From: Natrinema ejinorense
Lineage (GTDB): Archaea > Halobacteriota > Halobacteria > Halobacteriales > Natrialbaceae
DNA length: 64,000 bases
Direction of reading: 5' to 3'
Assembly: GCF_002494345.1 (NCBI RefSeq)
Contig: NZ_NXNI01000001.1
Location: 3,162,001-3,226,000 of the forward strand
The notes under the pieces were generated by a model. It saw only the letters and a program-made list of their open reading frames with translations. It did not search any database and was not told where the DNA came from. This document shows positions 1 through 64,000 of this stretch, one piece after another; within the stretch, counting starts at the first letter, position 1; every line of letters starts with the position of its first letter. The position numbers and the translations under genes were made by a program.

Positions 1-2151
1 GGCGGAAGCGACGCCGGATCGGAACCGGGGTTCGATTTTAATTTCGATTTCGACCCCAGTACCGACGGCGGCGGGGACGACGTCGACGGCGATGGCGGCG
101 GTGAGAGTGACGACTCCGATGACGGGCCCGGCGAGGGGTTCGACTGGCGGCGATTGCTCGAGTTGCTCGACATCGGCGGCGACGAGGGCAACGGTACCGG
201 CGAGACGGAAACCGAAGTGGATCCCCAGTGTGTCATCACGCTGGACCGGGAGCCGGTCCCCGGACGGGAGGTCACGGCGACGATCTACGACGACGGCGAG
301 GCGCTCACCGACGCGCCGGTCTGGTTCGAGGACCGAAAGGTAGGCGAGACCGACGAAAACGGACGGGTGACCGGCGAGGTTCCGTACGTCGAAGAGCTGG
401 TCATCCGCGTCGGAGGGACGACCAATCCGACGTGTCGAGCCGGAACGGGCACGTCGACGCGATCGACAGCGACCGCCGGAGTCGGCAGCCAGCAGCCGGC
501 CAGTACGACCGAGCGTTCGAGCGGCCCGGCGGCGATGGCAACACCAGCCTCGAGTACGGGTTCGGAAGCGGCGTCTACAGTCCCGGCGGCGTCGACGATG
601 GACTCGATGTCCACGCCGGACCAAGCGAGCGTCCAAAGCGAGACGGAGACGAACGCCACCAGCACCTACGAGGTCGAGGGGGAGGTCGAACTCGAGATCG
701 AGGGCGATCCCTATCCCGGGGAGCCGATCACCGTCGAGGCCACCATCGAGGGGGAACCGATGAGCCAGGCAGCCGTCTCCGTCGACGGGACCGGCGTCGG
801 CGAGACGGACGGGGACGGGCGGGCCACGGTGACGGTCCCCGACGACGGGGTCGACGCGTTCGAGATCGAGGTCGCCCGCGGCGAGTTCGCGGGGACGACG
901 ACCGTCGATGTGTTGGTGCTCGAGGCGACGCTCGTCTCCGACGGACTCCTGCCGGTGCCCGGGAGCGACGGCGCAGTCGAAGCCACGGTCGGCGGCGAGC
1001 CGGTCGACGGGGCGACGGTAACCGTCGACGGCGAGTCCGACGGAACGACGGGGGCCGACGGCCGACTGGCGATCGAACTCCCGCGGGATCCGACGACGAC
1101 CGTGACGGTCACCACGGAGCGACAGACTGCAAGCACGTCGGTGGTCGGAACGTACGGCGTGAGCGCGCTGTTGATCGCGCTCATCCTCACCGTACTGGCA
1201 GCGCTTTCGTTCCGGATTTACGGCCGTCGCGGCCCCGCCGCGGTCGTCGGAGTCACGGCAGCGTTGCTGACAGTGCTCGTCGTCGAGGCGGTTTACGGGG
1301 CGACGGCTGCGCTCGCGGTACTCGGCATCGTCCTCCTGCTCGGCCTCGGCATCGTCGTGGGTCGGGCCGGCTGGGGTCGGCCGAGCCGCCGGAATCTGCC
1401 ATCGATCCGCGACCGGCTGGAGCGACTGACGTCGTGGCTCGTCGGGTTCACAGTCGGCGTTGTCGAACGGCTCGAGGCCGCCCTCGAGTGGGGGTACTCG
1501 CTGGCCGGGGCCGTCCGGGAGTGGCTCGAGTCGTTGCCCCGGTCGGGACGAGCCCTCTGGGCGCGGTTCGCCGCCTGGCTGCGGGGGCTCCCGCTTCGGA
1601 CGGTTGCGGCTGGCGTCGGGGCCCTCATCCTCGTCGCGGGCGGCTACGTCGTCGACGGCGGGCGGGGGGCGGCTCTCGTCGCCGTCGCGCTCGCCGTCGC
1701 CGGTGTGGTGGTGCGCCGACGCGACCGGGCGGAAACGGAAGCCGAACCGACAGCAGCGGACGAGGAGACGGCCGAGCCCACGGCCACGGAGACGGCTCCC
1801 GATCGCTCGGAAGACGAACGGCGCTCGTTCCGCGATCTGTGGCGGGCCTTCGCGCGCCGGGTCGAGCCGGGACGCTGGCGAACCCGAACGCCCGGCGAGA
1901 TCGAGCGCCGCGCCCTCTCGAAGGGGTATCCACGGCAGCCGGTTCGCGAGCTGACGACGCTCTTTCGCGAGGTGGAGTACGGCGGTCGAGCCCGCTCGAG
2001 CGGTCGGCGCGAACGGGCGGCCGACGCCTACGACGCGGTCGAGCGGGCTCGACCCGGGAACGGGCCCACGGAATCGGACGCCGAAGACGAGCCGGAGCCT
2101 GCGGCCGAACCGGAGGAGACGCCGGCATCGGCCACGGAGGGTGAGCCGTGA
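1..2151 (+). CDS. DUF4129-type membrane protein, 5' end outside the window
   Basis: The reading frame is open from base 1, so the N-terminus is missing; an internal ATG at 154 is probably not the true start. Visible in order are an acidic Gly/Asp-rich stretch, several beta-sandwich-like repeats (roughly 80-400), a group of membrane helices, and a cytosolic C-terminal part containing a run near RALSKGYPRQPVRELTTLFR that fits DUF4129. Genes of this kind sit with DUF58 and MoxR genes, as here, and are thought to act in cell-envelope processes; the exact function is unknown. Between about 424 and 655 the Ser/Thr/Ala-rich translation is odd, and frame 3 has more typical codon use, suggesting two compensating frameshifts. 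The stop overlaps the next gene by 4 bp. Confidence 0.75.
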   Translation, partial: GGSDAGSEPGFDFNFDFDPSTDGGGDDVDGDGGGESDDSDDGPGEGFDWRRLLELLDIGGDEGNGTGETETEVDPQCVITLDREPVPGREVTATIYDDGEALTDAPVWFEDRKVGETDENGRVTGEVPYVEELVIRVGGTTNPTCRAGTGTSTRSTATAGVGSQQPASTTERSSGPAAMATPASSTGSEAASTVPAASTMDSMSTPDQASVQSETETNATSTYEVEGEVELEIEGDPYPGEPITVEATIEGEPMSQAAVSVDGTGVGETDGDGRATVTVPDDGVDAFEIEVARGEFAGTTTVDVLVLEATLVSDGLLPVPGSDGAVEATVGGEPVDGATVTVDGESDGTTGADGRLAIELPRDPTTTVTVTTERQTASTSVVGTYGVSALLIALILTVLAALSFRIYGRRGPAAVVGVTAALLTVLVVEAVYGATAALAVLGIVLLLGLGIVVGRAGWGRPSRRNLPSIRDRLERLTSWLVGFTVGVVERLEAALEWGYSLAGAVREWLESLPRSGRALWARFAAWLRGLPLRTVAAGVGALILVAGGYVVDGGRGAALVAVALAVAGVVVRRRDRAETEAEPTAADEETAEPTATETAPDRSEDERRSFRDLWRAFARRVEPGRWRTRTPGEIERRALSKGYPRQPVRELTTLFREVEYGGRARSSGRRERAADAYDAVERARPGNGPTESDAEDEPEPAAEPEETPASATEGEP

Positions 2152-2993
2152 AACGACGATACCAGCTCGTCGTCGCCGTCTTCGGGCTGACGTTCGTCGG
2201 GATCGGGACGGTACTGGGCGTCGGCGGGGCCGGCGGATCGGGCGCTGCCGGGGCCCTCGTCGCCGTGCTCGCGCTGGTCGCGCTCGGTATCGGTCTCTGG
2301 AAGCTCCGTGGCACGCCCGGATCGGGCGGGGACGCGCCGACGATTCCCTGGGCGGCCGACGACCGGTTCGCGAGCCCGGCACCCGAGCGGACAACTCGCG
2401 ATTTCGCCCTCTCGAGCGACGCGCTGGCGGGAGTGATCGAGGCAGCCGGCGAGGAAGCCCGCAACGCGGGGACCGTCGCCGACGGCCTCGAGGTCGTTCG
2501 GCCCCCGCTCCGGGAGGCATTACTGGACGCGCTCGAGCACGGGGGGTGGTCCCGGTCGGACGCGGCAGCGGCGCTCGCGGACGGGAGCTGGACCGACGAC
2601 GAGGTCGCCGCCAGCGTCCTCGCAACGGAGGTGCCCCTGCCGACCCGGCCGTTCCGCGATCGCGTGCGTGCGTGGCTCTATCCCGAACGCGTCGTCCGAC
2701 GGCGAGCCCATCGGGCGACGAGTGCGGTCGCCGAGGTCGCCGACGAGGCCCTGCCGACGGTGCCGGGCCAGACCGCACCCCGGAACGTTCCCGTGTTGCA
2801 GCCACGGCTCGAGGAGCTCCAGCGCGGGGCCGACGGGCGACTGCAGCGGGCCATCGAGCCGCGGGCGATCGCTCGCGGCCCACAGCCGATCCGACCTCGA
2901 ATCGCCGACCTCGAGCATGCGGATGAGAGGCCGGCCGAGACCGAACGGGACGGAGACGGCCCGGCTGAGGATCGGGAGGTGACCGACGCGTGA
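2148..2993 (+). CDS. DUF7269-like membrane-anchored hypothetical protein
   Basis: This 281-residue protein has two N-terminal membrane helices (about residues 7-28 and 35-52) followed by a long charged cytosolic region without recognisable catalytic motifs. The GTG start overlaps the previous stop (GTGA), and its own stop overlaps the DUF58 start, so translation is coupled along the operon. Position and shape match the haloarchaeal family usually labelled DUF7269, which accompanies DUF4129/DUF58/MoxR genes. Function is unknown; a role with its neighbours in envelope protein processing is only an inference from position. Confidence 0.65.
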   Translation: MKRRYQLVVAVFGLTFVGIGTVLGVGGAGGSGAAGALVAVLALVALGIGLWKLRGTPGSGGDAPTIPWAADDRFASPAPERTTRDFALSSDALAGVIEAAGEEARNAGTVADGLEVVRPPLREALLDALEHGGWSRSDAAAALADGSWTDDEVAASVLATEVPLPTRPFRDRVRAWLYPERVVRRRAHRATSAVAEVADEALPTVPGQTAPRNVPVLQPRLEELQRGADGRLQRAIEPRAIARGPQPIRPRIADLEHADERPAETERDGDGPAEDREVTDA

Positions 2994-4459
2994 TCGACCG
3001 ACAGGTACGCTGGCGAGGGGCCATCGCGGCGACGGTCGCGCTCGCCATCGCCGGGGTCGCCGACGGAAACCCCGTTCTCCTGTTGGGTGCGGTCATCCCG
3101 CTGGTCTTCGTCGCCGCCGGCTCGCTGTCCCGTGTTCGGGTCCCCGAGGGGCTCGTCGCGACCAGGACGGTAACGCCGACGCCCGCACCCCCCGGCCAGC
3201 CGGTCACCGTCACGCTCGAGGTGACCAACGACTCCGATCGGACGATCACGGACCTCCGGGTCGTCGACGGCGTTCCCGGGGAGCTGGCCGTTCTCGAGGG
3301 ATCGCCCCGGGCCGGCGGGACGCTCGAGCCCGGTGATCGGATTCGCGTGGAGTACCTCGTGGTGGCTCGCCGCGGCGAGTACGCGTTCGAGCGGCCACAG
3401 TGTCGCGTTCGCGGACTCGGCGCGAGCGCGATGGCGACGACGGCGCTGCCAGTGTCGGGCGATCGGTCGGTCGTCTGCCGACTCGACGCCGACGCGCCGC
3501 CGATCGAAGAGGACGGCTCACAGCGCGTCGGACAGCTCACCGTCGACGATCCCGGCGAGGGGCTCTCGTTTCACTCGACTCGCGAGTACCACCCCGACGA
3601 CCCCGCGAACCGCATCGACTGGCGTCAGTACGCGAAACGGGGGACGCTGGCAACGGTCAGGTACGAACGACAGGTCTCGGCGACCGTCGTGTTGGTCCTC
3701 GATGCACGCGCGCCCAACCGCGTCGTCGCCGGCCGCGGACGACCGACGGCCATCGAATACGGCGCCTACGCGGCGACCCGTGCGCTGACCGATCTGCTCG
3801 GCCACGGCCACGACGTCGGCGTCGCCGTCATCGGGCTGGACGGCCCCGGACCGGCCGGCTGTTACTGGCTCGAGCCCGCAAACGGCCCCGAACAGCGGAC
3901 CCGCGCGCTCGCGCTCCTTCGCCAGGTGATCGACGAGGAGCCCCCGACCGTCCGCGGTTCGGACACACACCGCTCCGGTGCCGGCCGGCGCGGATACACC
4001 GGGGAGCAGGTTCGCAAAGTGCTCGAGCTCGCACCGACGAGCGCACAGCTCGCGTTGTTCTCGCCGCTCCTCGACGATCCGCCCGTGAACGCGGTCGAGA
4101 CCTGGCGCGGCGCGGGACTGCCCGTCGTCGTGCTCTCGCCCGACGTCGTCCCGGCAAACACCGTCAGCGGCCAGTACGAGCAGACGCGACGACGAACGCG
4201 GCTGGCCCGCTGTCAGGCCGCCGGTGTGCGGACGGTCGACTGGCGACGGGGGACGCCGCTGCCCCTCGTCATCGAGCGCGCCTTCGCCGCCGACACGCGG
4301 CTCTCGAGTGCGCGACTCACCGGCGGCGCCGCGAGCGGAAACGGACCGTCGGACACCGATCAGTCGGCCCCGGAGGGTGGAGCCGCCGGCCAATCGAGCG
4401 ACCACACCGGGTCGGAACGGACCGCCGATCGGCGGACGCGTCCGGGAGGTGACGACTAG
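2990..4459 (+). CDS. DUF58 domain protein
   Basis: This 489-residue protein has two N-terminal hydrophobic helices, a beta-sandwich region of CARDB type (about residues 55-150) and a DUF58 core. The DUF58 signature is the segment RIDWRQYAKRGTLATVRYE near residue 208, followed by a von Willebrand A-like fold with the VLDAR strand. DUF58 proteins are almost always encoded beside MoxR AAA ATPases, and this operon follows that rule. The GTG start overlaps the preceding stop. The C-terminal 50 residues are low-complexity Ser/Gly/Asp-rich, common in halophile tails. The partner complex is not biochemically defined. Confidence 0.85.
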   Translation: MIDRQVRWRGAIAATVALAIAGVADGNPVLLLGAVIPLVFVAAGSLSRVRVPEGLVATRTVTPTPAPPGQPVTVTLEVTNDSDRTITDLRVVDGVPGELAVLEGSPRAGGTLEPGDRIRVEYLVVARRGEYAFERPQCRVRGLGASAMATTALPVSGDRSVVCRLDADAPPIEEDGSQRVGQLTVDDPGEGLSFHSTREYHPDDPANRIDWRQYAKRGTLATVRYERQVSATVVLVLDARAPNRVVAGRGRPTAIEYGAYAATRALTDLLGHGHDVGVAVIGLDGPGPAGCYWLEPANGPEQRTRALALLRQVIDEEPPTVRGSDTHRSGAGRRGYTGEQVRKVLELAPTSAQLALFSPLLDDPPVNAVETWRGAGLPVVVLSPDVVPANTVSGQYEQTRRRTRLARCQAAGVRTVDWRRGTPLPLVIERAFAADTRLSSARLTGGAASGNGPSDTDQSAPEGGAAGQSSDHTGSERTADRRTRPGGDD

Positions 4460-5908
4460 ATGTCCCTGGCCGGCCCCCGCCTCGATCGCCCGTCCGCGAT
4501 CGGCGACGAGGGACGACCGCGGGCGGCGAGCCTCTGGATCGCCAGCCTGGCCGTCATCGTCGTCGTCGGCGTCGTCGGCGTCGCGATCGACCTGGCCTCG
4601 CTGTTGCCGACCCTCGGGCTGGTCGTCGGCATGACCGTCGCGGGCGTGGGCCTGCTCGAGCGCGACGGGTTCGTCAATCAGGTCGTGGCCCACCTGTTCT
4701 TGCTGACGTTTGGCTCGGCGTTCGCACTGGCAGTGCTCGCGGCCCCGTTCGTCTCCCGCGTCGGACTCGCAGTGAGCGGGTCCGCGCTCGCGCTGGCCGG
4801 GATCGCGGCGGCCTGGGCCGACGTCGGCGGCGACACGCTCAAACCCGCCGCGATTGGAAGCGCGATCAGCTACGTGTCGATGCTGTGTGCGGCCGTACTG
4901 GCGGCAGTGCTGGCCGTGATCGTCTTCTTCGGATGGACGGTGCTGACCGGAATCGTCGGCGTTTCGACGCCGGTCGCCTCCCTCACCGGATTCCTCATGA
5001 TCGTGGCCGCCATCGGCGGCGCCGTCGGGCTGGCGCTGCGATGGCTCCCGATTCGACAGTTGACCCGGCGGGACCGCCGCCCCGCGGTCGAACGCCGACT
5101 CGCGACCGTCCGTCGTCGCCTGCTGTATACGGTCGCCGGGTCGGTCGCTGCGATCGCCGGGATCGCGGTCCTCGTGATCGCCGGCGTCTTCGAGGGAGCG
5201 ATACGCAGCGTTCCGGGACTTGCAGTCGCCCTCAAGGCGTTGTCCTCGCCGTTCGTCGTCTGGCCGATCGTCGCGGTCGGCGCGGGAGCCGTCGTCCTCG
5301 GCGTGGTCGCCGTCGGGTTGCGACGGTTCACGCGGCAGGTCACCGCGGAAACGACGCGCCGGACCGCCGCGATGACCGTCGGCGTCGTCCTGTCGCTGCC
5401 CTTCCTCCTCGGACTGGCGCTCCTGATCGCGAGCAGCGGGGCCGTCGTCGGTCCCTTCCTGCTCGGGAGCGTGCTTCTCGTCCCGCTGTTGCTGGGACCG
5501 CTGGCGTTTCTGGCCGTGATCGGTGGCAGCGTCGCCGCCGTGGGACTGGGGCTGCTCCCCGCACGGGCGACCGGACCGGCGATCGCCGCAACGGGGCTGA
5601 TCGTCGCAGCCATCGGTCTGGGACGAGCGAGCCCGCTCGTCGTCTTCGCCTGCATCGCCACAGCGGTCCTCGTCTGGGATACCGCGACGTTCGGCCTCGG
5701 CGTCACCGCCGAACTCGGCCACCTCCCCGATACCCGCCGGCTCGAGTTGTTCCACGGGGCTGTCGCCGTCGGGATCGCCGTCGCCGCCGTGGTCCTCGTG
5801 ACCGGGCTCGAGTTGCTCCGGGCCGGCCTCTTCGGCAGCGCCAGCGCGGCCGGCGCTGCAGTCGTCGTCCTGGGTGCGTTACTCCTGTTGGTGCCGTTGC
5901 GCGGCTAG
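4460..5908 (+). CDS. Polytopic membrane protein, DUF7519-like
   Basis: The ATG immediately follows the DUF58 stop. The 482 residues are dominated by hydrophobic Ala/Val/Leu/Gly segments, giving an estimated 12 or more membrane helices interrupted by short Arg-rich loops (for example RQLTRRDRRPAVERRLATVRR near residue 200). No transporter motif or catalytic residue is evident. The length, position between DUF58 and MoxR, and composition match the haloarchaeal family labelled DUF7519. It could be a membrane platform for the MoxR-DUF58 module, which is inference only. Confidence 0.6.
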   Translation: MSLAGPRLDRPSAIGDEGRPRAASLWIASLAVIVVVGVVGVAIDLASLLPTLGLVVGMTVAGVGLLERDGFVNQVVAHLFLLTFGSAFALAVLAAPFVSRVGLAVSGSALALAGIAAAWADVGGDTLKPAAIGSAISYVSMLCAAVLAAVLAVIVFFGWTVLTGIVGVSTPVASLTGFLMIVAAIGGAVGLALRWLPIRQLTRRDRRPAVERRLATVRRRLLYTVAGSVAAIAGIAVLVIAGVFEGAIRSVPGLAVALKALSSPFVVWPIVAVGAGAVVLGVVAVGLRRFTRQVTAETTRRTAAMTVGVVLSLPFLLGLALLIASSGAVVGPFLLGSVLLVPLLLGPLAFLAVIGGSVAAVGLGLLPARATGPAIAATGLIVAAIGLGRASPLVVFACIATAVLVWDTATFGLGVTAELGHLPDTRRLELFHGAVAVGIAVAAVVLVTGLELLRAGLFGSASAAGAAVVVLGALLLLVPLRG

Positions 5909-6044
5909 TCCAGTTCCACCCGTCGACTGCAGGCGTGGACCGCCACTGGCACTGCCACGCGGCCTCGACACCGGACCGGCTCGGATCGAGACGCCGACGC
6001 GGGTCGAGGGGAGGGTTCTTGGGATTCTAGCAGAACTATCGGGT

Positions 6045-7148
6045 ATGGAGGAAACGAACGTGACGCCCGACGAGGCCGCCCACACCGTCGAGCACGTCGT
6101 CGAACGGATCGAAGAGGCCGCGGTCGTCGACCGACAGGTGCTCCACGCCATGCTGTCGGCGGTGTTGGCCCGCGGGCACGTTCTGCTCGAGGACGTCCCG
6201 GGAACGGGGAAAACGGTCACCGCGCGGGTGATCGCCGAATCGATGGGACTGGCGTTCAAACGGATCCAGTTCACGCCGGATCTGTTGCCCTCGGACGTGA
6301 CCGGCTCGACGATCTACGACGATTCGACCGGCGAGTTCGAGTTCGCGAAGGGGCCGGTCTTTACGAACGTCGTGCTCGCCGACGAGATCAATCGCGCACC
6401 GCCGAAAACCCAGGCCGCTCTGCTCGAGGCCATGGAGGAACGGCAGGTCAGCGTCGACGGGACGACCTACGACTTGCCCGACCCGTTCGTGGTCGTCGCG
6501 ACCCAGAACCCGATCGAACAGGAGGGGACCTTCCGCCTGCCCGAGGCCCAGCGCGACCGGTTCAGCGTCAAGACCTCGCTTGGCTATCCGGATTTCGACG
6601 GCGAGATGGGACTGCTCGAGCGGCGGGCGAACCGCCGGTCGCTCTCGCCGAGCGTTGATCCGGTCGTCCGCTCGGACGCGGTCCGCCTCTTACAGGGGCT
6701 CACGGAGGAGGTAACCGTCGACGAGAAGGTCCGCCGCTACATCGTAGAAATCGCACGGAAGACGCGGTCGGACCAGCGGGCCGAGATCGGCGTTTCCCCT
6801 CGCGGCGTCCAGCGCGTCTTCGAAGCGGCCCGCGCCGCGGCGCTCATCGACGGCCGCTCGTACGTGACCCCCGACGACGTCAAACGGCTCGCACAGCCCA
6901 CGATGGCCCACCGGATCGTGCTCACGACCGAGGCGACCGTGGAAGGCGTCGACGGGAGTGCCGTCGTCCGGCACGCAGTAAACGCCGTCGACGTGCCGGC
7001 CGTCGCGCCGGGTGGGGACGACCCCGAGCCGCCGACCGAACCCGAGACCCCGTCCGACGAACCACGGGACGATACTCCGTCGGCGGAACCACGTGACGAT
7101 CGCGACTCGAGTCCCGAACGACAGGGCGATCCACGGCCCGACAATTGA
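6045..7148 (+). CDS. MoxR family AAA+ ATPase
   Basis: The protein is 367 residues from the ATG at 6045. The reading frame opens further upstream, but that part overlaps the preceding gene and looks non-coding. Walker A is DVPGTGKT near residue 50, Walker B is LADEINRAPP near residue 110, sensor 1 is ATQNPIEQEG, and the lid domain ends near residue 320 before an acidic Pro/Glu/Asp tail. MoxR ATPases are chaperone-like motors working with vWA/DUF58 partners. This one closes the DUF4129-DUF7269-DUF58-membrane protein operon, about 136 bp after the membrane protein. Its size is typical apart from the extra halophilic tail. Confidence 0.92.
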   Translation: MEETNVTPDEAAHTVEHVVERIEEAAVVDRQVLHAMLSAVLARGHVLLEDVPGTGKTVTARVIAESMGLAFKRIQFTPDLLPSDVTGSTIYDDSTGEFEFAKGPVFTNVVLADEINRAPPKTQAALLEAMEERQVSVDGTTYDLPDPFVVVATQNPIEQEGTFRLPEAQRDRFSVKTSLGYPDFDGEMGLLERRANRRSLSPSVDPVVRSDAVRLLQGLTEEVTVDEKVRRYIVEIARKTRSDQRAEIGVSPRGVQRVFEAARAAALIDGRSYVTPDDVKRLAQPTMAHRIVLTTEATVEGVDGSAVVRHAVNAVDVPAVAPGGDDPEPPTEPETPSDEPRDDTPSAEPRDDRDSSPERQGDPRPDN

Positions 7149-7234
7149 CTCAGCAGTGGCGACCGCGACGGCCGCGGGTGCTTGCAGCCGCTCGTGGTAG
7201 CTTGATGTCGGTCACCGGCGTCCAGTACGGTGCC

Positions 7235-7582
7235 ATGGCGCTCCAACAACTCGAACACGCGGACGATCACATGCAGGACTGTATCGACAACTGCCTCGAG
7301 GCCGCCCAGGTCTGTGAGTGGTGTGCCGACGCCTGTGCGGAGGAGGGCGAATCGATGGCGCGGTGCATCCGGCTCTGTCGGGACGTGGCCGATATCGCCT
7401 CGCTGCACGCGCGGTTTATGGCCCGCAACTCGGGGTATCACGCGGAACTGGGCGAGCTGTGTGCGGACCTCTGTGAGGAGTGTGCCGAGGAGTGCGAACA
7501 ACACGACCACGACCACTGTCAGGCCTGTGCCGAAGTGTTACCCAAGTGTGCCGAGAGCTGTCGTGAGATGGCCTCGGCCTGA
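7235..7582 (+). CDS. Cys-rich four-helix bundle copper-binding protein (DUF326/Csp-like)
   Basis: A 115-residue protein with 15 cysteines, mostly in CxxC or CxxxC spacing along predicted helices, and a His cluster (EQHDHDHCQAC). This pattern is that of the four-helix-bundle ferredoxin-like/Csp copper storage family (DUF326), in which Cys lining the bundle bind many Cu(I) ions. I chose the ATG at 7235 because the family starts near the first helix (MALQQLEHADDHMQDC); an in-frame start at 7145 adds an Arg-rich segment. It lies 7 kb before a copper island and may belong to the same physiology, although not in an operon with it. Confidence 0.82.
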   Translation: MALQQLEHADDHMQDCIDNCLEAAQVCEWCADACAEEGESMARCIRLCRDVADIASLHARFMARNSGYHAELGELCADLCEECAEECEQHDHDHCQACAEVLPKCAESCREMASA

Positions 7583-7743
7583 GAACGGAGGCCGATCGAG
7601 CCAGTTCGCGGCGACGTCGGGGACTCGCCCAACGGAGACGAGCTTCGGCACGAAAGACGTCGTCCGGTTCGAAAACGGTTGATTCGGTGGTTACACGGCG
7701 AAAACCGTCTCCGAACGATTCGAAACGGCGCTCCAAGAGACGC

Positions 7744-9033
7744 TTACGTCCCGTGGTCCCAGCTGTCCATGTAGTCGTGCTGGGTGTCGGTCAGCGAATC
7801 GAAGTCGACGCCTTCGGCCTCGAGTTTGATCTCGGCGATCTCTTTGTCGAGTTCGTCGGGAACGTCGTGGACGCCGGCGTCGTATTCGTCGCCGTTCTCG
7901 AGCATCTCGCGCACGCAGACGGCCTGAATACCGAACGACTGGTCCATGACCTCGACGGGGTGGCCAAGCGAGACGGGCGCGGCGAGGTTGACGAGTCGTC
8001 CCTCGGCGATGACGTTCAGTTTGCGACCGTCGGCCAGCTCGTAGGCCTCGACGCCGTCCCGTGCTTCGTAGCGGTCGACCGCGAGGTCGTCGAGGGCCTC
8101 GAGATCGATCTCGATGTCGAAGTGGCCGGCGTTGGCCAGCAGGACGCCGTCTTTCATCTCCTCGAAGTGCTCCTCGACGATGACGTCCCGGTTGCCCGTC
8201 GTCGTCAGGAAGACGTCGCCGACCTCGGCGGCCTCGGCCATCGGCATGACCTCGTAGCCCTCCATGTGGGCCTCGAGGGCGCGCCGGGGCTCGACTTCGG
8301 TGACGATGACGTTCGCGTTCTGGCCCGACGCCTTCTTCGCGACGCCCTTCCCGCAGTAGCCGTAGCCGGCGACGACGACGTTCTTGCCGGCCCACGAGAG
8401 GTTCGTGGTCATGGCGATCGACGCCAGCGAGGACTCGCCGGTGCCGTGGACGTTGTCGAACAGGCGCTTCATGGGCGTGTCGTTGACCGCGAAGACCGGA
8501 TACTCGAGCGCCCCGTCCGCGTCCATCGCGCGCAGGCGGTGGACGCCGGTCGTGGTCTCCTCTGCCCCACCGACGATGCCGTCGATCAGTTCGGGGTAGT
8601 CCTCGTGGATCGCGGCGACGAGGTCCATCCCGTCGTCGACGGTGATCGTCGGTTCGTGTGCGATGACGGCCTCGATCGCGGCGTAGTACTCCTCGTCGTC
8701 GACGCCGCGTTTGGCGTAGCTGGTGATGTTCTCGTGCGTATCGAGCGCCGCGCTCACGTCGTCGTGCGTCGAGAGGGGGTTACAGCCCGTGACGGCGACC
8801 TCCGCGCCGCCCTCCGCGAGCGTCTCGACGAGGATCGCGGTCTTCGCCTCGACGTGCATCGCCATCCCGATGCGCTCGCCCGCGAACGGCTGCTCGGCGA
8901 CGAACTCCTCGCGGACGTGCTCGCAGATCGGCATGTGTTGGGCGGCCCAGTCCATCTTCCGGCGTCCCTCCTCGCGAGCCGACTCGAGGTCGTCTAGCTG
9001 CTCGCTGATCGGGGGATACTCGGTGTCGGTCAT
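7744..9033 (-). CDS. ahcY: Adenosylhomocysteinase
   Basis: S-adenosyl-L-homocysteine hydrolase, which splits SAH into adenosine and homocysteine using tightly bound NAD. The 429-residue length is normal for the archaeal enzyme. The NAD-binding Rossmann loop is VVAGYGYCGKGVA (residues about 215-227), and the substrate-domain segment TGCNPLSTHDD and the C-terminal HDYMDSWDHGT tail are as expected. It removes the SAH product of methyltransferases and feeds homocysteine to the methionine cycle. An SAH/MTA deaminase gene lies at 10828 and the metY-metX pair at the far right of the window. The ATG at 9033 fits the family N-terminus. Confidence 0.96.
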   Translation of the reverse strand: MTDTEYPPISEQLDDLESAREEGRRKMDWAAQHMPICEHVREEFVAEQPFAGERIGMAMHVEAKTAILVETLAEGGAEVAVTGCNPLSTHDDVSAALDTHENITSYAKRGVDDEEYYAAIEAVIAHEPTITVDDGMDLVAAIHEDYPELIDGIVGGAEETTTGVHRLRAMDADGALEYPVFAVNDTPMKRLFDNVHGTGESSLASIAMTTNLSWAGKNVVVAGYGYCGKGVAKKASGQNANVIVTEVEPRRALEAHMEGYEVMPMAEAAEVGDVFLTTTGNRDVIVEEHFEEMKDGVLLANAGHFDIEIDLEALDDLAVDRYEARDGVEAYELADGRKLNVIAEGRLVNLAAPVSLGHPVEVMDQSFGIQAVCVREMLENGDEYDAGVHDVPDELDKEIAEIKLEAEGVDFDSLTDTQHDYMDSWDHGT

Positions 9034-9260
9034 GGATCGATTGAGTGCGAGCGTGGCAAAAACCCTACCGAAGCGACCGCGGGAGTCGAAACGGAGGGTG
9101 CGAAAGAACAGTACCGAATTCGTGGTGGTCGCTGGCGCGGATCGGGATCCAAACGCCGCGGTACACCCGTCTTCGACGCCGGCGAAGACCGTGCCTCTGA
9201 CAAGCGCGGTGTCGTCGCCCGGCGTCGTCGAACGCAGGTGGACGCGGCGATCAGCAGTCG

Positions 9261-10673
9261 TTAGTTAGGTCCGGCGTGGTCCGGCGGGCCGCCGCCGTTT
9301 CCGTTGTTGCCGTTGTTTCCGTCGTCATCGTCGTCATCGTCGGCCTCGTCGTCGTCTTCCTCTGCCTCGTCGTCGTCATCGTCGGCCTCGTCGTCGTCAT
9401 CGTCGGCCTCGTCGTCGTCTTCTTCTGCCTCGTCGTCGTCTTCTTCTGCCTCGTCGTCATCGTCGGCCTCGTCGTCGTCTTCTTCTGCCTCGTCGTCGTC
9501 ATCGTCGGCCTCGTCGTCGTCATCGCTGGGCGGACCAGCGTGGGACGGTGGACCGCGTTCGTCGTCGTCTTCGTCGTCCTCGACATCGTCGCTGTCCTCG
9601 TCGTCATCGCTGGGCGGACCAGCGTGGGACGGTGGACCGCGTTCGTCGTCGTCTTCGTCGTCCTCGACATCGTCGCTGTCCTCGTCGTCATCGCTGGGCG
9701 GACCAGCGTGGGACGGTGGACCGCGTTCGTCATCGTCTTCGTCAGCCTCGTCATCGTCGTCGCTGTCCGTCTCGTTGTCGCTCGTCGAGTCCTCCTCGTC
9801 GGTCACGTTCTCGTCGGAGTCGTCGTCGGTCTCGTTGTCGACGAGATCGTCGTCGGTCTCGTTGTCGACGAGATCGTCGTCGGTCTCGTTGTCGTCATCG
9901 ATCGGCGGGCCGGCGTGATCCGGTGGACCCGCGTGGTCGGGTGCGTTACCCGGGTTGTTCGCAACGACGAAATTCGCGACGGCTATTCCGCGCGGACCGT
10001 CGGATTCGTTGTTGGCATCCTCGACGAACGACGAAACGAGCGAGCCGAAGTTCGACGCGTCGTCGGTCTCGTTGCCGTCGAGTTCGTCGTCGGTCTCGTT
10101 GCCGTCGAGTTCGTCGTCGGTCTCGTTGCCGTCGAGTTCGTCGTCGGTCTCGTTGCCGTCGAGTTCGTCGTCGGTCTCGTTGCCGTCGAGTTCGTCGTCG
10201 GTCTCGTTGCCGTCGAGTTCGTCGTCGGTCTCGTTGCTGTCGGTTTCGTTCCCGTCGAGTTCGCCGTCGGTCTCGTTGCCGTCGGTCTCCTCCTCAGCGA
10301 GCTCCGTTTCCTCGATGGAGTCCTCGTCGATCGTGACTGCCGTATCGGTCACGTTACCGTCGTCGGTCGACGCGGTGATCGTCACGTTGACCGACTCGTT
10401 GGGCGCTGACAGGACGACCGTTCCGTTTTCGTCCGTCGAGTAGCTACCCTCGTCCACGTACGACTCGTTCTCGAACGCGGTTACGTCGACGGTCGCGTTC
10501 TCGATCGCGGTTTCGTTCGTTTCAACCGTGACCACGATCGCGTCGCCATCGTGGTCGAACTCCGTTGTGAGGTCGCCGTCGCCCGTCTGCGCCGCCACTG
10601 TTCCCAGTGGCGCGAGCGCGGACAGGACCATCGCGGCAACCAGTGCCATTGCGAGCAGTCGGTGATGCTTCAT
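9261..10673 (-). CDS. Secreted acidic repeat protein
   Basis: The start was chosen at 10673, where a Sec-type signal peptide begins (MKHHRLLAMALVAAMVLSAL, cleavage near VAAQ); a TATA-like box lies about 29 bp upstream. The mature protein has an Ig-like segment of about 100 residues (EFDHDGDAIVVTVETNETAI) and then extreme low complexity: six ELDGNETDD repeats containing the NxT sequon, blocks with GPPSHAGPPSDDDEDSDD, and long Asp/Glu runs. It ends in GGGPPDHAGPN with no membrane anchor. Function is unknown; an N-glycosylated surface or matrix polyanion that could bind cations is a reasonable inference. The opposite strand is open for long stretches only because of the repeats. Confidence 0.75.
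   Translation of the reverse strand: MKHHRLLAMALVAAMVLSALAPLGTVAAQTGDGDLTTEFDHDGDAIVVTVETNETAIENATVDVTAFENESYVDEGSYSTDENGTVVLSAPNESVNVTITASTDDGNVTDTAVTIDEDSIEETELAEEETDGNETDGELDGNETDSNETDDELDGNETDDELDGNETDDELDGNETDDELDGNETDDELDGNETDDELDGNETDDASNFGSLVSSFVEDANNESDGPRGIAVANFVVANNPGNAPDHAGPPDHAGPPIDDDNETDDDLVDNETDDDLVDNETDDDSDENVTDEEDSTSDNETDSDDDDEADEDDDERGPPSHAGPPSDDDEDSDDVEDDEDDDERGPPSHAGPPSDDDEDSDDVEDDEDDDERGPPSHAGPPSDDDDEADDDDDEAEEDDDEADDDDEAEEDDDEAEEDDDEADDDDDEADDDDDEAEEDDDEADDDDDDDGNNGNNGNGGGPPDHAGPN
9521..9740 (-). repeat. 84-bp tandem coding repeat
   Basis: The unit begins near 9521, 9605 and 9689, a period of exactly 84 bp (28 codons), the last copy being partial. Each unit encodes ERGPPSHAGPPSDDD followed by an acidic tail. 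The copies are almost identical in nucleotides, so they probably expanded recently by slippage or unequal recombination. Confidence 0.85.
10059..10247 (-). repeat. 27-bp tandem coding repeat with N-glycosylation sequons
   Basis: Six nearly perfect 27-bp units start at 10059, 10086, 10113, 10140, 10167 and 10194, with a seventh diverged unit from 10221. Each encodes nine residues with GNETDD, so every unit carries one N-x-T glycosylation site. Confidence 0.9.
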
Positions 10674-10696
10674 CCGGTCGAGACATTCACGGAATC

Positions 10697-10706
10697 TTGA
10701 ATAAAC
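10697..10706 (-). promoter_or_regulatory. TATA-like box of the acidic secreted protein gene
   Basis: Read on the minus strand this is GTTTATTCAA, centred about 29 bp before the ATG at 10673. The spacing fits a haloarchaeal promoter giving a leaderless or near-leaderless transcript, and supports the downstream start choice. Confidence 0.5.
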
Positions 10707-10827
10707 CCCCACGGATGTTCTCGCCGTTCGCGCCACCACAAAACGCTTCGAGAATAGTTTAAAGCGTTTATCGACGGTTCTGAGTGTTTATATCTTCGGT
10801 TGATCGATCGTTCAGAACGGTGCCTGT

Positions 10828-12126
10828 TCAGGTGTCAACCCGTTCGACCAACGACGTCGCCGCCTCGAGCGCTCGCTCCCGAACCGCCGCTTCCTCGAGC
10901 GTCAGCACCTCGCGGTCGCGCATGAGCACCTGCCCGTCGCAGACAGTGTGGCGGACGTCGGCCGCTGTAGCCGCGTACGCGAGGTGACTCACGAGGTCGT
11001 GACGCGGCGTCAGGTGGGGTGCCTCGAGGTCGATCACCGCGAGATCGGCCGGCGCTCCCGCCTCGAGGCGACCGGACGCGAGGCCGATCGCGTCGGCGCT
11101 CCCCCGGGTCACCATGTCGACGGTCGCCTCGGCGGAGACTGCACTCGCATCGTCGGCGGCGAGTTTCCCGAGCATGGCCGCGTCGCGGGCCTCGTCGAGC
11201 ATCGAGAGGTCGTTGTTCGAGGCCGCGCCGTCGGTCCCGAGGCCGACGGTGACGCCCGCGTCGAGCATCCGTTGAACGGGAGCCATCCCGCTTCCCAGTT
11301 TCATGTTCGAGGCCGGGCAGTGGATCACGCCGGTCCCGGCCTCGGCGAGGAGTTCGATCTCCCGGTCATCGACGTGGACGCCGTGAGCGATGAAGTCCTC
11401 GGGCTCGAGCATCCCCCGATCGGCGGCGTACTCGAGGGGTCGCTGGCCGTGTTCCTCGACGATCGGCGCGACCTCGTTTTCGGTCTCGTTGGCGTGATAG
11501 TGGATCGGAACGCCCGCCTCTCGCGCTTTGGGAACGAACTCCTCGAGATACTCGCTCCCGACGGTCGTCAACGAGTGGGGTTTGAACGCCGTCGAGATCC
11601 GGCCATCGGCCGCGCCGTCGTACTCGCGGGCGATCTCGAGGCTCGTGTTCGCGTCCTCGCGGGCGACCTCGTCGTCCTTCCCGACGGTGACGATGCCGTG
11701 GCCGAGCCGTGCCCGGATGCCGGCCGTCTCGACCGCGTCGGCGACCTCGGGCACGTGGAAGTACATGTCCGCAACGGCGGTCGTCCCCGACTTGATCAAC
11801 TCGAGCAGGCCCAGTTGGGCACCCGCGTGGACGTCGTCGGCCGTTAGTTCCCCCTCCGCCGGCCAGATGTCCTCCTGGAGCCACGCCTCGAGGGGTTTGT
11901 CGTCGGCGTACCCCCGCAGGAGCGTCATGGCGACGTGACAGTGGCCGTTGACGAACCCCGGCATCACGAGCGAGTTCGCGGCCTCGAGCGTCTCGTCGGC
12001 GTCGTCCGCGAGGTCGGGCCCGATCTCGCGGATCTCGCCGGCGTCCTGGTCGACCAGTACGTCCGCAGCCGTCACCGTCAGGTCAGGTCGGAGGACCTGC
12101 CCGCCAGTGATCGCAAGCGTGGTCAT
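10828..12126 (-). CDS. 5'-methylthioadenosine/S-adenosylhomocysteine deaminase-like amidohydrolase
   Basis: A 432-residue member of the metallo-dependent amidohydrolase family. Metal and substrate motifs are in place: GHCHVAMTLLRGYADD (residues about 63-78), the second site HYHANETENE, IAHGVHVDD, and the catalytic Asp in GLGTDGAASNNDLSML. This set is typical of MTA/SAH deaminases, which convert SAH, MTA or adenosine to the inosyl derivative. Together with ahcY 1.8 kb downstream it suggests SAH can be cleared by hydrolysis or deamination. I prefer the ATG at 12126 over the GTG two codons upstream. Confidence 0.88.
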   Translation of the reverse strand: MTTLAITGGQVLRPDLTVTAADVLVDQDAGEIREIGPDLADDADETLEAANSLVMPGFVNGHCHVAMTLLRGYADDKPLEAWLQEDIWPAEGELTADDVHAGAQLGLLELIKSGTTAVADMYFHVPEVADAVETAGIRARLGHGIVTVGKDDEVAREDANTSLEIAREYDGAADGRISTAFKPHSLTTVGSEYLEEFVPKAREAGVPIHYHANETENEVAPIVEEHGQRPLEYAADRGMLEPEDFIAHGVHVDDREIELLAEAGTGVIHCPASNMKLGSGMAPVQRMLDAGVTVGLGTDGAASNNDLSMLDEARDAAMLGKLAADDASAVSAEATVDMVTRGSADAIGLASGRLEAGAPADLAVIDLEAPHLTPRHDLVSHLAYAATAADVRHTVCDGQVLMRDREVLTLEEAAVRERALEAATSLVERVDT

Positions 12127-12243
12127 TGGCACACAGTTCTCGTCGGGCGGCCTTATGGTGTCGATTCACCGGCGGGCGAGGCGGATGCCACGGGTCGTGA
12201 CTCGAGGGAGTTCACCGGGAAGTGTGCCGAGACGAGTCACCGG

Positions 12244-12251
12244 ATTTATAT
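12244..12251 (+). promoter_or_regulatory. TATA box of the SpoIIM-like gene
   Basis: The sequence ATTTATAT is centred about 26 bp before the ATG at 12274, the usual distance for a leaderless haloarchaeal transcript. It also argues against the longer reading frame starting at 11935. Confidence 0.6.
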
Positions 12252-12273
12252 CTTCTGTCGGAGACGTATCCGT

Positions 12274-12948
12274 ATGGACTCAGGGTTAGAGCGCGAGAGG
12301 AAGCGCCGCGAGGGAGGGTATCCACCCCACGCCGCCCTCGCAGACGCCTGGAGCGAGCACAGGCGGTACGTCGGGTTCGCTGCCGGCCTGTTCGCGTTCG
12401 GGATCGTGATCGGCGTCGTCCTCATGCTCGCCGGCTACAACCTGCTCGAGATCATCCAAGAGCTGGTCGGGGAGCCGCTCTTCCCGGATATCAGCGGTCA
12501 GAGCCGGCTCGAGCTGGCGCAATTCTTGCTCGTGAACAACACCCGTGCGTTCCTGCTGTCGATTCTGGGCGTGGTGACGCTTGGCCTCCTGACGGTCTGG
12601 GCGATGGTGTTCAACGGGGTCATCGTCGGAAATATCGGCGCGTTCATCACCAGGGACGTTGGCCTCGATTACATCCTCGTCGGGTTGCTCCCCCACGGAA
12701 TCTTCGAACTGCCGGCCCTCTTCATCGCCGCCGGCGTCGGGTTCCGGTTGCTGTATCGGTTCGGCCAGCGGATTCGCGGCAGCCGAAACGCGGTCTTCAC
12801 GAAGCCCTACCTCTACCGGACCGGGATCCTCGTTCTCGTCGGCTGGCTGCTGCTGGTCGTAGCCGCCTTCGTCGAAGCCTTCGTCACGCCCGCGCTGCTC
12901 GAGGCCCTGTTCGCCGAACGGCTCGAGGGGATGAGCGCAGCCACCTGA
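12274..12948 (+). CDS. SpoIIM/DUF95-like integral membrane protein
   Basis: A 224-residue protein with a short charged N-terminus and about five membrane helices. The segment FLLVNNTRAFLLSILGVVT followed by FNGVIVGNIGAF and LLPHGIFELPALFIAAGVG is the signature of the stage II sporulation protein M (DUF95) family, present in many non-sporulating archaea. The molecular function in archaea is not known. The frame is open for a further 340 bp upstream, but that region overlaps the deaminase gene on the other strand and lacks coding character. Confidence 0.85.
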   Translation: MDSGLERERKRREGGYPPHAALADAWSEHRRYVGFAAGLFAFGIVIGVVLMLAGYNLLEIIQELVGEPLFPDISGQSRLELAQFLLVNNTRAFLLSILGVVTLGLLTVWAMVFNGVIVGNIGAFITRDVGLDYILVGLLPHGIFELPALFIAAGVGFRLLYRFGQRIRGSRNAVFTKPYLYRTGILVLVGWLLLVVAAFVEAFVTPALLEALFAERLEGMSAAT

Positions 12949-12964
12949 CCACCACCCTATACTA

Positions 12965-13034
12965 GCACCTGAAAGTCATTGCATACCCGATCGCACGGCA
13001 GCGTTGCGATCAGTGTGTAAATCGTTTCAGGTGC
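12965..13034. repeat. 70-bp intergenic element with terminal inverted repeats
   Basis: Perfect 10-bp inverted ends (GCACCTGAAA at 12965-12974, TTTCAGGTGC at 13025-13034) enclose an inner dyad GATCGC/GCGATC. The inside 56 bp (12975-13030) match 31991-32046 at 49 of 56 positions. Equal length and intergenic placement suggest a small mobile or regulatory element. Confidence 0.7.
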
Positions 13035-13145
13035 GACGATAGCCAGCAGCGACTCCGACAGTTTCGACCAGTTTGCGAATCTGAACGGTTGTGAACGGAT
13101 CCAATCGTCACCCCCTTTTTCTATGCTGACTGACCGTCACGGAAC

Positions 13146-14069
13146 ATGAACGGACGGACGATCCAGTTACTACTCGTTGCAGCCCTCGTCGCGCTCGCCG
13201 GTTGTACCGGCGGTATGGGCGGCGACCTGACGAACGGTTCGACGACCGACGATTCTTCCATCACGGACTCGAGCGACGGCGCGGGAACGGCCGCGTTCTA
13301 CGTCAGCGACGAGCCGAACGCGATCGACGACTTCGAGCACCTCAACGTGACGATTACGAAGGTCGGATTCAAGAAGGCTGGCGATGGAGGCGACGGTGAC
13401 TCGGACGAGTCCGACGAAGACGACACGAACGAGTCCGACGAGGAAACGAACGAGGAGACTGATGGCAACGAAACGGACGAGGAAGACGGCGAAGAGACGA
13501 ACGAAAAAGAAGGCGAAGAGGGTGAGGGAGACGGCGACGCAGAGGACGAAGGATGGATCGAACACGACGTCGACGATCGCACGGTCGATCTCACCGAGCT
13601 AAAAGGCGCGAACGCGTCCATGATCGACGAGTTCGAGTTGCCGGCCGGCGACTACGAGAAGGTCTTCATCTACGTCGGCGACACCGAGGGCGTTCTGACC
13701 GACGGGACAGAGACAAGAGTGAAACTGCCGAGTAACAAGCTCCAGCTCAACTCGAAATTCACTGTCGGTGACGGCGAGCGGGTCGACTTCGTCTACGACG
13801 TTGCACCCCACAAGGCCGGCAAAAGCGGGAAGTACATCCTCAAGCCGGTGATCAGCCAGAGCGGAACGGGCGACAAGGTCGAGATCAACGATATCGACGA
13901 GGAGGATGAGGCGGACGACGAGAAAGAAGACGAGATAGAGGGCGACGAAGAAACCGAAGCAGAAGACGACGAAACGGGAGACGAAGAGGCAGAACAGACG
14001 GAAAACGAACAGCAGACCAACGAGACTGACGGGAACGAAACTACTGCGGAGATGGCTCTTCCCCGATAG
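13146..14069 (+). CDS. DUF4382 domain lipoprotein
   Basis: The 307-residue protein begins with a lipoprotein signal (LLLVAALVALAGC, lipobox Cys at residue 20). A DUF4382-type beta domain follows (AFYVSDEPNAIDDFEHLNVT, then FELPAGDYEKVFIYVGDTEG and LKPVISQSG), split by an acidic insert of about 50 Asp/Glu/Asn/Thr residues near residues 80-133. A second acidic tail of about 65 residues contains NET sequons. DUF4382 proteins are surface lipoproteins of unknown function. The acidic insert inside the domain is probably a surface loop adapted to high salt. Confidence 0.85.
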   Translation: MNGRTIQLLLVAALVALAGCTGGMGGDLTNGSTTDDSSITDSSDGAGTAAFYVSDEPNAIDDFEHLNVTITKVGFKKAGDGGDGDSDESDEDDTNESDEETNEETDGNETDEEDGEETNEKEGEEGEGDGDAEDEGWIEHDVDDRTVDLTELKGANASMIDEFELPAGDYEKVFIYVGDTEGVLTDGTETRVKLPSNKLQLNSKFTVGDGERVDFVYDVAPHKAGKSGKYILKPVISQSGTGDKVEINDIDEEDEADDEKEDEIEGDEETEAEDDETGDEEAEQTENEQQTNETDGNETTAEMALPR

Positions 14070-14154
14070 TATCGGTTCGATAGATTCGACGCCACACGAG
14101 AACGTTATTTTCTGAACGAGTCACCGATCACCGAACCCTGCCGACACGCGCCGA

Positions 14155-16746
14155 TCAGCGCCGGAGCCGACCGAACAGTTCGTAGTCGTGATCCGGCGTG
14201 TACCGACGGAACAGCAGGCTGTTCGAGAGCACCGAAACCGACGATAGTGCCATCGCGCCCGCCGCGAGCACCGGCTGGAGCAAGCCAAGCGAGGCCAGCG
14301 GAATCAGCGTCGTATTGTAGCCAAGCGCCCAGACGAGGTTCTGCTTGATCTTCGCCAGCGTGGCCTCGGAGATCCGGATCGCCTTCACCACGTCGAGCGG
14401 ATCGTCGCGCATCAGGGTCACGTCGGCGGCCTCGATGGCCACGTCCGTCCCGGAGCCGATCGCCGTGCCGACGTGTGCGACGGCCAGCGCCGGCGCGTCG
14501 TTGACGCCGTCGCCGACCATCATCGCCTTGCGGCCCGTCGACTGAATGTCCTCGACGGCGTCGGCCTTGTCTTCGGGGAGAACGCCCGCCCGGACGTCGT
14601 TCGGATCGATTCCGACCCGTTCGGCGACGGCGCGGGCCGTCCGCTCGTTGTCGCCGGTGATCAGCATGACGTCGAGATCGCGTTCCTGCAGGGCCGCGAC
14701 CGCCTCGGCAGAACTCTCTTTGACCGTGTCGGCGTCCGCGACCACGCCCGCGACCGCGCCGTCGACCGCGACCAGCATCGCCGTCTTGCCCTCGCGCTCG
14801 AGACGTTCCATCTCGCTCTCGGCCGGCGCGGCATCGACGCCCGCGCCCTCGAGCAACCGCCGGTTGCCGACCAGCACCGCGCGGCCTGCGACGGTCGCCC
14901 GGACGCCCTGTCCGGGGACGTTCTCGAAGTCGTCGGGGTCGGTAAGCTCGAGGCCCCGTTCCTCGGCACCCGCGACGATCGCCTGGGCGAGGGGGTGTTC
15001 GCTGTTGCGCTCGGCGCTGGCGGCCAGGCGAAGCACTGCGTCCTGGTCGAGCGATTCGCGAATCGCCAGCGCACCCCCATCGGCAGCCGCGTTACCACCG
15101 TCCGCCGCGGCCGGCTCGCCCTCGAGCGCGACGACGTCGGTCAGCGTCATCTCGCCGGTCGTCAGGGTGCCGGTCTTGTCGAAGACGACGGTGTCGACAT
15201 CCTTCGCGCGCTCCAGCACGTCGCCGCCCTTGAACAGGACGCCGTTTTGCGCGCCGAGAGTACTGCCGACCATCGTCGCGGCGGGCGTCGCCAGCCCGAG
15301 CGCGCAGGGACAGGCGATGAGGACTGCGGACGCGAAGACGACGACGGCGAACTCGAACGTCGAGAGGGCGGCCGGGCCGCCGCCGACCAGTCCCCACAGC
15401 GGGAGCGCGCCGACGACGCCGGCCAGCGCGTCGGAAAAGAGGAACCAGACGAGCGCCCAGAACGCCGCGTTCAGGATGACCGCGGGGACGAAGTACGCCG
15501 AGATGCGGTCCGCGAGGTTCTGGATCTCCGGCTGCCGTGACTGGGCTTCCTTGACCGTCTGGACGATCCCCTGCAGTGCCGTGTCCTCGCCGACCTTGGT
15601 CGCCTCGACGACCAGCACGCCGTTCTCGTTGATCGTCGAGCCGATCACCTCGTCGCCGCCCTCCTTCTCGACGGGGACGGACTCGCCGGTCACCATCGAC
15701 TCGTCGACCGCGGACTGGCCGTCCACGACGACGCCGTCAGTCGGGATTTTCTCGCCCGGCCGGACCTTCATCCGGTCGCCGACCGCGACGTCCTCGAGTG
15801 GAACCTCCTCCTCGGTACCGTCCTCGTCGACCAGCGTCGCCGTCTCGGCCTCCATCTCGAGGAGCTTTCGCAGGGCGTCGCCGGCCTGCCCCTTCGAACG
15901 GGCCTCGAGGTAGTTGCCCAGCGTGATGAACACGAGGATCAGAGCGGCGGTATCGAAGTAAACGTCTCCCGCGATCACGTTCAGCAAGACGACGAGGCTG
16001 TAGACGTACGCCGTCGAGGAGCCAAGCGCGATCAGGACGTCCATATTGGCGGTCCGGTTTTTGACGAGTGCAGTGTAGGAGTTCGCGAGGAACTCCCGGC
16101 CGAGCACGACGTAGACGGGCGTGGCGAGCAGGAACTCGACCCAGCCGAACCTGACGCCGAAGACTTCCTCGGGCACGTACGCGCCCCCGAGTAGGAACTT
16201 ATCGGCGAGGAAGAACAGGAACGGGGCCGACAGGACGGCACCGAAGATCGTCAGCCGGAGTTGCTTGCGGATTTCGGCCTGCCGGGCCGCGTCGCGACGG
16301 TCCTGGTCCGATTCCTCGCCGCCGTCGTCGCGGACGGGCGTGTAGCCGGCCCCCTCGATCGCATCGTAGAGCGACTCGAGCGAGACGGCTCCGGGATTGT
16401 ACGCGACGCTTGCCTCGTCGGTCGCGTAGTTGACCTCCGCGTCGATGACGCCCGGCACGGACTCCAGTGCCGACTCGTTCGTCTCGGCGCAGTTCGCACA
16501 GGTCATGTCCGTGATCCCGATCGAGCGACTCGCGCGGTCGGCGCTGTAGCCGGCGTCCTCGATCGTGTCGTAGATCTCGGCGAGCGACACCACCTCGGGG
16601 TCGTACTCGACCGTCCCCTCGTCGGTGGCGAAGTTGGCGCTCGCCTCCGTCACGCCGTCGAGGGACTCCAGGGCATCACTGATCGTCTGCGAGCAGTTCG
16701 CACAGCTCATGCCCCGAATGTCCAGCCGTGCAGTTCGGGTACTCAT
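14155..16746 (-). CDS. copA: Copper-translocating P-type ATPase, CopA type
   Basis: An 863-residue P1B-1 ATPase that exports Cu(I) (or Ag(I)). Two N-terminal heavy-metal-associated domains carry GMSCANC (about 13-19) and DMTCANC (about 80-86). Further motifs are the actuator MVTGESVPV, the membrane ion site [14 protein letters not shown], the phosphorylation site [20 protein letters not shown] in the nucleotide domain and [10 protein letters not shown]. All catalytic residues are present. The CPC motif separates it from the CPH-type pump at 22323. It lies directly downstream of the TRASH regulator gene, both on the minus strand, with 84 bp between them. Confidence 0.95.
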
Positions 16747-16830
16747 TACTGGCTAGTAGGGGCTCCCGTCTTACCCCCTTTACTGGTCACAAGTCAAACC
16801 TCAGCGAGGGTGTTTCTTTGGAATCGAAAC

Positions 16831-17418
16831 TTAGGCACCCTCCTCGAATCGGTCGTATCGGCTCTCGAAGCGACTCTCGCAGGACGGACAGCAGAAGTGG
16901 TACACCTCGCCGTCGATGCGGGTCGATTCGCCCTCGTTGTCGACGGTGTTGCCACACTCCGCGCAGGTGAGCGCGAACGCCGTTCCGTCGAGCGAGGGCG
17001 TCCACTCGGCGTCGTCGACCAGCGTCACGTCGTACTCGACGGTCTCGACGGGAAAGAGCCCCTCGAGCCACTCGTGAACCCGCTGGATCTGCGCGCGAGC
17101 GTAGAACCAGACGTCGCCGTCGGCCGTGACGAACACGTGTTCGACCGCGTCGGCGTCCGCGACGGTCGCTTTACAGTCGTCGACCGTCTCCGCGGGCACA
17201 GTCGCTTGCACGAATATTGGGACGCCCGCCCGGAGCTGCGATTGGTCGACCGCGACAGTAAAGCGCTCGATGATCCCGGTCTCCTCGAGGCGCTCGACGC
17301 GGTCGGAGACCGCCGGTCCGGAGAGGTCGACCGCCTCGGCGATCTCGCTGTACGGTCGCCGCGCGTCGTCGCCCAGCAGTCGCAGGATTTCCATGTCGGT
17401 TTCGTCGAGATCGCGCAT
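16831..17418 (-). CDS. Lrp/AsnC-type HTH regulator with C-terminal TRASH metal-sensing domain
   Basis: A 195-residue protein. Residues 1-60 form an AsnC-type winged helix (ETDMEILRLLGDDARRPYSE), the middle resembles the Lrp ligand domain, and the C-terminal 45 residues are a TRASH domain with Cys pairs (ALTCAECGNT and FCCPSCESRF). TRASH domains bind soft metals; a regulator of this type next to a copper ATPase is known in Halobacterium salinarum. The ATG at 17418 opens the HTH; the longer frame upstream runs into the divergent promoter. It likely controls copA and possibly copZ. Confidence 0.88.
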   Translation of the reverse strand: MRDLDETDMEILRLLGDDARRPYSEIAEAVDLSGPAVSDRVERLEETGIIERFTVAVDQSQLRAGVPIFVQATVPAETVDDCKATVADADAVEHVFVTADGDVWFYARAQIQRVHEWLEGLFPVETVEYDVTLVDDAEWTPSLDGTAFALTCAECGNTVDNEGESTRIDGEVYHFCCPSCESRFESRYDRFEEGA

Positions 17419-17454
17419 GGCGCTCCGTTGCGCCCGACGATCAAAGAATGTGAC

Positions 17455-17488
17455 GGCGGTCACGTTAAAATCCAAAGTGAGCTCCGCC
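17455..17488. promoter_or_regulatory. Imperfect dyad in the regulator-copZ divergent intergenic region
   Basis: GGCGGTCAC and GTGAGCTCCGCC face each other around an AT-rich centre, between the divergent TRASH regulator (start 17418) and the copper chaperone (start 17546). The position suits an operator for metal-dependent autoregulation. The two arms are interrupted by extra bases in the right half. Confidence 0.35.
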
Positions 17489-17545
17489 GTTCCGCTAGCA
17501 TCGAAAGCAGTAACGCACAAAGAACGGGCACCCGTATACTCCCGT

Positions 17546-17743
17546 ATGAGTCAGACCATTACCGTGGAAGGAATGTCCTGTGAACACTGCGAGCAGACCG
17601 TCGGCGACGCACTCGAGGACGTCGCGGGCGTCGAGTCGGTCGAGGTCGACCGCGAGGCGGACCGGGCCACCGTCGAGGGCGACGTGGAGACCCAGACACT
17701 CGTCAGCGCGGTCGACGACGCCGGCTACGACGCGTCGGCATAG
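17546..17743 (+). CDS. copZ: CopZ-like copper chaperone (HMA domain)
   Basis: A 65-residue single heavy-metal-associated domain with ferredoxin-like fold and metal site GMSCEHC (about residues 9-15), ending GYDASA. Stand-alone HMA proteins hand Cu(I) to CopA N-terminal domains, and this one lies divergently from the regulator and close to copA. The gene is preceded by a short divergent promoter region. Base composition matches its neighbours. Confidence 0.93.
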   Translation: MSQTITVEGMSCEHCEQTVGDALEDVAGVESVEVDREADRATVEGDVETQTLVSAVDDAGYDASA

Positions 17744-17867
17744 CGGACACTCGAGCCGCGGGGAAACTCGTATCGCGACGGCCACTGCTGTCCAATCCGT
17801 GGGTCCGGGATCGACGCCGGAACCTGTCGGAAGACCCCCGTTTTACAGCGACTGACTGCCAGCGGCG

Positions 17868-19265
17868 TCAGTGATGATCGTGCGACGAGCCAGCATCCGA
17901 AACCCGTGGCGAATGCTCCGCGAAGTCCTCCGGGGCGTCCTCGAACGCCCGCTTGCAGGAATTAGAACAGAAGTGGTAGGTCTCGCCGTCGTGCGTGGCG
18001 GTCGGACCGTCGTCGTCGGTCCGCATCCCACAGACCGGATCACGGTACTCGCCGGGGGCACCGAGGCCGCGACGGTACACGTACAGGAGGAACCCGGAGA
18101 GTCCGAACGCGACGAGATTGAGGTAGAAGGTGTAGTTCACCTCGAAGTACCGCTGCTCGGTCGCCATCTCGCCGCCGGCCAGATTTGGGACGATGCCGAG
18201 CGCGTCGAAGAGCAGTTCCATGAAAAAGCCAGTAAAGGCCATCGTCACGAAGAAGACGCCGAAGATGTACAGCATGACCGTCCAGCCGTAGTACTTCCGG
18301 TAGACGTTCAACACCGGAATCGTGATGAGATCGGCGTAGACGAACGCGATGACGCCGGCGAAACTGACCCCGCCACCCCAGAGGGCGACCGCGAAGGGGA
18401 CGTTCCCCATGCTCCCGACGAAGCTGATGACGGCGATCGCGACGCCCATGACCGCGTTCTCGGCGGTCACGAGCAGGCCATCACCCTCGAGGAACAGCGC
18501 GTTCCAGACCCACTGCGGGACGAACACGATGACAAAGCCCGAGATGAGAAACCCCGCGACGACGTCCGTCCAGATCATCGACCACTCCTTGCGGTACTGG
18601 TTCCCGAGTTTGTACCAGCCGCCCCACGACCGGAGATCGTCGTACCACGCGCCGCTGCTGGCCGTCTGTTGCCGATAGGTCTCGAGACAGCCCTCGGAAC
18701 AGAACCGCAACGTCTCGCCGCCGTCGGTCACGATCGTGTGTTCGTCCGTCCCCTCCATGCCGCAGGTCGGGTCCGTCATTCCGCCGGCCGCACGGTCCTG
18801 ACGCTCGAGTTCCGCACGGACCTCTTCGAACAGCGTCTCCGGGAGGGTCAGGCGGACGATGACGGCCATAATCGCGATGAGGACGAGTCCGCCGAGGAGT
18901 TCCGCGACGAGGAACTCCCATCCCAGCAGGAGCAGGATCATCAATCCGAGTTCGACGATGAGGTTCGTCGACGCGAACATGAACGCGAGGAAATTGACCG
19001 CGTGCGCGCCCTTCGCGAACAGGCCCTTGCCGATTGCGACGGCACCGAAGCTACAGCCGCTACTCGCCGCGCCGAACGCCGTCGCCTTCGTCAGACTCGA
19101 GAGGTCGCTCTCCCCGAGCACGCGTGCCATTCGCTCCTTCGAGACGTAGACCTGCACGAGACTCGTAATCGCGAGCCCCATAATGATCGCCCACGCGGCC
19201 GTCCAGAGGAAGCCGACGCCGATCCGGAGCGACTCGAGGACGCCCTGGACGAGTGCTGGTTCCAT
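17868..19265 (-). CDS. Permease with two YHS/TRASH metal-binding domains
   Basis: A 465-residue protein of the DUF318/ArsP-like permease family, with two sets of membrane helices. A motif-like segment FGAASSGCSFGAVAIGKGLF sits in the first half. Between the halves is a YHS-type domain (DPTCGMEGTD ... RFCSEGC, about residues 185-218) and near the C-terminus another (DPVCGMRTDD ... HFCSNSCKRAF), followed by a terminal HDHH. Such permeases are implicated in export of metals or metalloids. The two Cys domains and location suggest a role in copper or related soft-metal handling; the substrate is unproven. Confidence 0.85.
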   Translation of the reverse strand: MEPALVQGVLESLRIGVGFLWTAAWAIIMGLAITSLVQVYVSKERMARVLGESDLSSLTKATAFGAASSGCSFGAVAIGKGLFAKGAHAVNFLAFMFASTNLIVELGLMILLLLGWEFLVAELLGGLVLIAIMAVIVRLTLPETLFEEVRAELERQDRAAGGMTDPTCGMEGTDEHTIVTDGGETLRFCSEGCLETYRQQTASSGAWYDDLRSWGGWYKLGNQYRKEWSMIWTDVVAGFLISGFVIVFVPQWVWNALFLEGDGLLVTAENAVMGVAIAVISFVGSMGNVPFAVALWGGGVSFAGVIAFVYADLITIPVLNVYRKYYGWTVMLYIFGVFFVTMAFTGFFMELLFDALGIVPNLAGGEMATEQRYFEVNYTFYLNLVAFGLSGFLLYVYRRGLGAPGEYRDPVCGMRTDDDGPTATHDGETYHFCSNSCKRAFEDAPEDFAEHSPRVSDAGSSHDHH

Positions 19266-19671
19266 GTCTAAGACGTCGGGCGAATCGGCTATTGCGATTT
19301 CCCTTGGAAAACCGGTGGGGTTCCCGGTCCGAAACGACGGAGTCGAAAGCGGTCGCCGAACCGCGCTTCGGTGGCACGGTACCGACCGCCCGTCGGCGTC
19401 TCAGCGACCCGTTTCGGGAATCTAAGCGGCGATGTCCGGACCACCAGCATCGCCCCTTTGGGGCCGCCTCGCTTCGAAACCCCGATCGGGCGGTGAACGC
19501 CACACCGCGACATCGACGAATCGCGGTTCGAACGCGCCAGTGGCCGGCAATAGGACTGTGAAAGTCGAAGTGAATCGACGTTCAAACATTGAATGTTAAG
19601 GGAGAACCGCATTGAGTCACAAGCCCGTATCCCTAGCCGGAGACGGACCGTTCCGTCACCGGTGAAATCTC
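19266..19671. other. Intergenic region with a short perfect palindrome
   Basis: No convincing gene lies in these 406 bp between the divergent permease and SHOCT genes. Open frames on the minus strand are Arg/Ser-rich and look non-coding. At 19585-19597 there is a perfect 13-bp palindrome, AACATTGAATGTT, about 75 bp before the SHOCT gene, which could be an operator. Confidence 0.5.
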
Positions 19672-20040
19672 ATGGCAACCGACACACGCGACACGCGACT
19701 CGCCACGATCGTCCTCGTCGCCATCGGTGCCCTCGTGGTACTGCCGATGGCGTTCATGGGGGTCGGAACGATGGGATTCGGCCCGATGATGGGGGGGCCG
19801 TGGGGCCACGGCATGTGGGGCGGCGGAACGGTACCCGGCTGGCTGCCGCTCGTAGCCGTCCTGGTGCAGCTCCTGTTCGTCGCCGCCGTCGTCGGCGGCG
19901 GCTACCTCGTCTTCCGGGCGATCGCCGGTGCGGACGGCACCGACCGGGCGCTCGAGGAACTACGGGCGGCGTACGCTCGCGGCGAACTGAGCGACGAGGA
20001 GTACGAACAGCGGCGAAACGCGCTCGAACGGAACGAGTAA
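19672..20040 (+). CDS. SHOCT domain membrane protein
   Basis: A 122-residue protein with two membrane helices (about residues 13-35 and 58-82). The loop between them is rich in Gly/Met/Trp/His (MGFGPMMGGPWGHGMWGGG), possibly metal-binding. It ends in a short SHOCT helix pair (ALEELRAAYARGELSDEEYE). SHOCT modules are C-terminal oligomerisation or tethering elements. Its place inside the copper island and its Met/His-rich loop suggest metal association, which is an inference. Confidence 0.8.
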   Translation: MATDTRDTRLATIVLVAIGALVVLPMAFMGVGTMGFGPMMGGPWGHGMWGGGTVPGWLPLVAVLVQLLFVAAVVGGGYLVFRAIAGADGTDRALEELRAAYARGELSDEEYEQRRNALERNE

Positions 20041-20050
20041 TCGGGGGCCG

Positions 20051-20695
20051 ATGTCCAGCACTAGCACGGCGGTCGCCGGCTCCGGTCGGCGCACGGTCCC
20101 GCGGTGGCTCGAGCGGTATACGAGGTTCGGACTCGTCGGGCTCGTCATCGGGACGGGGCTCTGTCTCGCGGCGCTCGTGACGAACCCGGTCCCCGACCCG
20201 TCGTTTCCGTGGCTGACGCTACCGCCGTCGCTCCGGCTTCCGATCGAACAGCCCCGCATCGAACACTGGCCGGTCAGCTACACGGTCGGGATCTGGCTGT
20301 GGATCGGCTGTTTCCCGGCGCTCTTTCCCGCCGGCTACCGGCGGTGGGGCTCGCGGCTCCGACGCGGGGCCGACCTGTGGCTCGTCGGCCTCCCGACGCT
20401 CGCGATGATCGGGTGGACGACCTACTGCCGGTTCTTCTGGCCGAAACTCGAGCCCGCGACGTGGAACGCGCCGTCGTACACGCTGGTCTGTTGGCTGTAC
20501 TGTTCGTCCTCCGACCCGCTCTGGAGCAACGCCGCCTACGCCGTGGCACTGCTCGGGCTCGGGGCGACGGCGCTCGCGATTCGACGCCACGGGCTCGCGC
20601 CGCTCGCCCTCGTCGCGTTCGGACTGCTCGCGTTCCCGCTCGGACTGCCCGCGCTCGCCGAAGGGTATCGACGAACGACCGCCACACTGCACTGA
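20051..20695 (+). CDS. Hypothetical polytopic membrane protein
   Basis: A 214-residue protein starting 10 bp after the SHOCT gene. It has about five or six hydrophobic helices with a Pro/Trp-rich first extracellular loop and a Cys-containing segment VCWLYCSSSDP near residue 150. No family signature was recognised. The spacing indicates an operon with the SHOCT gene and with the amidohydrolase that starts 6 bp downstream. Confidence 0.6.
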   Translation: MSSTSTAVAGSGRRTVPRWLERYTRFGLVGLVIGTGLCLAALVTNPVPDPSFPWLTLPPSLRLPIEQPRIEHWPVSYTVGIWLWIGCFPALFPAGYRRWGSRLRRGADLWLVGLPTLAMIGWTTYCRFFWPKLEPATWNAPSYTLVCWLYCSSSDPLWSNAAYAVALLGLGATALAIRRHGLAPLALVAFGLLAFPLGLPALAEGYRRTTATLH

Positions 20696-20701
20696 CGACA
20701 C

Positions 20702-22162
20702 ATGACGGACATCGCCATTCGCGACGCGATCGTACTCACGGCCGACGAGGAGAACCGACTGTTCGAACGCGGCACGATCGAGATCGAGGACGGCGTCATC
20801 ACGGCCGTTCGCTCCGCTCGAGCCGACGACACCGCGATCGACGCCGACCGGGTCATCGACGGCAGCGACAGCTTGGCGCTGCCGGGGCTGATCAACGCCC
20901 ATACACACCTCGAGCTGACGCCGCTGATCGGCGCGTTCAGTGACCTCGAACTGACCGAGTTGCTGGCGGCCATGACGGCCGTCTACGAGCGCATCGCGGA
21001 CGGGGAGTTCGACTACCTGCTCGAGGCGGGGTACGAACTCGCCGCGTACAACTTCCTCGCGGGCGGTGTCACGACCGTCAACACGATGGACGTCCGGCCG
21101 CGCGTCGGCGCGGAGACGTTCGGCGAGGCCGGCCTCCGTGGAGTCTTCGGCCCGGCGCTGAGCGACCTCTTCTGGGACCGGTCGGTCGACGAGCAGTTCG
21201 CCCGCGCCCGACGGTTCATCGAGGACTATCACGGGACCTACGACGGTCGGATCCGGGCGGCGATCTGCCCGCACGACGACTGGTCGTGTACCCGCGACCT
21301 CTGGGAGCGGGCCGCCGCCCTCGCCGCGGAGTACCCGGATCTGCCCGTCCACACGCACCTGCTCGAACTCGAGGCGAGCGACGCGATGGCGCGGTCGAAC
21401 GGGGCCGCGGACTCGCTGTCGCTGCTCGAGGAGGTCGGACTGCTCGACGACCGATTAGTGGCCGCCCACTTCCGGGTCGCCGACCGGGACGACGTCCGTC
21501 GGACCGCCGCGGCCGACGCCGGCGTGGTCCACTGTCCGTCGGTCTTCGCCTACTGGAACCCCGACCCGGAGCTCCAGTGGACCCCGGTTCCCGAACTCCG
21601 GGCGGCCGGCGTCGACATCGGGCTGGGAATCGACGACCACTACTGGCACGACTCCTACGACCTGTTCGGCGAGGCCCGGCAGGCCCGCCTCGCGGCGTCC
21701 CTCGAGGGGACGGGGCGGCTCTCGTCGATGGAGTTGGTCCGGCTGCTGACGATCGAAGGGGCGCGTGCGCTGGGCGTCGGCGACGAACTCGGCAGCCTCG
21801 CGGTCGGAAAGCGGGCCGACATCGTCCTGCTCGCGGTCGACACGCCGAAGTTCGCGCCCCTGACGAACGTCCCCGCCCGCATCGCCAACAGCGCCGGTGC
21901 CGGCGACGTCGAGACGGTCCTCGTCGACGGCGAGATCGTCGTCGAGGACGGCCGCGTCGAGACGATGGACGCCGACGACGTCCGACTCCGGGTCGAACGC
22001 GCGGTCGAGCGGTTCGCCGACGAGACCGGCTGGGACCTCCACGCCGGCGGCGGCGAGCCGCCGGGCCCCATCGAACTGGCTCGCGACCTGCCCAAACGGG
22101 GACCGGCGCGGTTGTTGAGCCGGCTCGCGCTCGAGTCGATTCGGGCGGAGTTCCCGGGCTGA
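20702..22162 (+). CDS. Amidohydrolase family metal-dependent hydrolase
   Basis: A 486-residue protein of the same superfamily as the deaminase at 10828. It has GLINAHTHLELTPLIGAF (metal HxH, about residue 65), VHTHLLELEAS, LVAAHFRVAD, a VVHCPSVFAYW segment and GLGIDDHYW, where the catalytic Asp is expected. Subtype is uncertain; SAH/MTA or guanine-type deaminases, or atrazine-chlorohydrolase-like enzymes, are possible. It is the last gene of the SHOCT-membrane protein operon and faces the CopB gene, so a link to metals is positional only. Confidence 0.82.
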   Translation: MTDIAIRDAIVLTADEENRLFERGTIEIEDGVITAVRSARADDTAIDADRVIDGSDSLALPGLINAHTHLELTPLIGAFSDLELTELLAAMTAVYERIADGEFDYLLEAGYELAAYNFLAGGVTTVNTMDVRPRVGAETFGEAGLRGVFGPALSDLFWDRSVDEQFARARRFIEDYHGTYDGRIRAAICPHDDWSCTRDLWERAAALAAEYPDLPVHTHLLELEASDAMARSNGAADSLSLLEEVGLLDDRLVAAHFRVADRDDVRRTAAADAGVVHCPSVFAYWNPDPELQWTPVPELRAAGVDIGLGIDDHYWHDSYDLFGEARQARLAASLEGTGRLSSMELVRLLTIEGARALGVGDELGSLAVGKRADIVLLAVDTPKFAPLTNVPARIANSAGAGDVETVLVDGEIVVEDGRVETMDADDVRLRVERAVERFADETGWDLHAGGGEPPGPIELARDLPKRGPARLLSRLALESIRAEFPG

Positions 22163-22322
22163 CCGCGTTCGTTCGGTCCTGATGGAACCGCCTCGGACGC
22201 GAGAGCGGCCCGTCGGGAGCGCGAGCAGCCGCGGTCCGCGGCCTCGAACCGCCGGTAGCCGACGACGGGGACGAGTCCCCACGCGACCAACACGACGACC
22301 GAGAACCAGTCCGATCGGCGAG

Positions 22323-24590
22323 TCAGTCCGCCGATTGCGGGTCCCCGGACACGGGGACTCCCGGCAGACTCGGTACCGAGAGATCCACGCGCCGGAGGAA
22401 CTGCGCGTTGATCGCGACGATCACCGTGCTGAGCGACATGAGCAGCGCGCCGAGGGCCGGCGAGAGGAGGATGCCGATCGGCGCGAGGATCCCGGCAGCC
22501 AGCGGAAGCGCGAAGACGTTGTATCCCGCGGCCCAGACGAGGTTCTGTTGCATCTTCCGGTAGCTCGCCCGGCTGAGTGTGACGAGCCGAACCACGTCCA
22601 TCGGATTGTTCTGGACGAGGATGATGTCCGCCGACTGGACGGCGACGTCCGTCCCGCTGCCGATCGCGATGCCGATGTCGGCCCTGGTGAGCGCCGGCGC
22701 GTCGTTGACGCCGTCGCCGACCATCGCGACCGACTTGCCCTGTTCCTGTAATTCGGTGATCGTCTCGTCTTTGTCCTCGGGCAACACCTCGGCGAAGACG
22801 GTGTCGATCCCGAGATCGGCCGCGACCGCACGGGCGACGTCTTCCGAATCGCCGGTCAACATCGCCACCTCGAGCCCGAGTTCGTGGAGCGCGTCGACGA
22901 CGCGATAGCTCTCCTCGCGGATCACGTCCGCCAGAGCGAAGGCGGCGACGGGTTCGCCATCGCGAACGAGATAGACGACGGTTTGCGCGTTCTCGCCGGC
23001 CCGGTCGGCGAAGCGCTCGAGCTCCGGCGGGACGTCGCCCTCGAGTTCCGAGAGCAGGTTCGGGCCGCCGACGTGGATCCGTTCACCATCCACTGTCGCG
23101 CGAACCCCGCGCCCCTTTAGCGCCTCGAACCCCGTGGCGGATCCCCTCGAGACGCCGCGCTCGTCGGCCGCTTCGCGAACCGCTCGAGCGATCATGTGTT
23201 CGGAGTCCCCCTCGACGGTCGCGGCGAGCCCCAGGGCGTCCTCCTCGGAGACGCCGTCGACGGTCTCGATATCGACTACGCCCTGCTCGCCCTCGGTGAG
23301 CGTCCCGGTCTTGTCGAAGACGACGGTGTCGAGGGTCCGGGCCTGTTCCATCGCAATTCGGTCTCGGACGAGCATCCCGTTGCGCGCGGCCAGCGAGGTG
23401 TTGATCGCGACCACCAGCGGAATCGCTAGCCCGAGCGCGTGCGGACAGGCGATGACGAGGACGGTGACGACCCGTTCGATCACCGTCGAATCGAACCCCG
23501 TCGCGACCGTCCACGCGATCGCCGTGACGACGGCCGCGCCGAGGGCGACGTAGAAGAGCCACCCCGCAGCCCGGTCGGCCAGCATCTGCGTTTGCGACTT
23601 GCTCTCTTGTGCCTCCTCGACGAGGCGCATGATCCCCGCCAGCGTCGTCTCCTCGCCCGTCGCGCTGATTCGGACCCGGAGGCTGCCGTCGCCGTTGACC
23701 GTCCCGCCGATCACCTCGTCGCCGGGCTCCTTCCCGACGGGCGTCGACTCGCCGGTGATCATCGACTCGTCGACGTCCGACTCGCCCTCTTCGAGGACGC
23801 CGTCGGCGGGCACGCTCGCGCCGGGCCGGACGAGGACGAGGTCCCCCTCCTCGAGTTCGCTCGCCGGGACCTCCTCAGTCTCGCCGTCGTCGGTGATCCG
23901 TTCGGCCGTATCCGGCATGAGCTGGGCCAGCTCGTCGAGCGCGCTCGAGGCCCGGCGGACGCTGCGCATCTCGATCCAGTGGCCCAGCAGCATGATGTCG
24001 ATCAGCGTGACGAGTTCCCAGAAGAACGCCGACTGGGTGGGAACGACGACGCTCGCGAGGCTGTAGACGAACGCGACGGTGATCGCCATCGAGATGAGCG
24101 TCATCATCCCCGGCGTCCGATCGCGCAGTTCCGGCCCAGCCATCCGGAGGAAGGGAACGCCACCGTAGGCGAAGACGATCACTGCGAAGACGGGGTTGAT
24201 CCACTCGCTGCCGGGGAACGCCGGCACGGAAAAGCCGAGCCACTCCTGAAGCGTCTCGCTGTAGAGGAGGACGGGGATCGAGAGCAGCGTCGAGACGAAA
24301 AACCGCCGCCGGAACATCGTTTCGTGGCCGGCGTGCATGCCGCCGTCGCCGTGGTCGCCACCGTGACCGTTATCACCGCCGCCCTCGTGGCCGCCGTGAT
24401 CGTGACCGCCCGTTCCGGTGTGGTCGCCCCCGTGCTCCTGCCGATCGCGAATCTCGTCGCGTCCTCGTTCGGCATCGTCGGCCTCGTCCTCGAGCAGCGA
24501 CTCCTCGACCCGGTCCGACCGGTTACCGTCGCCTCCAGCGGTATCCGCCGGCTCCGGATCGGCCTCGGTTCGGCGGTCGTGATCGTCCAT
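22323..24590 (-). CDS. copB: Copper-translocating P-type ATPase, CopB type, with His-rich N-terminus
   Basis: A 755-residue P1B-type ATPase without HMA domains. Residues about 55-90 form a His/Gly/Asp-rich region ([18 protein letters not shown]). Motifs are [12 protein letters not shown], the membrane site [14 protein letters not shown] (CPH, as in CopB, linked to Cu(II)/Ag(I)), [23 protein letters not shown] and [10 protein letters not shown]. It complements the CPC-type CopA at 14155, so the island encodes both P1B subclasses. It converges with the amidohydrolase operon; the start faces hisG divergently. Confidence 0.94.
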
Positions 24591-24735
24591 CGGTCAGTTC
24601 CCGTCGGCCGATACGCGATCGAACACCAAGATAGTGAGGCAGGCCACTCCCACGCGAGCATCGAATTCGGGCCCTCGAAGCGACCGTTCGCCGGGATGAA
24701 AAGACAATTCCCCGCCGATGCCGAAGACTGTCCAT

Positions 24736-25596
24736 ATGCGAATCGCCGTTCCCAACAAGGGCCGCCTGCACGAGCCGACGATCGACCTTCTAGAGCGGGC
24801 TGGGCTCCACCTCGAGAACGGTGCGGACCGGAAACTCTACGCGGATACCGTCGACCCCGACGTGACCGTGCTGTTCGCCCGCGCGGCCGACATCCCGGAG
24901 TACGTCGCCGACGGCGCGGCGGATCTCGGAATTACGGGCTTCGATCAGGTCCAGGAAGCCCGCGTCGACACCGTCTCCGAACTGCTCGACCTCGAGTTCG
25001 GGCGCTGTCGACTCGTGCTGGCAGCACCCGAAGACGGCGACATCACGGCCCTCGAGGATCTGGCGGGGAAAACGGTCGCGACCGAGTTCCCGAACATCAC
25101 CGCGGACTTCTTCGCGGACACCGGCGTCGAGCCCGATATCGTCGAGGTTTCGGGCGCGACGGAGCTCACGCCCCACGTCGAGATGGCCGACGCCATCGTC
25201 GACATCACGAGCACCGGGACCACGCTGAAGATGAATCGGCTGGCCGTCATCGACGAGGTCCTCGCGAGTTCCGTCCGACTGTTCGGGCGGGAGGACGTGC
25301 TCGACGACCCAAAGGTCGACGAGGTTCGAACCGCTCTCTCCTCGGTCAAGCAGGCTGAAGGCAAGCGGTATCTGATGATGAACGTTCCGCGGGATCGACT
25401 CGAGGACGTACGCGACGTCATTCCGGGCCTCGGTGGCCCGACGATCATGGACATCGCCGACGAAACCGACGCGGAGTCCAAAGTGGCGGTTCACGCCGTC
25501 GTCAACGAACGGGACGTCTTCGAGACGATCACCGAAGTGAAAGCGGCCGGCGCGAGCGACATTTTGGTGACCGAGATCGAGCGACTCGTCGAATAA
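24736..25596 (+). CDS. hisG: ATP phosphoribosyltransferase, long form
   Basis: First enzyme of histidine synthesis; couples ATP and PRPP. From the ATG at 24736 the protein has 286 residues, matching the long HisG form with a C-terminal regulatory domain for histidine feedback (about 210-286). The start [19 protein letters not shown] is the canonical N-terminus. [12 protein letters not shown] and the PRPP loop [14 protein letters not shown] (about 155-168) are present. The six codons upstream in the same frame are not needed. It lies divergently from copB. Confidence 0.95.
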
Positions 25597-25659
25597 CCGG
25601 TTCGATCGGTCGCTCGAGCGGGAGAACAAGAGTCGGAGACGCGGGTCGAGGGATTCGGA

Positions 25660-26079
25660 TTACTCGAGTCGAGCAGCGATCGGTCGCTCGAGAGAGTCGA
25701 ACTCGAGGAGCGAGTCGAACGCGCTACAGTTCGCTGCCGGGGCGACGAGGTTCCGGACGCGATCGTAGAGAACGATCTCGTGTTCCTCGAGCAACGGGAG
25801 ATGGGTTTCACACAGCGAGGTGTGGATTCGCTGGCGCAGCTGGTGGATCGTCGTTCCGACGGTCGGATCGTGCTCGGCATCGGCGAGTCGAGCGACCAAC
25901 GTCCGCACTGCGATCGGATCGTCGGCGGCGAGCACGCACCGGAGCACTTCCCGCCGGCGATCACTGTCCAGAACCTGAGTGATCGTCTCGCGTGCGAGTG
26001 GCCGCCGACCGGGCGCGCCGTCGCCGCCGAGGTGAAACCGATCCGGAACGGGTGTCGTTCGATCTGGGTGGATCGTCAT
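25660..26079 (-). CDS. DUF7344-type winged-helix protein
   Basis: A 139-residue protein. Residues about 30-110 show the haloarchaeal HTH pattern of this family: VLDSDRRREVLRCVL, then RIHTSLCETHLPLLEEHEIV, where the last segment is the conserved helix and wing. Such proteins are probable transcription regulators with unknown targets. A smaller relative occurs at 59887. The ATG at 26079 is preferred to a GTG two codons upstream. It converges with hisG. Confidence 0.75.
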   Translation of the reverse strand: MTIHPDRTTPVPDRFHLGGDGAPGRRPLARETITQVLDSDRRREVLRCVLAADDPIAVRTLVARLADAEHDPTVGTTIHQLRQRIHTSLCETHLPLLEEHEIVLYDRVRNLVAPAANCSAFDSLLEFDSLERPIAARLE

Positions 26080-26453
26080 GGGCACGTGAGAGTCAGGGCC
26101 GCGATCCCGAATAAACGCGAGCGGTCGTTTCGTCGAATCAGCGTCGATTCAGTCGAATCAGCCCTGCTCGGATGGGATTGAACGATCGATAACTCACTCG
26201 AAGAGACCGCAATCCGGGCGGCGGGCGGGAACGCTGGTGGAGATTCACAGCCGCTCCGGCGTCTCGAAAACACGTAAGATCAGCTTACCAGCGAGTCGTC
26301 GGGGACGGCGGTGAGATTGAAGACGGCTGGAGTGCTGTCGGTCGACCCACCACCGGAGATGCGTCGGCGAGCGGACGGCGGCGGTAAACGGGCAGTGGCA
26401 GCGTGGGCACCGCTCGAGTCGGTCGAGCACGAACGAAACCGGGCCGGACGGCG
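26080..26453. other. Intergenic region downstream of tbp, no firm gene
   Basis: A minus-strand frame from a GTG at 26430 starts with LERCPRCHCPF, zinc-finger-like, but becomes Arg/Ser-rich. In the next frame a halophile-like segment TPAVFNLTAVPDDSLVS ends at about 26281. This may be a frameshifted small zinc-ribbon gene or chance. Nothing else was seen. Confidence 0.35.
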
Positions 26454-27014
26454 TTACTCGAGCAGGCCCAGATCCTCGAGTCGGGAGACGATCTTGTCGA
26501 CGGCGTGTTCGGCGTCGACGGGCTGCTTGCCGCCGGTAATAACGAGTTTCCCGGAGCCAAACAGCAGGGCGACGACCTCGGGGTCGTCGAGTCGATAGAC
26601 GAGGCCGGGGAACTGCTCGGGCTCGTACTCGATGTTCTCCAGTCCCAGTCCGATGGCGATCGCGTTCAAGTTGAGGTTGCGGCCCAGATCGGCCGAGGTG
26701 ACGATGTTCTGGACGACGATCTCGGGGTCCTCGTTGACCTGGATCTGGAGTTCACGGAGCTTGTCGAAGACGATACGCAGGCTCTCGTGGACATCGTCGG
26801 TGCTTTTCGCGCCGGTACAGACGATCTTCCCCGAGCGGAAGATCAGGGCGGCGGATTTGGGATTCTGGGTTCGGTAGACGAGACCGGGGAACTGCTCGGG
26901 GTCGTAGTCGGCCCCCTCGAGGTCCATCGCGACGCTCTGGAGGTCGAGTTCTTGCCCGATGCCGGTCGACGCCACCACGTTTTCGATGTTGATGGTGTCC
27001 TTCGGATCCGTCAT
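26454..27014 (-). CDS. tbp: TATA-box-binding protein
   Basis: General transcription factor that binds the TATA box and nucleates archaeal pre-initiation complexes with TFB. The 186 residues make two imperfect direct repeats forming the saddle (about 8-90 and 98-180), each with the EQFPGLVYR motif and a following SGK(I/L)V strand. The acidic character is normal for haloarchaea, many of which hold several tbp copies. No neighbouring functional partner is evident. Confidence 0.97.
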   Translation of the reverse strand: MTDPKDTINIENVVASTGIGQELDLQSVAMDLEGADYDPEQFPGLVYRTQNPKSAALIFRSGKIVCTGAKSTDDVHESLRIVFDKLRELQIQVNEDPEIVVQNIVTSADLGRNLNLNAIAIGLGLENIEYEPEQFPGLVYRLDDPEVVALLFGSGKLVITGGKQPVDAEHAVDKIVSRLEDLGLLE

Positions 27015-27030
27015 TAGTCGCTTAAAAAGA

Positions 27031-27050
27031 CGTATTTAAGGTTTATAAAG
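27031..27050 (-). promoter_or_regulatory. Promoter of tbp
   Basis: AT-rich segment with CTTTATAAAC on the minus strand, 27-36 bp before the ATG at 27014, followed closer to the gene by CTTAAATACG. It stands out from the GC-rich surroundings and fits a strong TATA element. Confidence 0.55.
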
Positions 27051-27217
27051 GTTAGTACCGCCACCTGATATATCCGGTTTATACGATCCGCGTCGATTCG
27101 CGGATGCGCGGTTTTCGGCCGTTTGACGGGTCACAGGTGTGATATTTGGTATCGAACCGATCGACCCGGTTCGTGAAAAACGGTAGGCTCATAGCCGCCC
27201 CGAAGCGACCATCGATC

Positions 27218-28312
27218 GTGTATCTGCTCGAGCTCGGCGGCGAGGACGACGCGTTCGCAGCCCGCGAGGCGGCCAGCGCGGCGACCGGACTCCGCCGAAT
27301 CGCGCCCGGACTCGCCGTTGCAGGGGGAATCGTCCCCCGACGCATCCGCGGTCTCGCCTACACCCACCGCGCGAGCGAGTTGCTGGGGCGGGGCGCGGCC
27401 GACCTCGCGAGCGCCCGGGCCGTCCTCGAGGCCGCCTCGATCGGCCGCGAGGGGTCGGTCGCGGTGCGGGCGACGGACGTCCACGGCTCGAGCGGCGTGA
27501 GCACGGAACGGGCGGAACGCGAACTCGGTGGAATCCTGGTTGATCGCGGGTTTTCGGTGGATCTCGACGATCCCGATCACCTCCTGCGGGTCGTCTTTTC
27601 GGAGGGGGTCTTCGAGGCCGATGCGGACGGAAACGCCCTCGAGCGCGCCGAGGGTGACGGGCCCGATGAGCCGACGGGCGAGCGCGTCTCCGTCTGTACG
27701 CTCGGCTGGCTCACAGCCGAGAGCGTCCGGGATTTCGGGACGCGTGCGCCGACGGACAAACCGTTCTTCCAGCCCGGGAGCATGGATCCCCTGCTCGCGC
27801 GCGCCGTCGCGAACATGGCGGGCGCTCGAGCGGGGGCGACGATTCTGGATCCGATGTGTGGGACCGGTGGCGTGCTCGTCGAGGCGGGACTGGTCGGGGC
27901 GGACGTGATCGGTACCGACGCGCAGGCGAAGATGGCCCGCGGGGCGCGAGAGAACTTGCGGCACTTCCTCGAGCGGGACGAGCCCTCTCCGACCGGCGTT
28001 TCCCGGGGGTCGTGGCACGTCGGCCGCGGTGACGCAACGCGGCTGCCCCTGGCGGACGATGCCGTCGATGGCGTCGTCTTCGACGCACCCTACGGCCGCC
28101 AGTCGAAGATCGACACCCACCGGCTCGAGGACCTCGTTGCGGGTGCGCTCGCCGAGGCACAGCGGGTCGCGCCGCGGGCGGTCGTGGTCGCCGATCGCTC
28201 GTGGGCGGGCGAGGCGCGCAGGGCCGGATGGGAACTCGAGGCATCCTTCGAGCGGCGCGTGCATCGGTCGCTGACGCGGTACGTGATGGTGCTCGAGCGG
28301 CGATCGCCGTAG
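27218..28312 (+). CDS. tRNA (guanine(10)-N2)-methyltransferase, archaeal Trm-G10/Trm11-like
   Basis: The preferred start is the GTG at 27218, giving VYLLELGGEDDAF, the family N-terminus; the in-frame ATG at 27146 adds 24 atypical residues. The protein (364 residues) has an N-terminal THUMP-type RNA-binding half (about 1-165) and a Rossmann methyltransferase half with motif I DPMCGTGGVLVEAGL (about 207-221) and catalytic motif IV FDAPYGR (about 288-294). It methylates N2 of G10 in tRNA. The asparagine/aspartate-PPY position reads DAPY, as in archaeal members. Confidence 0.9.
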   Translation: MYLLELGGEDDAFAAREAASAATGLRRIAPGLAVAGGIVPRRIRGLAYTHRASELLGRGAADLASARAVLEAASIGREGSVAVRATDVHGSSGVSTERAERELGGILVDRGFSVDLDDPDHLLRVVFSEGVFEADADGNALERAEGDGPDEPTGERVSVCTLGWLTAESVRDFGTRAPTDKPFFQPGSMDPLLARAVANMAGARAGATILDPMCGTGGVLVEAGLVGADVIGTDAQAKMARGARENLRHFLERDEPSPTGVSRGSWHVGRGDATRLPLADDAVDGVVFDAPYGRQSKIDTHRLEDLVAGALAEAQRVAPRAVVVADRSWAGEARRAGWELEASFERRVHRSLTRYVMVLERRSP

Positions 28313-28362
28313 CTACCGTTCGTATCGAAGCGACTAGTTGGGTTGCTGCTGCGGTGAGTGCG

Positions 28363-28444
28363 CTGCTACCGTGGCAACACGGAGTGGCCACTCCCTCCCC
28401 AACCGATTCGCTCAGTCGCGTGGCTCCGTCGCTCATCCCTCGCG
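28363..28444. repeat. Dispersed intergenic repeat, copy 1
   Basis: Bases 28363-28413 match 61063-61113 at 45 of 51 positions, including GGAGTGGCCAC and CCCTCCCCAACCGA; similarity fades into CT-rich sequence by about 28444. It lies 50 bp after the tRNA methyltransferase gene. The rest of the 250-bp gap to the next gene shows no coding signal. Confidence 0.7.
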
Positions 28445-28563
28445 ATATCGCGTCGCGGTTCGTCGACGACGAACCGCGACCCAGCGCGCCAGCATCGGAA
28501 TCGGACAGTCAGCCACCCACCGAGACGATTCCAGACGCGCGTGATTCGACCTTCGGCGGGTGA

Positions 28564-29001
28564 TCAGTCCTCGATCTCGTGGACGCGATCCCGAAGGCGC
28601 TCCCCTTCCTCGGTCTCGACGGAGAGGTCCGGAACGGGGACCGTCTCGCCGTTCTCGTCGATCGCGACGAACGTGAACGTCGACTCGGTCGTCTTCTCGG
28701 TCTCGCCGCTGCGGGGTTCCTCGCGCCAGGCCCGCAGCGCGACGTGGACGCTCGTCCGGCCCGAATCGTAGACGTAGGCCTCGACGAGGGCCGTGTCGCC
28801 GATCCGGATCGGGCGCTCGAAGTCGAGTTCGTTCACCCGGGCGGTGACGCAGGTTTCGCCGGCGAATCGCATCGCCGACATCGCGCTCACCTCGTCGAGC
28901 CACTTCATCAGATTGCCGCCGTGGAGCGTGTCGTTGTTGTTCGCGTGATTGGGCTGGACGCGAAACCGGTTCTTGATCCGCGTCTCGAGAAGCGTTGGCA
29001 T
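28564..29001 (-). CDS. Acyl-CoA thioesterase, hotdog fold
   Basis: A 145-residue single-hotdog protein of the YciA/BACH type. The signature is the run NNNDTLHGGNLMKWLDEVS (about residues 21-39), where the Asn and Asp regions form the active site across the dimer, followed by AAMRFAGE-like beta strands and ERPIRIGD. It hydrolyses acyl-CoA to free acid and CoA; chain-length preference cannot be read. The ATG at 29001 fits better than the GTG two codons upstream. Confidence 0.92.
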   Translation of the reverse strand: MPTLLETRIKNRFRVQPNHANNNDTLHGGNLMKWLDEVSAMSAMRFAGETCVTARVNELDFERPIRIGDTALVEAYVYDSGRTSVHVALRAWREEPRSGETEKTTESTFTFVAIDENGETVPVPDLSVETEEGERLRDRVHEIED

Positions 29002-29123
29002 ACCCACCCTTCGGCCGGCGATCGGATAACGGTCCGTACCGGCCCCATATTGGCCGGTGAATGCGGCAGCGTCGTGATCGCCGCCCCGAAACCGGGCCGC
29101 CCGATCTCACGCCGTCGACGGTG

Positions 29124-29588
29124 TTAGCCGAGTCCCGGCCGGTCGAACCGGTGGACGGTGACGACGGCGCTGACGACGAGGAATCCCAGACCGGATACAC
29201 CGTCTGGAGGAGACGAACCGGTAGCGATCGTCCACAGCAAAACGGTTCCCATAACTACCAGGATCGCAGTGACGGTCCCGTCCCAGAGCGCCGACGTGAG
29301 GCCCGGTCCGAACCATCGAAGGAGGACTTCGGCGACGACGACACTGCCGACTAGCGAGGCGAGAAGCACGGATCGGTCCGCGGGAAACTCGCCGGTACCA
29401 GGCGCGATCGAGAGTGAAACACCAACGTGTGCCACGAGCGTGGACGCGGCCCAGAAGCGGGTCCACACCGAGATCGATGTCGACGGCTCGCTCGAGTCGA
29501 CCGACGAGCCCTCGCCGACCGGTGGCGGTTCCGCCGCTTCCTCCGTCTCGAGGTCGGCGAGCCGTTCGTCGATCGGATCGTCCGTCAT
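29124..29588 (-). CDS. Hypothetical membrane protein
   Basis: A 154-residue protein with an acidic cytosolic N-terminus of about 40 residues and four hydrophobic helices (about 47-63, 73-92, 103-122, 130-148). No family recognised. It starts 26 bp downstream of the RFC-like gene stop on the same strand, so the two may be co-transcribed. The open frame extends far upstream as a shadow of the RFC gene; the ATG at 29588 is the first sensible start. Confidence 0.7.
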   Translation of the reverse strand: MTDDPIDERLADLETEEAAEPPPVGEGSSVDSSEPSTSISVWTRFWAASTLVAHVGVSLSIAPGTGEFPADRSVLLASLVGSVVVAEVLLRWFGPGLTSALWDGTVTAILVVMGTVLLWTIATGSSPPDGVSGLGFLVVSAVVTVHRFDRPGLG

Positions 29589-29614
29589 CTGTGAATTGCG
29601 ATAGGAGACAGTTC

Positions 29615-30619
29615 TCAGGCGTCTCGGCCGAGTTCCGCCAGCAGGTGCGAGACGTGGATCCGATCGCTCGTTCCCTCGTGCATCTCGAAGTCGATGTCCG
29701 CGGCCAGCTGGTGAATGCGGGCGAGGCGCTCGCCCTGATACCGCTTGCGAGCGATCCGGAGGATCGCCTCGAGCACCTCGTTGCCGTCGAGTCCTTCGTC
29801 GACGAGCAAGTCGTCCAGCGTCGACCGGGCGTCCGTAAAGTCGCCGGCTTCGGCATCGTCTAACATCGACTCGATTTCGTCCTCGAGGCCGACCTCGCCG
29901 ATCGTCTCGTAGGCCGCGCTCATCGTGAGTTCGCCCGCGTCCTCGACGGTCGTCTGGGCCGCCAAGATCGCCTGCCGGAGGTTGCCGTTCGCGTAGCCCG
30001 CGACGAACTCGAGGCCGTCGGCGTCGTAGTCGACACCCTCGGCCTCGACGATGCGCTCGAGGACGGTCACGATCTCCTCGCTGGTCGGCGAGGGCAGGGA
30101 GACGGGGAAACACCGCGAGCGGATCGGCGGGATGAGCTTGGTCGGCTGGCGCGTGGCGACGATGAACTGCGTCGTCCGGTGGTGTTGTTCCATGATCCGG
30201 CGCAGGGCCTGCTGGAAGTCCTCGCGGACGTCCTCGGCGTTGTCGAGCAGGATCGTCGTATAGCCACCCGAGACGGGCGCGTAGCTCGCCGATTCCTTGA
30301 GGACGTGGTTGATCATGTCCCGTTTCGACATCGACGAGCGACCGACGAGGAAGTGCTCGAACCGGGGGTCGTTCTTGATCTCGGTCTTGGTTCGGCCGAA
30401 GAAGTCGGCGACGTTGATCTCGACGAAGTCGTTGTCCGGGTCGTCGTGTGCCTCGCGGGCCAGTGCGCGTGCCGCCGCGGTCTTCCCGCTCCCGGGCGGG
30501 CCCTGCAGGAGGAGGTTGATCGGCTCCTCGACCGCTCGCTGTAAGTACTCGCGAGCGTCGTCCTGTGGCAACTCGGCCAGCTCCGGGGCGTGGGTTTCGG
30601 TCCACAGCGGCGCGTCCAT
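29615..30619 (-). CDS. Replication factor C small subunit paralogue
   Basis: A 334-residue clamp-loader AAA+ protein. It shows LLLQGPPGSGKTAAAR (Walker A, about residues 36-51), the arginine-finger motif IRSRCFPV (about 155-162) and the three-domain RFC layout with a C-terminal collar. The Walker B region reads LLDNAEDV where small subunits normally have LDEAD, so the catalytic Glu is replaced by Asn. It is probably an ATP-binding but weakly hydrolysing subunit that pairs with another RFC small subunit, like the extra small subunit (RfcC) of haloarchaea. Confidence 0.88.
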   Translation of the reverse strand: MDAPLWTETHAPELAELPQDDAREYLQRAVEEPINLLLQGPPGSGKTAAARALAREAHDDPDNDFVEINVADFFGRTKTEIKNDPRFEHFLVGRSSMSKRDMINHVLKESASYAPVSGGYTTILLDNAEDVREDFQQALRRIMEQHHRTTQFIVATRQPTKLIPPIRSRCFPVSLPSPTSEEIVTVLERIVEAEGVDYDADGLEFVAGYANGNLRQAILAAQTTVEDAGELTMSAAYETIGEVGLEDEIESMLDDAEAGDFTDARSTLDDLLVDEGLDGNEVLEAILRIARKRYQGERLARIHQLAADIDFEMHEGTSDRIHVSHLLAELGRDA

Positions 30620-30670
30620 CGCCAGCGGCTAGGTGTGGGGCGGGTAAGAATCGGTCGGTTGATCGACCGG

Positions 30671-31789
30671 CTACTCGTCGGTCGACTCGTTCCCAGCACC
30701 GGGAGCGCCATCGTCCGAGTCCCCGTCCGTGAGCGTCCCCGTCGTTCGGACGGGCTCGCCCTGGTGTTCGATCGGCGACGCCGAATCGACGTCGCCCGGA
30801 TCACCGGCGTAAAGCGCCGCCGTCAGTTCGTCGCCCTCGTCGACGGCGGCGTCGGAAAGGTCGATGGTGACGTTCTCGTGCTCGCCGGCCTCGAGCCCGC
30901 CGCTCGTCCCGAGCACCGTGTCGTTGCCCTCGACGGCGACGAATCCCGCCTCGGGAATCGCCGCGGAGACCGTGACGCGATCCGTGCTCGCGTCGTCGAT
31001 CGTGACGCTGGGATCGGTGTGGAACGCGAGATCGATGTCGGCGACCGCGCCGTCGCCGTCGGTGTAGACGCCGATCGTCCGGCTGCCGGGTGGCGCACCG
31101 CTCGTGTCCGTCTCGAAGCTCACGGTCCGGGATTCGCCGCCCTCGAGTTCCAGCACCTGTCGCTCGAAGACGGCCCCGTCGATGCGAACCGTGACGGATT
31201 GTTGGGTCTGGAACTCGGTGGGATTGCGGATCGTCGCGTTGACCGCGATCGTCTCGTTGGTCGTCGCCGTCGCGGGTGCATCGATCGATTCGACGCGGAA
31301 CGAGTCACCGATGGCATCCGTCTCGGTCGTCGTCACCGTCGCGGTGTCGCTGACCGGGAACCCGTCCTCGAGGTAGGGCCGGTCCTCCTCGCCGTCGGTC
31401 GCGCCGTACGCGTATCCCTCGTCGTCGGAGGTATCTCGATGGACCGTCGCCGTGAGCTGGCCCACGAGCTCGCGGGTCGCGTCGTCGTCGCGCTCGATGG
31501 TGACGTTCTCGTGGCTGCCGGCCTCGAGGCGATCGGAGACGGCCAGCGGTTCGTCGCCACCGTCGGTGACGACGACGTAGCCGCCGTCCGAAAGCGAGAC
31601 CTCGCTGATCGTGACGTTCGTCCCCTCGCCGTGCTGGTCCTCGAAGGTGATCGACGCCTCGGGGTCTTCCTCGACGCCGAATATGGCGGGTGCCTGACCG
31701 ACCACGATACCGGCGGCGAGCACGATCGCGATCGCGATCAGGATGCCAGTGATCCGCTTGAGCGTGCCGAACGTCAGTCTCGAACTCAT
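30671..31789 (-). CDS. Secreted or anchored protein with two DUF7282 domains
   Basis: A 372-residue protein with an N-terminal membrane helix (about 12-34). Two related beta domains lie at about 45-130 and 275-345; each contains a central (I/V)SEVSL or VSAAIP strand followed by (V/F)VAV/VVVTDGG and LEAG(S/E)HENVTI(D/E), the DUF7282 pattern. Between them is a CARDB-like module with LEGGESRTVSFETDTS. Numerous NxT sequons indicate surface exposure. No membrane anchor is evident at the C-terminus, so the N-terminal helix may remain as anchor. Function unknown. Confidence 0.8.
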   Translation of the reverse strand: MSSRLTFGTLKRITGILIAIAIVLAAGIVVGQAPAIFGVEEDPEASITFEDQHGEGTNVTISEVSLSDGGYVVVTDGGDEPLAVSDRLEAGSHENVTIERDDDATRELVGQLTATVHRDTSDDEGYAYGATDGEEDRPYLEDGFPVSDTATVTTTETDAIGDSFRVESIDAPATATTNETIAVNATIRNPTEFQTQQSVTVRIDGAVFERQVLELEGGESRTVSFETDTSGAPPGSRTIGVYTDGDGAVADIDLAFHTDPSVTIDDASTDRVTVSAAIPEAGFVAVEGNDTVLGTSGGLEAGEHENVTIDLSDAAVDEGDELTAALYAGDPGDVDSASPIEHQGEPVRTTGTLTDGDSDDGAPGAGNESTDE

Positions 31790-32134
31790 TGGGGGTTCGT
31801 CGTCTTCGCTTTCGTACTCGAGGGACGTAAAACGCGCAGTCCGTTCGCAGGCTGGCGAGTCGAGCCACCCCGGTTCACTCGAATAATCGCCAGTTGCGAT
31901 CGTCCCTGGCCCCGGTCACCGAATCGCACGGACGGCGTCGAACCGGATCGATCTCCGAGAGGTCGGTCTCCCCATCCAACAGTTCGATAAGTCATTGTCC
32001 ACCTGATCGCACGACAGCGTCGCGATCAGTGTGTGAATCGTTTCAGTGACCACTACAGGTTCGGCTACCGGATCCGGAACGCGCGCTCGAGCGATCCGAA
32101 GCCGGTTTAGTCGCGGCCCGCCGAAGAGCTACCG
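31790..32134. other. Divergent intergenic region containing an intergenic repeat
   Basis: No gene was recognised in these 345 bp between the DUF7282 gene and rnz. The main feature is the repeat at 31991-32046. Promoters for both flanking genes should lie here, but no clear TATA element was picked out. Confidence 0.5.
31991..32046. repeat. Second copy of the intergenic palindromic element
   Basis: These 56 bp match 12975-13030 at 49 of 56 positions without gaps. The internal dyad CTGATCGC/GCGATCAG is longer than in copy 1, while the outer 10-bp inverted repeat is missing here, so the ends have decayed or the unit is smaller than 70 bp. Confidence 0.7.
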
Positions 32135-33061
32135 ATGCCACTGCGCGTGACGTTTCTGGGGACGGCCGGGGCGATTCCGACGACCGAGCGGAACCCGAGT
32201 AGCGTCTTCGTCGCCCGCGAAGGAGAGGGATTGCTGTTCGACGCCGGCGAGGGGACGCAGCGCCAGATGATGCGGTTTGGCACGGGGTTTGCCGTCTCCC
32301 ACCTGTTCGTCACGCACCTCCACGGCGACCACGTCCTCGGGATTCCGGGCTTGCTCCAGACGATGGCGTTCAACGACCGCGAGGAACCGCTCGCGATCCA
32401 CACGCCCCACGGCACACGCCGTCAGCTAAAGGGGCTGGTGAACGCCCTCGGGAACCGACCCTCGTTTCCCGTCCGGATCAGCGAGGTCGGCGACGGCGAC
32501 GTCGCTTATCGGGCCGAGGAGTACGAGGTCCGTGCGTTCGAGACCGACCACGACACCCGCTCGGTCGGCTATGCACTCATCGAAGACGATCGCAAGGGCC
32601 GGTTCGACCGCGAGCGCGCCGAAGAACTGGGCGTTCCGGTCGGCCCGAAGTTCTCGCGACTCCACGAGGGCGAGCCCGTCGAACTCGAGGACGGGACCGT
32701 CGTCGACCCCGAGCAGGTGGTCGGCGATCCGCGGCCGGGCCGATCGATCGTCTACACCGGCGACACACGCCCAGCGGAGGCGACGATCGAGGTCGCCGAC
32801 GACCCGGACCTGCTGATCCACGATGCGACGTTCGCCGACGACCGCGCCGAGCGGGCAACCGACACCGCACACTCGACGGCTCGACAGGCCGCCGAAATCG
32901 CGAATCGTGCCGGCGCGGACCGACTCGCGTTGCTGCACCTGTCCTCGCGGTACGCGGGTGCCACCGAGGACCACGAACGGCAGGCGCGCGAGGTCTTCGA
33001 GGGAACGGCGTTCGTCCCCGACGACGGCCACGAACTCGAGATTCAATATCCGGACGACTGA
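32135..33061 (+). CDS. rnz: Ribonuclease Z
   Basis: tRNA 3'-processing endonuclease of the metallo-beta-lactamase fold; cuts after the discriminator base of tRNA precursors. The 308-residue protein has the zinc motif THLHGDHVLGIPGLLQTM (about residues 63-80), the Asp in IVYTGDTRP (about 206-214), the HDATF strand and the C-terminal ALLHLSSRY histidine. Length matches the short (RNase Z-S) form. It marks the left border of the glycosidase island. Confidence 0.95.
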   Translation: MPLRVTFLGTAGAIPTTERNPSSVFVAREGEGLLFDAGEGTQRQMMRFGTGFAVSHLFVTHLHGDHVLGIPGLLQTMAFNDREEPLAIHTPHGTRRQLKGLVNALGNRPSFPVRISEVGDGDVAYRAEEYEVRAFETDHDTRSVGYALIEDDRKGRFDRERAEELGVPVGPKFSRLHEGEPVELEDGTVVDPEQVVGDPRPGRSIVYTGDTRPAEATIEVADDPDLLIHDATFADDRAERATDTAHSTARQAAEIANRAGADRLALLHLSSRYAGATEDHERQAREVFEGTAFVPDDGHELEIQYPDD

Positions 33062-33156
33062 GCGTCGTTCGCGCCTCGATATCGACCGGTGCGACTGACA
33101 CCATCGCTGCGAAACGCGGCCGTCACGTTGCGTGCCCGACAGTACTACCGCTCGAT

Positions 33157-36100
33157 TCAGATCTGCCGGAGCAGTTCGAGGACGTCTGCGAACCCGATCC
33201 GACCGTTCTCGTCGAAGTCGAACGCGTCGGGGTTGTCCTGGACGCCGTCGGTCTCGAGGTTCTCGAAGAAGGCGTTGACGTCCTCGTGGGTCGTCTCCCC
33301 GTCCCCGTCGACATCGTCGTAGAGCCCGTCACCGTCGGGATCCGTCGGCCGCTCGCCGTCGATCACCGGTGGCCGCTTGCCGTCCGCGCCCGACGCGGTT
33401 CCCGGGACGTCGACGGCTCCGACGTCGTCGCTACGGGACGGTTCGATACCGACCAGATCGTCGAAGGTGGCCACACAGCGGGTCCCGCTCGCGTGGCTGG
33501 TGACGGCCAGTCCCACCCGGACGCTGCTCGAGAACGACAGCGAGATCTCGGCCAGAAGCTGCCAGCGCTCGCCGTCGGCGGACGTGTACGCCCGAACCGC
33601 GTTGCCCGAGCGGACGAGCCGTTGCCAGGCGTGGTCGGTCGTCCCGCCGGCGACCTCGCTTTCGCCCGCGGCACCCGAGGTCAGGCTCACCGTTTCGCCG
33701 CCGACTGTCGGTCGCCACTGTACCGACGTCGCCGACGGCGTCCGCCGAATCATCGCGTTTTTCGCGCCGGCGTCCATCGAACCTCGGATCATGAGGCCGG
33801 CTTTCGCGTATTCGTCCGTGTTCTCGACGTCGTCGACCCTGACGGAGAGATCGAAATCACCGGTCGCGCTCGTCGAATAGTAGTGGCATTCGTCGGCGGA
33901 TCCCCAGATATCCGCGCCGGCACCCTCGACCGTGTACGGGCCGGCACCCCCGGTCCGCGGGGCGACGGGTTCGAGTCGCCAGCGCTGATCGTCACTCTCG
34001 TTCCATTCCCACTGGACGGCGTTTGCCCCGTCGGCGACGCTGCCGCCGGCTACGCCGAGGACGAGGTCGGAGTGGCTGGCGACGAGGCGATACGCGCCGT
34101 CCTCGAGCGGATCGAGGTACCACCGTTGGTTGTCGTTCCCGTTCACCGTCCACTGCTGGACGTTCGCGCCGTTGTCGGTCGACGCCCCCGCGACTTCCAG
34201 TGCCTTCCCCGAGCCGGCGGCGACGATTTCGTACGCGCCCTCGCCGACGTAGCGAAGGTCCCATCGCTGGTGTGTCAGGTCCTCGTCTGTGCCCTGTTGG
34301 ACGGTGGCACCATCCGATTCGTCGCCGCCGGCGACTTCGAGGACGTGGCCGGAGTTGGCGTTGACGAGCCGGTACGTGTCGGCCGGCACGTTCGCGGCGT
34401 CCGGCAGGCCGATGATGTCGGTCGGGTCGTCGACCGATTCGTCGGGACCGACCGGGTCGATCTCCGGCGTCGGCGGTTCGTCCATGCTCGAGCCGATGTA
34501 GAAGCTCGGGTGGGGCGGCTGGTTGTATCCGACGTTCTGCCAGGCGACCGCCGTCCGGTACTGCGAGTCGTGCATCAGCGTGTACAGCCGATGGTCGGTC
34601 TCGTACGGCGTCACGAACAGCCGGAGAGCCTCGTCGTCGTCGCGCCGCCAGAGCACCTCCTCGCGCCAGTCGCCGAGGATGTCGGCGGTCAGACACGGGT
34701 TCCCCTTCGTCCCGTTGTTCGAGCGCGTTCCCGGGAACGCCTCGAGTTCGGTGGTCGACCGGCTATCGGGGTCCCACTTGTGGAGCGTGGGGCCGTCCCA
34801 GTCGTCCACCAGTTCGCGCTGTAAGTCGCCCGTCCACCACGCGAGGTGGTTGATCGACCAGGGGGCATCGCCGATCCGCTCGCCGTCGGCGGCGCGGAGG
34901 CCGACGCCGTTGGACGCCCAGGCCTCGACGCCCCGATGGTTCGGATCGATGTTGGCGGCGACGCCGCGGCCGACGTCGCCCGCCGCGTCGACGGTCCAGA
35001 GCGGCTCGCCGGTCTCGCCGTCCCGCATCGTCGCGCCGTAGGGCCCCGACTCGTGGGGCTGGAATATCTCGAGGCCGTCGCGGTCGGGCAAGAAGTCCCC
35101 GCAGTGGAGGGCATCGCCGTGGTGCCACCCGGTCGTGTGTAGGCCCGTGCCGTCGTGGTCCAAGGCCATCGCACCGTAGACGATCTCGTCGCGGCCGTCG
35201 CCGTCGAGATCGGCGATGCTGAGCTGGTGGTTGCCCTGTCCGGCGTAGTCGCCGTTACCCGGCTCGTCGCTGTCGAAGGTCCACCGCTCGGTGAGGTCGC
35301 CGTCGCGGTAGTCGTAGGTGGTGACCATCGTTTTCTCGTAGTAGCCGCGGCCTACGACGATGCTCGGTCGCTCGCCGTCGAGGTACGCCACGCCCGCGAG
35401 GAAGCGGTCCACGCGGTTCCCATAGCAGTCACCCCATTGGCAGGGGTCTCCCCGGGCGGGCCGGAAATCGGTCGTCACCAGTTCCTCGCCGGTCGTCCCG
35501 TCGAAGACCGTGAGATACTCCGGCCCGTCCAGAACGTATCCGTCGTCGTTCCGCCAGTCGGCGTCCGGGTCGCCGATGACGTTCCCGGCGGCGTCGACGG
35601 TGCCGTCGGCCGTTCGGACGACGAACTCCGCGATGCCGTCCCCGTCGAAGTCGTAGACGAGAAACGGCGCGTAGTGTGCGCCCGCCCGGACGTTGATCCC
35701 CAGATCGATGCGCCAGAGCGGCTCGCCCTCGAGCGTGTACGCGTCGAAGATGTGCGGATCCGTCCGTCCGCTCTGTGAGTTGTCCTTCGCGTTGTCCGGC
35801 GACCACTTCACGACGATATCGTAGCTGCCGTCGCCCGTCAGGTCGCCGACGCTCGCGTCGTTCGGGTGATAGTTGTCACCGGGTCTGTCCAGCGGGATGT
35901 CCAGGTAATTGTCCTCCCAGACGCCGACCGACTTCGATTCCTCCCGTTCGGTGCCGTCGACCACCGGGCGGATCGCGTACGTCGATTCGGTCGTCCCGTC
36001 CGGATCGACGTAGTTCGTCCCGTCCGTGATCGGAGAGTCGTTCGCCCGCGTTCCATCTCGATAGAGGTTGAAAGCGACGTCGTCGGGGTCGGTCCCGAAC

Positions 36101-36402
36101 AGCCGCCAGCGGACGAGAACGCCGTCATCGACGGCGACGGCGACCAGTCCCCGATCAAGTGCTTCCATCTGGCGAGTCGACCCGTTACCGGGTGCCGCCC
36201 CGACCTGTGGACCTGCCGCAGCGACGGCGGCGCTCGATGCCACCCCGCCGAGGAACACCCGCCGGTGCATGCTTCGTCCCCGCGATGGGGTTCCGATCGC
36301 CTCGTCGCGTTCGGGCGCGGACGGCGACTCTGCTCCGCTCTCGAACGCGTTCGATCGGATCGGTTCCCCCTGCGTACGACGGTCGTCTCTGTCCTCGATC
36401 AT
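33157..36402 (-). CDS. PL11 rhamnogalacturonan lyase with ricin-type lectin, concanavalin-like and dockerin-like modules
   Basis: The 1081-residue protein starts with a long Tat leader (RRVFLGGVASS near residue 47). The catalytic region begins MEALDRGLVAVAVDDG (about residue 79) and continues to about 640, as in PL11 lyases that cut the rhamnogalacturonan I backbone; several Asp-rich turns (FDGDGIAEFVV) fit the calcium-binding beta-propeller of this family. Next are a ricin-B/CBM13-like lectin (about 665-805, three QRW repeats), a concanavalin-like domain (about 825-985) and a dockerin-like end (last 62 residues, loops DDVDGDGETTHED and FDFDENGRIGFAD). The ATG at 36402 has a GGAG upstream; ATG at 36270 is an alternative. 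Confidence 0.85.
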   Translation of the reverse strand: MIEDRDDRRTQGEPIRSNAFESGAESPSAPERDEAIGTPSRGRSMHRRVFLGGVASSAAVAAAGPQVGAAPGNGSTRQMEALDRGLVAVAVDDGVLVRWRLFGTDPDDVAFNLYRDGTRANDSPITDGTNYVDPDGTTESTYAIRPVVDGTEREESKSVGVWEDNYLDIPLDRPGDNYHPNDASVGDLTGDGSYDIVVKWSPDNAKDNSQSGRTDPHIFDAYTLEGEPLWRIDLGINVRAGAHYAPFLVYDFDGDGIAEFVVRTADGTVDAAGNVIGDPDADWRNDDGYVLDGPEYLTVFDGTTGEELVTTDFRPARGDPCQWGDCYGNRVDRFLAGVAYLDGERPSIVVGRGYYEKTMVTTYDYRDGDLTERWTFDSDEPGNGDYAGQGNHQLSIADLDGDGRDEIVYGAMALDHDGTGLHTTGWHHGDALHCGDFLPDRDGLEIFQPHESGPYGATMRDGETGEPLWTVDAAGDVGRGVAANIDPNHRGVEAWASNGVGLRAADGERIGDAPWSINHLAWWTGDLQRELVDDWDGPTLHKWDPDSRSTTELEAFPGTRSNNGTKGNPCLTADILGDWREEVLWRRDDDEALRLFVTPYETDHRLYTLMHDSQYRTAVAWQNVGYNQPPHPSFYIGSSMDEPPTPEIDPVGPDESVDDPTDIIGLPDAANVPADTYRLVNANSGHVLEVAGGDESDGATVQQGTDEDLTHQRWDLRYVGEGAYEIVAAGSGKALEVAGASTDNGANVQQWTVNGNDNQRWYLDPLEDGAYRLVASHSDLVLGVAGGSVADGANAVQWEWNESDDQRWRLEPVAPRTGGAGPYTVEGAGADIWGSADECHYYSTSATGDFDLSVRVDDVENTDEYAKAGLMIRGSMDAGAKNAMIRRTPSATSVQWRPTVGGETVSLTSGAAGESEVAGGTTDHAWQRLVRSGNAVRAYTSADGERWQLLAEISLSFSSSVRVGLAVTSHASGTRCVATFDDLVGIEPSRSDDVGAVDVPGTASGADGKRPPVIDGERPTDPDGDGLYDDVDGDGETTHEDVNAFFENLETDGVQDNPDAFDFDENGRIGFADVLELLRQI

Positions 36403-36774
36403 CGGTAGATTCTCCGGCCCATACCATTATTAATTTAACTTCTAATACATAAATTTAATTTTTCTATGTTATTATATATAGTGGAAACAAGTTGTAAATA
36501 TCCGGGCGAGTCGCACGGTACCGGATTCGTTTGGTCCCGCTCGAACGTCGCGCGGGAAGCATGGCGAATCGAGGCGGGTACAGTTCCTCGACGGCGCGAT
36601 CGACGCCGTCGAAGTCATAGGCGTCGACGGCGCCAGCGACGGTGTTGCCCGCCGGGATCTTCGCCGATGGCGGTTGCGCGTCTGCGCTCCAACGACTGAA
36701 CGTCCCTCGGTTCCCGACTCTCGAAAGCGACGGATGCGACGATCGGCTGGAGGAATCAATCCGTGACCGTCCGG
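36403..36774. other. AT-rich promoter region and coding-like remnant
   Basis: Bases 36420-36480 are AT-rich and carry the promoter of the PL11 gene. From about 36710 down to 36475 the minus strand has an open frame with halophile-like codon use, including the peptide PAGNTVAGAVDAYDFDGVDR, but no start or known homologue that I can name. It may be a gene remnant. Confidence 0.4.
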
Positions 36775-38328
36775 TCAGATCCGTCGAAGTAGATCGAGGA
36801 TGTCCGAGGAGCCAAAGCGGCCGTTGCCATCGAAGTCGAAGGCGTCGGGGTTGTTCTGAACGCCGTCGGACTCCCGGTGTTCGAAGAGGGTGTTGACGTC
36901 CTCGTGGGTCGTCTTGCCATCCCCGGTGACGTCCTCGTACAGGCCGTCGTCGTCCGCGTCCCGGGCCTCGTACTCGCCGACTGCGATCGTCTCGCCGTTG
37001 CCCTCGCCCGCGGGAATGCCGTCGGCTTTGTGATCGGCGAGGAGGGCTTTGATGTAGTTACCCATCGAATCCTCGTGGGGAACGACCTCCCACTCGCAGG
37101 GCGGATCGGTACACTCGCCGTCGAACGCCGGCCTGACCGAGATCTCGCTCGCCCAGCCGGCGTCGAAGTTCCAGGCCTGCCAGTGGATCGCGTCGCTCGA
37201 TTCCAGCCACTCGGCCATGGGGTCGGCGTACGACGAGATGATGTCGGTGCCGAGATGGCTCGAACTCCAGCCCCACTCGGTGACGAACAGGGGGTACTCC
37301 TCGTAGATCTTCTTCGTGCCGTCGCCGTTCGGCCCGGGCCCGTCCCACGCCTGTTGCTTGCTGGCCTCGTGTTTCGGGTAGATGTGATATGTGTACGCGA
37401 GGTTCTCGCCCTCGAACGGCTCGACGAGCGCCCCTTCGGGGCTCTGGGTCCAGCTCGGCGACCCGATGAGGACCAGATTTCGCGGCGCGTGATCACGGAT
37501 GATGTCGACCCAGGGCTGGGCCATGTCCCTCCACCAGTACCAGGGTTCTGCGGCCCACTCTTCCTCCGTCGGATCACCCCACATGCCGGGTTCGGTCGGC
37601 TCGTTGTACACCTCATAGAGCACGTGGGAGTCCTCGGCGTAGCGGGGTGCAACCGTCTCCCAGAAGAGCCGGACTTCCTCGTCGAGCCCCTGATTCGGAT
37701 CGCCCGTGTCGGGGTCCGCCCACTCGAGTTCGCCGCCGCCCCAATGGCGGTGGAAGTCGACGATACAGTACACGCCGTTCCGGCGACACGATTCGACGAC
37801 GGGATCGAGGTGTGCCGCGAGATACGTCTCGAGTTGATCCCGAGTCATCGTCGGCGGTTCGTAGTAGCCGACACCGTCCTCGCGGTCGACGTACCCGTCG
37901 GGGTTCACGTCGTCGTAGTGATGAGCCGACCACGGGGACGGCAGGCCAGCGATGTCCCACGGCTGGCAGGGGATACGGATGATACGGGAGTACCACCCCT
38001 TATCCTCGTTCGTCAGGTAGTCGACGGCCTGGGCCGCCGACTTGCCGCGGCCGCTGACGTCCTCGTTCATCCGCCGCGGGTCGGCGATGTTGACGCCCCG
38101 GAGGGTGACGGTGTTACCCTGCGGGTCTTTCACGAGGTTGCCGTCCACCTCCAGCCACGGCGTCGGAATGCCCTCGTTGGCTGCCTGTGCGCCGACGGTC
38201 CCGGTGATAGTGCCCGCGCCGAGGGACAGTGCGCCGGTCCCGGCGGCAGCCTTGATGACGGTTCGCCGTGAGAGGGTGTCGATCGTACTCGATTCGTCCG
38301 CGTTGAAAGATTGATCGGGTCCTTGCAT
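36775..38328 (-). CDS. GH5 glycoside hydrolase with C-terminal dockerin-like module
   Basis: A 517-residue Tat-exported enzyme (SRRTVIKAAAGTGALSLGAG). The GH5 barrel spans about 55-430: RGVNIADP, the acid/base Glu in YEVYNEPTEP (about 241) and the nucleophile Glu in FVTEWGWSSS (about 349). Family members are mostly beta-1,4-glucanases or mannanases; substrate is not fixed by these motifs. The last 62 residues are the dockerin-like module with loops EDVTGDGKTTHED and FDFDGNGRFGSSD. The GRFGSSDIL ending is shared only with the next gene at 38450. The start at 38328 is preceded by an AT-rich promoter. Confidence 0.88.
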   Translation of the reverse strand: MQGPDQSFNADESSTIDTLSRRTVIKAAAGTGALSLGAGTITGTVGAQAANEGIPTPWLEVDGNLVKDPQGNTVTLRGVNIADPRRMNEDVSGRGKSAAQAVDYLTNEDKGWYSRIIRIPCQPWDIAGLPSPWSAHHYDDVNPDGYVDREDGVGYYEPPTMTRDQLETYLAAHLDPVVESCRRNGVYCIVDFHRHWGGGELEWADPDTGDPNQGLDEEVRLFWETVAPRYAEDSHVLYEVYNEPTEPGMWGDPTEEEWAAEPWYWWRDMAQPWVDIIRDHAPRNLVLIGSPSWTQSPEGALVEPFEGENLAYTYHIYPKHEASKQQAWDGPGPNGDGTKKIYEEYPLFVTEWGWSSSHLGTDIISSYADPMAEWLESSDAIHWQAWNFDAGWASEISVRPAFDGECTDPPCEWEVVPHEDSMGNYIKALLADHKADGIPAGEGNGETIAVGEYEARDADDDGLYEDVTGDGKTTHEDVNTLFEHRESDGVQNNPDAFDFDGNGRFGSSDILDLLRRI

Positions 38329-38449
38329 TTATTTTCACCTTATTCTATATCTAAATAAATACTACAAATGCTTAAATTTGTCGGGAGTGTCCGAACCGTG
38401 AATCGCCGACGAAACCGAATGCCGGCGAGAAACGGCGACCGCCGTTCAG

Positions 38450-39931
38450 TTAGATCCGCCCGAGCAATTCGAGGATATCCGAGGAGCCAAAGCGGCCGTT
38501 GCCGTCGAAATCGAATTTCTCGGGGTTGTTCTGAACGCCGTCGGACCCGCGATTCTCGAAGAGGGCGGTGACGTCCTCGTGGGTCGTCTCCCCGTCGCCG
38601 GTGACGTCCTCGTACAGGCCGTCGTCGTCCGCGTCCCGGGCCTCGTACTCGCCGACTGCGATCACGTCGGGGTCGGATTCGTCGCCGCTCTTCCCGTCGA
38701 CAACCGCCGCATAGTCCTCGATGAGGTGGCCGGATTCGCTCGCGTAGAGTTGGAAGCCGTCGTGGTCCTCGGTGTCCTCGAGAACGACCTGCCACGGAAG
38801 AACGGCGTTACAGTCGTGCTCGTCGGCGACGTCGTACCACGCCGCGAGCGTCTCGTTTTTCGTCTCGAGGCCGTGCTGGGTGTCGTCGACGTTGAACTCG
38901 CCGAGGTAGGCGGGTTTGCCGATCTCCTCGTGGGCGTCGACGACGCGGTTCCGAATGTAATCCGCCCCTTCCTCGAGCGGGAAGTCCCAGTGGTCGGGAT
39001 ACAGGTGGAACGAACAGGCGTCGATCGTGTCGATCGAGTGGTGTTCGATGTAGTCCTGACCGCCCCAATCGTCGTTCGGGTAGTCGTCCTCCCAAGTCCC
39101 GTAGTAGTGACCCTCCGATCCCGTCGAGACGAGGTGATTCCCGTCGAGTTCTTTGATATATGATGACATGTCTGCGAACCAGTCGCCGAGGATCTCGCGG
39201 TGTTCGGGCGGCTCGAGGCTGTCCATGTCCGCGGGCACGTCGTCCTGCTCGAGACGCGGTTCATTGGCCAGTTCCCACAGCGCGATGGTCGGATCCTCGC
39301 GCCACTCGATCCCGCTGATCGAGTTCTCTCGCGTGAGGATGGTCTCGACGTGGTCGCGGTACATCCCGCGCGTCTCGTCCATCGTGTAGAACTCGTAGCG
39401 GGACTCGGCGCCCGCCCACTCGGCGTACTGGAGCATCCCTCCTTCGTGGTCCCAGTTGTCCACGAGCGTCGCGATGAGCCTGATCCCGCGCTCCCTGGCG
39501 GCCTCGATCAGGTAATCGAGGTTCTCGAGGGCGTCCTCGTTATACGCTCCGGGTTCGGGCTGGAGTGCGAGGGGACCGTCTTTGGCCTCGCCGTGAGCCC
39601 AGAACCGAACGAGGTCGATTCCCAGGTTCTCGTAGAGATCGAAGACGTCGTCGATGCGCTCTTTGGTCCCCTCGTACTCGTGGGTGATCCAGAAGTTGTT
39701 CGCTCCGTTGAAGTAGACCGGGTCGCCGTCGACGACGAACTCGGCACCGTCCGTCTCGACGTATGCGAGGTCGTCGGGGTCGGTCGTCGGTTCCGTCGCG
39801 GCCGCCGCCGTACTGGCGGCGAAAGGGGCGATCACCGCGCCCGCACCGATCGCTTTCACGAAGCGGCGCCGCGTCGGTCCGTTCTGTCGATCGATTCCGT
39901 CCGTGTCCGTCGCACGGTCGTTCGAAGTCAT
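38450..39931 (-). CDS. GH5 beta-mannanase-like enzyme with dockerin-like module
   Basis: A 493-residue Tat substrate (PTRRRFVKAIGAG). The barrel begins FVVDGDPVYFNGANNFWITH and continues VRFWAHGEAKDG, AARERGIRLIATLVDNW, the acid/base WELANEPRL (about residue 223) and nucleophile YLGEFNVDD (about 344). This set resembles GH5_7 endo-beta-1,4-mannanases, unlike the other five GH5 paralogues here. The C-terminal dockerin-like module has EDVTGDGETTHED and FDFDGNGRFGSSD. It would attack mannan or galactomannan outside the cell. Confidence 0.88.
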   Translation of the reverse strand: MTSNDRATDTDGIDRQNGPTRRRFVKAIGAGAVIAPFAASTAAAATEPTTDPDDLAYVETDGAEFVVDGDPVYFNGANNFWITHEYEGTKERIDDVFDLYENLGIDLVRFWAHGEAKDGPLALQPEPGAYNEDALENLDYLIEAARERGIRLIATLVDNWDHEGGMLQYAEWAGAESRYEFYTMDETRGMYRDHVETILTRENSISGIEWREDPTIALWELANEPRLEQDDVPADMDSLEPPEHREILGDWFADMSSYIKELDGNHLVSTGSEGHYYGTWEDDYPNDDWGGQDYIEHHSIDTIDACSFHLYPDHWDFPLEEGADYIRNRVVDAHEEIGKPAYLGEFNVDDTQHGLETKNETLAAWYDVADEHDCNAVLPWQVVLEDTEDHDGFQLYASESGHLIEDYAAVVDGKSGDESDPDVIAVGEYEARDADDDGLYEDVTGDGETTHEDVTALFENRGSDGVQNNPEKFDFDGNGRFGSSDILELLGRI

Positions 39932-40025
39932 GTGTTCAGGTCCTCGTCAGTCGTTCAGTGGTCGTGTGGCTCGCTCACCGGCCGAGTCGTGATCCGAAGA
40001 ATCTTCGAAGTCATCGATGGGCACC

Positions 40026-41522
40026 TCAGGTCCGCCGGAGCAGTTCGAGGACGTCCGAAAACCCGATTCGGCCGTTCCCGTCGAAGTCGAACGCCTCGGG
40101 GTTTTCCTGGACGCCGTCCGACTCGAGGTTCTCGAAGAAGGCGTTGACGTCCTCGTGGGTCGTCGCCCCGTCGCCGTTGACGTCCTCGTAGCGTCCGTCG
40201 TCGTTCGTATCCTGCGCCTCGTAGTCGCCGACCGCGATCGCGTCGCTTCCGTCGACGATCACGTCGTCTTTCGTTTCCTCGAGCCACTCGCGGACGAACC
40301 GGCCCATCTGTTCGGGGTCGTCTTTCAGCTCCCACGGCTGGCCGGCGCCGTCACCGGGCGAGTCGAAGAACGTGGGTGCCCACGTATCGTCGAAACACCA
40401 GGCGATCCAGCCCATGTTATCGTAGGACTCCAGCCACTCGCGGACGGGTTCGCCCCACCCGCTCGTCGTGCCGAACTCGACGTGTTCCCGGAACTCCTCG
40501 TCGGGATCCCAGCCGAATTCGGTGACGATGACCGGAACGTCCTCGGCGGGCGCACCGTACTCGGGATCGAACGGGCCGACCTCGTACGTGTCGCCTTCCT
40601 CTCCCCGCTCGAGCGTGTCATGCGGGAGGCCGTTGTCCGGGTATATGTGGCCGGAATAGATCAGGTTCTCCCCGTCGAAGGGGTACTCGGCGGCGAATTT
40701 GGTTCGGGAGGTCCAGTCGGGCGAGCCGATGACGATCGGCGTCTCGGGTGCCTCGTCCCGGATCGAGTCGACCCACGACTGGGCGGTGTCACGCCAGAGC
40801 ATCCACTCGTCTTCCCTCGTCTGGACCGACGGACCGTGTTCCCCGTAGGTCGACCACGTGACGGGGAGCGTCGGTTCGTTGAACAGTTCGAAGAGGACGT
40901 TCTCATCGTCGGCGAACTCGGGGGCGACCGCGCCCCAGAACTCCGTCAGTAGGTCGTCGGTACCGACATGGGGATCGAAGCCGAGGCCGTCGAGACTGTC
41001 CGACCAACCGTCCTCGACCATTCCTTCCCCGTGACTCAGGGCCTCCACGTACGGCCGAATGATGTGAAAGTCGATCATCGCGTAGACGCCCCGGTCGGCG
41101 AGCAGATCGACGGCCGGACGCAGGAGGTCGTCGACGACGTACTGCATCCCGCGCTCGTGGACCGCGGCTTCTCCAACCGGCAGCCGAACCGTGTTCGGGT
41201 GCCACTGCTCCCCGTCGGTCGCGTGTTCGAGGATCTCGCGCTGGCTTCTGGGGTGTACCGACTCGAGGTAATCCAGCGACGCCGGCGAGACTCCGCGGGG
41301 TTTCACCCGTTGTCCGTCCTCGGTCACGATCCACTTCCCGTCGGTTCCCAGACGCGGCGTCGGCGTATCGACGGCCGCTGCCGAACCCGCCAGCCCGCCG
41401 AGTGCGAGGCCGATCGTCCCGACGCCCGCCGCTTTCACGAACGCCCGTCGCGTCGGTCGGCGTGACCGGCGGTCCGCTCGTTCGGGTAGCCGCTTCTCGC
41501 CCGCGCGATTATCGTAATCCAT
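40026..41522 (-). CDS. GH5 glycoside hydrolase with dockerin-like module
   Basis: A 498-residue protein from the ATG at 41522; the frame extends to 41603 but the extra residues precede a complete Tat leader (RPTRRAFVKAAGVGTIGLAL), so they are unlikely. GH5 acid/base is in FELFNEPTLP (about 212), nucleophile in IVTEFGWDPD (about 336). The dockerin-like C-terminus has EDVNGDGATTHED and FDFDGNGRIGFSD. It diverges more from the paralogues at 36775, 41688, 43600 and 48169 than they do from each other. Substrate is unknown. Confidence 0.86.
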   Translation of the reverse strand: MDYDNRAGEKRLPERADRRSRRPTRRAFVKAAGVGTIGLALGGLAGSAAAVDTPTPRLGTDGKWIVTEDGQRVKPRGVSPASLDYLESVHPRSQREILEHATDGEQWHPNTVRLPVGEAAVHERGMQYVVDDLLRPAVDLLADRGVYAMIDFHIIRPYVEALSHGEGMVEDGWSDSLDGLGFDPHVGTDDLLTEFWGAVAPEFADDENVLFELFNEPTLPVTWSTYGEHGPSVQTREDEWMLWRDTAQSWVDSIRDEAPETPIVIGSPDWTSRTKFAAEYPFDGENLIYSGHIYPDNGLPHDTLERGEEGDTYEVGPFDPEYGAPAEDVPVIVTEFGWDPDEEFREHVEFGTTSGWGEPVREWLESYDNMGWIAWCFDDTWAPTFFDSPGDGAGQPWELKDDPEQMGRFVREWLEETKDDVIVDGSDAIAVGDYEAQDTNDDGRYEDVNGDGATTHEDVNAFFENLESDGVQENPEAFDFDGNGRIGFSDVLELLRRT

Positions 41523-41687
41523 AGTATACCAACAACCACGTCTTATTTTCAAATAAATTTTTCTAAAATAAACTCCCCGGGACGGTCGCTCCGTGGCGAC
41601 CACTGCGCCGAAACGTGTCCTCGACCGCGGCCGGATCGGCGGATTGGGGCGTCGAGTAGCGACCGGTTTCGTTCGGCCCGGCTACCG

Positions 41688-43226
41688 TTATATGCGCCGA
41701 AGCAGTTCGAGGACGTCCCCGAAGCCGACGTCGCCGGTTCCGTCGAAGTCGAACGCCTCGGGGTTTTCCTGGACGCCGTCCGACTCGAGGTTCTCGAAGA
41801 AGGCGGTGACGTCCTCGTGGGTCGTCTCCCCGTCGCCGTCGACGTCCTCGTAGAGCCCGTCTCCGTTCGCGTCCCGGGCCTCGTACTCTCCGACTGTGAT
41901 CGCGTCCGAATCGCCGCTTGCCTCGGGGAGGTCGTCGGTACGTCGATCGGTCAGATACGTTTGCCACCACTCGCCCTGATAGTCCTCCCCGCCGAGGAGC
42001 GTCCACTCCTGTGTGTTGTCGTCGTAGTCGAACATGGTCGGCTCCCAGAACGGATCGAAACACCATATCTGCGGATGGACGGTATCGTACTCGTCGAAGA
42101 ACGCCTCGAACGCCGCGCCGTGTTCGGACGTCGTTCCCGAGAGGGGACTCCCGGCATCAGCCTGATATCCGAACTCCGTGAGGAACACCGGCACCTCCTC
42201 GGACGGGTCGCCGAAATAGTCCCCGAGCGGACGAAGGCCGTCGTGACCGGCGTACACGTGACCAGCGTACGCGAGGTTTTCGCCGTCGAACTCGTGGCGT
42301 GGTGCCCAGTAGGTGTACTGGCTCCACCGTGGCGAGCCGATGATAACGACGTTGCGCTCGGCGTGGTCGCGGATGGTATCGACCCACGGCTGGGCGGTCT
42401 CGCGCCACTGGAGCCAAGCTTGTTCGGCGTCGGAGCCGTGAACGTCGTACTCCTCGCCTGGCTCCTGGCCGGCGTAGGGACCGACCGGCTCGTTGTACAC
42501 CTCGTAGAGAACGTGCGAGTCATCGGCGAACTCGGGAGCGACGGTGTTCCAGAACAGCCGAACCTCCTCGTCGAGGTCGGGATCGGTGTACTCGAGACTC
42601 GTGTCGGCGTGACGGTGGTAGTCGACGATGCAGTAGACGCCGACGTCCCCACAGTAGTCGACGACCGGTCGGAGGTGGTGTTCGATGTACGCCTCGAGTT
42701 GCTCCTGGGTGACCGTCCCCGGATCGACTTCGTTCCGGATCTCACCGCTGACGCTGCCGTCGTCCGGATCGACGGTAACGATATCGCCGGTCTGGACCGG
42801 AATGCGGATGATCCGCGCGTACCAGTTCCTGTCGGGATCGGTCGCGTGGTCGATCGTCTCCGAGAGCGGTCGACGCCACGACCGCGCCGTACGGGCGGGA
42901 TCGATCACGTTGACGCCGCGGAGCACGACCTCGTTCCCGGTCGGGTCGCGGAGTACGTTCCCGTCGCGCTCGAGCCACGGCGTCTCGATCCCGCGGCCGT
43001 CTCCGGCGTTCTCGGCACGGGCGGGATCGGCAAGCGCGCCGGCCGTTATTCCGATCGCACCGAGGGCAGTCGTCGCGAGAAACCCCCGCCGGGAGCGGCG
43101 GGTCAGGCTCGCGTCGTATCCGCCCCGGGCGTCGGCAAAGCTGGCGTTTGGCGGCGATCGATTCCGAGACATCGTCATCCGTTCGTCGGGCCGTTCTCGT
43201 CGCGTGTCGCGTTCGTTCGTAGTCAT
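41688..43226 (-). CDS. GH5 glycoside hydrolase with dockerin-like module
   Basis: A 512-residue Tat-exported enzyme (TRRSRRGFLATTALGAIG). The barrel contains RGVNVIDPART, IVDYHRH, acid/base YEVYNEPVGP (about 243) and nucleophile FLTEFGYQAD (about 350). The closest relative in the window is the gene at 48169: both share the segment GSPRWSQYTYWAP. The dockerin-like module carries EDVDGDGETTHED and FDFDGTGDVGFGD; the second loop has Thr where the others have Asn. It is followed downstream by the GH5 gene at 40026. Confidence 0.87.
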   Translation of the reverse strand: MTTNERDTRRERPDERMTMSRNRSPPNASFADARGGYDASLTRRSRRGFLATTALGAIGITAGALADPARAENAGDGRGIETPWLERDGNVLRDPTGNEVVLRGVNVIDPARTARSWRRPLSETIDHATDPDRNWYARIIRIPVQTGDIVTVDPDDGSVSGEIRNEVDPGTVTQEQLEAYIEHHLRPVVDYCGDVGVYCIVDYHRHADTSLEYTDPDLDEEVRLFWNTVAPEFADDSHVLYEVYNEPVGPYAGQEPGEEYDVHGSDAEQAWLQWRETAQPWVDTIRDHAERNVVIIGSPRWSQYTYWAPRHEFDGENLAYAGHVYAGHDGLRPLGDYFGDPSEEVPVFLTEFGYQADAGSPLSGTTSEHGAAFEAFFDEYDTVHPQIWCFDPFWEPTMFDYDDNTQEWTLLGGEDYQGEWWQTYLTDRRTDDLPEASGDSDAITVGEYEARDANGDGLYEDVDGDGETTHEDVTAFFENLESDGVQENPEAFDFDGTGDVGFGDVLELLRRI

Positions 43227-43319
43227 GGTCGGGTGCTGGCTCGCTGTTCGCTGCTGTGATCGCGGTCCCAGCCGCTGTGGCGACTGGGTCGTTCGTCGCT
43301 GCTCGTTCGACTATAGACG

Positions 43320-43480
43320 ACCGCTAGACGTTCGCGGACATCCCCGAAGCCGATCTCTCCGTTGTCAAAGTCGAAACATCGCCTCGGACGCCGTCTCCCT
43401 CGAGGCGCTCGAAGGAAGCGGTGACGTCCTCGTGGGTCGTTCGACTGTCACCGTTGACATCAGTGTACAGTCCGTTGCCG
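43320..43480 (-). pseudogene. Orphan frameshifted dockerin-module relic
   Basis: Between two intact GH5 genes the minus strand encodes GLYTDVNGDSRTTHEDVTA, then FERLEGDGV, which matches the dockerin-like module, and in a shifted frame FDFDNGEIGFGDVRERL, the second loop. The shift lies near 43380. No enzyme domain is left upstream; the remaining 373-bp gap (43227-43599) has no other coding signal. It looks like the 3' end of a lost dockerin-bearing gene or a stray module from recombination. Confidence 0.75.
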
Positions 43481-43599
43481 GGCCGCATTCCGGGGCTCGT
43501 GGCCGGCGGGCCCGAATCCTCGCGTCTGGATTTATCGGTGGTCCCGCGCCGGTCAGGACGTGCCCCTCGACGATCGTACTCGAGGGACCGACCGCTCGG

Positions 43600-45663
43600 T
43601 CAGATCCTGTTGAGGAGTTCGAGGACATCGGCGAAACCGATCTCGCCGTTCCCGTCGAAGTCGAAGGCGTCGGAGTTTTCCTGGACGCCGTCCGACTCGA
43701 GGTTCTCGAAGAAGGCGTTGACGTCCTCGTGGGTCGTCTCACCGTCGCCGTCGACGTCCTCGTAGAGCCCGTCGTCGTTCGTGTCCCGGGCCTCGTGGTC
43801 TCCAACCGAGATCGTGTCGGAGCCGTCGCCGCCGTCGTTTGCCCCGCCACCGATGGTCCGCGTCTCGAAGGGCACCTGATCGTCTTTGTGTGCCTCGAGT
43901 TGTTCCTTCAGGTACTCGCCGCTGTTTTCGCCGCCGATCAGGTTCCACTCGCAGGGGAGTTCCTCACAGCCGACCGGAATGTCCTCGAAAGACGTGTCGT
44001 AGAAGTTGTCGTTGACGAGGTCGAGTTCGCCCTCTTCCGGTGCGTTCGGATTGTCGAACATCTTCGGCAACCAGCGGACGTCGGCACACCAACCGACCCA
44101 GCTGATCCGGTCGTCTTCCTCGACCTGATTCAGGAAGGGAACGCCGTACTCGGGGAGGGTCCCCTGTCCGGTGGTCGTCCCGCGCAGCCAGTGGGAGACG
44201 TCGGTGTCGTTGATCCAGCCGAACTCGGTGACGGCGATGGGGTGGTGCTCCATCGCGTTCTGGAGACCCGCCGCCTCGTAGGCTTCCCAACCGTAGCAAT
44301 CCTGCAGATTGTCGGGATGGTCGCTCACCGGCAGGTAGGGACTCTCGAGGTCTTCTCCGGTCTCGGCCTCGACCGCCTCGGGACTCTTGTAGTGCGTATC
44401 GTTGAACCAGTTGTTCATCTGGCTGACGTCGTGGCCCGCGTAGTTGTGCCAGGTGACGGCGATGTTGTCGTAGCCCGCGTCGTTGAAGTTCCGCCAGTGG
44501 AGCGCCTGCACCGACTGGCACCAGCCGGGGACGCCGACCAGCAGGACGCGATCGGACTGGTACTCCCTGATCTTCTCGATGATCGGGCCCATGAACTCGT
44601 CGAGGTACGTGTCCCAGAGCGGCTTCTGTTTGTACGCCGAACAGCCCTCGACGGGACCCCAGATCCCCGGTGCAGTCGGCTCGTTGTACGGCTCGAAGAT
44701 CACGTGATCCATCTCGCCGTACCGCTTGGCCACCACGTCCCAGAACATGAGGACCTCCTCGAGCAGTTCCTGGTTGACCGTCCAGTTCTCGTACGCGTAC
44801 GGCGTCCCGGGGAGGTCGCTCTCGCTGTGGATATCTCGAACGTAACCGTCTCCGGGCGTTTCCTTGATGTACTTCTGGTCGACGTACCCCCACGAGCCCG
44901 GCGCGTCCTTGCCGAACATCTCGTGGCTGTTGTACGCCCAATAGTTCGTGTACTCGCTGTTATAGGGCAGGTGGTTCTCGGCGTAGGAGGGTTGCTCGAT
45001 GCCCGGCGGCTGTTCGTGCCAGTGTCGGTGATAGTCGACGATGCAGTAGACCCCACGCTCCTTGCAGCGCTCGACGATCGGGTCGTAGTAGTTCTCGAGG
45101 TAGTCCTCAAGTTCCGCCCGAGTGAACGCCGCCGGCTGGGCCGGCCGCTGTTTCCGCCGGTCGTCGTCGACCGCCTGCGGTGACTCGAGTTCGCCGTACT
45201 CGTACTCGGGCCCGGTGTGCCCCATCGGATGCTCGCCGATGTCCTGTGGCTGTGCGGGCACGCGAATCACCCGCGGATGCCAGCCGGCCTCGTTGTTCGT
45301 GACCATATCGAGGAGCTGTTCGGGCGTCTTTCCGCGGAGGTGTCGCGTCCGGTGGAGCCGCTTCGGGTCGGGGATGCTGAGGCCCCGCATCTTGAACGTC
45401 TCGCCGTCCTCGTTGACGATCCGGTTGTCGTCGCTGACCGTCAGGTTCTGGAACTCGGCGATCCCGCCGGCCGCCGCACTGCCGGCGAAGCCAGCACCGA
45501 GTCCGAGGGCAGCGACGCCGGTCCCCGCAGTCGCTCGCATCATGTTTCGCCGAGTGAGGGAGATCGGCGACGTCGCGTCGTTCGCGTTCAACACGCTCTG
45601 TCGCGTGTTCTCGTTCGTCGCGGTCGATTCGTCCGTTCGCTGTGTGTTGTCGTTGGGTTGCAT
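43600..45663 (-). CDS. Long GH5 glycoside hydrolase with dockerin-like module
   Basis: The preferred ATG at 45663 (MQPNDNTQRTDES) gives 687 residues; another in-frame ATG is at 45708. The Tat leader is SLTRRNMMRATAGTG. The GH5 barrel is longer than its paralogues, with an insertion (about 170-280) rich in Tyr/Asn/Pro between the VDYHRHWHEQPPG strand and the acid/base FEPYNEPTAPG (about 328); the nucleophile is in AVTEFGWIND (about 481). The module at the end has EDVDGDGETTHED and FDFDGNGEIGFAD. The insert could shape a substrate cleft or hold calcium; substrate is unknown. Confidence 0.86.
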   Translation of the reverse strand: MQPNDNTQRTDESTATNENTRQSVLNANDATSPISLTRRNMMRATAGTGVAALGLGAGFAGSAAAGGIAEFQNLTVSDDNRIVNEDGETFKMRGLSIPDPKRLHRTRHLRGKTPEQLLDMVTNNEAGWHPRVIRVPAQPQDIGEHPMGHTGPEYEYGELESPQAVDDDRRKQRPAQPAAFTRAELEDYLENYYDPIVERCKERGVYCIVDYHRHWHEQPPGIEQPSYAENHLPYNSEYTNYWAYNSHEMFGKDAPGSWGYVDQKYIKETPGDGYVRDIHSESDLPGTPYAYENWTVNQELLEEVLMFWDVVAKRYGEMDHVIFEPYNEPTAPGIWGPVEGCSAYKQKPLWDTYLDEFMGPIIEKIREYQSDRVLLVGVPGWCQSVQALHWRNFNDAGYDNIAVTWHNYAGHDVSQMNNWFNDTHYKSPEAVEAETGEDLESPYLPVSDHPDNLQDCYGWEAYEAAGLQNAMEHHPIAVTEFGWINDTDVSHWLRGTTTGQGTLPEYGVPFLNQVEEDDRISWVGWCADVRWLPKMFDNPNAPEEGELDLVNDNFYDTSFEDIPVGCEELPCEWNLIGGENSGEYLKEQLEAHKDDQVPFETRTIGGGANDGGDGSDTISVGDHEARDTNDDGLYEDVDGDGETTHEDVNAFFENLESDGVQENSDAFDFDGNGEIGFADVLELLNRI

Positions 45664-45782
45664 TGGTCTCTCGTCGGGAATCGTGACTGCTGATCGGGAA
45701 TCGGTCACGGAGGGTCGTGGGCTCGAAGGGAGCCGTCAATGGAAACGGAACGGGGGACAGTCTGCCAGGGGATCGGCGGTGG

Positions 45783-47999
45783 TTAGGCGACAGTAATCGT
45801 GACTTCGTGGGTCGTCTCGCGTCCCCGCTGATCCGTCGCGGTGAGCGTTACCGTGTAGTTGCCACTGGAACCGTAGGAGTGACCGGCGTGCCAGCCGCTG
45901 GCGGATGTCCCGTCACCGAGATCCCACTCGAGTCCCTCGATCCAGATGTCGTCGGGCGTGTTGTCCGTAACCCTGAAGTCGATCCGCTCGCCCGTCTCGA
46001 CGTCCGTGGCACTCGGATCGATCTTCGCGAGGTGGTCCACTTCGAGGGGGATCTCACCGTCGACGGGCTCCCAGGCGTAGGATTCCTCGTATTTGGGCTC
46101 CTCGCCACGGGTCGTCCACTGTGCTTCCCAGTCTTCGCCGTTCCAGTGGACGCGGTCACCCTCTCGATAGAGGGTGTCGGAATCCCACTCGGGATACTCG
46201 CTGTCGCTTCCGTCCTCGTCGTCCGATTCCGCGGTCGTGGCAGAAACCGTCGCAGCGTCGGTCTCCGTGCCGTCTTCGCCAACCGCGGTGACACCGATCT
46301 CGTAAGTGGTACCCGGCTCGAGTTCGGTGACGGTGGTCGCCGTCGAGGACAGCGTGGTTTCCCGCTCGCCGTCGACCCGGACGACGTACTCGACGGCGTT
46401 GGGATCGGAGTTCCACTCGATCTCGACCGACGTCTCGTTCTCGGCGACGACCTCGAGCCCTTCGGGCGTGCTCGGAGGCACGTTGGCTTCCGCGGTCGTG
46501 GCAGAAACCGTCGCAGCGTCGGTCTCCGTGCCGTCTTCGCCAACCGCGGTGACACCGATCTCGTAGGTGGTTCCCGACTCGAGGTCGGTAACGGTAGCGC
46601 TGCTCGAGGCCGTAGTGGTTTCCCGCTCGCCGTCGACCCAAACGCCGTACTCGACGGCGTTCGGATCGGTACGCCACGAGAGCTCGATCGAGGTCTCGTT
46701 CTCGGCAACCACTTCGAGGTTTTCGGGGACGCTGGGAGGCTCGGCGTCGGGCTCGCCGTCACCGACGGTGAGCATCGCCTCCTCGACCGTCGGCTCGATG
46801 GCGTTGTTGTCGGGATCCTCGAGTCGGACGATCTCGGCGTCGAGGACGGTTTCACCGTCCGCTACGCCCTCGATTTCGATCTGACCGAACTCGATGTCGG
46901 TTGCGCCATCGTCGACGGTACTGATCGCGTAGAGTTTTCCGTACTCGTCTTCGGCTTCGACGGTACTGAGGGTGGCATCGGCGAACGTCTCGCTGAGCGC
47001 GGCATCGGTGACCCGAACGACGTCCGTATCGACGTTGAGGTCGACGTTGAATCCGAGCACGCCGTTCGGTGCCGCGCTCAGACCGAGATCGACGGTCGTC
47101 GTCTCGCCCGGATCTATCATCGCATCATCGAGGGTGACGGTGAGCGTGGGCGTCTCCGGCTCCGCACCGGCGACGGTCGTAGCCTGAACCGTCGCCGTGT
47201 CGGACGTGGTCTCGTCCTCGCCGATGGCGGCAACGCCGATCTCGTAGCTGGTGTCGGCCGCGAGGCCAGTGATCGTGGCGCTGGTCGACGTCGTCGTCGA
47301 TTCTCGCTCGCCGTCGACGGAGAGGGCATACTCCACGGCGTTTGACACTGGGCTCCACGCGACCTCGACCGACGTCTCGTTCTCTGCAACCACTTCGAGA
47401 TCCGTCGGCATTGCGGGTGCGGCGGAGTCGGTACCGACGGTCAGCGTCGGTGCGTCGTAGTTGGCGTCTCCAACTGTGCCACCCTCGGGCGGGGACAACG
47501 AGAAGTTCGTGAGTTCGGGGTCGGTGGTCCCGTCGCCTCGTGCCTCGAGGTGGATCGTTCCAACCTCGTACTCGCTCTCGGAGATCCCGGAACTCGTGGA
47601 GGCATTGAGGTTCACCGAGGCGACGGAGCCGCCCTCGTCCTCGATGTTGCTATTGATGACCCCTTCCAGGATTCCGTGACTCCCCAGTTCGATTTCAGTG
47701 ATCTGTGCGACGTCGGGATCGACCCCGATCCCGATGGTCGTGCCGCTCGATCCTTCGGGGAAATCTTGCAGCCGGACCGTCGCAGTCGTGCTCTCGCCGG
47801 CCTGGATCTGCTCGTCCGCGAGCTCGAGCACTACTGTCGGCAGGCGTTCCTGGGCCGCGACCGTCGAGGTCCCGAGTGCGAGCGCGCCAGCACTGACACC
47901 GGCGGCTCGCATGAAAGTGCGTCGTGATGTCGACGTGTCGGTCTGCCCATCGGTTTCGGTGAACTGTTCCTCGTCGTGTGTCTCGATATCGTCGTTCAT
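45783..47999 (-). CDS. Scaffoldin-like protein: two cohesin-like domains, three FN3, CBM5/12-like and PKD
   Basis: A 738-residue Tat-exported protein (STSRRTFMRAAGVSAG) with no catalytic domain. Order: cohesin-like 1 (about 55-189; begins TVVLELADEQIQAGESTT, ends NYDAPTLTVG), FN3-1 (195-277), cohesin-like 2 (284-413; begins LTVTLDDAMIDPGETTTVDL, ends EEAMLTVG), FN3-2 (420-503), FN3-3 (508-590), CBM5/12-like (601-646; YPEWDSDTLYREGDRVHWNG) and PKD (650-738; EWDLGDGTSASGW). Cohesins bind dockerins; CBM5/12 modules bind chitin or cellulose. It has no dockerin, S-layer or C-terminal anchor. The cohesin call rests on fold-like patterning and the dockerin-rich context. Confidence 0.8.
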   Translation of the reverse strand: MNDDIETHDEEQFTETDGQTDTSTSRRTFMRAAGVSAGALALGTSTVAAQERLPTVVLELADEQIQAGESTTATVRLQDFPEGSSGTTIGIGVDPDVAQITEIELGSHGILEGVINSNIEDEGGSVASVNLNASTSSGISESEYEVGTIHLEARGDGTTDPELTNFSLSPPEGGTVGDANYDAPTLTVGTDSAAPAMPTDLEVVAENETSVEVAWSPVSNAVEYALSVDGERESTTTSTSATITGLAADTSYEIGVAAIGEDETTSDTATVQATTVAGAEPETPTLTVTLDDAMIDPGETTTVDLGLSAAPNGVLGFNVDLNVDTDVVRVTDAALSETFADATLSTVEAEDEYGKLYAISTVDDGATDIEFGQIEIEGVADGETVLDAEIVRLEDPDNNAIEPTVEEAMLTVGDGEPDAEPPSVPENLEVVAENETSIELSWRTDPNAVEYGVWVDGERETTTASSSATVTDLESGTTYEIGVTAVGEDGTETDAATVSATTAEANVPPSTPEGLEVVAENETSVEIEWNSDPNAVEYVVRVDGERETTLSSTATTVTELEPGTTYEIGVTAVGEDGTETDAATVSATTAESDDEDGSDSEYPEWDSDTLYREGDRVHWNGEDWEAQWTTRGEEPKYEESYAWEPVDGEIPLEVDHLAKIDPSATDVETGERIDFRVTDNTPDDIWIEGLEWDLGDGTSASGWHAGHSYGSSGNYTVTLTATDQRGRETTHEVTITVA
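46228..46750 (-). repeat. 261-bp tandem repeat encoding FN3-2 and FN3-3
   Basis: The two copies are offset by 261 bp (87 codons); a stretch of about 78 bp starting at 46228 and 46489 is identical in both. The near-identity at silent sites points to recent duplication or gene conversion. Confidence 0.8.
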
Positions 48000-48168
48000 T
48001 GGTATGTCTCCGTATCGGTTGCTGTCGTCACCGGTGTCACCTGCTCGCAGTCCGCAGTCGGTGCGAGCCGGTCGGTCGTGGCTGTGACACCGCGCCCTAT
48101 TCTTGCGCTTTCCTCACTATATCAACTATATTATTTAATATATTTAATTTTATATTTATTGTTGTGTC

Positions 48169-50031
48169 TTAAATTTCGTTGAGCAGTTTGAGGACGTCCG
48201 AGAAGCCGATCTCGCCGTTCCCGTCGAAGTCGAATTTCTCGGGATTGTTCTGAACGCCGTCCGACTCGAGGTGCTCGAAGAACGCATTGACGTCCTCGTG
48301 GCTGGTCTCCCCGTCGCCGGTGACGTCCTCGTAGCGGCCGTCGTCGTCCGTGTCCCGTGCCTCGTACTCACCGACTTCGACCGTCTCATCGCCGCTTCCG
48401 CCGATCGGGCCGGGTCCGATGTGCTTGTCGTTCTTTCCGTTGTCGGCGTCCGGATACGGTTCGTCGCCGGGCGCGAACGTATCGCGGTCGCCGGCCATTT
48501 GCTGGTTCATCTCGTGCCACCAGACGCCGGGCGTCTCGTCGTTGAGGTAGTTCATCCAGTCGTCGGCACCCTTCGCGCCGTCGTTCCGTCCCGGCGTTCC
48601 GTGCTCGAACATATTCGGCTCGTAGGTGTGGTCGAACGACCACGCCAGCGGGTGGACGTCGTAGTTCTCGATGAACTCCTCGTAGCCCTGAATGTACGGC
48701 TCACAATCGCCGTCGTGTTCGCCGCTACAGTCCATCCAGGGCGTATCGACGTGCATCCCGCCGCCCTCGATCCAGCCGAACTCGCTGAAGAAGACCGGCA
48801 CGTGTTCGGCCGCCTCGCCGAAGTACTTCGAGAGGGGCCGCAGGTCGTCCTGGGTGTAGACGTGAGCGGTGTAACACATGTTCTCGGCGTCGAACTCGTT
48901 GTACGGCGCCCAGTAGGTGTACTGGCTCCACCGGGGACTCCCGATCGTGACCAGGTGACCGGGCGCGTTCTCCTCGACCGTGTCGACCCACGGCTGGGCC
49001 CGATCGACCCACAGGTCGTACCAGGCCTTCATGTCATCGTTGGCGACGTCGTAATTGGACGCGTCTCCGTCGCCGGGAGCCTCCGCCGGATCGGAGAGGT
49101 CACCCGCCTGTCGCTGCGGGCCACCCCAGTCGCCGCCGTACGGGCCGGTCGGCTCGTTGTAGACGTCGAAGATGACGTGATCGTCGCCCGCGTACCGATC
49201 CGCGACGACCTCCCAGAAGGTGTGCAGTTCCTCGTCGAGCGCGTTGGAAACCTCCGGGGGTTCGAGGTAGATGTCGTCCTCGGTGAGGTCGTACGCCTCG
49301 AGGATGTTCTGCTCGTCGATCAGATCCCAGATCTCGTCGACCTGATCCTCGCCGTGCCAGAGCACCCCGCGCTCGCCACAGACTTCCGGGTGCCGCCAGT
49401 CCTCGCCGCCGTCGCTCGAGCACTGCCAGACGTTCGGATCGACGCCGTGGTTCTTGTGGTCCTCCTGATGGAAGACGGGATAGTGACGGTGGTAATCGAT
49501 CATCACGTAGGCACCGCGCTGGGCACCGAGTTCGACGAGTTCGTCGAGGAAGGTCCGACAGTACCACTTCACGTCCTCCCTGTCGAACTGCCCCGGCAGG
49601 GCCGGCCCCCAGTCGTCGCCGTGGGGCATTTCCCACGGTTCCGCGTTACGCGTCCCGGCCGCGAGGAACGCGGGCATTACCGGTACCCGGACGACGTTGG
49701 TGTACCAGCCCTCGCTCTCGTTGGTCGCCAGCCTGAACGTCTCGGGTGCCGTCTGCCCCCGCCACTTGCGGCTCTGTTCGGCCGGGTCGGCGATGTTGAC
49801 TCCACGAAGGATGACCTCGTTACCGCTCGGATCGACGATCTTGTTTCCGTCACGGGCTAGCGGCGGGAGGTCGACCTCCTGGGTGCTTGCAGCACCGCTG
49901 ACGCCGAGACCGCCGATCGCGATCACGCTCGTCCCCGTCGCCTTCAGTATCGTCCGGCGTGACGTCGAGATGGTCCTGCTGCCCCGCTTCGACTGTGCCT
50001 CTGAGTCGGCTTGGTTCGTATTCTCGGTCAT
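48169..50031 (-). CDS. GH5 glycoside hydrolase with dockerin-like module, upstream-most gene of the island
   Basis: A 620-residue Tat-exported enzyme (STSRRTILKATGTSVIAIGG). GH5 motifs are RGVNIADPAEQSRKW, acid/base FDVYNEPTGPYGG (about 290) and nucleophile FFSEFGWIEGG (about 418). The central region has inserted loops rich in Asp/Gly/Trp (about 180-280). The dockerin-like end has EDVTGDGETSHED and FDFDGNGEIGFSD, finishing LKLLNEI. It lies directly upstream of the scaffoldin-like gene, with an AT-rich 169-bp gap between. A long AT-rich upstream region probably holds its promoter. Confidence 0.87.
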   Translation of the reverse strand: MTENTNQADSEAQSKRGSRTISTSRRTILKATGTSVIAIGGLGVSGAASTQEVDLPPLARDGNKIVDPSGNEVILRGVNIADPAEQSRKWRGQTAPETFRLATNESEGWYTNVVRVPVMPAFLAAGTRNAEPWEMPHGDDWGPALPGQFDREDVKWYCRTFLDELVELGAQRGAYVMIDYHRHYPVFHQEDHKNHGVDPNVWQCSSDGGEDWRHPEVCGERGVLWHGEDQVDEIWDLIDEQNILEAYDLTEDDIYLEPPEVSNALDEELHTFWEVVADRYAGDDHVIFDVYNEPTGPYGGDWGGPQRQAGDLSDPAEAPGDGDASNYDVANDDMKAWYDLWVDRAQPWVDTVEENAPGHLVTIGSPRWSQYTYWAPYNEFDAENMCYTAHVYTQDDLRPLSKYFGEAAEHVPVFFSEFGWIEGGGMHVDTPWMDCSGEHDGDCEPYIQGYEEFIENYDVHPLAWSFDHTYEPNMFEHGTPGRNDGAKGADDWMNYLNDETPGVWWHEMNQQMAGDRDTFAPGDEPYPDADNGKNDKHIGPGPIGGSGDETVEVGEYEARDTDDDGRYEDVTGDGETSHEDVNAFFEHLESDGVQNNPEKFDFDGNGEIGFSDVLKLLNEI

Positions 50032-50462
50032 GATGTGTGGCTCGCCCCCGACGAACGGGACCTGCGACCCGTCGACTGGGAACGCGGAGGGTTCGATCCT
50101 CCTGGCGACATAATTTTAGGCAATAGTAATGAAATTTTTGCTTTTTGAAGTGAATATTATCATTTACCAGTACAAAAATAATATCGATTACACTTGTGTC
50201 TCGCGACCTCAATCCGGCCGCAGTCGGGCGATTATTGATCGCTCCAATTCGACCAGACACGGTTCACCATCCCTGAATCGGACAGAACAAGAAATATTGT
50301 TGATATTTCGGGAGACGAAGTTCGGGCTGCAACGCTCGATCCGGCCGCCGCCGATGGCACCGCGTCATGGCATCGTTCCCTCGAGGACGGCGGCGAGTCC
50401 CTGGCCCGATCCGGAACCGAACGCGCGCCGGATTTATACTCGACTCGCACCTATGACCGTCC
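50032..50462. other. AT-rich divergent intergenic region at the right edge of the island
   Basis: No gene was found. Bases about 50105-50200 are very AT-rich and sit upstream of the first island gene. The rightmost part holds the promoter of the DUF460 gene. The left end may be a junction of acquired DNA; no direct repeat or integrase was seen. Confidence 0.5.
50431..50440 (+). promoter_or_regulatory. TATA box of the DUF460 gene
   Basis: GATTTATACT lies 23-32 bp before the GTG at 50463, correct for a leaderless transcript and supporting that start. Confidence 0.55.
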
Positions 50463-52436
50463 GTGAGTACGCGAACGAGTGCGCTCGATGCGGTCGTCTT
50501 CGGTGTCGATATTCAGAGCGGTGACGTGCGCGGCGATGCACCATCGTACGCACTGGCCGTCTTCGATGGCGAGGACGTCACCAGGGACGTCGTTACCCAT
50601 CGGAAACTCCGGCGACTGATCGACGACGAGGAGCCGGCGATCGTCGCGACGGACAACATGTACGAGCTGGCTGCCGACAAGGACCAGCTGATCCACTTCC
50701 TCGGGTCCCTCCCCGCCGGGACGAAGCTCGTCCAGGTAACGGGTGCCGAACAGCCCGAGCCCCTCTCTCGCGTCGCGAACCGTCACAACGTCCCCTACGG
50801 GAAGGAACCGATGCAGGAGGCCGAAGCCGCCGCCCGACTGGCCGCCCACAACGTCGGCCACGAGGTCTCGGCCTTTACCGACACGACGGAGGTCAAGGTC
50901 GCACGCGGGCGCTCGACGGGCAGCGGCGGCTGGAGCGAGGACCGCTACACCCGCCGCATCCACGGCTCGGTCAGGAAGCGAGCCCGAGAGGTCGAGTCCG
51001 AACTCGAGGACGCCAACCTCGAGTACGAGAAGGACGTGCGGGAATCCTACGGCGGCTTCGCCAACGCCGTCTTCACCGTCCACGCCCGTCCCAGCGACAT
51101 CCCCGTCTCCCGAAATCGGGCGGGCGACGTTCGCGTCGAGATCGAACGTCAGCGCCGCGACGGCATCGAGTTCGAGCCGCTCGTCAAACGGCGCGACCAC
51201 GTCATCGTCGGCATCGACCCCGGAACGACGACCGCCGTCGCCATCGTCGGCCTCGAGGGAACGGTGCTCGACGTCTGGAGTTCGCGAACCAGCGACACCG
51301 CCGGGGTGATCGAGTGGATCGTCGAGCGCGGGCGGCCGATCATCGTCGCGGCGGACGTGACGCCGATCCCCGAAACGGTCGAGAAGTTCCGCCGGAGCTT
51401 CGACGCCGCGGGGTGGACACCCGAGAGCGACCTCCCGGTCGACGAGAAACAACATCGCACGCGCGACCATCCCTACGACGACGACCACCAGCGCGACGCG
51501 ATGGCCGCCGCACTGTACGCCCTCGACGCCCACGAGGACCAATTCGACCGCATCGCCGACAAACTCCCGCCGGGTGTCGATCGCGGCGAGGTCACTGCCC
51601 GCGTCGTCGCCGGCGAGGAAAGCGTCGAAGCCGTCCTCCGGGACCTCGACGACGACGAGGAGCCCGAATCGGAGTCCACCGAACACGAGCCACGCGAACT
51701 GACCGAGGAGGAAAAACGGATCAAGGACCTGGAGCGACAGGTCGAACGGCTCCAGTCACACGTCGAGACCCTCGAGGGCCGCATCGAAGACCGCGACGAC
51801 CGCATCGACGAACTCGAGACCGAACTCGGCGTCGCCCGCCGGGAGGAGCGCAAGGAGGTCCGCCGGAACCGCGAGGTGAGTCGCCTCGAACGGAAGGCAA
51901 ACCGCCTCGAGCGCGAACGCGACGAAGCCCAGGACGACGTCGAGACCCTCGAGCGAAAGGTCGAACGGATGAAAGCCCTCTGGAAACTCGATCACTCGAA
52001 CTTCAGCGACGTGTCCGCCGAAAAGGAGGGCCTGGTCCCGGTCAAAGTCGTCGAGAAGTTCACGAAAGGGGCGATCCGCGAGGCCGACGATCAGTACGGG
52101 ATCGCGGCCGGCGACGTGGTCTACATCCGGGATGCCAGCGGAGCGGGCCGATCCACGGCCGAACTCATGGCGGAGTTCGAGCCTCGCGTCATCCTCAAAG
52201 ACGGCGGCCTCTCCGAAATCGCCGACGAGATCCTCTTCGAGAGCGAGATTCCGGTCGGTCCCGCCGACGACGTCGCGATGCAGGAGGTCGACGAACTCGC
52301 CGTCGCTCGCGAAGACGACGTCGAAGCGGCCATCGACGACTGGCGCGAACGCGCCGAAGACCGAAAACGGGACCGCAAAGCGGCGATGGTCGACCAGCTC
52401 ATCAGCGAGCACCGGGCCGGCGACAACGAAGTCTGA
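50463..52436 (+). CDS. DUF460 protein, RNase H-like fold with coiled coil
   Basis: A 657-residue conserved archaeal protein from a GTG start. Two RNase H/actin-like segments are visible: VVFGVDIQSGD (about 11-21) and VIVGIDPGTTTAVAIVGLEG (about 248-267), the latter as in Holliday-junction-resolvase-like nucleases. A coiled coil of about 130 residues (about 415-525, EEEKRIKDLERQVERLQSHV) follows, then a C-terminal alpha/beta domain. The family is universal in haloarchaea and unassigned; nucleic-acid processing is inferred from the fold. It is a core gene bordering the glycosidase island. Confidence 0.85.
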   Translation: MSTRTSALDAVVFGVDIQSGDVRGDAPSYALAVFDGEDVTRDVVTHRKLRRLIDDEEPAIVATDNMYELAADKDQLIHFLGSLPAGTKLVQVTGAEQPEPLSRVANRHNVPYGKEPMQEAEAAARLAAHNVGHEVSAFTDTTEVKVARGRSTGSGGWSEDRYTRRIHGSVRKRAREVESELEDANLEYEKDVRESYGGFANAVFTVHARPSDIPVSRNRAGDVRVEIERQRRDGIEFEPLVKRRDHVIVGIDPGTTTAVAIVGLEGTVLDVWSSRTSDTAGVIEWIVERGRPIIVAADVTPIPETVEKFRRSFDAAGWTPESDLPVDEKQHRTRDHPYDDDHQRDAMAAALYALDAHEDQFDRIADKLPPGVDRGEVTARVVAGEESVEAVLRDLDDDEEPESESTEHEPRELTEEEKRIKDLERQVERLQSHVETLEGRIEDRDDRIDELETELGVARREERKEVRRNREVSRLERKANRLERERDEAQDDVETLERKVERMKALWKLDHSNFSDVSAEKEGLVPVKVVEKFTKGAIREADDQYGIAAGDVVYIRDASGAGRSTAELMAEFEPRVILKDGGLSEIADEILFESEIPVGPADDVAMQEVDELAVAREDDVEAAIDDWRERAEDRKRDRKAAMVDQLISEHRAGDNEV

Positions 52437-52457
52437 CAGTCCGTGCGAAAACGATAG

Positions 52458-52718
52458 TTACGCGTCTGGCCCCGACGGTATCGGCGACAGCGCCGTCGGC
52501 ACCTCCTCGAGCGCGACCTCCTCGGTGAGATCCGCGGGATCGTCGACCGGTCCGTTGACGAACAGCGCGTGGCCAATGAAGCCGATCGCGACGATTCCCA
52601 GCGCGGCGATCGCGGCCGGATACGGAATCGTCGTGGCGTACCCGACGACGGCACCGGCTCCGAGACTCGCGGCGATAGCGACCAACACGAGGTCGTAGTA
52701 GTGAAGCGTCCGTCCCAT
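52458..52718 (-). CDS. Small two-helix membrane protein
   Basis: An 86-residue protein from the ATG at 52718. Two hydrophobic helices (about residues 10-28 and 34-54) precede an acidic 30-residue tail. No family recognised. It is convergent with the DUF460 gene, separated by only 21 bp. Confidence 0.65.
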   Translation of the reverse strand: MGRTLHYYDLVLVAIAASLGAGAVVGYATTIPYPAAIAALGIVAIGFIGHALFVNGPVDDPADLTEEVALEEVPTALSPIPSGPDA

Positions 52719-52783
52719 ACGGAGACAACGAGTTACAGGGGTAAAACGCTTGAGCCGCTGTAGACGGCTCCTGCCGGAGACAA

Positions 52784-52963
52784 TCAAAACATCCCGAAAT
52801 TCTGGAGCAGGCCGGAGATCAGCGACCTGACGACCAGTCCGAGGCCGGCGATGACGAGCGCCATCCCCGCGGCGATCACCGGATCCGCGTACGCGATGAG
52901 CCCGATGCCGGCCAGCAGGATCACAAGACCCGCGATACCGAGCGCGCCGAGGTTTCGTAACAT
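52784..52963 (-). CDS. Small membrane protein, DUF7470-like
   Basis: A 59-residue, almost wholly hydrophobic protein with two helices and a turn at YADPVIAAG, ending in SGLLQNFGMF. It resembles small haloarchaeal membrane proteins grouped as DUF7470. The ATG at 52963 was chosen over one two codons upstream. Function unknown. Confidence 0.65.
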   Translation of the reverse strand: MLRNLGALGIAGLVILLAGIGLIAYADPVIAAGMALVIAGLGLVVRSLISGLLQNFGMF

Positions 52964-53100
52964 ACCCACGGGTGCAGAGCCAAGCGAAATAAACGGCGTG
53001 GTTTCGGAGGCTCGCGACGGCGGGACACCGCAGCGGCGGATCCCGGTTTCGGCGAGCGAATCGGTAAAGTGTTAAACCCCTCGAACGCCAATCGACGGCC

Positions 53101-53391
53101 ATGAGCGACGACGGCGAGGGCGGTCGGAAGAACCTCCGAATGCCCGAGGACGACGAGGTCTTCGCGACCGTCACGAACATGCTCGGGGCGAATCGGGTCA
53201 AAGTACGCTGTGCCGACGGGACGGAACGCACCGCACGCATTCCGGGCAAGATGCAAAAACGCATCTGGATCCGGGAAGACGACGTCGTCCTCGTCGAACC
53301 CTGGGACTGGCAGGACGAAAAGGCCGACATCACCTGGCGCTACGAGAAAAGCGACGCCGATCAGCTCCGGGAAGAAGGCCACATCCAATAA
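53101..53391 (+). CDS. eif1A: Translation initiation factor aIF1A
   Basis: Archaeal eIF1A, which binds the ribosomal A site region during initiation and stabilises start-codon scanning complexes. The 96-residue protein has the S1/OB fold with [40 protein letters not shown] and [12 protein letters not shown], all family hallmarks. Length is typical. A strong hairpin follows the stop. Haloarchaea often hold more than one copy. Confidence 0.96.
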
Positions 53392-53398
53392 AAACGAC

Positions 53399-53443
53399 TT
53401 TTTGCGCTGCGTGCGGTCGCTTCGCGACCGCACTCGGCAAAAA
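53399..53443. terminator. Large palindrome after aIF1A
   Basis: GTGCGGTCGC (53411-53420) and GCGACCGCAC (53424-53433) form a 10-bp stem with a TTC loop; an outer pair TTTTTGC/GCAAAAA (53399-53405 and 53437-53443) extends it. It begins 8 bp after the stop and could act as a terminator in either direction or be a copy of a haloarchaeal palindromic repeat. Confidence 0.55.
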
Positions 53444-53506
53444 CTCGACTAAAAGCACTCCTCCTTCCTCTCCACTCACTCCGTTCGTTCCGAGTCAGTC
53501 GTCGGC

Positions 53507-53531
53507 CCGCTCGCGCCTGGGGCGCGAGCGG
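53507..53531. repeat. GC-rich 11-bp stem palindrome
   Basis: CCGCTCGCGCC and GGCGCGAGCGG pair perfectly around a 3-base loop. It lies in the convergent gap between aIF1A and the methyltransferase, with the larger palindrome at 53399. The whole 217-bp gap shows no gene. Confidence 0.55.
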
Positions 53532-53608
53532 TGAACGGCGTCGCTCGGGTTCTTCGAACCGCTCGCTCGCCGACAATAGTCAGCCGCGATTCGACCACTC
53601 CCGGTCAG

Positions 53609-54454
53609 TCACCGGGCCTGCCATCGAATCCGCGTCAGCGGATGCAACGGGTTCGAACCGTGGACGTCGTAGGTGACGTCGATAACGTCCAGTTCTGGAG
53701 AGTTGCGAAGCTGGTCGAGAACGGCGTCTTCGTATCCTCGCTCTCGTGAATACCGGCGACGAAGGTGGCCGAACACGGTCTCCGGGTGCGGACCCACCTG
53801 CTCGAGGTGAACGCCGGCCGTCACCGATCGCTCGGCTGCGAGGGTCTCGAGCCGTTCGACGACCGACTCCGTCTCCGAGAGCGTGACCAGCGTTCCCTTG
53901 GTGAAGACGACACAGTTGCCATCGACGGCGTCAACGATCTCCCACTCGCCGAAGAAGTCGAACTGGTCGACCGCGATCCGCTCTCGATCGCGCCCGTCGA
54001 CGAACACTTCGCGGGCGAATTCGACGCCGGCCAGGACGTACTCGCCGCCGACGACGCGGACGCCGGGAAATTTAGACGCGATCGCATCCAGCGTCCAGCC
54101 CCACCCGCATCCGAGATCCAGGACCGTTTCGTCCCCCTCGAGGAGCGGTTCGAGGGCCGTCTGGACTGTGTCGTACTCTCGTTCGACGAGTTCGGCTACT
54201 CCGACTCGATAGAGAGCCTGGTCCTCTGAGACGAGATCGCCGTCCGAACGACCGTGCGAGCGTATTTCTTTGACCGCGTCGATCGGGGGAAGCGGGTGGT
54301 CGCAGTAGCTCTCGAGAAGACGAGCGTAGATCTCCTCGTAGGTTTCGGTACCGATGTAGGCGGTCGAGTCACTCGGCAGCTCCCCGCTCGGGTCGAGTAG
54401 ATACGCCGCCCAGTCGGAGTATTTCGGCAGGGCGTTGAGCGGAACTGGCTCCAT
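53609..54454 (-). CDS. Class I SAM-dependent methyltransferase
   Basis: A 281-residue protein with the SAM-binding motif I TVLDLGCGWGWTLDAIASKF (about residues 110-129) and motif II VVGGEYVLAGVEFARE. The N-terminal 90 residues form an additional helical region. The acceptor substrate is not evident. No clear operon partner: the neighbours are divergent or spaced. The ATG at 54454 is preferred to the one immediately upstream. Confidence 0.82.
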   Translation of the reverse strand: MEPVPLNALPKYSDWAAYLLDPSGELPSDSTAYIGTETYEEIYARLLESYCDHPLPPIDAVKEIRSHGRSDGDLVSEDQALYRVGVAELVEREYDTVQTALEPLLEGDETVLDLGCGWGWTLDAIASKFPGVRVVGGEYVLAGVEFAREVFVDGRDRERIAVDQFDFFGEWEIVDAVDGNCVVFTKGTLVTLSETESVVERLETLAAERSVTAGVHLEQVGPHPETVFGHLRRRYSRERGYEDAVLDQLRNSPELDVIDVTYDVHGSNPLHPLTRIRWQAR

Positions 54455-54607
54455 CACTCGTCACCCCTCGCTGCGGATGGCGTTCTGCGAGCAGTACTAT
54501 CGGCCAGTGATAGTTGCGTGGCTATCACCGAGAAAGCAGTACGTCGATCGACGGCTTCGCTCTACTAGTTCGTTTCGGTTCGATCAGTCGAGATATCAAA
54601 TGCCGGA

Positions 54608-55720
54608 TTACAGCCCGGCGACGTCCTCGATCGCGTCGGTCAGTTCCTCGATCGACTCGAGGTCGTGTTCGCCCATGTGACCGATGCGGAACGTCTTCTC
54701 ACCGAGTTGCGAGCCGTAGCCGTTCGAGAAGACCATGCCGTACTCCTCGGAGACGGTCTCGATCGTCTCGGCGACGTCGATCCCCTGCGTGTTTTCGATA
54801 CACGCCACCGTCTGGGACTCGTAGCCCTCCTCGGGGAACATGTCGAAGTGCTCGTGGGCCCACTCGCGGACGTACTCGGCCATCTCGCGGTGGCGCTGGT
54901 CACGTGCGTCGTGGCCCTCCTCGAGCATGTATTTCATCTGCTTGCGGTAGGCCAGCATGATCGGGATCGCGGGCGTGGAGTGGGTCTGGCCCTTCCGGTC
55001 GTAGTAGTCGATCGTGCGCTGGAAGCCGCCATACCACGACGCGGAGTCCTTCTCGAGTTCGCGCTCGTAGGCGTCGTCGCTGACGACGCAGATTGCCAGC
55101 CCCGGCGGCATCGCGAACGCCTTCTGGCTCGATGCGAAGATGACGTCGATGTTGTGGTCGTCGATGTCGACGTAGTCCCCGCCCAGCGAGGAGACCGCGT
55201 CGACGACGAAGTACGTGTCGGGGTAGTCGGCGACGACGTCGCCGATCTCCTCGATCGGGTTCCGGACGCCGGTCGAGGACTCGTTCATCACGCAGGTGAC
55301 GACGTCGTAGTGCGTGTCGCTGGTCTCGATGGCGTCGCGCACGTCCTCGGGCTTGATCGCCTGCCCCCACTCGTACTCGAGCCTGTCGACGTTCTTGCCC
55401 AGTCGCTCGGCGACGTTGGCGTGGCGCTCGCTGAAGCTGCCACAGGTCGGGACGAGAATGTTGTCGTCGACGAGATTGAGCGTCGAGGCCTCCCAGAACT
55501 CGGTGCCCGATCCCGTCAGGATGACCACCTCGTTGTCGGTGCCGAGGAACTCCTTGGTGTCCTCGACGATGGTCGTGTACAGGTCCGTCATTCGGTCCAT
55601 CCGGTGGCCGAACATCGGCTCGGCCATCGCCTCGATCACGTCGTCGCGAACCTCCGTCGGGCCCGGAATATACAGCGTTTTGTCGGGATAGTTGTCTTTG
55701 TATTCTCGTTTCTTGGTCAC
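54608..55720 (-). CDS. Class V aminotransferase (alanine-glyoxylate / serine-pyruvate type)
   Basis: A 370-residue PLP enzyme. The GTG at 55720 gives VTKKREYKDNYPDKTLYIPG, leading to the family opening YIPGPTEV; the frame upstream of it has no coding character. The PLP lysine is in FASSQKAFAMPPGLA (about residue 191), with the Asp of VVDAVSSLGG (about 160-169) as the pyridine-nitrogen partner. Such enzymes make glycine or serine from glyoxylate or pyruvate. Precise donor is not readable. Confidence 0.9.
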   Translation of the reverse strand: MTKKREYKDNYPDKTLYIPGPTEVRDDVIEAMAEPMFGHRMDRMTDLYTTIVEDTKEFLGTDNEVVILTGSGTEFWEASTLNLVDDNILVPTCGSFSERHANVAERLGKNVDRLEYEWGQAIKPEDVRDAIETSDTHYDVVTCVMNESSTGVRNPIEEIGDVVADYPDTYFVVDAVSSLGGDYVDIDDHNIDVIFASSQKAFAMPPGLAICVVSDDAYERELEKDSASWYGGFQRTIDYYDRKGQTHSTPAIPIMLAYRKQMKYMLEEGHDARDQRHREMAEYVREWAHEHFDMFPEEGYESQTVACIENTQGIDVAETIETVSEEYGMVFSNGYGSQLGEKTFRIGHMGEHDLESIEELTDAIEDVAGL

Positions 55721-55875
55721 GCAAACCACCTCGGTACGGCCCACTGCGTAGCGAGACGGTATGGTACTTTTGATGCCACACCGGGACCGGGCCGGCTGAC
55801 CGGCTGTCGAAGCCGTGAGGAGTGCGGTTCCGAAATCGCCGCTACCGGCGGCCGCCGGCTCGGGGGACGGATCCG

Positions 55876-56859
55876 TTATTCGACCCGGAGGGTGCCCCGC
55901 ATCGTCGTCTGATGTGGGTCGCAAACGTATGCGACCATCTCGCTACTCGCCGTGAACTCGAGGAGCCGGTCGCCCTCCGGCTCCACGACGAGTTCCGTTT
56001 CGAGGCCATCGACCACCTCGTCGTCGTCCCCTCTGATCCCGACGTTGTGTGGCTGGCCGTTGCCCTCGACCATGCCGATCGCGTACTCGGCATCCGCCTC
56101 GAGGACGAGCGTCGGGTTTTCTCGACCCTCGATCTCGGACGGCGTAACCCCCTCCCAGTGGCTCGTCTGGCCGCTGAGCGTGATCTCCGTTCCGGGCTCG
56201 ATGTGATAGCCGTCGGCCGCCGACTCGCCTTCGTCGTCGGGTTCGTCCGTCGATCCCGTCTCCGCGGCGTCGTCGCTTCGAACGTCGATCTGCCCGCGCA
56301 TCTGGTGTCCGTGGGGATCACAGACGTACGTGCTCATCTCCTCGCTGGCCGTAATAGTCAGCGTCTGCTCCGACGGCTGCGTCTCGGTGCTCAACTCGGT
56401 CGAGAGTCCGTCGACTACCGCATCGTCGTCGTCACGGATCTCGATGTGATGTGGCTGGCCGTCGCCGTCGGCCCAGCCGATCGTGTACTCGGCACCCGCC
56501 TCGAGAACGAGCGTCGGGTTTTCCCGGCCCTCGATCGCGGCGGGTTCGAGGCCCTCCCAATGGGTGGTCTGGGCACTGAACAGGATCTCCGTTCCGGGTT
56601 CGATAGGAGAGCTGTCGTCGCCCGACTCGCCCTCGTCGTCGGGTTCAGCCGTCGATTCCCCATCGTCAGCCTCGTCGCTCTCGTCCCCGCTCGGTGGGGA
56701 CTCCTCGGCTTCGTCGTCGGGTCCGTCCTCGGGAGTCGTGGCTGGCTCGTCGGTCCCACCGCCGTCCTCGAGACACCCCGCGAGTCCCGCACTCGCCGTC
56801 GCGACGCTCGCGAGTTTCAGTACTGTTCGACGAGCGACGTCCTCGTCCGTCCCGGACAT
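55876..56859 (-). CDS. Tat lipoprotein with two tandem cupredoxin-like domains
   Basis: A 327-residue protein with a Tat-lipobox leader (ARRTVLKLASVATASAGLAG, then Cys). After an acidic linker, two homologous domains follow. Domain 1 (about 95-215) has a copper ligand set in QPHHIEIRDDD and VCDPHGHQMRG; domain 2 (about 225-327) in QPHNVGIRGD and VCDPHQTTMRG. The Cys-x2-His-x3-Met spacing with an upstream His is that of blue-copper proteins (halocyanin-like). Both share FSAQT(T/S)HWEG-type strands. An electron-transfer or copper-storage role at the outer membrane face is likely. Confidence 0.85.
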   Translation of the reverse strand: MSGTDEDVARRTVLKLASVATASAGLAGCLEDGGGTDEPATTPEDGPDDEAEESPPSGDESDEADDGESTAEPDDEGESGDDSSPIEPGTEILFSAQTTHWEGLEPAAIEGRENPTLVLEAGAEYTIGWADGDGQPHHIEIRDDDDAVVDGLSTELSTETQPSEQTLTITASEEMSTYVCDPHGHQMRGQIDVRSDDAAETGSTDEPDDEGESAADGYHIEPGTEITLSGQTSHWEGVTPSEIEGRENPTLVLEADAEYAIGMVEGNGQPHNVGIRGDDDEVVDGLETELVVEPEGDRLLEFTASSEMVAYVCDPHQTTMRGTLRVE

Positions 56860-57071
56860 ATACGCATACCAGTCGGAGAGTTAGTATAAAATCAATCGTT
56901 TTTTGAGTCGAACGGTTCTCGACCCGCCCATCGACGGTAGTCACTACGAGCGTGACGAACGCGAGGTGGGAAAACGAAATCCCCGCGTGGTGACCGACGA
57001 ACCCCCTCACGGATATAGGGTCCGTCGATCGACGATACCAACGTCGAACGGAGACGGGGTGCTCGAGTCCG

Positions 57072-57563
57072 TTATTCGACCTGAATGGTGCCCCGCATCT
57101 GCGTCTGGTGGGGACGGCAGACGTACTCGGCCATGTCGGAGCTCGCCGTGAAGGTCAGCGTCTGGTCCGACGGCTCTTCTTCGGAGACCTGTTCGGTCGA
57201 GAGTTCGCCGACGACGCTGTCGTCGCTGTCGACGATCTCGAAGTTGTGCGGCTGGCCGTTGCCCTGGTTCCAACCCATCGTGTACTCCTCACCTTCCGTG
57301 AGGATGATGGTCGGGTTCTCCGAGCCCTCGATCGCCGACGGGCTCACTCCCTCCCAGTGGCTGGTCTGTGCGCTAAACAGGATCTCCTCGTCGGGTTCGG
57401 CTTCGTACTCGCTTGCACCGCCGTTGCCGTTGCCATTGCCGTTACCGTTGCCGTTGCCATCACCGTTACCGCTCCCGCCACAGCCAGCGACGAGCGCCGT
57501 CGATGCCGCTGCGCCCGTGAGCTTCAGCGCTGTCCGCCGCGAAACCGCATTATCTCGTGCCAT
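57072..57563 (-). CDS. Tat lipoprotein with one cupredoxin-like domain
   Basis: A 163-residue relative of the preceding gene's domains. It has a Tat lipobox leader (VSRRTALKLTGAAASTALVA, then GC), a linker of GN repeats, and one cupredoxin with QPHNFEIVDSDD and VCRPHQTQMRGTIQVE, keeping His, Cys, His and Met. It shares FSAQTSHWEGVSPSAIEG with the larger protein, so the two genes are paralogues by tandem duplication. They lie 211 bp apart on the same strand. Confidence 0.85.
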   Translation of the reverse strand: MARDNAVSRRTALKLTGAAASTALVAGCGGSGNGDGNGNGNGNGNGNGGASEYEAEPDEEILFSAQTSHWEGVSPSAIEGSENPTIILTEGEEYTMGWNQGNGQPHNFEIVDSDDSVVGELSTEQVSEEEPSDQTLTFTASSDMAEYVCRPHQTQMRGTIQVE

Positions 57564-57767
57564 CACCGGAGGTTGGGCCTGAGCACATAAAAATTGATAC
57601 CTTCTACCAGTGCAATGTTATGTGAATACATGACACAATATATGCCTCATCGGTGCGAGTCCCCGTCGCTCCCGCATCCGGCGATTCATACGGTCTCCTG
57701 TCCGTCAGTACCGGTGGGACCGGGACCGCCCTGCGGTCCCACCGGGACATCGGGACAGCAAACCGTC

Positions 57768-59000
57768 TCAGGCATCACCACGGTCTCCCGCGTGGAACCC
57801 CTCGTTGCGGTCGACGGAAAGGCGCAGAAACGCCGGCACCGTGACGAGTGCGATCGCGATCTCGAGGCCGCCGACGACGACGAACGCGAGTCCGTAGCCG
57901 TAGGTGCCGGCGATCGTGCCGCCGACGAGGAACCCACAGAGGAATCCGAGGCTCCCGGCGAGGTTGAAGCCGGCCATGGCAGTTCCGCGCTCGCTCTCGT
58001 CGGCGAGATCGGTGACCAGCGCCATCGTCGCAGGGGCGACGAGCGCGCCGAGGATCCCGACGCCGATCATCGCGATCGCTGCGGTCGGAACCGACGGCGA
58101 CGCCCCGACGAGGAGGATTCCCCCGCCGTAACACGCCGAGCCGACGACGATCGGGACCGTTCGGCCGAACCGATCCGAGAGAGCCCCCATCGGATACTGC
58201 AACAACGCGAAGGGAGCGAAAAAACACGCCAGCAAGAGCCCGGTCATCCCGGCGTCGAGGTCGAAGGCCTCCTGAAAGTAGAGCGTCCCGACGAGCGCAA
58301 AGAAGCCCGCGGTGAGTCGGTCGACGAAGCCGAAAGCGTACGGAAGCGACAGCACCGGCCGTCGGCGAACACCGTCGACGAGCGCTCGGACGGTCCGACT
58401 CTCCTCGGGAGTTCGATCGCCGACGAGCGAGACGAGACCGCCGACACAGACGAGCAGGCCGGCGGCGACGACCAGCGGCGCACGCGGGTCGAGTTCGGTC
58501 AGTTGCCCGCCGACGGGCGCACCGAGCGCGGCACCGAGCCCGATAGCGATCCCCGCGGCACCCATGTTCCGGCCGTGACCACCCTCGAGATCCATCAACA
58601 TCGTCATCGTGAGGGAGAACGCGCCGATGGTCATCGCCCCCTGGAAGACGCGCAGGAGGAGGACACCCTCGAAGCTGACCGAGCCGACCGACGGAACGGC
58701 AGCGAGCGTCCCGTAACCGAGCGCGCCGGCGAGGGATCCGACGACGATGAACGGCGTTCGCCGCCCGGTCACGTCGCTCGCGATACCCCAGACGCCGACG
58801 AACGTCACGTAGGCGGCGAATTCGGCGACCAGAAACCACATGCTCGCATCGAGCGGCGTCGCCGCGAACGCGGACGTGGCCGCATCGGCCCCCAGCGTCT
58901 CCACGAGCGTCGCGACGCCCGGATAGAGCAGCACTTGCGAGAACAACACCGCGAAGACGAGGGCGGCGAGTACGACCCGATCACGGTCACTCGAGTGCAC
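57768..59000 (-). CDS. MFS transporter
   Basis: A roughly 410-residue major facilitator protein with about 12 helices. Typical loop motifs are SDVTGRRTPFIVVGSLAGAL (2-3 loop) and GALSDRFGRTVPIVVGSA in the second half. I choose the GTG at 59000 (VHSSDRDRVVLAALVFAVLF) because the longer frame to 59186 overlaps the upstream divergent gene start; it is uncertain. Substrate is unknown. It could serve drug or sugar export; nothing in the neighbourhood settles this. Confidence 0.82.
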   Translation of the reverse strand: MHSSDRDRVVLAALVFAVLFSQVLLYPGVATLVETLGADAATSAFAATPLDASMWFLVAEFAAYVTFVGVWGIASDVTGRRTPFIVVGSLAGALGYGTLAAVPSVGSVSFEGVLLLRVFQGAMTIGAFSLTMTMLMDLEGGHGRNMGAAGIAIGLGAALGAPVGGQLTELDPRAPLVVAAGLLVCVGGLVSLVGDRTPEESRTVRALVDGVRRRPVLSLPYAFGFVDRLTAGFFALVGTLYFQEAFDLDAGMTGLLLACFFAPFALLQYPMGALSDRFGRTVPIVVGSACYGGGILLVGASPSVPTAAIAMIGVGILGALVAPATMALVTDLADESERGTAMAGFNLAGSLGFLCGFLVGGTIAGTYGYGLAFVVVGGLEIAIALVTVPAFLRLSVDRNEGFHAGDRGDA

Positions 59001-59142
59001 GGCCGATCGTTGGTGCTCCGGAAGTATCAACTCGTTCGTCTCGATCGAACGCCGATCCCGTTTCTCGCCCACGGTGTCAGTGTCACGAACTGATAGCCTC
59101 GAAATCGACGTGTTTTCCCGTCCCGACGACCTGTCGCTACCG

Positions 59143-59799
59143 ATGACACTCACGCGTCGGCAGCTGCTCGCCGCGGGAGCGGCCACAGGAACCGGGGTCG
59201 TCGCCGGCTGTACCGGGCTGGTTCGGGACTCGCTCTCGTCGACGCCGGGGACCGTCCCGGCGGCGGCACTCGAGGAGACGGGCTACGACGAACACACCGT
59301 CGAGGAGGTCGTCGTCGAACGGACCGTCGGCCGGTTCGGGATCGAGCGCTCGATCGAGGCCAGCAACTGGTACGCCGAGTACGACCGCGCGATCGCGCTC
59401 GATTCGCTCGGCCTGACGCGCATTCAGGCGGCGGTCGTCTCCGTGTTGACCACGCCACAGGTGTCGGTGCTGGGGAAGACGTTCAATCCCGTCGGCGACT
59501 ACTCGACCGACGACCTCGTCGAACTGATCCAGAACCGGTACGACCGCCTCGAGGACGTCGAGTACGTCGACGAGGAATCGGTCGTCGTGCTGGGAACCGA
59601 AACGACGCTCGCCCGGTATCGGGCCAGCGCTCGGCTCATCACTGCGGGGACCACGCTCGACGTCTTCCTGGCACTCAGCGAACCCGTCGCCCACGGCGAC
59701 GATTTCGCGATCTGTGTCGCGGTCTACCCGCAACTACAGGGACTCGAGGCCGAATCCGGGTTCGTTCGGACCATGCTCGAGTCGGTCGAGCACGAGTGA
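59143..59799 (+). CDS. DUF6517-like Tat lipoprotein
   Basis: A 218-residue protein starting at the ATG 59143 with a Tat lipobox leader (RRQLLAAGAATGTGVVAGCTG). The rest resembles a single alpha/beta domain (EVVVERTVGRFGIERSIEAS, later YVDEESVVVLGTETTLARY). It matches the haloarchaeal lipoprotein family labelled DUF6517 in shape and length. Function unknown. The longer frame from 59074 lacks a leader. Confidence 0.75.
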   Translation: MTLTRRQLLAAGAATGTGVVAGCTGLVRDSLSSTPGTVPAAALEETGYDEHTVEEVVVERTVGRFGIERSIEASNWYAEYDRAIALDSLGLTRIQAAVVSVLTTPQVSVLGKTFNPVGDYSTDDLVELIQNRYDRLEDVEYVDEESVVVLGTETTLARYRASARLITAGTTLDVFLALSEPVAHGDDFAICVAVYPQLQGLEAESGFVRTMLESVEHE

Positions 59800-59886
59800 G
59801 CGGGGCCGTTGTCACTCGGTTAATCAAAAGAATAGATTCGAGTGAATATATCGCCATGTTAACTGGCTTCGGGAACGGTTACCAGT

Positions 59887-60201
59887 ATGTCCAAGGTCGA
59901 CCGGTTTTTCCGATCACTTTCGAACGGTCAACGGCGTCGGTTGTTAGTCCATATGTTAGACCACAATCCGGAGGACGACTCGAAACTATACATCGGCGAT
60001 ACCGAAACGACCGACGAGGAACTGGAAGCACTTCTCGTCGAGATGGAACACACGCATCTGCCGCTGTTGGAAGACTACGGGTTCATCAACTGGGACCGGG
60101 ATACTCACGAGGTGACGAAGGGACCGAAGTTCGACGAAATCAGGCCGCTCTTGGAGTTGATGGTGAACCACCGAGACGAACTCCCCGATAATTGGCTCTA
60201 G
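59887..60201 (+). CDS. Small DUF7344-type winged-helix protein
   Basis: A 104-residue protein with FFRSLSNGQRRRLLVHMLDH and the helix-wing EHTHLPLLEDYGFINWDRDT, similar to the C-terminal part of the regulator at 25660. A likely DNA-binding regulator with unknown target. It lies 87 bp after the DUF6517 gene on the same strand. Confidence 0.7.
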   Translation: MSKVDRFFRSLSNGQRRRLLVHMLDHNPEDDSKLYIGDTETTDEELEALLVEMEHTHLPLLEDYGFINWDRDTHEVTKGPKFDEIRPLLELMVNHRDELPDNWL

Positions 60202-60559
60202 GACGCGAATCGATGCCGCGTCGAGTCCCTCGAGCGCCGACGGTCGGTCCCCGGGTTCGGGTTTCACGGCTCGCAAGTCGTCTCGAGGGCGCACCTGGTC
60301 CGGCCTCGTTACGTTCGATTAGCAGTAGATATAAGTCACGACGAGTCAAATAGGAAACCGGAAGCCGGTCTCCAGCGACAAGGGGGCTGTATCGAAATGC
60401 CCCGGGTGTAGTGGCACCCGAGACGTGGCTTCCAAACCCCGATGAGGGATCCGGTTGCCATGATTACGTTGATTCTACCGGGATATAAACGTCCCGCACG
60501 AGTACGGAATCGCCCGACGCGACTAGTCTCGACGCTCTCGATCGGGAGGTGCGATCGCG
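60202..60559. other. Intergenic region with a promoter-like box and structured RNA candidate
   Basis: No gene in the conventional sense is visible here. A TATA-like GATATAAG at 60329-60336 is followed about 25 bp later by a strongly foldable segment at 60356-60456. Downstream another AT-rich stretch (GATATAAAC near 60482) may serve the next small gene. Confidence 0.45.
60356..60456 (+). ncRNA. Candidate structured non-coding RNA
   Basis: The segment folds into a closed multi-stem structure. Outer AACC/GGTT (60356-60359 with 60453-60456), GGAAGCC/GGCTTCC (60360-60366 with 60427-60433), GTCTC/GAGAC (60368-60372 with 60420-60424), then a three-way junction bearing GGGGC/GCCCC (60383-60387 with 60399-60403) and GGGTG/CACCC (60404-60408 with 60415-60419); a small CCC/GGG hairpin lies in the 3' arm. 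An alternative longer pair AACCGGA/TCCGGTT competes with the second stem. A TATA-like box precedes it. I do not recognise a known RNA family. Confidence 0.5.
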
Positions 60560-60775
60560 ATGTGTAGCGAGGAGACGCGAAACGACGACGGCCGAGTGGA
60601 CGACTCGGCGCTGCTCTCGTGTCCCAGCTGTGGCCAGCCGATTACCGGGCTGACCTCGACCGGGCCTCACACCGGCGTCGTCAGGCCCTGTGGCTGTTCG
60701 GTCGCACCTGGGCTGATCCACCGCGAGCGCGACAGCGGCATCCACCGCGAGACCGGCTGCGAGAACGGCGAGTAA
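60560..60775 (+). CDS. Small zinc-ribbon protein
   Basis: A 71-residue protein with two Cys pairs, LLSCPSCGQPITGL and VRPCGCSVAPG, spaced as a zinc knuckle, and a charged tail with HRERDSGIHRETGCENGE. Small zinc-ribbon proteins are abundant in haloarchaea and mostly uncharacterised; nucleic-acid or protein binding is possible. It lies about 100 bp after the RNA candidate. Confidence 0.72.
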   Translation: MCSEETRNDDGRVDDSALLSCPSCGQPITGLTSTGPHTGVVRPCGCSVAPGLIHRERDSGIHRETGCENGE

Positions 60776-61418
60776 CGCGGGGCCCGGCGCTCGAGCCCCG
60801 CCGAGTAGCCGACCGGTCGGCGGTGCGCGTCGAACGGACGACACACCACCCTACCGTCGACACCACCACTCGATTGACACCACTCCGTCGACACGATCGG
60901 CGGCCGGTCGGCTCGGAATCGGGCCTCGAGTCCGGTCGCGGCTACCGACACGCGGTCGTCGTCGGCGAAATCGCCCACGAACCACGTGACCGATAGTCAC
61001 GGGAATGGAACGGCCCGTTCGAAGCGAAAGACCACCAGAAGAGAGCTCCTGTTAGAGCGGTCCTGCTATCGTGGCAACGGGGAGTGGCCACGCCCTCCCC
61101 AACCGACTCACTCGCTGTGCTCGTTCGTCCCTCGCACGGCTTCGAGCCGCGGTTCACAGTAGCTCACCGCGGCACGGCGCGCGCCACCACATGCCAGTTG
61201 TCGGTCGGAGGTGATACGTAGACGTCCTGTCTGTGCCGATGTCCGCCGTCGGAGCGAACGGAGTTCCCACACTGATCCCGGCACCGTTCAGCGGAAAGCC
61301 GTCGGCTGCTACACCTGAACGGGACGGGAGGTCACCGAGTACGGGAGGGGCAATCACCGAGTACGAACTCGGGCAGCATCGAGCCCTGGGCCGCCTCGCG
61401 GGCGAAGAACAGGAGCAA
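60776..61418. other. Intergenic region, 643 bp, mostly featureless
   Basis: Short open frames on both strands are Arg/Ser/Thr-rich or overlap and have no leader, motif or family similarity. The one distinct element is the dispersed repeat at 61063-61134. A duplication of ACCGAGTAC near 61335-61365 is also present. Confidence 0.45.
61063..61134. repeat. Dispersed intergenic repeat, copy 2
   Basis: Matches 28363-28413 at 45 of 51 positions in the first 51 bp (to 61113), then continues with CT-rich similarity. Both copies lie in non-coding gaps and are in the same orientation. Confidence 0.7.
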
Positions 61419-61850
61419 TCAGGCTCGAGCGCGGGTCCGTTCGGGCGTGTCGGCTTTGTTGTTCGCGTAGGCGTTGTAGGCCGAGAGGAAAGCCACGAGC
61501 ACGCCGGAGATCGCGGTCCCGGTCGCGAGTTGGGCGCTCCCCATCTCGATGACGGAGGGCGAAACGAGCGCCCACAGGCCGAGCACGACGGCGAGCGACG
61601 CGACGCCGACGCTCGCCAATCGACCCCGCGACAGCCGAGAGAAGTTGTAGCCGGCCAGCAGGAAGATCGCCGTTCCGGTCAGGGTATCGTTCCAGACCGC
61701 CGCGTCCGTGGACTGGAAGAGAAACGGCGAGGCGACGAGAGAGAGCCCGATCAGCGCGACGAGGGCACTCACCCACTGCATCGCGTCCGTGTTGAGCGAG
61801 TTGTAGTCGGTCCGGGCCTCACGGCCGGTGTCGGTTGGTGTATCACTCAT
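61419..61850 (-). CDS. SPW repeat membrane protein
   Basis: A 143-residue protein with four membrane helices in two similar halves. Each half resembles the SPW unit (GLSLVASPFLFQ before an Asn/Trp segment, and GLWALVSPSVIE), a family of small membrane proteins of unknown role. The ATG at 61850 was chosen; the frame extends 54 bp upstream without coding character. Confidence 0.82.
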   Translation of the reverse strand: MSDTPTDTGREARTDYNSLNTDAMQWVSALVALIGLSLVASPFLFQSTDAAVWNDTLTGTAIFLLAGYNFSRLSRGRLASVGVASLAVVLGLWALVSPSVIEMGSAQLATGTAISGVLVAFLSAYNAYANNKADTPERTRARA

Positions 61851-62006
61851 ACGTTCGTCACGACCGCGGTAGCCCCCATTCGGAAAAAACGGGAGTGCTT
61901 GCATCTGTCGGGAAATCGTCGACCGGTCGGACCGGCCGTTCGATCCCTCTAGGCGTACCGAACGGGGTGACAGCCGCGTCGAAATCCCGATCCGCGTTCG
62001 GGACTG

Positions 62007-62345
62007 CTACGGACGAATGTAGGCGTACCCCTCGCTCTGGAGCCGAGTGAGTTCGCCGCCACCGGAAGGAACGGTTTCGACGCCCTCGACGAGATCGGAT
62101 TCCGCGAGGTCCTTCAACTCGAGCGTGTTGCCACAGGCTTTGACCGAGATGCCGGTCTCGAGCAGGGATTCGACCGTGTCGCTGCCGTCGCCGCCGGCCG
62201 TCAACGGCTCGATCCCCTCGGCCTGGGCGACGATCGCGATATCGTCGATCTCGACGGAGTCGTCCATCGTGAGGTTTTCGGCGATCGTGAGCGCGGTCTC
62301 TCGTTGCGTCGGGTCGTCGGCGATGAGGTGGAACACTGTCTGCAC
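62007..62345 (-). CDS. DsrE-family protein
   Basis: A 112-residue protein from a GTG at 62345 (VQTVFHLIADDPTQRETALT). The Cys in GISVKACGNTLE (about residue 69) occupies the DsrE/DsrF-like active position, and EIDDIAIVAQAEGIEPL forms the central strand. Family proteins act in sulfur transfer or related redox tasks. It is divergent from the methionine synthesis gene metY; a sulfur link is plausible but unproven. Confidence 0.8.
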   Translation of the reverse strand: MQTVFHLIADDPTQRETALTIAENLTMDDSVEIDDIAIVAQAEGIEPLTAGGDGSDTVESLLETGISVKACGNTLELKDLAESDLVEGVETVPSGGGELTRLQSEGYAYIRP

Positions 62346-62498
62346 GTGTCGAGGACCCACTCCTCTCACGATAGGGGTTGAGCCTGCAAACGAAGCCCGC
62401 CGGCGAACTCGCCGCTCGAGGAACCGCGGACGCATCCATGCATGTCATTCTCTCGCCTACGTTTTTTGCCGTTACTGAGACGCATATGAACGTGGAGA

Positions 62499-62510
62499 AG
62501 TATGCATACT
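62499..62510. promoter_or_regulatory. Perfect 12-bp palindrome at the metY start
   Basis: AGTATGCATACT lies 5 to 16 bp before the metY ATG at 62515. A perfect palindrome between the expected TATA region and the start is a good repressor site candidate for the met operon. Confidence 0.45.
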
Positions 62511-62514
62511 AAAC

Positions 62515-63852
62515 ATGAGCGACGACGCGAGCGACGAGCACGACGGGGACCGCGAGCGTGGACTCGGCACGCGGAGCGTCCACGCCGGCCAGTCCCCCGA
62601 TCCGGAAACCGGTGCGATGGCACCGCCGATCTATCAGACGACCTCCTACGTCTTCGAGGACGCCGACACCGCCGCCGACCGCTACGCGCTCGAGGACGAC
62701 GGCTACATCTATTCCCGGATCGCCAACCCGACGGTCAAGGTCCTCGAGGACCGCCTCGCCGACCTCGAGGGCGGTGTGGGCGCGATCGCGACGGGCAGCG
62801 GCATGGCCGCACTGGACTCCGCAGTGCTGATCCTCGCCGAGGCGGGCGACAACGTGGTCTGTTCGACCGACACCTACGGCGGGACGACCACCTACTTCTC
62901 GAAGACGGCGACGCGCCGGAACATCGAACCGAAATTCGTCCCCACCCTCGAGTACGACGCCTACGAGGCGGCCATCGACGAGGACACCGCGTTCGTCCAC
63001 GTCGAGACGATCGGCAACCCCTCGCTGGTGACGCCCGACTTCGAGCGGGTCGCCGAGATCGCCCACGAGAACGGCGTGCCGCTGGTCGTGGACAACACCT
63101 TTGCGACGCCGGCGCTCTGTCGCCCCCTCGAGCACGGGGCCGACGTCGTCTGGGAGTCGACGACCAAGTGGCTCCACGGCTCCGGGACGACCGTCGGCGG
63201 CGTCCTCGTCGACGGCGGCTCCTTCCCCTGGGGCGAACACGGCTACGACGAGATTGCCGGGCCCAACCACGCCTACCACGATGTCGACTTCTCGCGGGAC
63301 TTCCCCGAGGCCCCCTTCGCCGCGACGGCCAGGTTCCGCTCGCTGCGCAGCCTGGGCAACCAGCAGTCGCCGTTCGACGCCTGGCAAACCCTGCAGGGAC
63401 TCGAGTCGATGCCCCTGCGCGTCGAGCGACACTGCGAGAACGCGCAGGTCGTCGCGGACTACCTCGACGACCACGAGGACGTCGCCTGGGTCACGTATCC
63501 GGGACTCGCCGACCACCCGACCCACGACAACGCGCGGCGATACCTCGAGGATTACGGCGGGATGGTCGCGTTCGGACTCGAAGAGGGGTTCGAGGCGGGC
63601 AAAGCCTTCTGCGAGAACGTCGAACTCGCCCAGTTCCTCGCGAACATCGGCGACGCGAAGACGCTCGTCATCCACCCCGCGAGTACGACCCACGGCCAGC
63701 TCTCGCCCGAGGAACGCGAAGAGGCCGGCGTCACGGCCGATCTGATCCGGATGTCCGTCGGGATCGAGGACCCCGAGGACATTCTAGCCGACCTCGAGGG
63801 AGCGATCGCCGCGGCGACGCGGGCCTGTCGATCGGCGGGTGAGACGCGGTGA
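62515..63852 (+). CDS. metY: O-acetylhomoserine sulfhydrylase / cystathionine gamma-synthase family
   Basis: A 445-residue Cys/Met metabolism PLP enzyme. It forms homocysteine from O-acetylhomoserine plus sulfide. The Schiff-base lysine is in [17 protein letters not shown] (about residue 221); [11 protein letters not shown] and [19 protein letters not shown] are N-terminal hallmarks. Length suits OAH sulfhydrylases better than short cystathionine synthases. Translation is coupled to metX by a 4-bp overlap, giving a complete homoserine-to-homocysteine route. Confidence 0.92.
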
Positions 63853-64000
63853 CGACCAAGAACACGATCGACCTCGGCGAGTTCCAGTTCCTCTCGGGAG
63901 AGTCGATCCCGAACCTCGAGGTGGCATACGAGACGTACGGCGACTTCACCGGCGACAACGCGGTGTTGGTCTGTCACGCGCTGACCGGCAGCGCCCACGT
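63849..64000 (+). CDS. metX: Homoserine O-acetyltransferase, N-terminal part
   Basis: The GTG start overlaps the metY stop (GTGA), and the frame runs out of the window after about 50 residues. It begins [20 protein letters not shown] and contains VAYETYGDF and [13 protein letters not shown], the alpha/beta-hydrolase opening of MetX. It makes O-acetylhomoserine, the substrate of metY. Catalytic Ser, Asp and His lie beyond the window end. Confidence 0.9.

Follow-up and report, generated by a model that had tools for sequence, protein, structure and literature searches.

The window analysed here is a 64,000-nucleotide stretch of the Natrinema ejinorense genome (contig NZ_NXNI01000001.1, positions 3,162,001 to 3,226,000), in which eight minus-strand genes encode seven enzymes, six of family GH5 and one of family PL11, all with a C-terminal dockerin, and one scaffoldin-like protein. 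The PL11 rhamnogalacturonan lyase (33157-36402, 1081 aa) matches RGL11_C (E = 4e-224), RicinB_lectin_2, DUF1349 and a C-terminal Dockerin_1 in Pfam, and has an RR motif at residue 47. The GH5 enzymes, listed with their E-values for the Pfam Cellulase family, are located at 36775-38328 (517 aa, 6e-31), 38450-39931 (493 aa, 4e-10), 40026-41603 (525 aa, 1.5e-27), 41688-43226 (512 aa, 1e-24), 43600-45708 (702 aa, 5e-21), and 48169-50031 (620 aa, 1e-17). The first of these is cellulase-like, its nearest solved structures being GH5 cellulases, and the second is endo-β-mannanase-like, with a GH5 mannanase as its top solved relative (E = 7e-55). Chitin-type enzymes elsewhere in the same genome have a CBM5/12-PKD of their own but lack a dockerin; the GH5 enzymes of the window show the reverse, with a dockerin and without CBM5/12-PKD. 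A first-pass annotation of this DNA had listed the eight open reading frames, all of which held (8/8), and had assigned GH5 glucanase/mannanase and PL11 pectin activities; the families are confirmed by Pfam and by solved relatives, and the degradation itself is inferred. It had also given all eight proteins twin-arginine leaders: the motif is found near the N-terminus of every one, but only the scaffoldin scores above the cut-off of the curated TAT model.

The dockerins, located with PF00404 and the A2 profile, are those of the PL11 enzyme (33160-33348), of the first five GH5 enzymes in coordinate order (36778-36969, 38453-38644, 40032-40220, 41691-41882, and 43603-43794) and of the 48169-50031 enzyme (48172-48363, A2 profile 118.8 bits). 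The one at 40032-40220 is the top match of the set (PF00404 E = 5e-6, A2 profile 121.6 bits). In whole-protein hmmscan all seven enzymes show a C-terminal PF00404 match with E-values from 4e-5 to 9e-3, mostly just below the gathering score. A Dockerin_1 search of the whole 4.48 Mb genome places all seven above the gathering cut-off and finds no match outside the cluster, on which grounds a chance EF-hand pattern was rejected. Direct reading of the sequence finds the strict loop pattern D-x-x-G-(D/N)-G-x5-D in 12 of the 14 loops, the exceptions being DFDENG in loop 2 of the PL11 enzyme and DFDGTG in the second loop of the 41688-43226 enzyme. The earlier description of seven near-identical modules with two EF-hand-like loops stands. 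The modules meet the criteria for type I dockerins, having a PF00404 match, two EF calcium loops of the dockerin kind and helices after them. Mean identity among the GH5 enzymes is 77% for the dockerins vs 35% for the catalytic parts. At dockerin column 23 (loop 1 position 11), a classical recognition position, only 4% of the entropy remains within genomes; the residue is nearly fixed inside a genome and different between genomes. The dockerins of the window have a His-Glu pair in loop 1, while loop 1 positions 10-11 read His-Ala in G066 and mostly Thr-Thr in G008. A further feature, overlooked in the first pass, is a frameshifted dockerin remnant of 34 residues on the minus strand at 43378-43479 (A2 profile 43.1 bits, supported by reading of the sequence), after which the frame is lost; it is likely the trace of a lost enzyme or of a duplication.

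The remaining gene (45783-47999) encodes a 738 aa protein composed of the twin-arginine leader, cohesin 1, an fn3 domain, cohesin 2, two more fn3 domains, a CBM5/12-like module and a PKD domain. Cohesin 1 (residues 49-191, 47427-47855) was assigned by AlphaFold2 and Foldseek, and cohesin 2 (residues 279-416, 46752-47165) by these and by a PF00963 search with the isolated domain; the two are homologous and 27% identical. The CBM5/12-like carbohydrate-binding module (residues 604-643, 46071-46190) scores 22.1 bits in Pfam, below the cut-off of 26.2, and is weakly similar to chitinase C (2d49), and the PKD domain spans about residues 661-737 (45789-46019, PKD_4 E = 2.8e-14). No catalytic family was detected in this protein by the Pfam scan. 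The first-pass claim of a middle gene with two cohesin-like domains and no catalytic domain thus held, while the three fn3 domains, the CBM5/12-like module and the PKD domain had been missed. Because these accompany the two cohesins, the protein appears, as inferred from sequence and models, to have the parts list of a scaffoldin, and it meets the cellulosome criterion of a non-catalytic scaffoldin with at least two cohesins. It has no anchor-like tail, and the window cluster encodes no cell-surface anchor, a feature of many but not all cellulosomes.

The cohesin assignment rests mainly on structure. The AlphaFold2 models of cohesins 1 and 2 are confident β-sandwiches (pLDDT 93.9 and 91.7, respectively). 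In Foldseek searches of the PDB all 50 listed matches of cohesin 1 are cohesins, and for cohesin 2 ranks 1 to 28 are all cohesins, with one adhesin domain at rank 29 as the sole non-cohesin among the 50 (best E = 1.1e-8 in both searches). The Archaeoglobus fulgidus cohesin 2xdh was recovered by both, and no CBM structure is among the 50 listed matches of either. The outcome that had been named as a refutation, a fold other than that of a cohesin, was checked in this way and did not occur, and the candidate assignments as CBMs or Ig domains were rejected on the same matches. Most solved cohesins are 10-17% identical in sequence to these domains, and at this level the predicted models support the fold well but not the dockerin-binding face. 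Sequence models give weaker signals. A profile search of PDB sequences returns eight matches, headed by the Scaffoldin C cohesin (E = 0.0098) and including three more cohesins, and isolated cohesin 2 matches PF00963 with E = 0.001 (19.7 bits, below the cut-off of 24.1). The whole-protein Pfam scan does not call the window cohesins, and a PF00963 search of the same genome matches two other proteins and misses the window scaffoldin. Only 15 of 33 cohesin family members match PF00963 at E-values up to 1 (best 5.8e-6), and isolated members also match the Ig-like family Big_12 weakly. We attribute the PF00963 shortfall to the limited sensitivity of the sequence model and not to the fold; since that model is too narrow here, profiles were built from orthologues.

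The first-pass annotation had suggested looking for this arrangement in other haloarchaea, and it was found in many. A contig scan with a single protein retrieved one relative, Natrinema salsiterrestre. Scaffoldin orthologues are present in ten family genomes, the window's included, and lie among dockerin enzymes in Natrinema ejinorense and eight others (9/10); in the tenth, G056, dockerin genes are absent from some 20 kb around the orthologue, and that whole genome has only two. The slot adjoining the scaffoldin, filled in the window by the 48169-50031 gene, holds a GH5-dockerin gene in all nine clusters. Scaffoldins of relatives have 3, 5, 8, or 10 cohesins per protein, the homologous systems of G007 and G008 having eight- and ten-cohesin scaffoldins. 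In one relative a (cohesin)5-dockerin protein adjoins a single-cohesin membrane protein, and single-cohesin proteins with PGF-CTERM-like tails occur in the clusters of G066, G068, G069, G007, and G008. The PGF-CTERM matches of single-cohesin proteins in relatives are sub-threshold (20.8, 16.8, 15.9, and 13.8 bits vs 24.5). A separate locus pairs a PhoX phosphatase bearing a dockerin with a neighboring cohesin protein that has a membrane tail. G007 is apparently Natronoglomus mannanivorans, as its protein lengths match the published island, and the published table for that organism gives "GH5/CBM6" for the scaffoldin and "S-layer glycoprotein" for the anchor.

Across 125 family genomes, 53 have both cohesin and dockerin matches, 64 have neither and 5 and 3 have only one of the two (Fisher p = 1e-25), the five having a dockerin match without a cohesin match at the sensitivity used. 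All 12 genomes with at least five dockerins have a high-scoring cohesin match, vs 1 of the 113 others. These statistics are used as support only, because the genomes are phylogenetically related and many of the pairs come from the separate PhoX-cohesin-dockerin locus.

Taken together, the locus very probably encodes a small secreted system of the cellulosome type, and we consider it highly likely to be a real, apparently undescribed archaeal mini-cellulosome, with binding inferred in the absence of binding data. Scaffoldin and enzymes would first be exported by the twin-arginine route, and the secretion criterion is met through the motif in all eight proteins, an inference from sequence alone. 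Calcium-loaded dockerins would then plug into the two cohesins, each scaffoldin holding at most two of the seven enzymes, in changing combinations; as only two are held at once, the product would therefore be a heterogeneous mixture of small complexes. The CBM-PKD end may direct the enzymes to polysaccharide of the plant cell wall. The complex is expected to be released or substrate-bound here and not cell-anchored, whereas several relatives would also use a single-cohesin protein bearing a PGF-CTERM-like anchor. The original proposal of a small, self-contained extracellular complex acting on the plant cell wall is thus supported, within the limits of two sockets for seven enzymes, no anchor and inferred binding.

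The alternative that survives best, although unlikely, is that substrate binding, or mere stabilization of the enzyme with calcium, is the role of the dockerin-like C-termini and that the enzymes act singly. Substrate binding is the assumption of published haloarchaeal genome papers (the dockerin of a GH26 is said to share in it in PMC10963439, repeated in PMC13260240), and the five genomes with dockerins only are in its favor. Against it, cohesin folds sit among dockerin genes in nine orthologous clusters, the presence and absence of the two modules co-vary strongly, and recognition-loop residues are uniform per genome yet vary from one genome to another, a pattern not expected from substrate binding. 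Slightly less probable still is that cohesins and dockerins do pair, yet in order to display single enzymes at the surface or store them on a protein associated with the cell wall, and not to build a multi-enzyme complex on the substrate. The single-cohesin proteins with PGF-CTERM-like tails and the PhoX-dockerin locus with its membrane-tailed cohesin protein speak for this reading; the window scaffoldin, which lacks such a tail and combines two cohesins with a carbohydrate-binding module (the sub-cut-off CBM5/12 match), and the multiple cohesins per protein in relatives speak against it. That the two domains belong to the wider CBM/cohesin superfamily as carbohydrate-binding or adhesive jelly-rolls and bind no dockerin, as the weak Big_12 matches and low identity to solved cohesins could suggest, is all but excluded by structural matches that are cohesins save for the one adhesin, none being a CBM, and by the genomic coupling of cohesins to dockerins.

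A bolder extension of the mini-cellulosome reading, which we regard as likely, is that haloarchaea have true cellulosomes as an order-wide system. Its scaffoldins would carry 2 to 10 cohesins, some including a GH5 domain and one a dockerin; its glycoside hydrolases and lyases would bear dockerins, and its receptors would combine a single cohesin with an archaeosortase-type anchor. Cohesin-dockerin assembly in saturated salt would then form a lineage of its own, with the window as its small unanchored form, overlooked because Pfam misses most of its cohesins. As far as our literature search showed, cellulosomes have been described from bacteria only and archaeal cohesin and dockerin modules are termed non-cellulosomal; no paper describing haloarchaeal scaffoldin-dockerin systems was found in the literature searched, and the mechanisms by which halophilic archaea hydrolyze polysaccharides have been called almost unknown (PMC10267330). 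If binding is confirmed, archaea own an enzyme-assembly machine, a binding partner replaces the presumed substrate for the dockerins of published haloarchaeal genomes, and cohesin-dockerin pairs functional at saturating salt become available for protein engineering. Related and sometimes much larger cohesin-dockerin versions are widespread in haloarchaea.

The cluster resembles those with dockerin-bearing glycoside hydrolases in cellulose- and mannan-degrading haloarchaea (PMC10963439, PMC10267330) in its GH5-rich island, dockerins and Tat signals; unlike here, cohesins are unmentioned in those accounts (0 occurrences) and the dockerin is taken as substrate-binding. Small unanchored scaffoldins are known from bacteria, as in the CipC type of Ruminiclostridium cellulolyticum. 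The Natrinema system shares with that type a secreted scaffoldin that has cohesins and no catalytic domain and that here has a putative carbohydrate-binding module (CBM5/12-like, below cut-off), a scaffoldin gene whose cluster also encodes glycoside hydrolases and a pectin lyase bearing dockerins, and dockerins of the two-EF-loop type I pattern. It differs in its haloarchaeal host, twin-arginine export and fn3 spacers, in having CBM5/12-like and PKD domains where the CipC type has CBM3, in offering just two cohesins for seven enzymes, and in the low identity of those cohesins to solved bacterial ones. With the non-cellulosomal cohesins and dockerins of Archaeoglobus fulgidus it has in common the fold and an archaeal host, but in Natrinema several dockerins are borne by polysaccharide-degrading enzymes encoded next to a protein that has two cohesins and a putative carbohydrate-binding module.

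The cluster at 33157-50031 consists of eight genes, all on the minus strand, and a twin-arginine motif is present in all eight of its proteins. Six of them are GH5 enzymes according to Pfam and one is a PL11 rhamnogalacturonan lyase with additional ricin-B lectin and DUF1349 modules, and each of these seven enzymes ends in a C-terminal Dockerin_1 module (PF00404). No other protein in the whole genome matches PF00404; searching with a profile made from relatives extended the seven by just two dockerins, one on a PhoX-family protein elsewhere in the genome and one in a frameshifted remnant within the cluster. Both catalytic glutamate motifs are retained in the GH5 enzymes, of which that of 38450-39931 is a mannanase judging by its closest solved relatives and one other is similar to GH5 cellulases. 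This decayed remnant (43378-43479, minus strand) lies between two GH5 genes, and is probably a trace of a lost enzyme or of a duplication. In a related genome (G052), the corresponding position is held by an orphan dockerin of 68 aa.

The remaining gene (45783-47999) encodes a 738 aa scaffoldin-like protein, which begins with a twin-arginine leader and holds two homologous domains, cohesin 1 (residues 49-191) and cohesin 2 (residues 279-416), with 27% identity, as well as three fn3, one PKD and one CBM5/12-like module, the last matching below the Pfam cut-off. The whole-protein Pfam scan left the two homologous domains unnamed and found no catalytic domain. The first-pass annotation had read both domains as cohesin-like, and this held for the fold. 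AlphaFold2 models made with alignments of relatives reached a pLDDT of 93.9 for cohesin 1 and 91.7 for cohesin 2. In Foldseek searches against the PDB, cohesin 1 matched a cohesin at every one of the 50 ranks listed and cohesin 2 at ranks 1-28, with an adhesin domain (9ifr, rank 29) as the sole non-cohesin in the 50 listed for cohesin 2; the archaeal A. fulgidus cohesin (2xdh) appears in both lists. As an independent line, the sequence profile of the cohesin family gave a Scaffoldin C cohesin as its top PDB match (E = 0.0098) and three further cohesins among eight matches, and 15 of the 33 family members match the Pfam cohesin family PF00963 (best 5.8e-6). The cohesin fold of both domains is well supported by models and sequence; there are no binding data.

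Loop 1 position 11 is a classical recognition position in clostridial dockerins. It is Glu in all seven dockerins of the window, and elsewhere Gly (genomes G068 and G069), Ala (G066) or Asp (G095 and G096), and the within-genome share of column entropy is only 4%, whereas the median among variable columns is 47%. This residue pattern is a sharper sign of a cohesin-dockerin link than co-occurrence counts. Among 125 family genomes, profile matches place both modules in 53, neither in 64, dockerins only in five and cohesins only in three (p = 1e-25), and in the genus of the window both occur in 20 and neither in nine. A high-scoring cohesin match is found in 12 of 12 family genomes with at least five dockerins, versus one of the 113 others. 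Across 392 order-level genomes, 122 have both, 44 dockerins only, eight cohesins only and 218 neither. These p-values overstate the case because the genomes are related and many pairs stem from one PhoX locus.

The dockerins of the GH5 enzymes share a mean identity of 77%, compared with 35% for the catalytic parts. A shared partner would impose such uniformity; gene conversion and shared ancestry may contribute. The recognition positions are not the same in the two dockerin repeats (HE versus FS, FA, FG or SS), which suggests that binding may be in a single rather than dual mode, a sequence-based inference without binding data.

Nine further family genomes have an orthologue of the scaffoldin, one of them being Natrinema salsiterrestre of the same genus. 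The same gene arrangement, which the first-pass annotation had proposed to seek in other haloarchaea, was found in eight of these nine, with dockerin-bearing genes flanking the scaffoldin; in the exception (G056) the two dockerin genes lie elsewhere. With the window included, a GH5-dockerin gene adjoins the scaffoldin in all nine clusters. Most orthologues have two cohesins, and those of G066, G095 and G096 have three.

In the proposed mechanism, the enzymes and scaffoldin would be exported most likely through Tat, calcium-bound dockerins would plug into the cohesins (both binding and calcium dependence are inferred), and the CBM-PKD end would keep the complex on its substrate. With two cohesins, a scaffoldin could hold two enzymes at most, and therefore mixed pairs are expected across the population. 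Cohesins 1 and 2 might differ in specificity, for which binding data are lacking; among congeneric relatives, it is cohesins of the cohesin 2 type that have been multiplied and that anchor-like proteins bear. The window cluster encodes no cell anchor.

A chitin-type cluster of the same genome (L094:3625-12405; contig C1 about 3343625-3352405) encodes chitinase-type proteins of family GH18 together with a subtilase, and CBM5/12 and PKD modules occur in it. Every GH18 enzyme there has its own CBM5/12 and PKD, and the dockerin profile search found no dockerin. The window GH5 enzymes have a dockerin without CBM5/12 or PKD (Pfam), and the scaffoldin bears the PKD and the sub-cut-off CBM5/12-like module. 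The substrate-targeting part appears to be placed on the scaffold and not on each enzyme.

Other cohesin proteins are encoded in this genome. An 872 aa PhoX-family phosphatase with C-terminal cohesin and dockerin (L060:7086-10423; C1 982086-985423) is followed by a gene whose cohesin-bearing product has a membrane tail, a pair that might hold PhoX at the cell surface; the pair recurs in G060 and a similar one is present in G011, with similar-sized frames in many other genomes. Two other proteins match PF00963, one of 332 aa that has a membrane tail (L001; C1 about 1110246) and a secreted repeat protein of 2285 aa whose cohesin is C-terminal (L067:6910-13767).

The open-access literature searched, from which subscription papers are mostly missing, yielded nothing on cellulosomes, scaffoldins or cohesins of archaea, nor on haloarchaeal cohesins. 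Proteins with cohesin and dockerin modules are present in G127, apparently strain HArcel1 (Halococcoides cellulosivorans). G007 is apparently Natronoglomus mannanivorans, judged by protein lengths and not sequence, which agree in order with its published island (637, 610, 258, 759, 589, 741, 577, 815, 835, 490; PMC10963439). In that paper the scaffoldin position is entered as 'GH5/CBM6, 1,755 aa' and the anchor position as 'S-layer glycoprotein', and the dockerin of a GH26 is said to share in substrate binding.

Larger, more distant systems encode a multi-cohesin protein. That of G007 is 1768 aa long and has the architecture GH5-(cohesin)8, with the GH5 part called by Pfam; that of G008 is 2096 aa long and joins ten cohesins to an N-terminal GH5-like region. 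In both genomes the next gene encodes a single-cohesin protein of 258-261 aa whose tail is PGF-CTERM-like, and a series of dockerin genes comes after it. G085, whose 47 dockerin matches are the largest set among the genomes examined, has a GH5-like protein (L068:1-3521, contig C23) that is truncated by the contig end and contains five or more cohesins. In G336, the gene for a 1032 aa (cohesin)5-dockerin protein (L078:16101-19199) has as its neighbor one whose product combines a single cohesin with a membrane tail. This pair has the same layout as the primary scaffoldin and receptor of bacterial cellulosomes.

Follow-up and report, generated by a model that had tools for sequence, protein, structure and literature searches.

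The protein encoded on the minus strand at positions 45783-47999 of a 64,000-nucleotide stretch of Natrinema ejinorense DNA (the window) is very probably the primary scaffoldin of a small haloarchaeal cellulosome, in which we infer that it binds dockerins. We favor this reading because both of its cohesin-like regions are modelled with cohesin folds, dockerin-bearing enzymes are encoded alongside it, the cluster is conserved, multi-cohesin proteins and dockerins co-occur across genomes, and larger versions are found in cultivated cellulotrophs. The cellulosomes described so far come from anaerobic bacteria and certain anaerobic fungi. The sequence-only reading of this DNA had compared the protein with bacterial scaffoldins, which was the wrong frame since the host is a haloarchaeon of the genus Natrinema, and for the same reason the finding is more surprising than that reading stated.

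Domain organization of the scaffoldin

The 738-aa protein has the domain order Coh1-FN3-Coh2-FN3-FN3-CBM5/12-PKD:

45783-47999, minus strand: scaffoldin gene, 738 aa, ATG start
47862-47930, minus strand: twin-arginine (Tat) signal, residues 24-46 (SRRTFMRAAG...), NCBIfam TIGR01409, 19.2 bits, above the cut-off of 16.7
47430-47840, minus strand: cohesin 1 (Coh1), residues 54-190, from the AlphaFold2 (AF2) model, Foldseek and VIA
47175-47420, minus strand: FN3 domain 1, Pfam PF00041, extent from the PDB search and orthologues
46752-47156, minus strand: cohesin 2 (Coh2), residues 282-416, from AF2, Foldseek, VIA, PF00963 and the tree
46494-46736, minus strand: FN3 domain 2, Pfam and PDB search
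46218-46478, minus strand: FN3 domain 3, Pfam
46071-46190, minus strand: CBM5/12-like module, PF02839, below cut-off
45789-46019, minus strand: PKD domain, PF18911, E 2.8e-14

The open reading frame and the module order had been proposed from the sequence alone, and both were borne out. Profile searches, which had been suggested as a check, found the three FN3 stretches (PF00041, E 4.8e-25) and the PKD domain, while the CBM5/12 and cohesin models stayed below their cut-offs. The CBM5/12 match was weak (PF02839, E 1.5e-4, 22.1 bits against a cut-off of 26.2); the aromatic residues of this module are invariant across 10 orthologues. As had been claimed, no dockerin, S-layer motif or PGF-CTERM tail was found in the protein, either in its sequence or in the Pfam and NCBIfam scans. 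At least two cohesin-fold domains in one non-catalytic protein is a feature of scaffoldins, and it is present here. Orthologues were identified in nine further genomes of the family, 54-75% identical across the whole protein. All nine keep the architecture, and therefore it is not due to chance.

Fold and divergence of the two cohesins

Each cohesin region was modelled alone by AF2 (residues 50-192 and 282-416), with shallow 8-row alignments of sequences from the window and its relatives as input. The Coh1 model had a pLDDT of 75, and the Coh2 model, with nine strands, a pLDDT of 90. The top Foldseek matches of both were cohesins, including the one from R. flavefaciens ScaC. Coh1 gave a Foldseek E value of 2.3e-8 to 5lxv and a VIA Z score of 15.2 (rmsd 2.6, 130 residues), and Coh2 gave a Foldseek E value of 7e-9 and a VIA Z score of 15.7 to 1g1k (rmsd 2.2, 129 residues). 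Nearly all top structural matches of the two domains were cohesins, and the archaeal cohesin 2xdh was among the close ones (Z 14.5 and 15.0). The best non-cohesin was a fibrillar-adhesin domain, with VIA Z scores of 11.7 and 12.6 compared with 15.2 and 15.7 for cohesins. In the predicted models, both regions take the cohesin fold, as had been suspected from their sequences. An adhesin or Ig-like identity, which had been named as the alternative, was rejected: cohesins ranked first in both Foldseek and VIA, and a fibrillar-adhesin CLIPPER domain and BcpA pilin were lower.

The cohesins are much harder to recognize by sequence. The cohesin family PF00963 was absent from the Pfam scan of the full-length scaffoldin, and Coh2 scanned alone reached 19.7 bits (E 0.0011) against a cut-off of 24.1, which the orthologue in genome G066 exceeds (24.4 bits). 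PF00963 matched 14 of 48 related domains (best E 5.2e-6), and a profile built from these 48 domains had a scaffoldin cohesin, 5lxv, as its best PDB match (E 0.0033). A phmmer search of the whole protein against the PDB returned relatives of the FN3, PKD and CBM parts and no cohesins, so single-domain and profile searches were needed.

Coh1 and Coh2 are about 26% identical to each other, in keeping with the earlier remark that they are quite different in sequence. In a tree of the ten orthologues, all Coh1 domains formed one well-supported clade and the Coh2 domains fell into the other, less well-supported group. Thus, the two types represent an old, conserved split, and Coh1 may have its own specificity.

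Dockerin-bearing enzymes on both sides of the scaffoldin gene

The strongest support was missed by the sequence-only reading. The scaffoldin gene is flanked on both sides by genes for six GH5 enzymes and one rhamnogalacturonan lyase, seven dockerin-bearing enzymes that are all encoded on the minus strand:

48169-50031, minus strand: GH5 enzyme, C-terminal dockerin at 48172-48369; directly upstream of the scaffoldin, likewise placed in eight relatives
43600-45708, minus strand: GH5 enzyme, C-terminal dockerin at 43603-43800 (Pfam, genome dockerin search)
41688-43226, minus strand: GH5 enzyme, C-terminal dockerin at 41691-41888 (Pfam, genome dockerin search)
40026-41603, minus strand: GH5 enzyme, C-terminal dockerin at 40029-40226 (Pfam, genome dockerin search)
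38450-39931, minus strand: GH5 enzyme, C-terminal dockerin at 38453-38650 (Pfam, genome dockerin search)
36775-38328, minus strand: GH5 enzyme, C-terminal dockerin at 36778-36975 (Pfam, genome dockerin search)
33157-36402, minus strand: rhamnogalacturonan lyase (RGL11) with a ricin-type lectin domain and a C-terminal dockerin at 33160-33357 (Pfam, genome dockerin search)

PF00404 (Dockerin_1) was the top Pfam family at the C-terminus of all seven enzymes, and all seven dockerins were above the cut-off in a genome-wide dockerin search. They are near-identical (mean column identity 84%), and each carries, as expected of a type I dockerin, a C-terminal pair of Ca-binding loops, with motifs of the D-x-[DNT]-x-[DNT]-G-x5-D kind spaced by 32 residues. 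The 4.48 Mb genome has one further full-length dockerin, a weaker one in a phosphatase-like locus; seven of the eight thus lie within 17 kb, with a chance probability of about 1e-16. When the dockerin profile was searched against the PDB, EF-hand proteins matched best (E 6.6e-10) and true dockerins (CelS) came later (E 0.0012). A twin-arginine motif is present near the N-terminus of all eight proteins, the scaffoldin and the seven enzymes. Chitin, which the earlier reading had considered as a target besides cellulose, was rejected as the main target: the dockerin enzymes of the cluster are GH5 enzymes and a pectin lyase, and no chitinase domain was seen in them by Pfam.

We also observed a decayed dockerin-coding remnant (DVNGDSRTTHEDVTASFERLEGDGV..., followed by a frame change) between two of the GH5 genes, at 43360-43490 of the window on the minus strand. 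It resembles the end of a lost dockerin gene.

In the proposed mechanism, the scaffoldin and the enzymes would be exported folded through the Tat route, and Ca2+ in the salty medium would fold both loops of each dockerin. Each scaffoldin would then recruit two of the seven enzymes, one on Coh1 and one on Coh2, with the combinations interchangeable. The FN3 domains would space the parts of the complex, and the CBM5/12 module, perhaps with the PKD domain, would hold it on cellulose or the plant cell wall, where the endo-acting enzymes would become concentrated on the fibre. In the source strain the complex might be free or fibre-held. For these dockerins, a membrane-tailed single cohesin of the Coh2 type would be a further possible partner in the relatives. 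Since there are two old cohesin types and one dockerin type, one of the cohesins could have another partner. With the conserved division into Coh1 and Coh2, a single scaffoldin would be able to carry partners of two kinds.

Conservation of the cluster and larger versions in other haloarchaea

The dockerin-enzyme cluster around the scaffoldin is conserved in eight of the nine relatives, always with a GH5-dockerin gene directly upstream. In G056, the scaffoldin orthologue is an orphan (G056:C1:2938751-2940742; L047, L048): no dockerin enzymes were found in the 40 kb around it, and the two dockerins of this genome are encoded elsewhere, on proteins of 881 and 196 aa. In G066, G068 and G069 (Natrinema salsiterrestre), a single-cohesin protein of 237-240 aa is encoded directly downstream of the scaffoldin. 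These proteins have a twin-arginine motif, one Coh2-type cohesin that falls inside the Coh2 group of the tree, and a PGFGP...R tail, which the PGF-CTERM model matches below its cut-off.

Larger versions were found in other genomes. G007 (Natronoglomus) encodes a GH5 protein of 1,768 aa with 8 tandem cohesins, and G008 (Halovivax sp. KZCA124) one of 2,096 aa with 10; Pfam misses all of these tandem cohesins. In both genomes, the cohesin-rich GH5 gene is followed by a tailed single cohesin of 258-261 aa and a long run of dockerin enzymes. The sizes of the open reading frames in G007 (637, 610, 1755, 258, 759, 741, 577, 815, 835 and 490) match those of Natronoglomus mannanivorans MCU4972_2716-2735 as given in PMC10963439. 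At least five cohesins were found in G085, at a contig edge. Halococcoides cellulosivorans HArcel1 (G126) has 64 dockerins together with multi-cohesin proteins, one of which, of 1,665 aa, has the C-terminal end PGFGPLVALIALVAATLVAVRRD. In another haloarchaeal family, G321 encodes a five-cohesin protein with a C-terminal dockerin (L168:8104-11199) next to a single cohesin with a C-terminal membrane segment, and this locus looks like a complex, anchored cellulosome.

At G030 C1:470-492 kb and G032 C1:77-110 kb (L170-L173), two genomes from one genus of the family encode many-cohesin PF00963-type proteins (2,089 and 1,260 aa), as well as proteins with a cohesin and a dockerin together. They represent a different, cellulosome-like type. 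We had considered these two genomes as exceptions, with dockerins but without the scaffoldin type, and this was rejected as both have PF00963-type multi-cohesin proteins.

Co-occurrence and co-variation of cohesins and dockerins

Co-occurrence was analysed in 125 genomes of the family, with presence judged by model scores. At least four dockerins were found in 14 of the 15 genomes with a multi-cohesin protein versus none of the 110 without one (Fisher p about 1e-17, in counts that ignore shared ancestry). When only the present scaffoldin type was counted, the numbers were 12 of 13 versus 2 of 112 (p 7e-14, shared ancestry again ignored). The co-occurrence may partly reflect transfer of whole clusters.

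Among nine clusters, mean distances were 0.44-0.50 for the cohesins and 0.36 for the dockerins against 0.16 for the catalytic domain of the GH5 enzyme encoded upstream, so that this domain has diverged most slowly of the three. Controlled for this catalytic domain, cohesins and dockerins co-vary with a partial r of 0.46-0.52 (permutation p 0.012-0.016, n = 9); the CBM-PKD control gave a partial r of 0.28 (p 0.09). As a sequence-based sign of a link between cohesins and dockerins, this co-variation is suggestive only.

Other cohesin proteins in the genome

A search for separate anchoring proteins elsewhere in the genome, proposed in the earlier reading, led to two other cohesin proteins, each with a C-terminal membrane segment, and none beside the scaffoldin. 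One locus encodes a PhoX-type-phosphatase-like protein with its own C-terminal cohesin and dockerin (L070:7086-9704; G000:C1:982-985 kb), and after this phosphatase-like gene comes one for a cohesin protein that ends in a membrane tail (L070, about 9700-10423). The two form a second, separate haloarchaeal cohesin-dockerin pair that is widespread in the family and class. At another locus (L001:1222-2220, minus strand; G000:C1:1110 kb), there is a protein with a single PF00963 cohesin above the Pfam cut-off, an acidic linker and a C-terminal membrane helix. It is possible that this protein is a general surface receptor for dockerins.

Elsewhere in the window, a secreted protein at 55876-56859 (minus strand) has two halves that resemble repeated cupredoxin-type domains ending in VCDPH motifs, and a single-domain gene at 57072-57566 is similar to it.

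Possible partners of the dockerins

The enzymes might dock mainly on a surface-anchored cohesin, with the scaffoldin as a secondary, released carrier. Single-cohesin proteins with PGF-CTERM-like tails adjoin the scaffoldin in G066, G068, G069, G007 and G008, and the cellulase activity of cultivated haloarchaea is cell-bound (PMC4569967). However, the scaffoldin has no tailed single-cohesin gene next to it in the window, and the only other loci of this cohesin type in the genome are the phosphatase pair, which makes mainly anchored docking unlikely. The earlier claim that the complex would be free in the medium fared unevenly: the scaffoldin has no anchor of its own, but the complex may be either free or cell-bound in this strain, given the tailed single cohesins of the relatives and the two membrane-tailed proteins of this genome.

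Less likely still, the two domains with cohesin folds serve a structural or adhesive role, making the protein a cellulose-binding adhesin, and the dockerins of the enzymes bind another cohesin of the genome, such as those encoded at C1:984 kb, in the phosphatase locus, and at C1:1110 kb. Those two membrane-tailed proteins, the presence of BcpA pilin and a fibrillar-adhesin domain lower in the fold lists, and the occurrence of two cohesin types with a single dockerin type would fit an adhesin. Against it, the gene lies inside a dockerin-enzyme cluster in nine of the ten orthologous loci, the best cohesins score about 3 Z units above the adhesin domain, and many genomes have the phosphatase locus but no dockerin-enzyme cluster. 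It is highly improbable that haloarchaeal dockerin modules are substrate binders, as stated in PMC10963439 and repeated in PMC13260240 and as their resemblance to EF-hands might suggest. The passages concerned give no binding measurement, and known dockerins bind cohesins. In addition, genomes differ in module number in step with whether they have multi-cohesin proteins, and the modules show co-variation with the cohesins.

Comparison with known systems

As a probable primary scaffoldin, the protein resembles those of the simple cellulosomes of Clostridium and Ruminiclostridium (CipA/CipC/CbpA-type; criteria in PMC11557425). Both are non-catalytic multi-cohesin proteins that lack an anchor and a dockerin and share their gene cluster with glycoside hydrolases bearing dockerins, and both systems have the cohesin fold and the two-Ca-loop dockerin. 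The bacterial CBM has a putative counterpart here. The haloarchaeal system would work like a simple bacterial cellulosome. Unlike the bacterial proteins, the scaffoldin here is haloarchaeal and Tat exported, and it has a CBM5/12-like module instead of CBM3 and FN3 and PKD domains instead of X2. There are just two cohesins, mutually divergent, and both fall short of the Pfam cut-off and share less than 20% identity with solved cohesins.

Archaeal cohesins also occur in Archaeoglobus fulgidus and ANME archaea, and ANME proteins have up to five cohesins and a dockerin (PMC9012536). While the ANME multi-cohesin proteins were reported without polysaccharide enzymes and the cohesins of these archaea are not tied to such enzymes, the dockerins here are on cellulase-family and pectin-lyase enzymes of the same cluster. 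The dockerin-bearing glycosidase clusters of Natronoglomus mannanivorans and its relatives, as far as described in the available part of PMC10963439, are loci of the same kind. There, 'GH5/CBM6 endoglucanase' is the annotation of the 8-cohesin scaffoldin (1,755 aa), and 'S-layer glycoprotein' that of the tailed single cohesin (258 aa); that part of the paper does not mention cohesins, scaffoldins or cellulosomes. In a search confined to the open-access literature, we found no report of haloarchaeal cohesins or scaffoldins. No archaeal cellulosome components were found in a 2010 survey (PMC2838879), and the producers reported in a genome-wide cellulosome survey of 2024 are bacteria (PMC11557425).

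Haloarchaea probably have a spectrum of true cellulosomes that work at molar salt, in aerobes, and would be the first known in archaea. Besides two-cohesin scaffoldins, the spectrum would include catalytic ones with 8-10 cohesins, others that end in a dockerin, and archaeosortase-type anchored cohesins; these cellulosomes would have been overlooked because their cohesins score under Pfam's cut-off. Cultivated haloarchaeal cellulotrophs adhered to cellulose and showed activity on it only in association with their cells (PMC4569967). A haloarchaeal cellulosome, if true, would explain this attachment and the retention of insoluble-cellulose activity on the cells. It would also provide biotechnology with cohesin-dockerin pairs working at 3-4 M salt and allow direct tests of how cellulosomes have spread between the domains of life. 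In the class as a whole, the cohesin type of the scaffoldin was present in 149 of 391 sampled genomes, with the best 10 candidates per genome scored, and many of these genomes have only the phosphatase pair.

Follow-up and report, generated by a model that had tools for sequence, protein, structure and literature searches.

A recurrent family of candidate structured leader RNAs precedes small zinc-ribbon genes in haloarchaea and shares its architecture with haloviral early operons

Introduction

Structured RNAs located at the start of early or otherwise long operons are known as antitermination RNAs in HK022 (put) and in Bacillus (EAR). To our knowledge, few classes of cis-acting RNA have been recognised in archaea.

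The nearest described relative of the operon studied here is brz-brb of Halobacterium salinarum (PMC3184054; PMC2253796). In the accessible text of these two papers, brz-brb is a bicistronic operon that combines a small CPxCG zinc finger with a small basic protein, the zinc-finger gene coming first, and that is tied to the bop locus; this text reports no structured leader for it. The cassette of Natrinema ejinorense that we have analysed has the same bicistronic design but the reverse gene order, with the basic protein first and no bop gene beside it, and therefore does not belong to brz-brb. It lies in a window of 64,000 nucleotides (the whole stretch of DNA under analysis), in which a preliminary description had singled out an isolated structured RNA. 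The structured RNA stands, but its isolation does not: we read it as the 5' leader of a coupled operon that is present in multiple copies and shared with haloviruses.

Results

Organization of the cassette

On the + strand, the TATA-like sequence TAGATATAAG (60326–60335) is followed by a folded leader, a basic ORF of 35 codons and a zinc-ribbon ORF of 71 amino acids, forming a two-ORF operon. The promoter box had already been proposed in the preliminary description and is indeed present; it is conserved over 160 copies and stands at a nearly fixed distance from the first helix (P1). The predicted 5' leader (60360–60459), supported by comparative and folding evidence, contains the helices GGAAGCC/GGCTTCC, GGGGC/GCCCC, GGGTG/CACCC and CCC/GGG, which are confirmed. 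P1, which pairs GGAAGCC (60360–60366) with GGCTTCC (60427–60433), encloses two hairpins in a three-way junction (60360–60433): P2 (60383–60403; strands 60383–60387 and 60399–60403), with a conserved GAAA in its loop, and P3 (60404–60419; strands 60404–60409 and 60414–60419), directly abutting P2. Sequence and fold further suggest P1b, pairing GTCTC (60368–60372) with GAGAC (60420–60424), of which some copies retain only a part. A small hairpin, P4 (60438–60448; strands 60438–60440 and 60446–60448), lies just 5' of the start codon of the short basic ORF MITLILPGYKRPARVRNRPTRLVSTLSIGRCDRDV (60460–60567), and another one, P5 (60479–60496; strands 60479–60484 and 60491–60496), lies within this ORF. 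The zinc-ribbon gene (60560–60775; CPxCG...PCGC) begins before the short ORF has ended, so that start and stop overlap, and is preceded by a Shine-Dalgarno-like GGAGGT (60545–60550); a similar motif lies ahead of 64 of 124 zinc genes.

The RNA was originally placed in a gap with no gene, about 100 bp before a small zinc-ribbon gene. That gene does lie beyond, 104 bp downstream, but the gap is not empty: the short ORF, previously unlisted, comes directly after the structure and runs into the zinc-ribbon gene. The upstream neighbour of the leader is a DUF7344 gene (59887–60201) with the same direction, and the downstream neighbour is an SPW-domain gene on the minus strand (61419–61904). The segment 61055–61188, 3' of the zinc-ribbon gene, has matches of 73–76% at other loci independently of the cassette, with a relative upstream of a cassette in one case (L015), and resembles a dispersed repeat.

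Promoter spacing and predicted transcript start

Measured from the first base of the TATA-like motif, P1 lies 34 nt downstream in 77 of 78 distinct copies and 33 nt downstream in the remaining one. This spacing is kept while the intervening stretch varies, and it predicts that transcripts begin at the foot of P1. In the record of the virus phiH1, whose genome is the subject of PMC6210493, the start of the early lytic transcript T4 is annotated at 34556, the first base of its P1, and TAGATATAAGT begins 35 nt before it. From the promoter spacing and by analogy with T4, transcription of the window copy would start at, or 1–2 nt before, 60360.

Comparative evidence for the fold and its strand

Folding energy was only modestly better than chance for the + strand of 60329–60456 (z -1.8, with 10 of 200 shuffles folding as well), and the minus strand did better (z -4.1, 0/200). 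The core alone (60356–60436) folds as the three-way junction already proposed, which none of 300 shuffles matched. The decisive support for the predicted fold is comparative, not energetic. Since a MAFFT alignment misplaces the variable stems, RNAalifold recovered from it just 11 pairs, none with both sides changed, and each copy was therefore parsed individually. Among 199 pattern matches, 38 failed the parser, leaving 161 parsed copies, or 160 after manual removal of a bacterial contig (L185).

Compensatory changes in the stems of homologous gaps, whose absence was to have argued against the RNA, were found in relatives. Over the nine positions of P1 in the 161 parsed copies, G.U cells outnumbered A.C cells by 134 to 6, and P5 had 90 against 13. 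Because these G.U cells would be mismatches on the minus strand, the RNA is assigned to the + strand; together with the compensatory changes, this excess in P1 and P5 establishes, at the level of sequence comparison, both strand and fold. P5 pair 3 is G-C in 113 of the 161 copies and A-T in 40, and the whole hairpin reads CGAGAC-AAAAAG-GTCTCG in Natrialba and Halovivax copies versus CGGGAT-ATAAAC-GTCCCG in Natrinema copies. In P2 (pair 4: GC 128, AT 20, GT 6), the strands of a copy pair better with each other than with strands swapped between copies, none of 2000 shuffles reaching the observed value. P4 varies in sequence with its pairing retained, and its own-strand energy was reached by 3 of 2000 between-copy swaps. 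P3, being invariant inside the family, is uninformative there, and its changes with retained pairing come from diverged leaders (for example L218, L220 and L240).

These data also bear on the idea that the conserved unit is a DNA element, such as an operator or a palindromic promoter, or an RNA of the minus strand. The better folding of the minus strand alone and the resemblance of GGGATATAAACGTCCC to a palindromic TATA box would fit it. Nevertheless, the G.U excess in P1 and P5 argues for an RNA of the + strand, and in the Natrialba and Halovivax form of P5 the TATA is lost with the pairing kept, so that we regard this reading as very improbable. The right-hand GGGATATAAACGTCCC as a TATA box is itself ruled out by the RNA-type compensatory change at that place.

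A short ORF coupled to the zinc-ribbon gene

The start codon of the short ORF is ATG in 136 of 138 copies. In 114 of 121 copies its stop falls 0–20 nt beyond the point where the zinc gene starts, compared with 3/121 and 0/121 for the other two frames (counts that exclude 60 matches without the right-hand motif). Codons 2–22 show no synonymous excess, non-synonymous changes being about as frequent per site as synonymous ones (1.01). This suggests that the frame, with P5 inside it, is retained more than the peptide, and leaves a conserved peptide as the purpose of the short ORF unsupported.

A CPxCG...PCGC gene follows the leader in 124 of 160 copies, overlapping the short ORF in 123 of them. 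Of the remaining 36, 17 carry a different ORF that overlaps, mostly of CxxC...CxxC type, and in 19 none was found. The four cysteines of the zinc-ribbon protein are retained without exception by all 79 homologues aligned; between two close genomes, the zinc genes differ by 32 non-synonymous and 22 synonymous codon changes, which weighs against function. The structural model is modest (pLDDT 72), with weak resemblance to ribosomal-type zinc ribbons only, and a search with this fold gave no match at E <= 0.001. In a Halostagnicola copy (L151, 5047–5382), the second ORF resembles a HalOD1-type output domain fused to a zinc ribbon. The gene table of two plasmid records (L280 and L281, ~4001–4700), stated to be incomplete, lists neither a short ORF nor a zinc-ribbon gene.

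Family size and distribution

A DNA search found three further strong copies in the genome of N. ejinorense (90, 85 and 77% identity) and, at E <= 0.1, hit 99 of 125 genomes from the taxonomic family. A covariance model built from 78 copies (R1), mainly a sequence model with its 11 base pairs, detected 82 of the same 125 genomes at E <= 0.001. Copy counts per genome are lower bounds in both searches (6 candidates per genome for the former, 26 for the latter). When 150 candidates were rescored in each of 13 chosen genomes, N. ejinorense had 4 copies and the other 12 had 6, 8, 17, 20, 20, 21, 23, 27, 28, 29, 29 and 32. Matches occurred in 101 of 392 genomes from the order, and the 38 of these that lie outside the family gave weak ones; among 148 genomes drawn from the phylum only four matched, three belonging to Natrinema and the fourth being a weak case. 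Carriers among the matches listed comprise Natrinema, Halopiger, Halovivax, Halostagnicola, Natrialba, Natronoglomus, Natronorubrum, Natronolimnohabitans, Natribaculum, Natrarchaeobius and Natronobiforma, and the bacterial matches among those listed in the public scan look like chance.

The RNA had been called unassigned, and no Rfam family reaches its threshold: the whole window gave no match to Rfam 15 at gathering thresholds, and the best sub-threshold match in the region, glmS with 11.4 bits versus 37 required, is a chance one. The class is previously undescribed, being absent from Rfam and from the open-access literature searched (most subscription journals lie outside it).

Cassettes also occur in close tandem pairs (L016, ~475 bp apart; L161; G030:C1:2400218 and 2401361). 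In a sister genome (G060:C1:2069000–2074000, locus L287), an extra copy lies between duplicated ORFs, and the flanking segment is missing from the genome of N. ejinorense; the gene beside it is presumably similar to a DUF4157-type protein. Signalling proteins as neighbours were dropped, since PAS proteins occurred near 11 of 144 copies and controls 60 kb away had PAS_4 in 3/77 and HTH_10 in 5/77.

Diverged leaders and an alternative pairing

Beyond the family, thirty loci were retrieved from 16 genomes, 28 of them readable (L222 and L224 are too short). Twenty-five of these 28 yield a junction in which P1 surrounds P2 and a directly adjoining P3, and no more than 2 of 100 shuffles attain their scores; 26 carry either GAA or AAAA at the loop of P2. 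Some groups have a quite different P1 sequence, such as GGAAGACCGGTGCC/GGCACCGGTCTTCC or GAACGCCAGC/GCTGGGGTTC. In a set of 18 diverse leaders picked by hand, 16 were parsed, 12 of them with 0/60 shuffles reaching the score; the leaders of the viruses Humcor2 and LSV-48N were unparsed and the HRPV9 parse was wrong. The genes that follow diverged leaders vary, including one for a 48-aa zinc ribbon, and usually code for other small zinc-binding proteins. One of them, judging by its motif, we take to be a SWIM-type zinc finger; it had no Pfam match.

Such an association of zinc-binding proteins from several unrelated families with a single retained core might point to a riboswitch responding to a ligand, for instance zinc, that governs them. 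The alternative pairing AACCGGA/TCCGGTT, initially put forward as a switch, does exist in the window copy. Nevertheless, over 160 copies it scores 3.64 of 7 pairs, a value attained by 169 of 500 random swaps, versus 3.58 for the swaps, and all seven pairs are present in just 12 of the 160, so that the pairing is not conserved and the proposed switch fails. Together with the small number of conserved unpaired bases available for a pocket and the lack of an Rfam relation, this makes a riboswitch improbable.

The same architecture in haloviruses

The leader architecture also heads the early operons of phiH1, phiCh1, BJ1 (upstream of ORF21) and HRPV9, and probably that of the lemon-shaped virus LSV-48N (described in PMC12714723). 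Both phiH1 and the window copy fold as a three-way junction with P2 abutting P3. HRPV9 has the leader architecture, with a plain minimum-energy fold that is not the junction, and Humcor2 has it too; the LSV-48N leader was recognised by eye and by its fold, and the first gene of its operon codes for a zinc ribbon with 38% identity to that of the window (E 5e-3). Four patterns searched against IMG/VR gave 15 matches, three of which were accepted as leaders, namely contig L277 (R1 E 2e-12), L347, which is HRPV9 itself, and L353; the remaining 12 have the appearance of chance hits. In six of the seven viral cases (phiH1, phiCh1, HRPV9, Humcor2, BJ1, L277 and LSV-48N) the divergent neighbour is annotated as, or resembles, a repressor or regulator, the exception being a hypothetical protein in Humcor2. 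No such divergent gene accompanies the window copy, which is not classed as a viral early region because the DUF7344 gene upstream points the same way. The kinship of the phiH1, phiCh1, BJ1 and LSV-48N leaders would rest on architecture, promoter and position rather than on sequence similarity. After the phiCh1 leader, an ORF starting with MARFNRHPKSN (L285, 9211 onward) occupies the position of PhiH1_275 in phiH1 and is absent from the listed phiCh1 annotation.

Processive antitermination, in which the nascent leader would modify the RNA polymerase and thereby allow read-through of early operons, as with HK022 put, is suggested by the place of the RNA at the 5' extremity of the transcript, by the long early operons downstream in haloviruses and by helix sequences that are mostly free while fold and GAAA are retained. 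It seems unlikely, given that most host copies precede two tiny ORFs only, with little gain from read-through, and that the two hairpins flanking the start codon, P4 and P5, would have no explanation; moreover, we know of no processive antitermination mechanism of the put type in archaea.

The viral relatives may also be taken to mean that the chromosomal copies are non-functional remnants of proviral control regions. Their number ranges from 0 to 32, the sister-genome copy lies in a segment absent here, and, between two closely related genomes, orthologous leaders show 91–95% identity, compared with 91–96% upstream, so that leaders evolve no more slowly than their flanks, which counts against function. 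Yet the promoter spacing (77/78), the cysteines (79/79) and the frame coupling (114/121) would not outlast neutrality at such divergence, and we find this origin quite unlikely as an account of the family.

Discussion

Sequence comparison establishes the promoter spacing, the fold and its strand, the frame coupling, the copy number and the architecture shared with viral early operons. The best explanation, to which we give a probability of roughly 55%, is a cis-acting class of 5' leaders of temperate haloviruses and haloarchaeal chromosomes that controls the coupled translation of zinc-ribbon proteins. Transcription would start at the foot of P1, and the RNA would fold P1 around P2 and P3, and then P4, leaving the start codon of the short basic ORF in an open stretch flanked by P4 and P5. 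Ribosomes translating this ORF would terminate where the zinc-ribbon gene begins, and the zinc-ribbon protein would then be made by coupled re-initiation. A common factor for all copies, either a protein, for instance the zinc-ribbon product, or a shared regulator of host or viral origin, may bind the conserved P2 loop and the junction and set the output. From the position of the leader at the first bases of the transcript, the hairpins flanking the start codon and the coupled gene, we infer that control is exerted in cis and mainly on translation. Likewise, the recurrence across genomes and the same design at viral early operons indicate that the leader probably controls the expression of small zinc-binding proteins. 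The lack of synonymous excess in the short ORF and the 36 of 160 copies without a recognised CPxCG/PCGC gene count against this explanation.

More speculatively, hosts and at least four unrelated kinds of haloviruses might share one regulatory RNA class that the Natrialbaceae have multiplied into regulons of up to about 30 cassettes of leader and coupled zinc-ribbon gene, answering the same viral or host factor as the viral early leaders and acting as an infection-responsive or immunity network, an idea that we regard as doubtful.

An RNA class that is repeated up to 32 times per genome and missing from Rfam links one control element to a large set of small zinc-binding proteins. The early lytic leader of phiH1, whose start was mapped decades ago, gains a conserved structure and a family, and the control of early genes by nascent or translational leader RNAs in archaea and their viruses becomes testable.

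Among known systems, HK022 put and Bacillus EAR have another fold and are bacterial. The C(P)XCG micro-proteins of Haloferax volcanii are, as in the window, very small zinc-binding proteins with a CPxCG motif. The second pair of the window protein is CGC instead of CPxCG and, unlike these micro-proteins, the zinc ribbons studied here form a large lineage-specific family under one type of leader; a text search of PMC11241148, on the C(P)XCG proteins of Haloferax, returned no match. The T4 leader of phiH1 and the repR/ORF49 gap of phiCh1 share with the window copy a P1 that encloses P2, with its GAAA-type loop, and P3 (GTG...CAC), and in phiH1 also the promoter and, as predicted for the window copy, a start at the first base of P1. 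They differ by unrelated helix sequences, by a further long hairpin that separates the leader from the first ORF (34640–34720 in record L339), seen in both phiH1 and phiCh1, and by a long early operon with repH downstream and a divergent repR.
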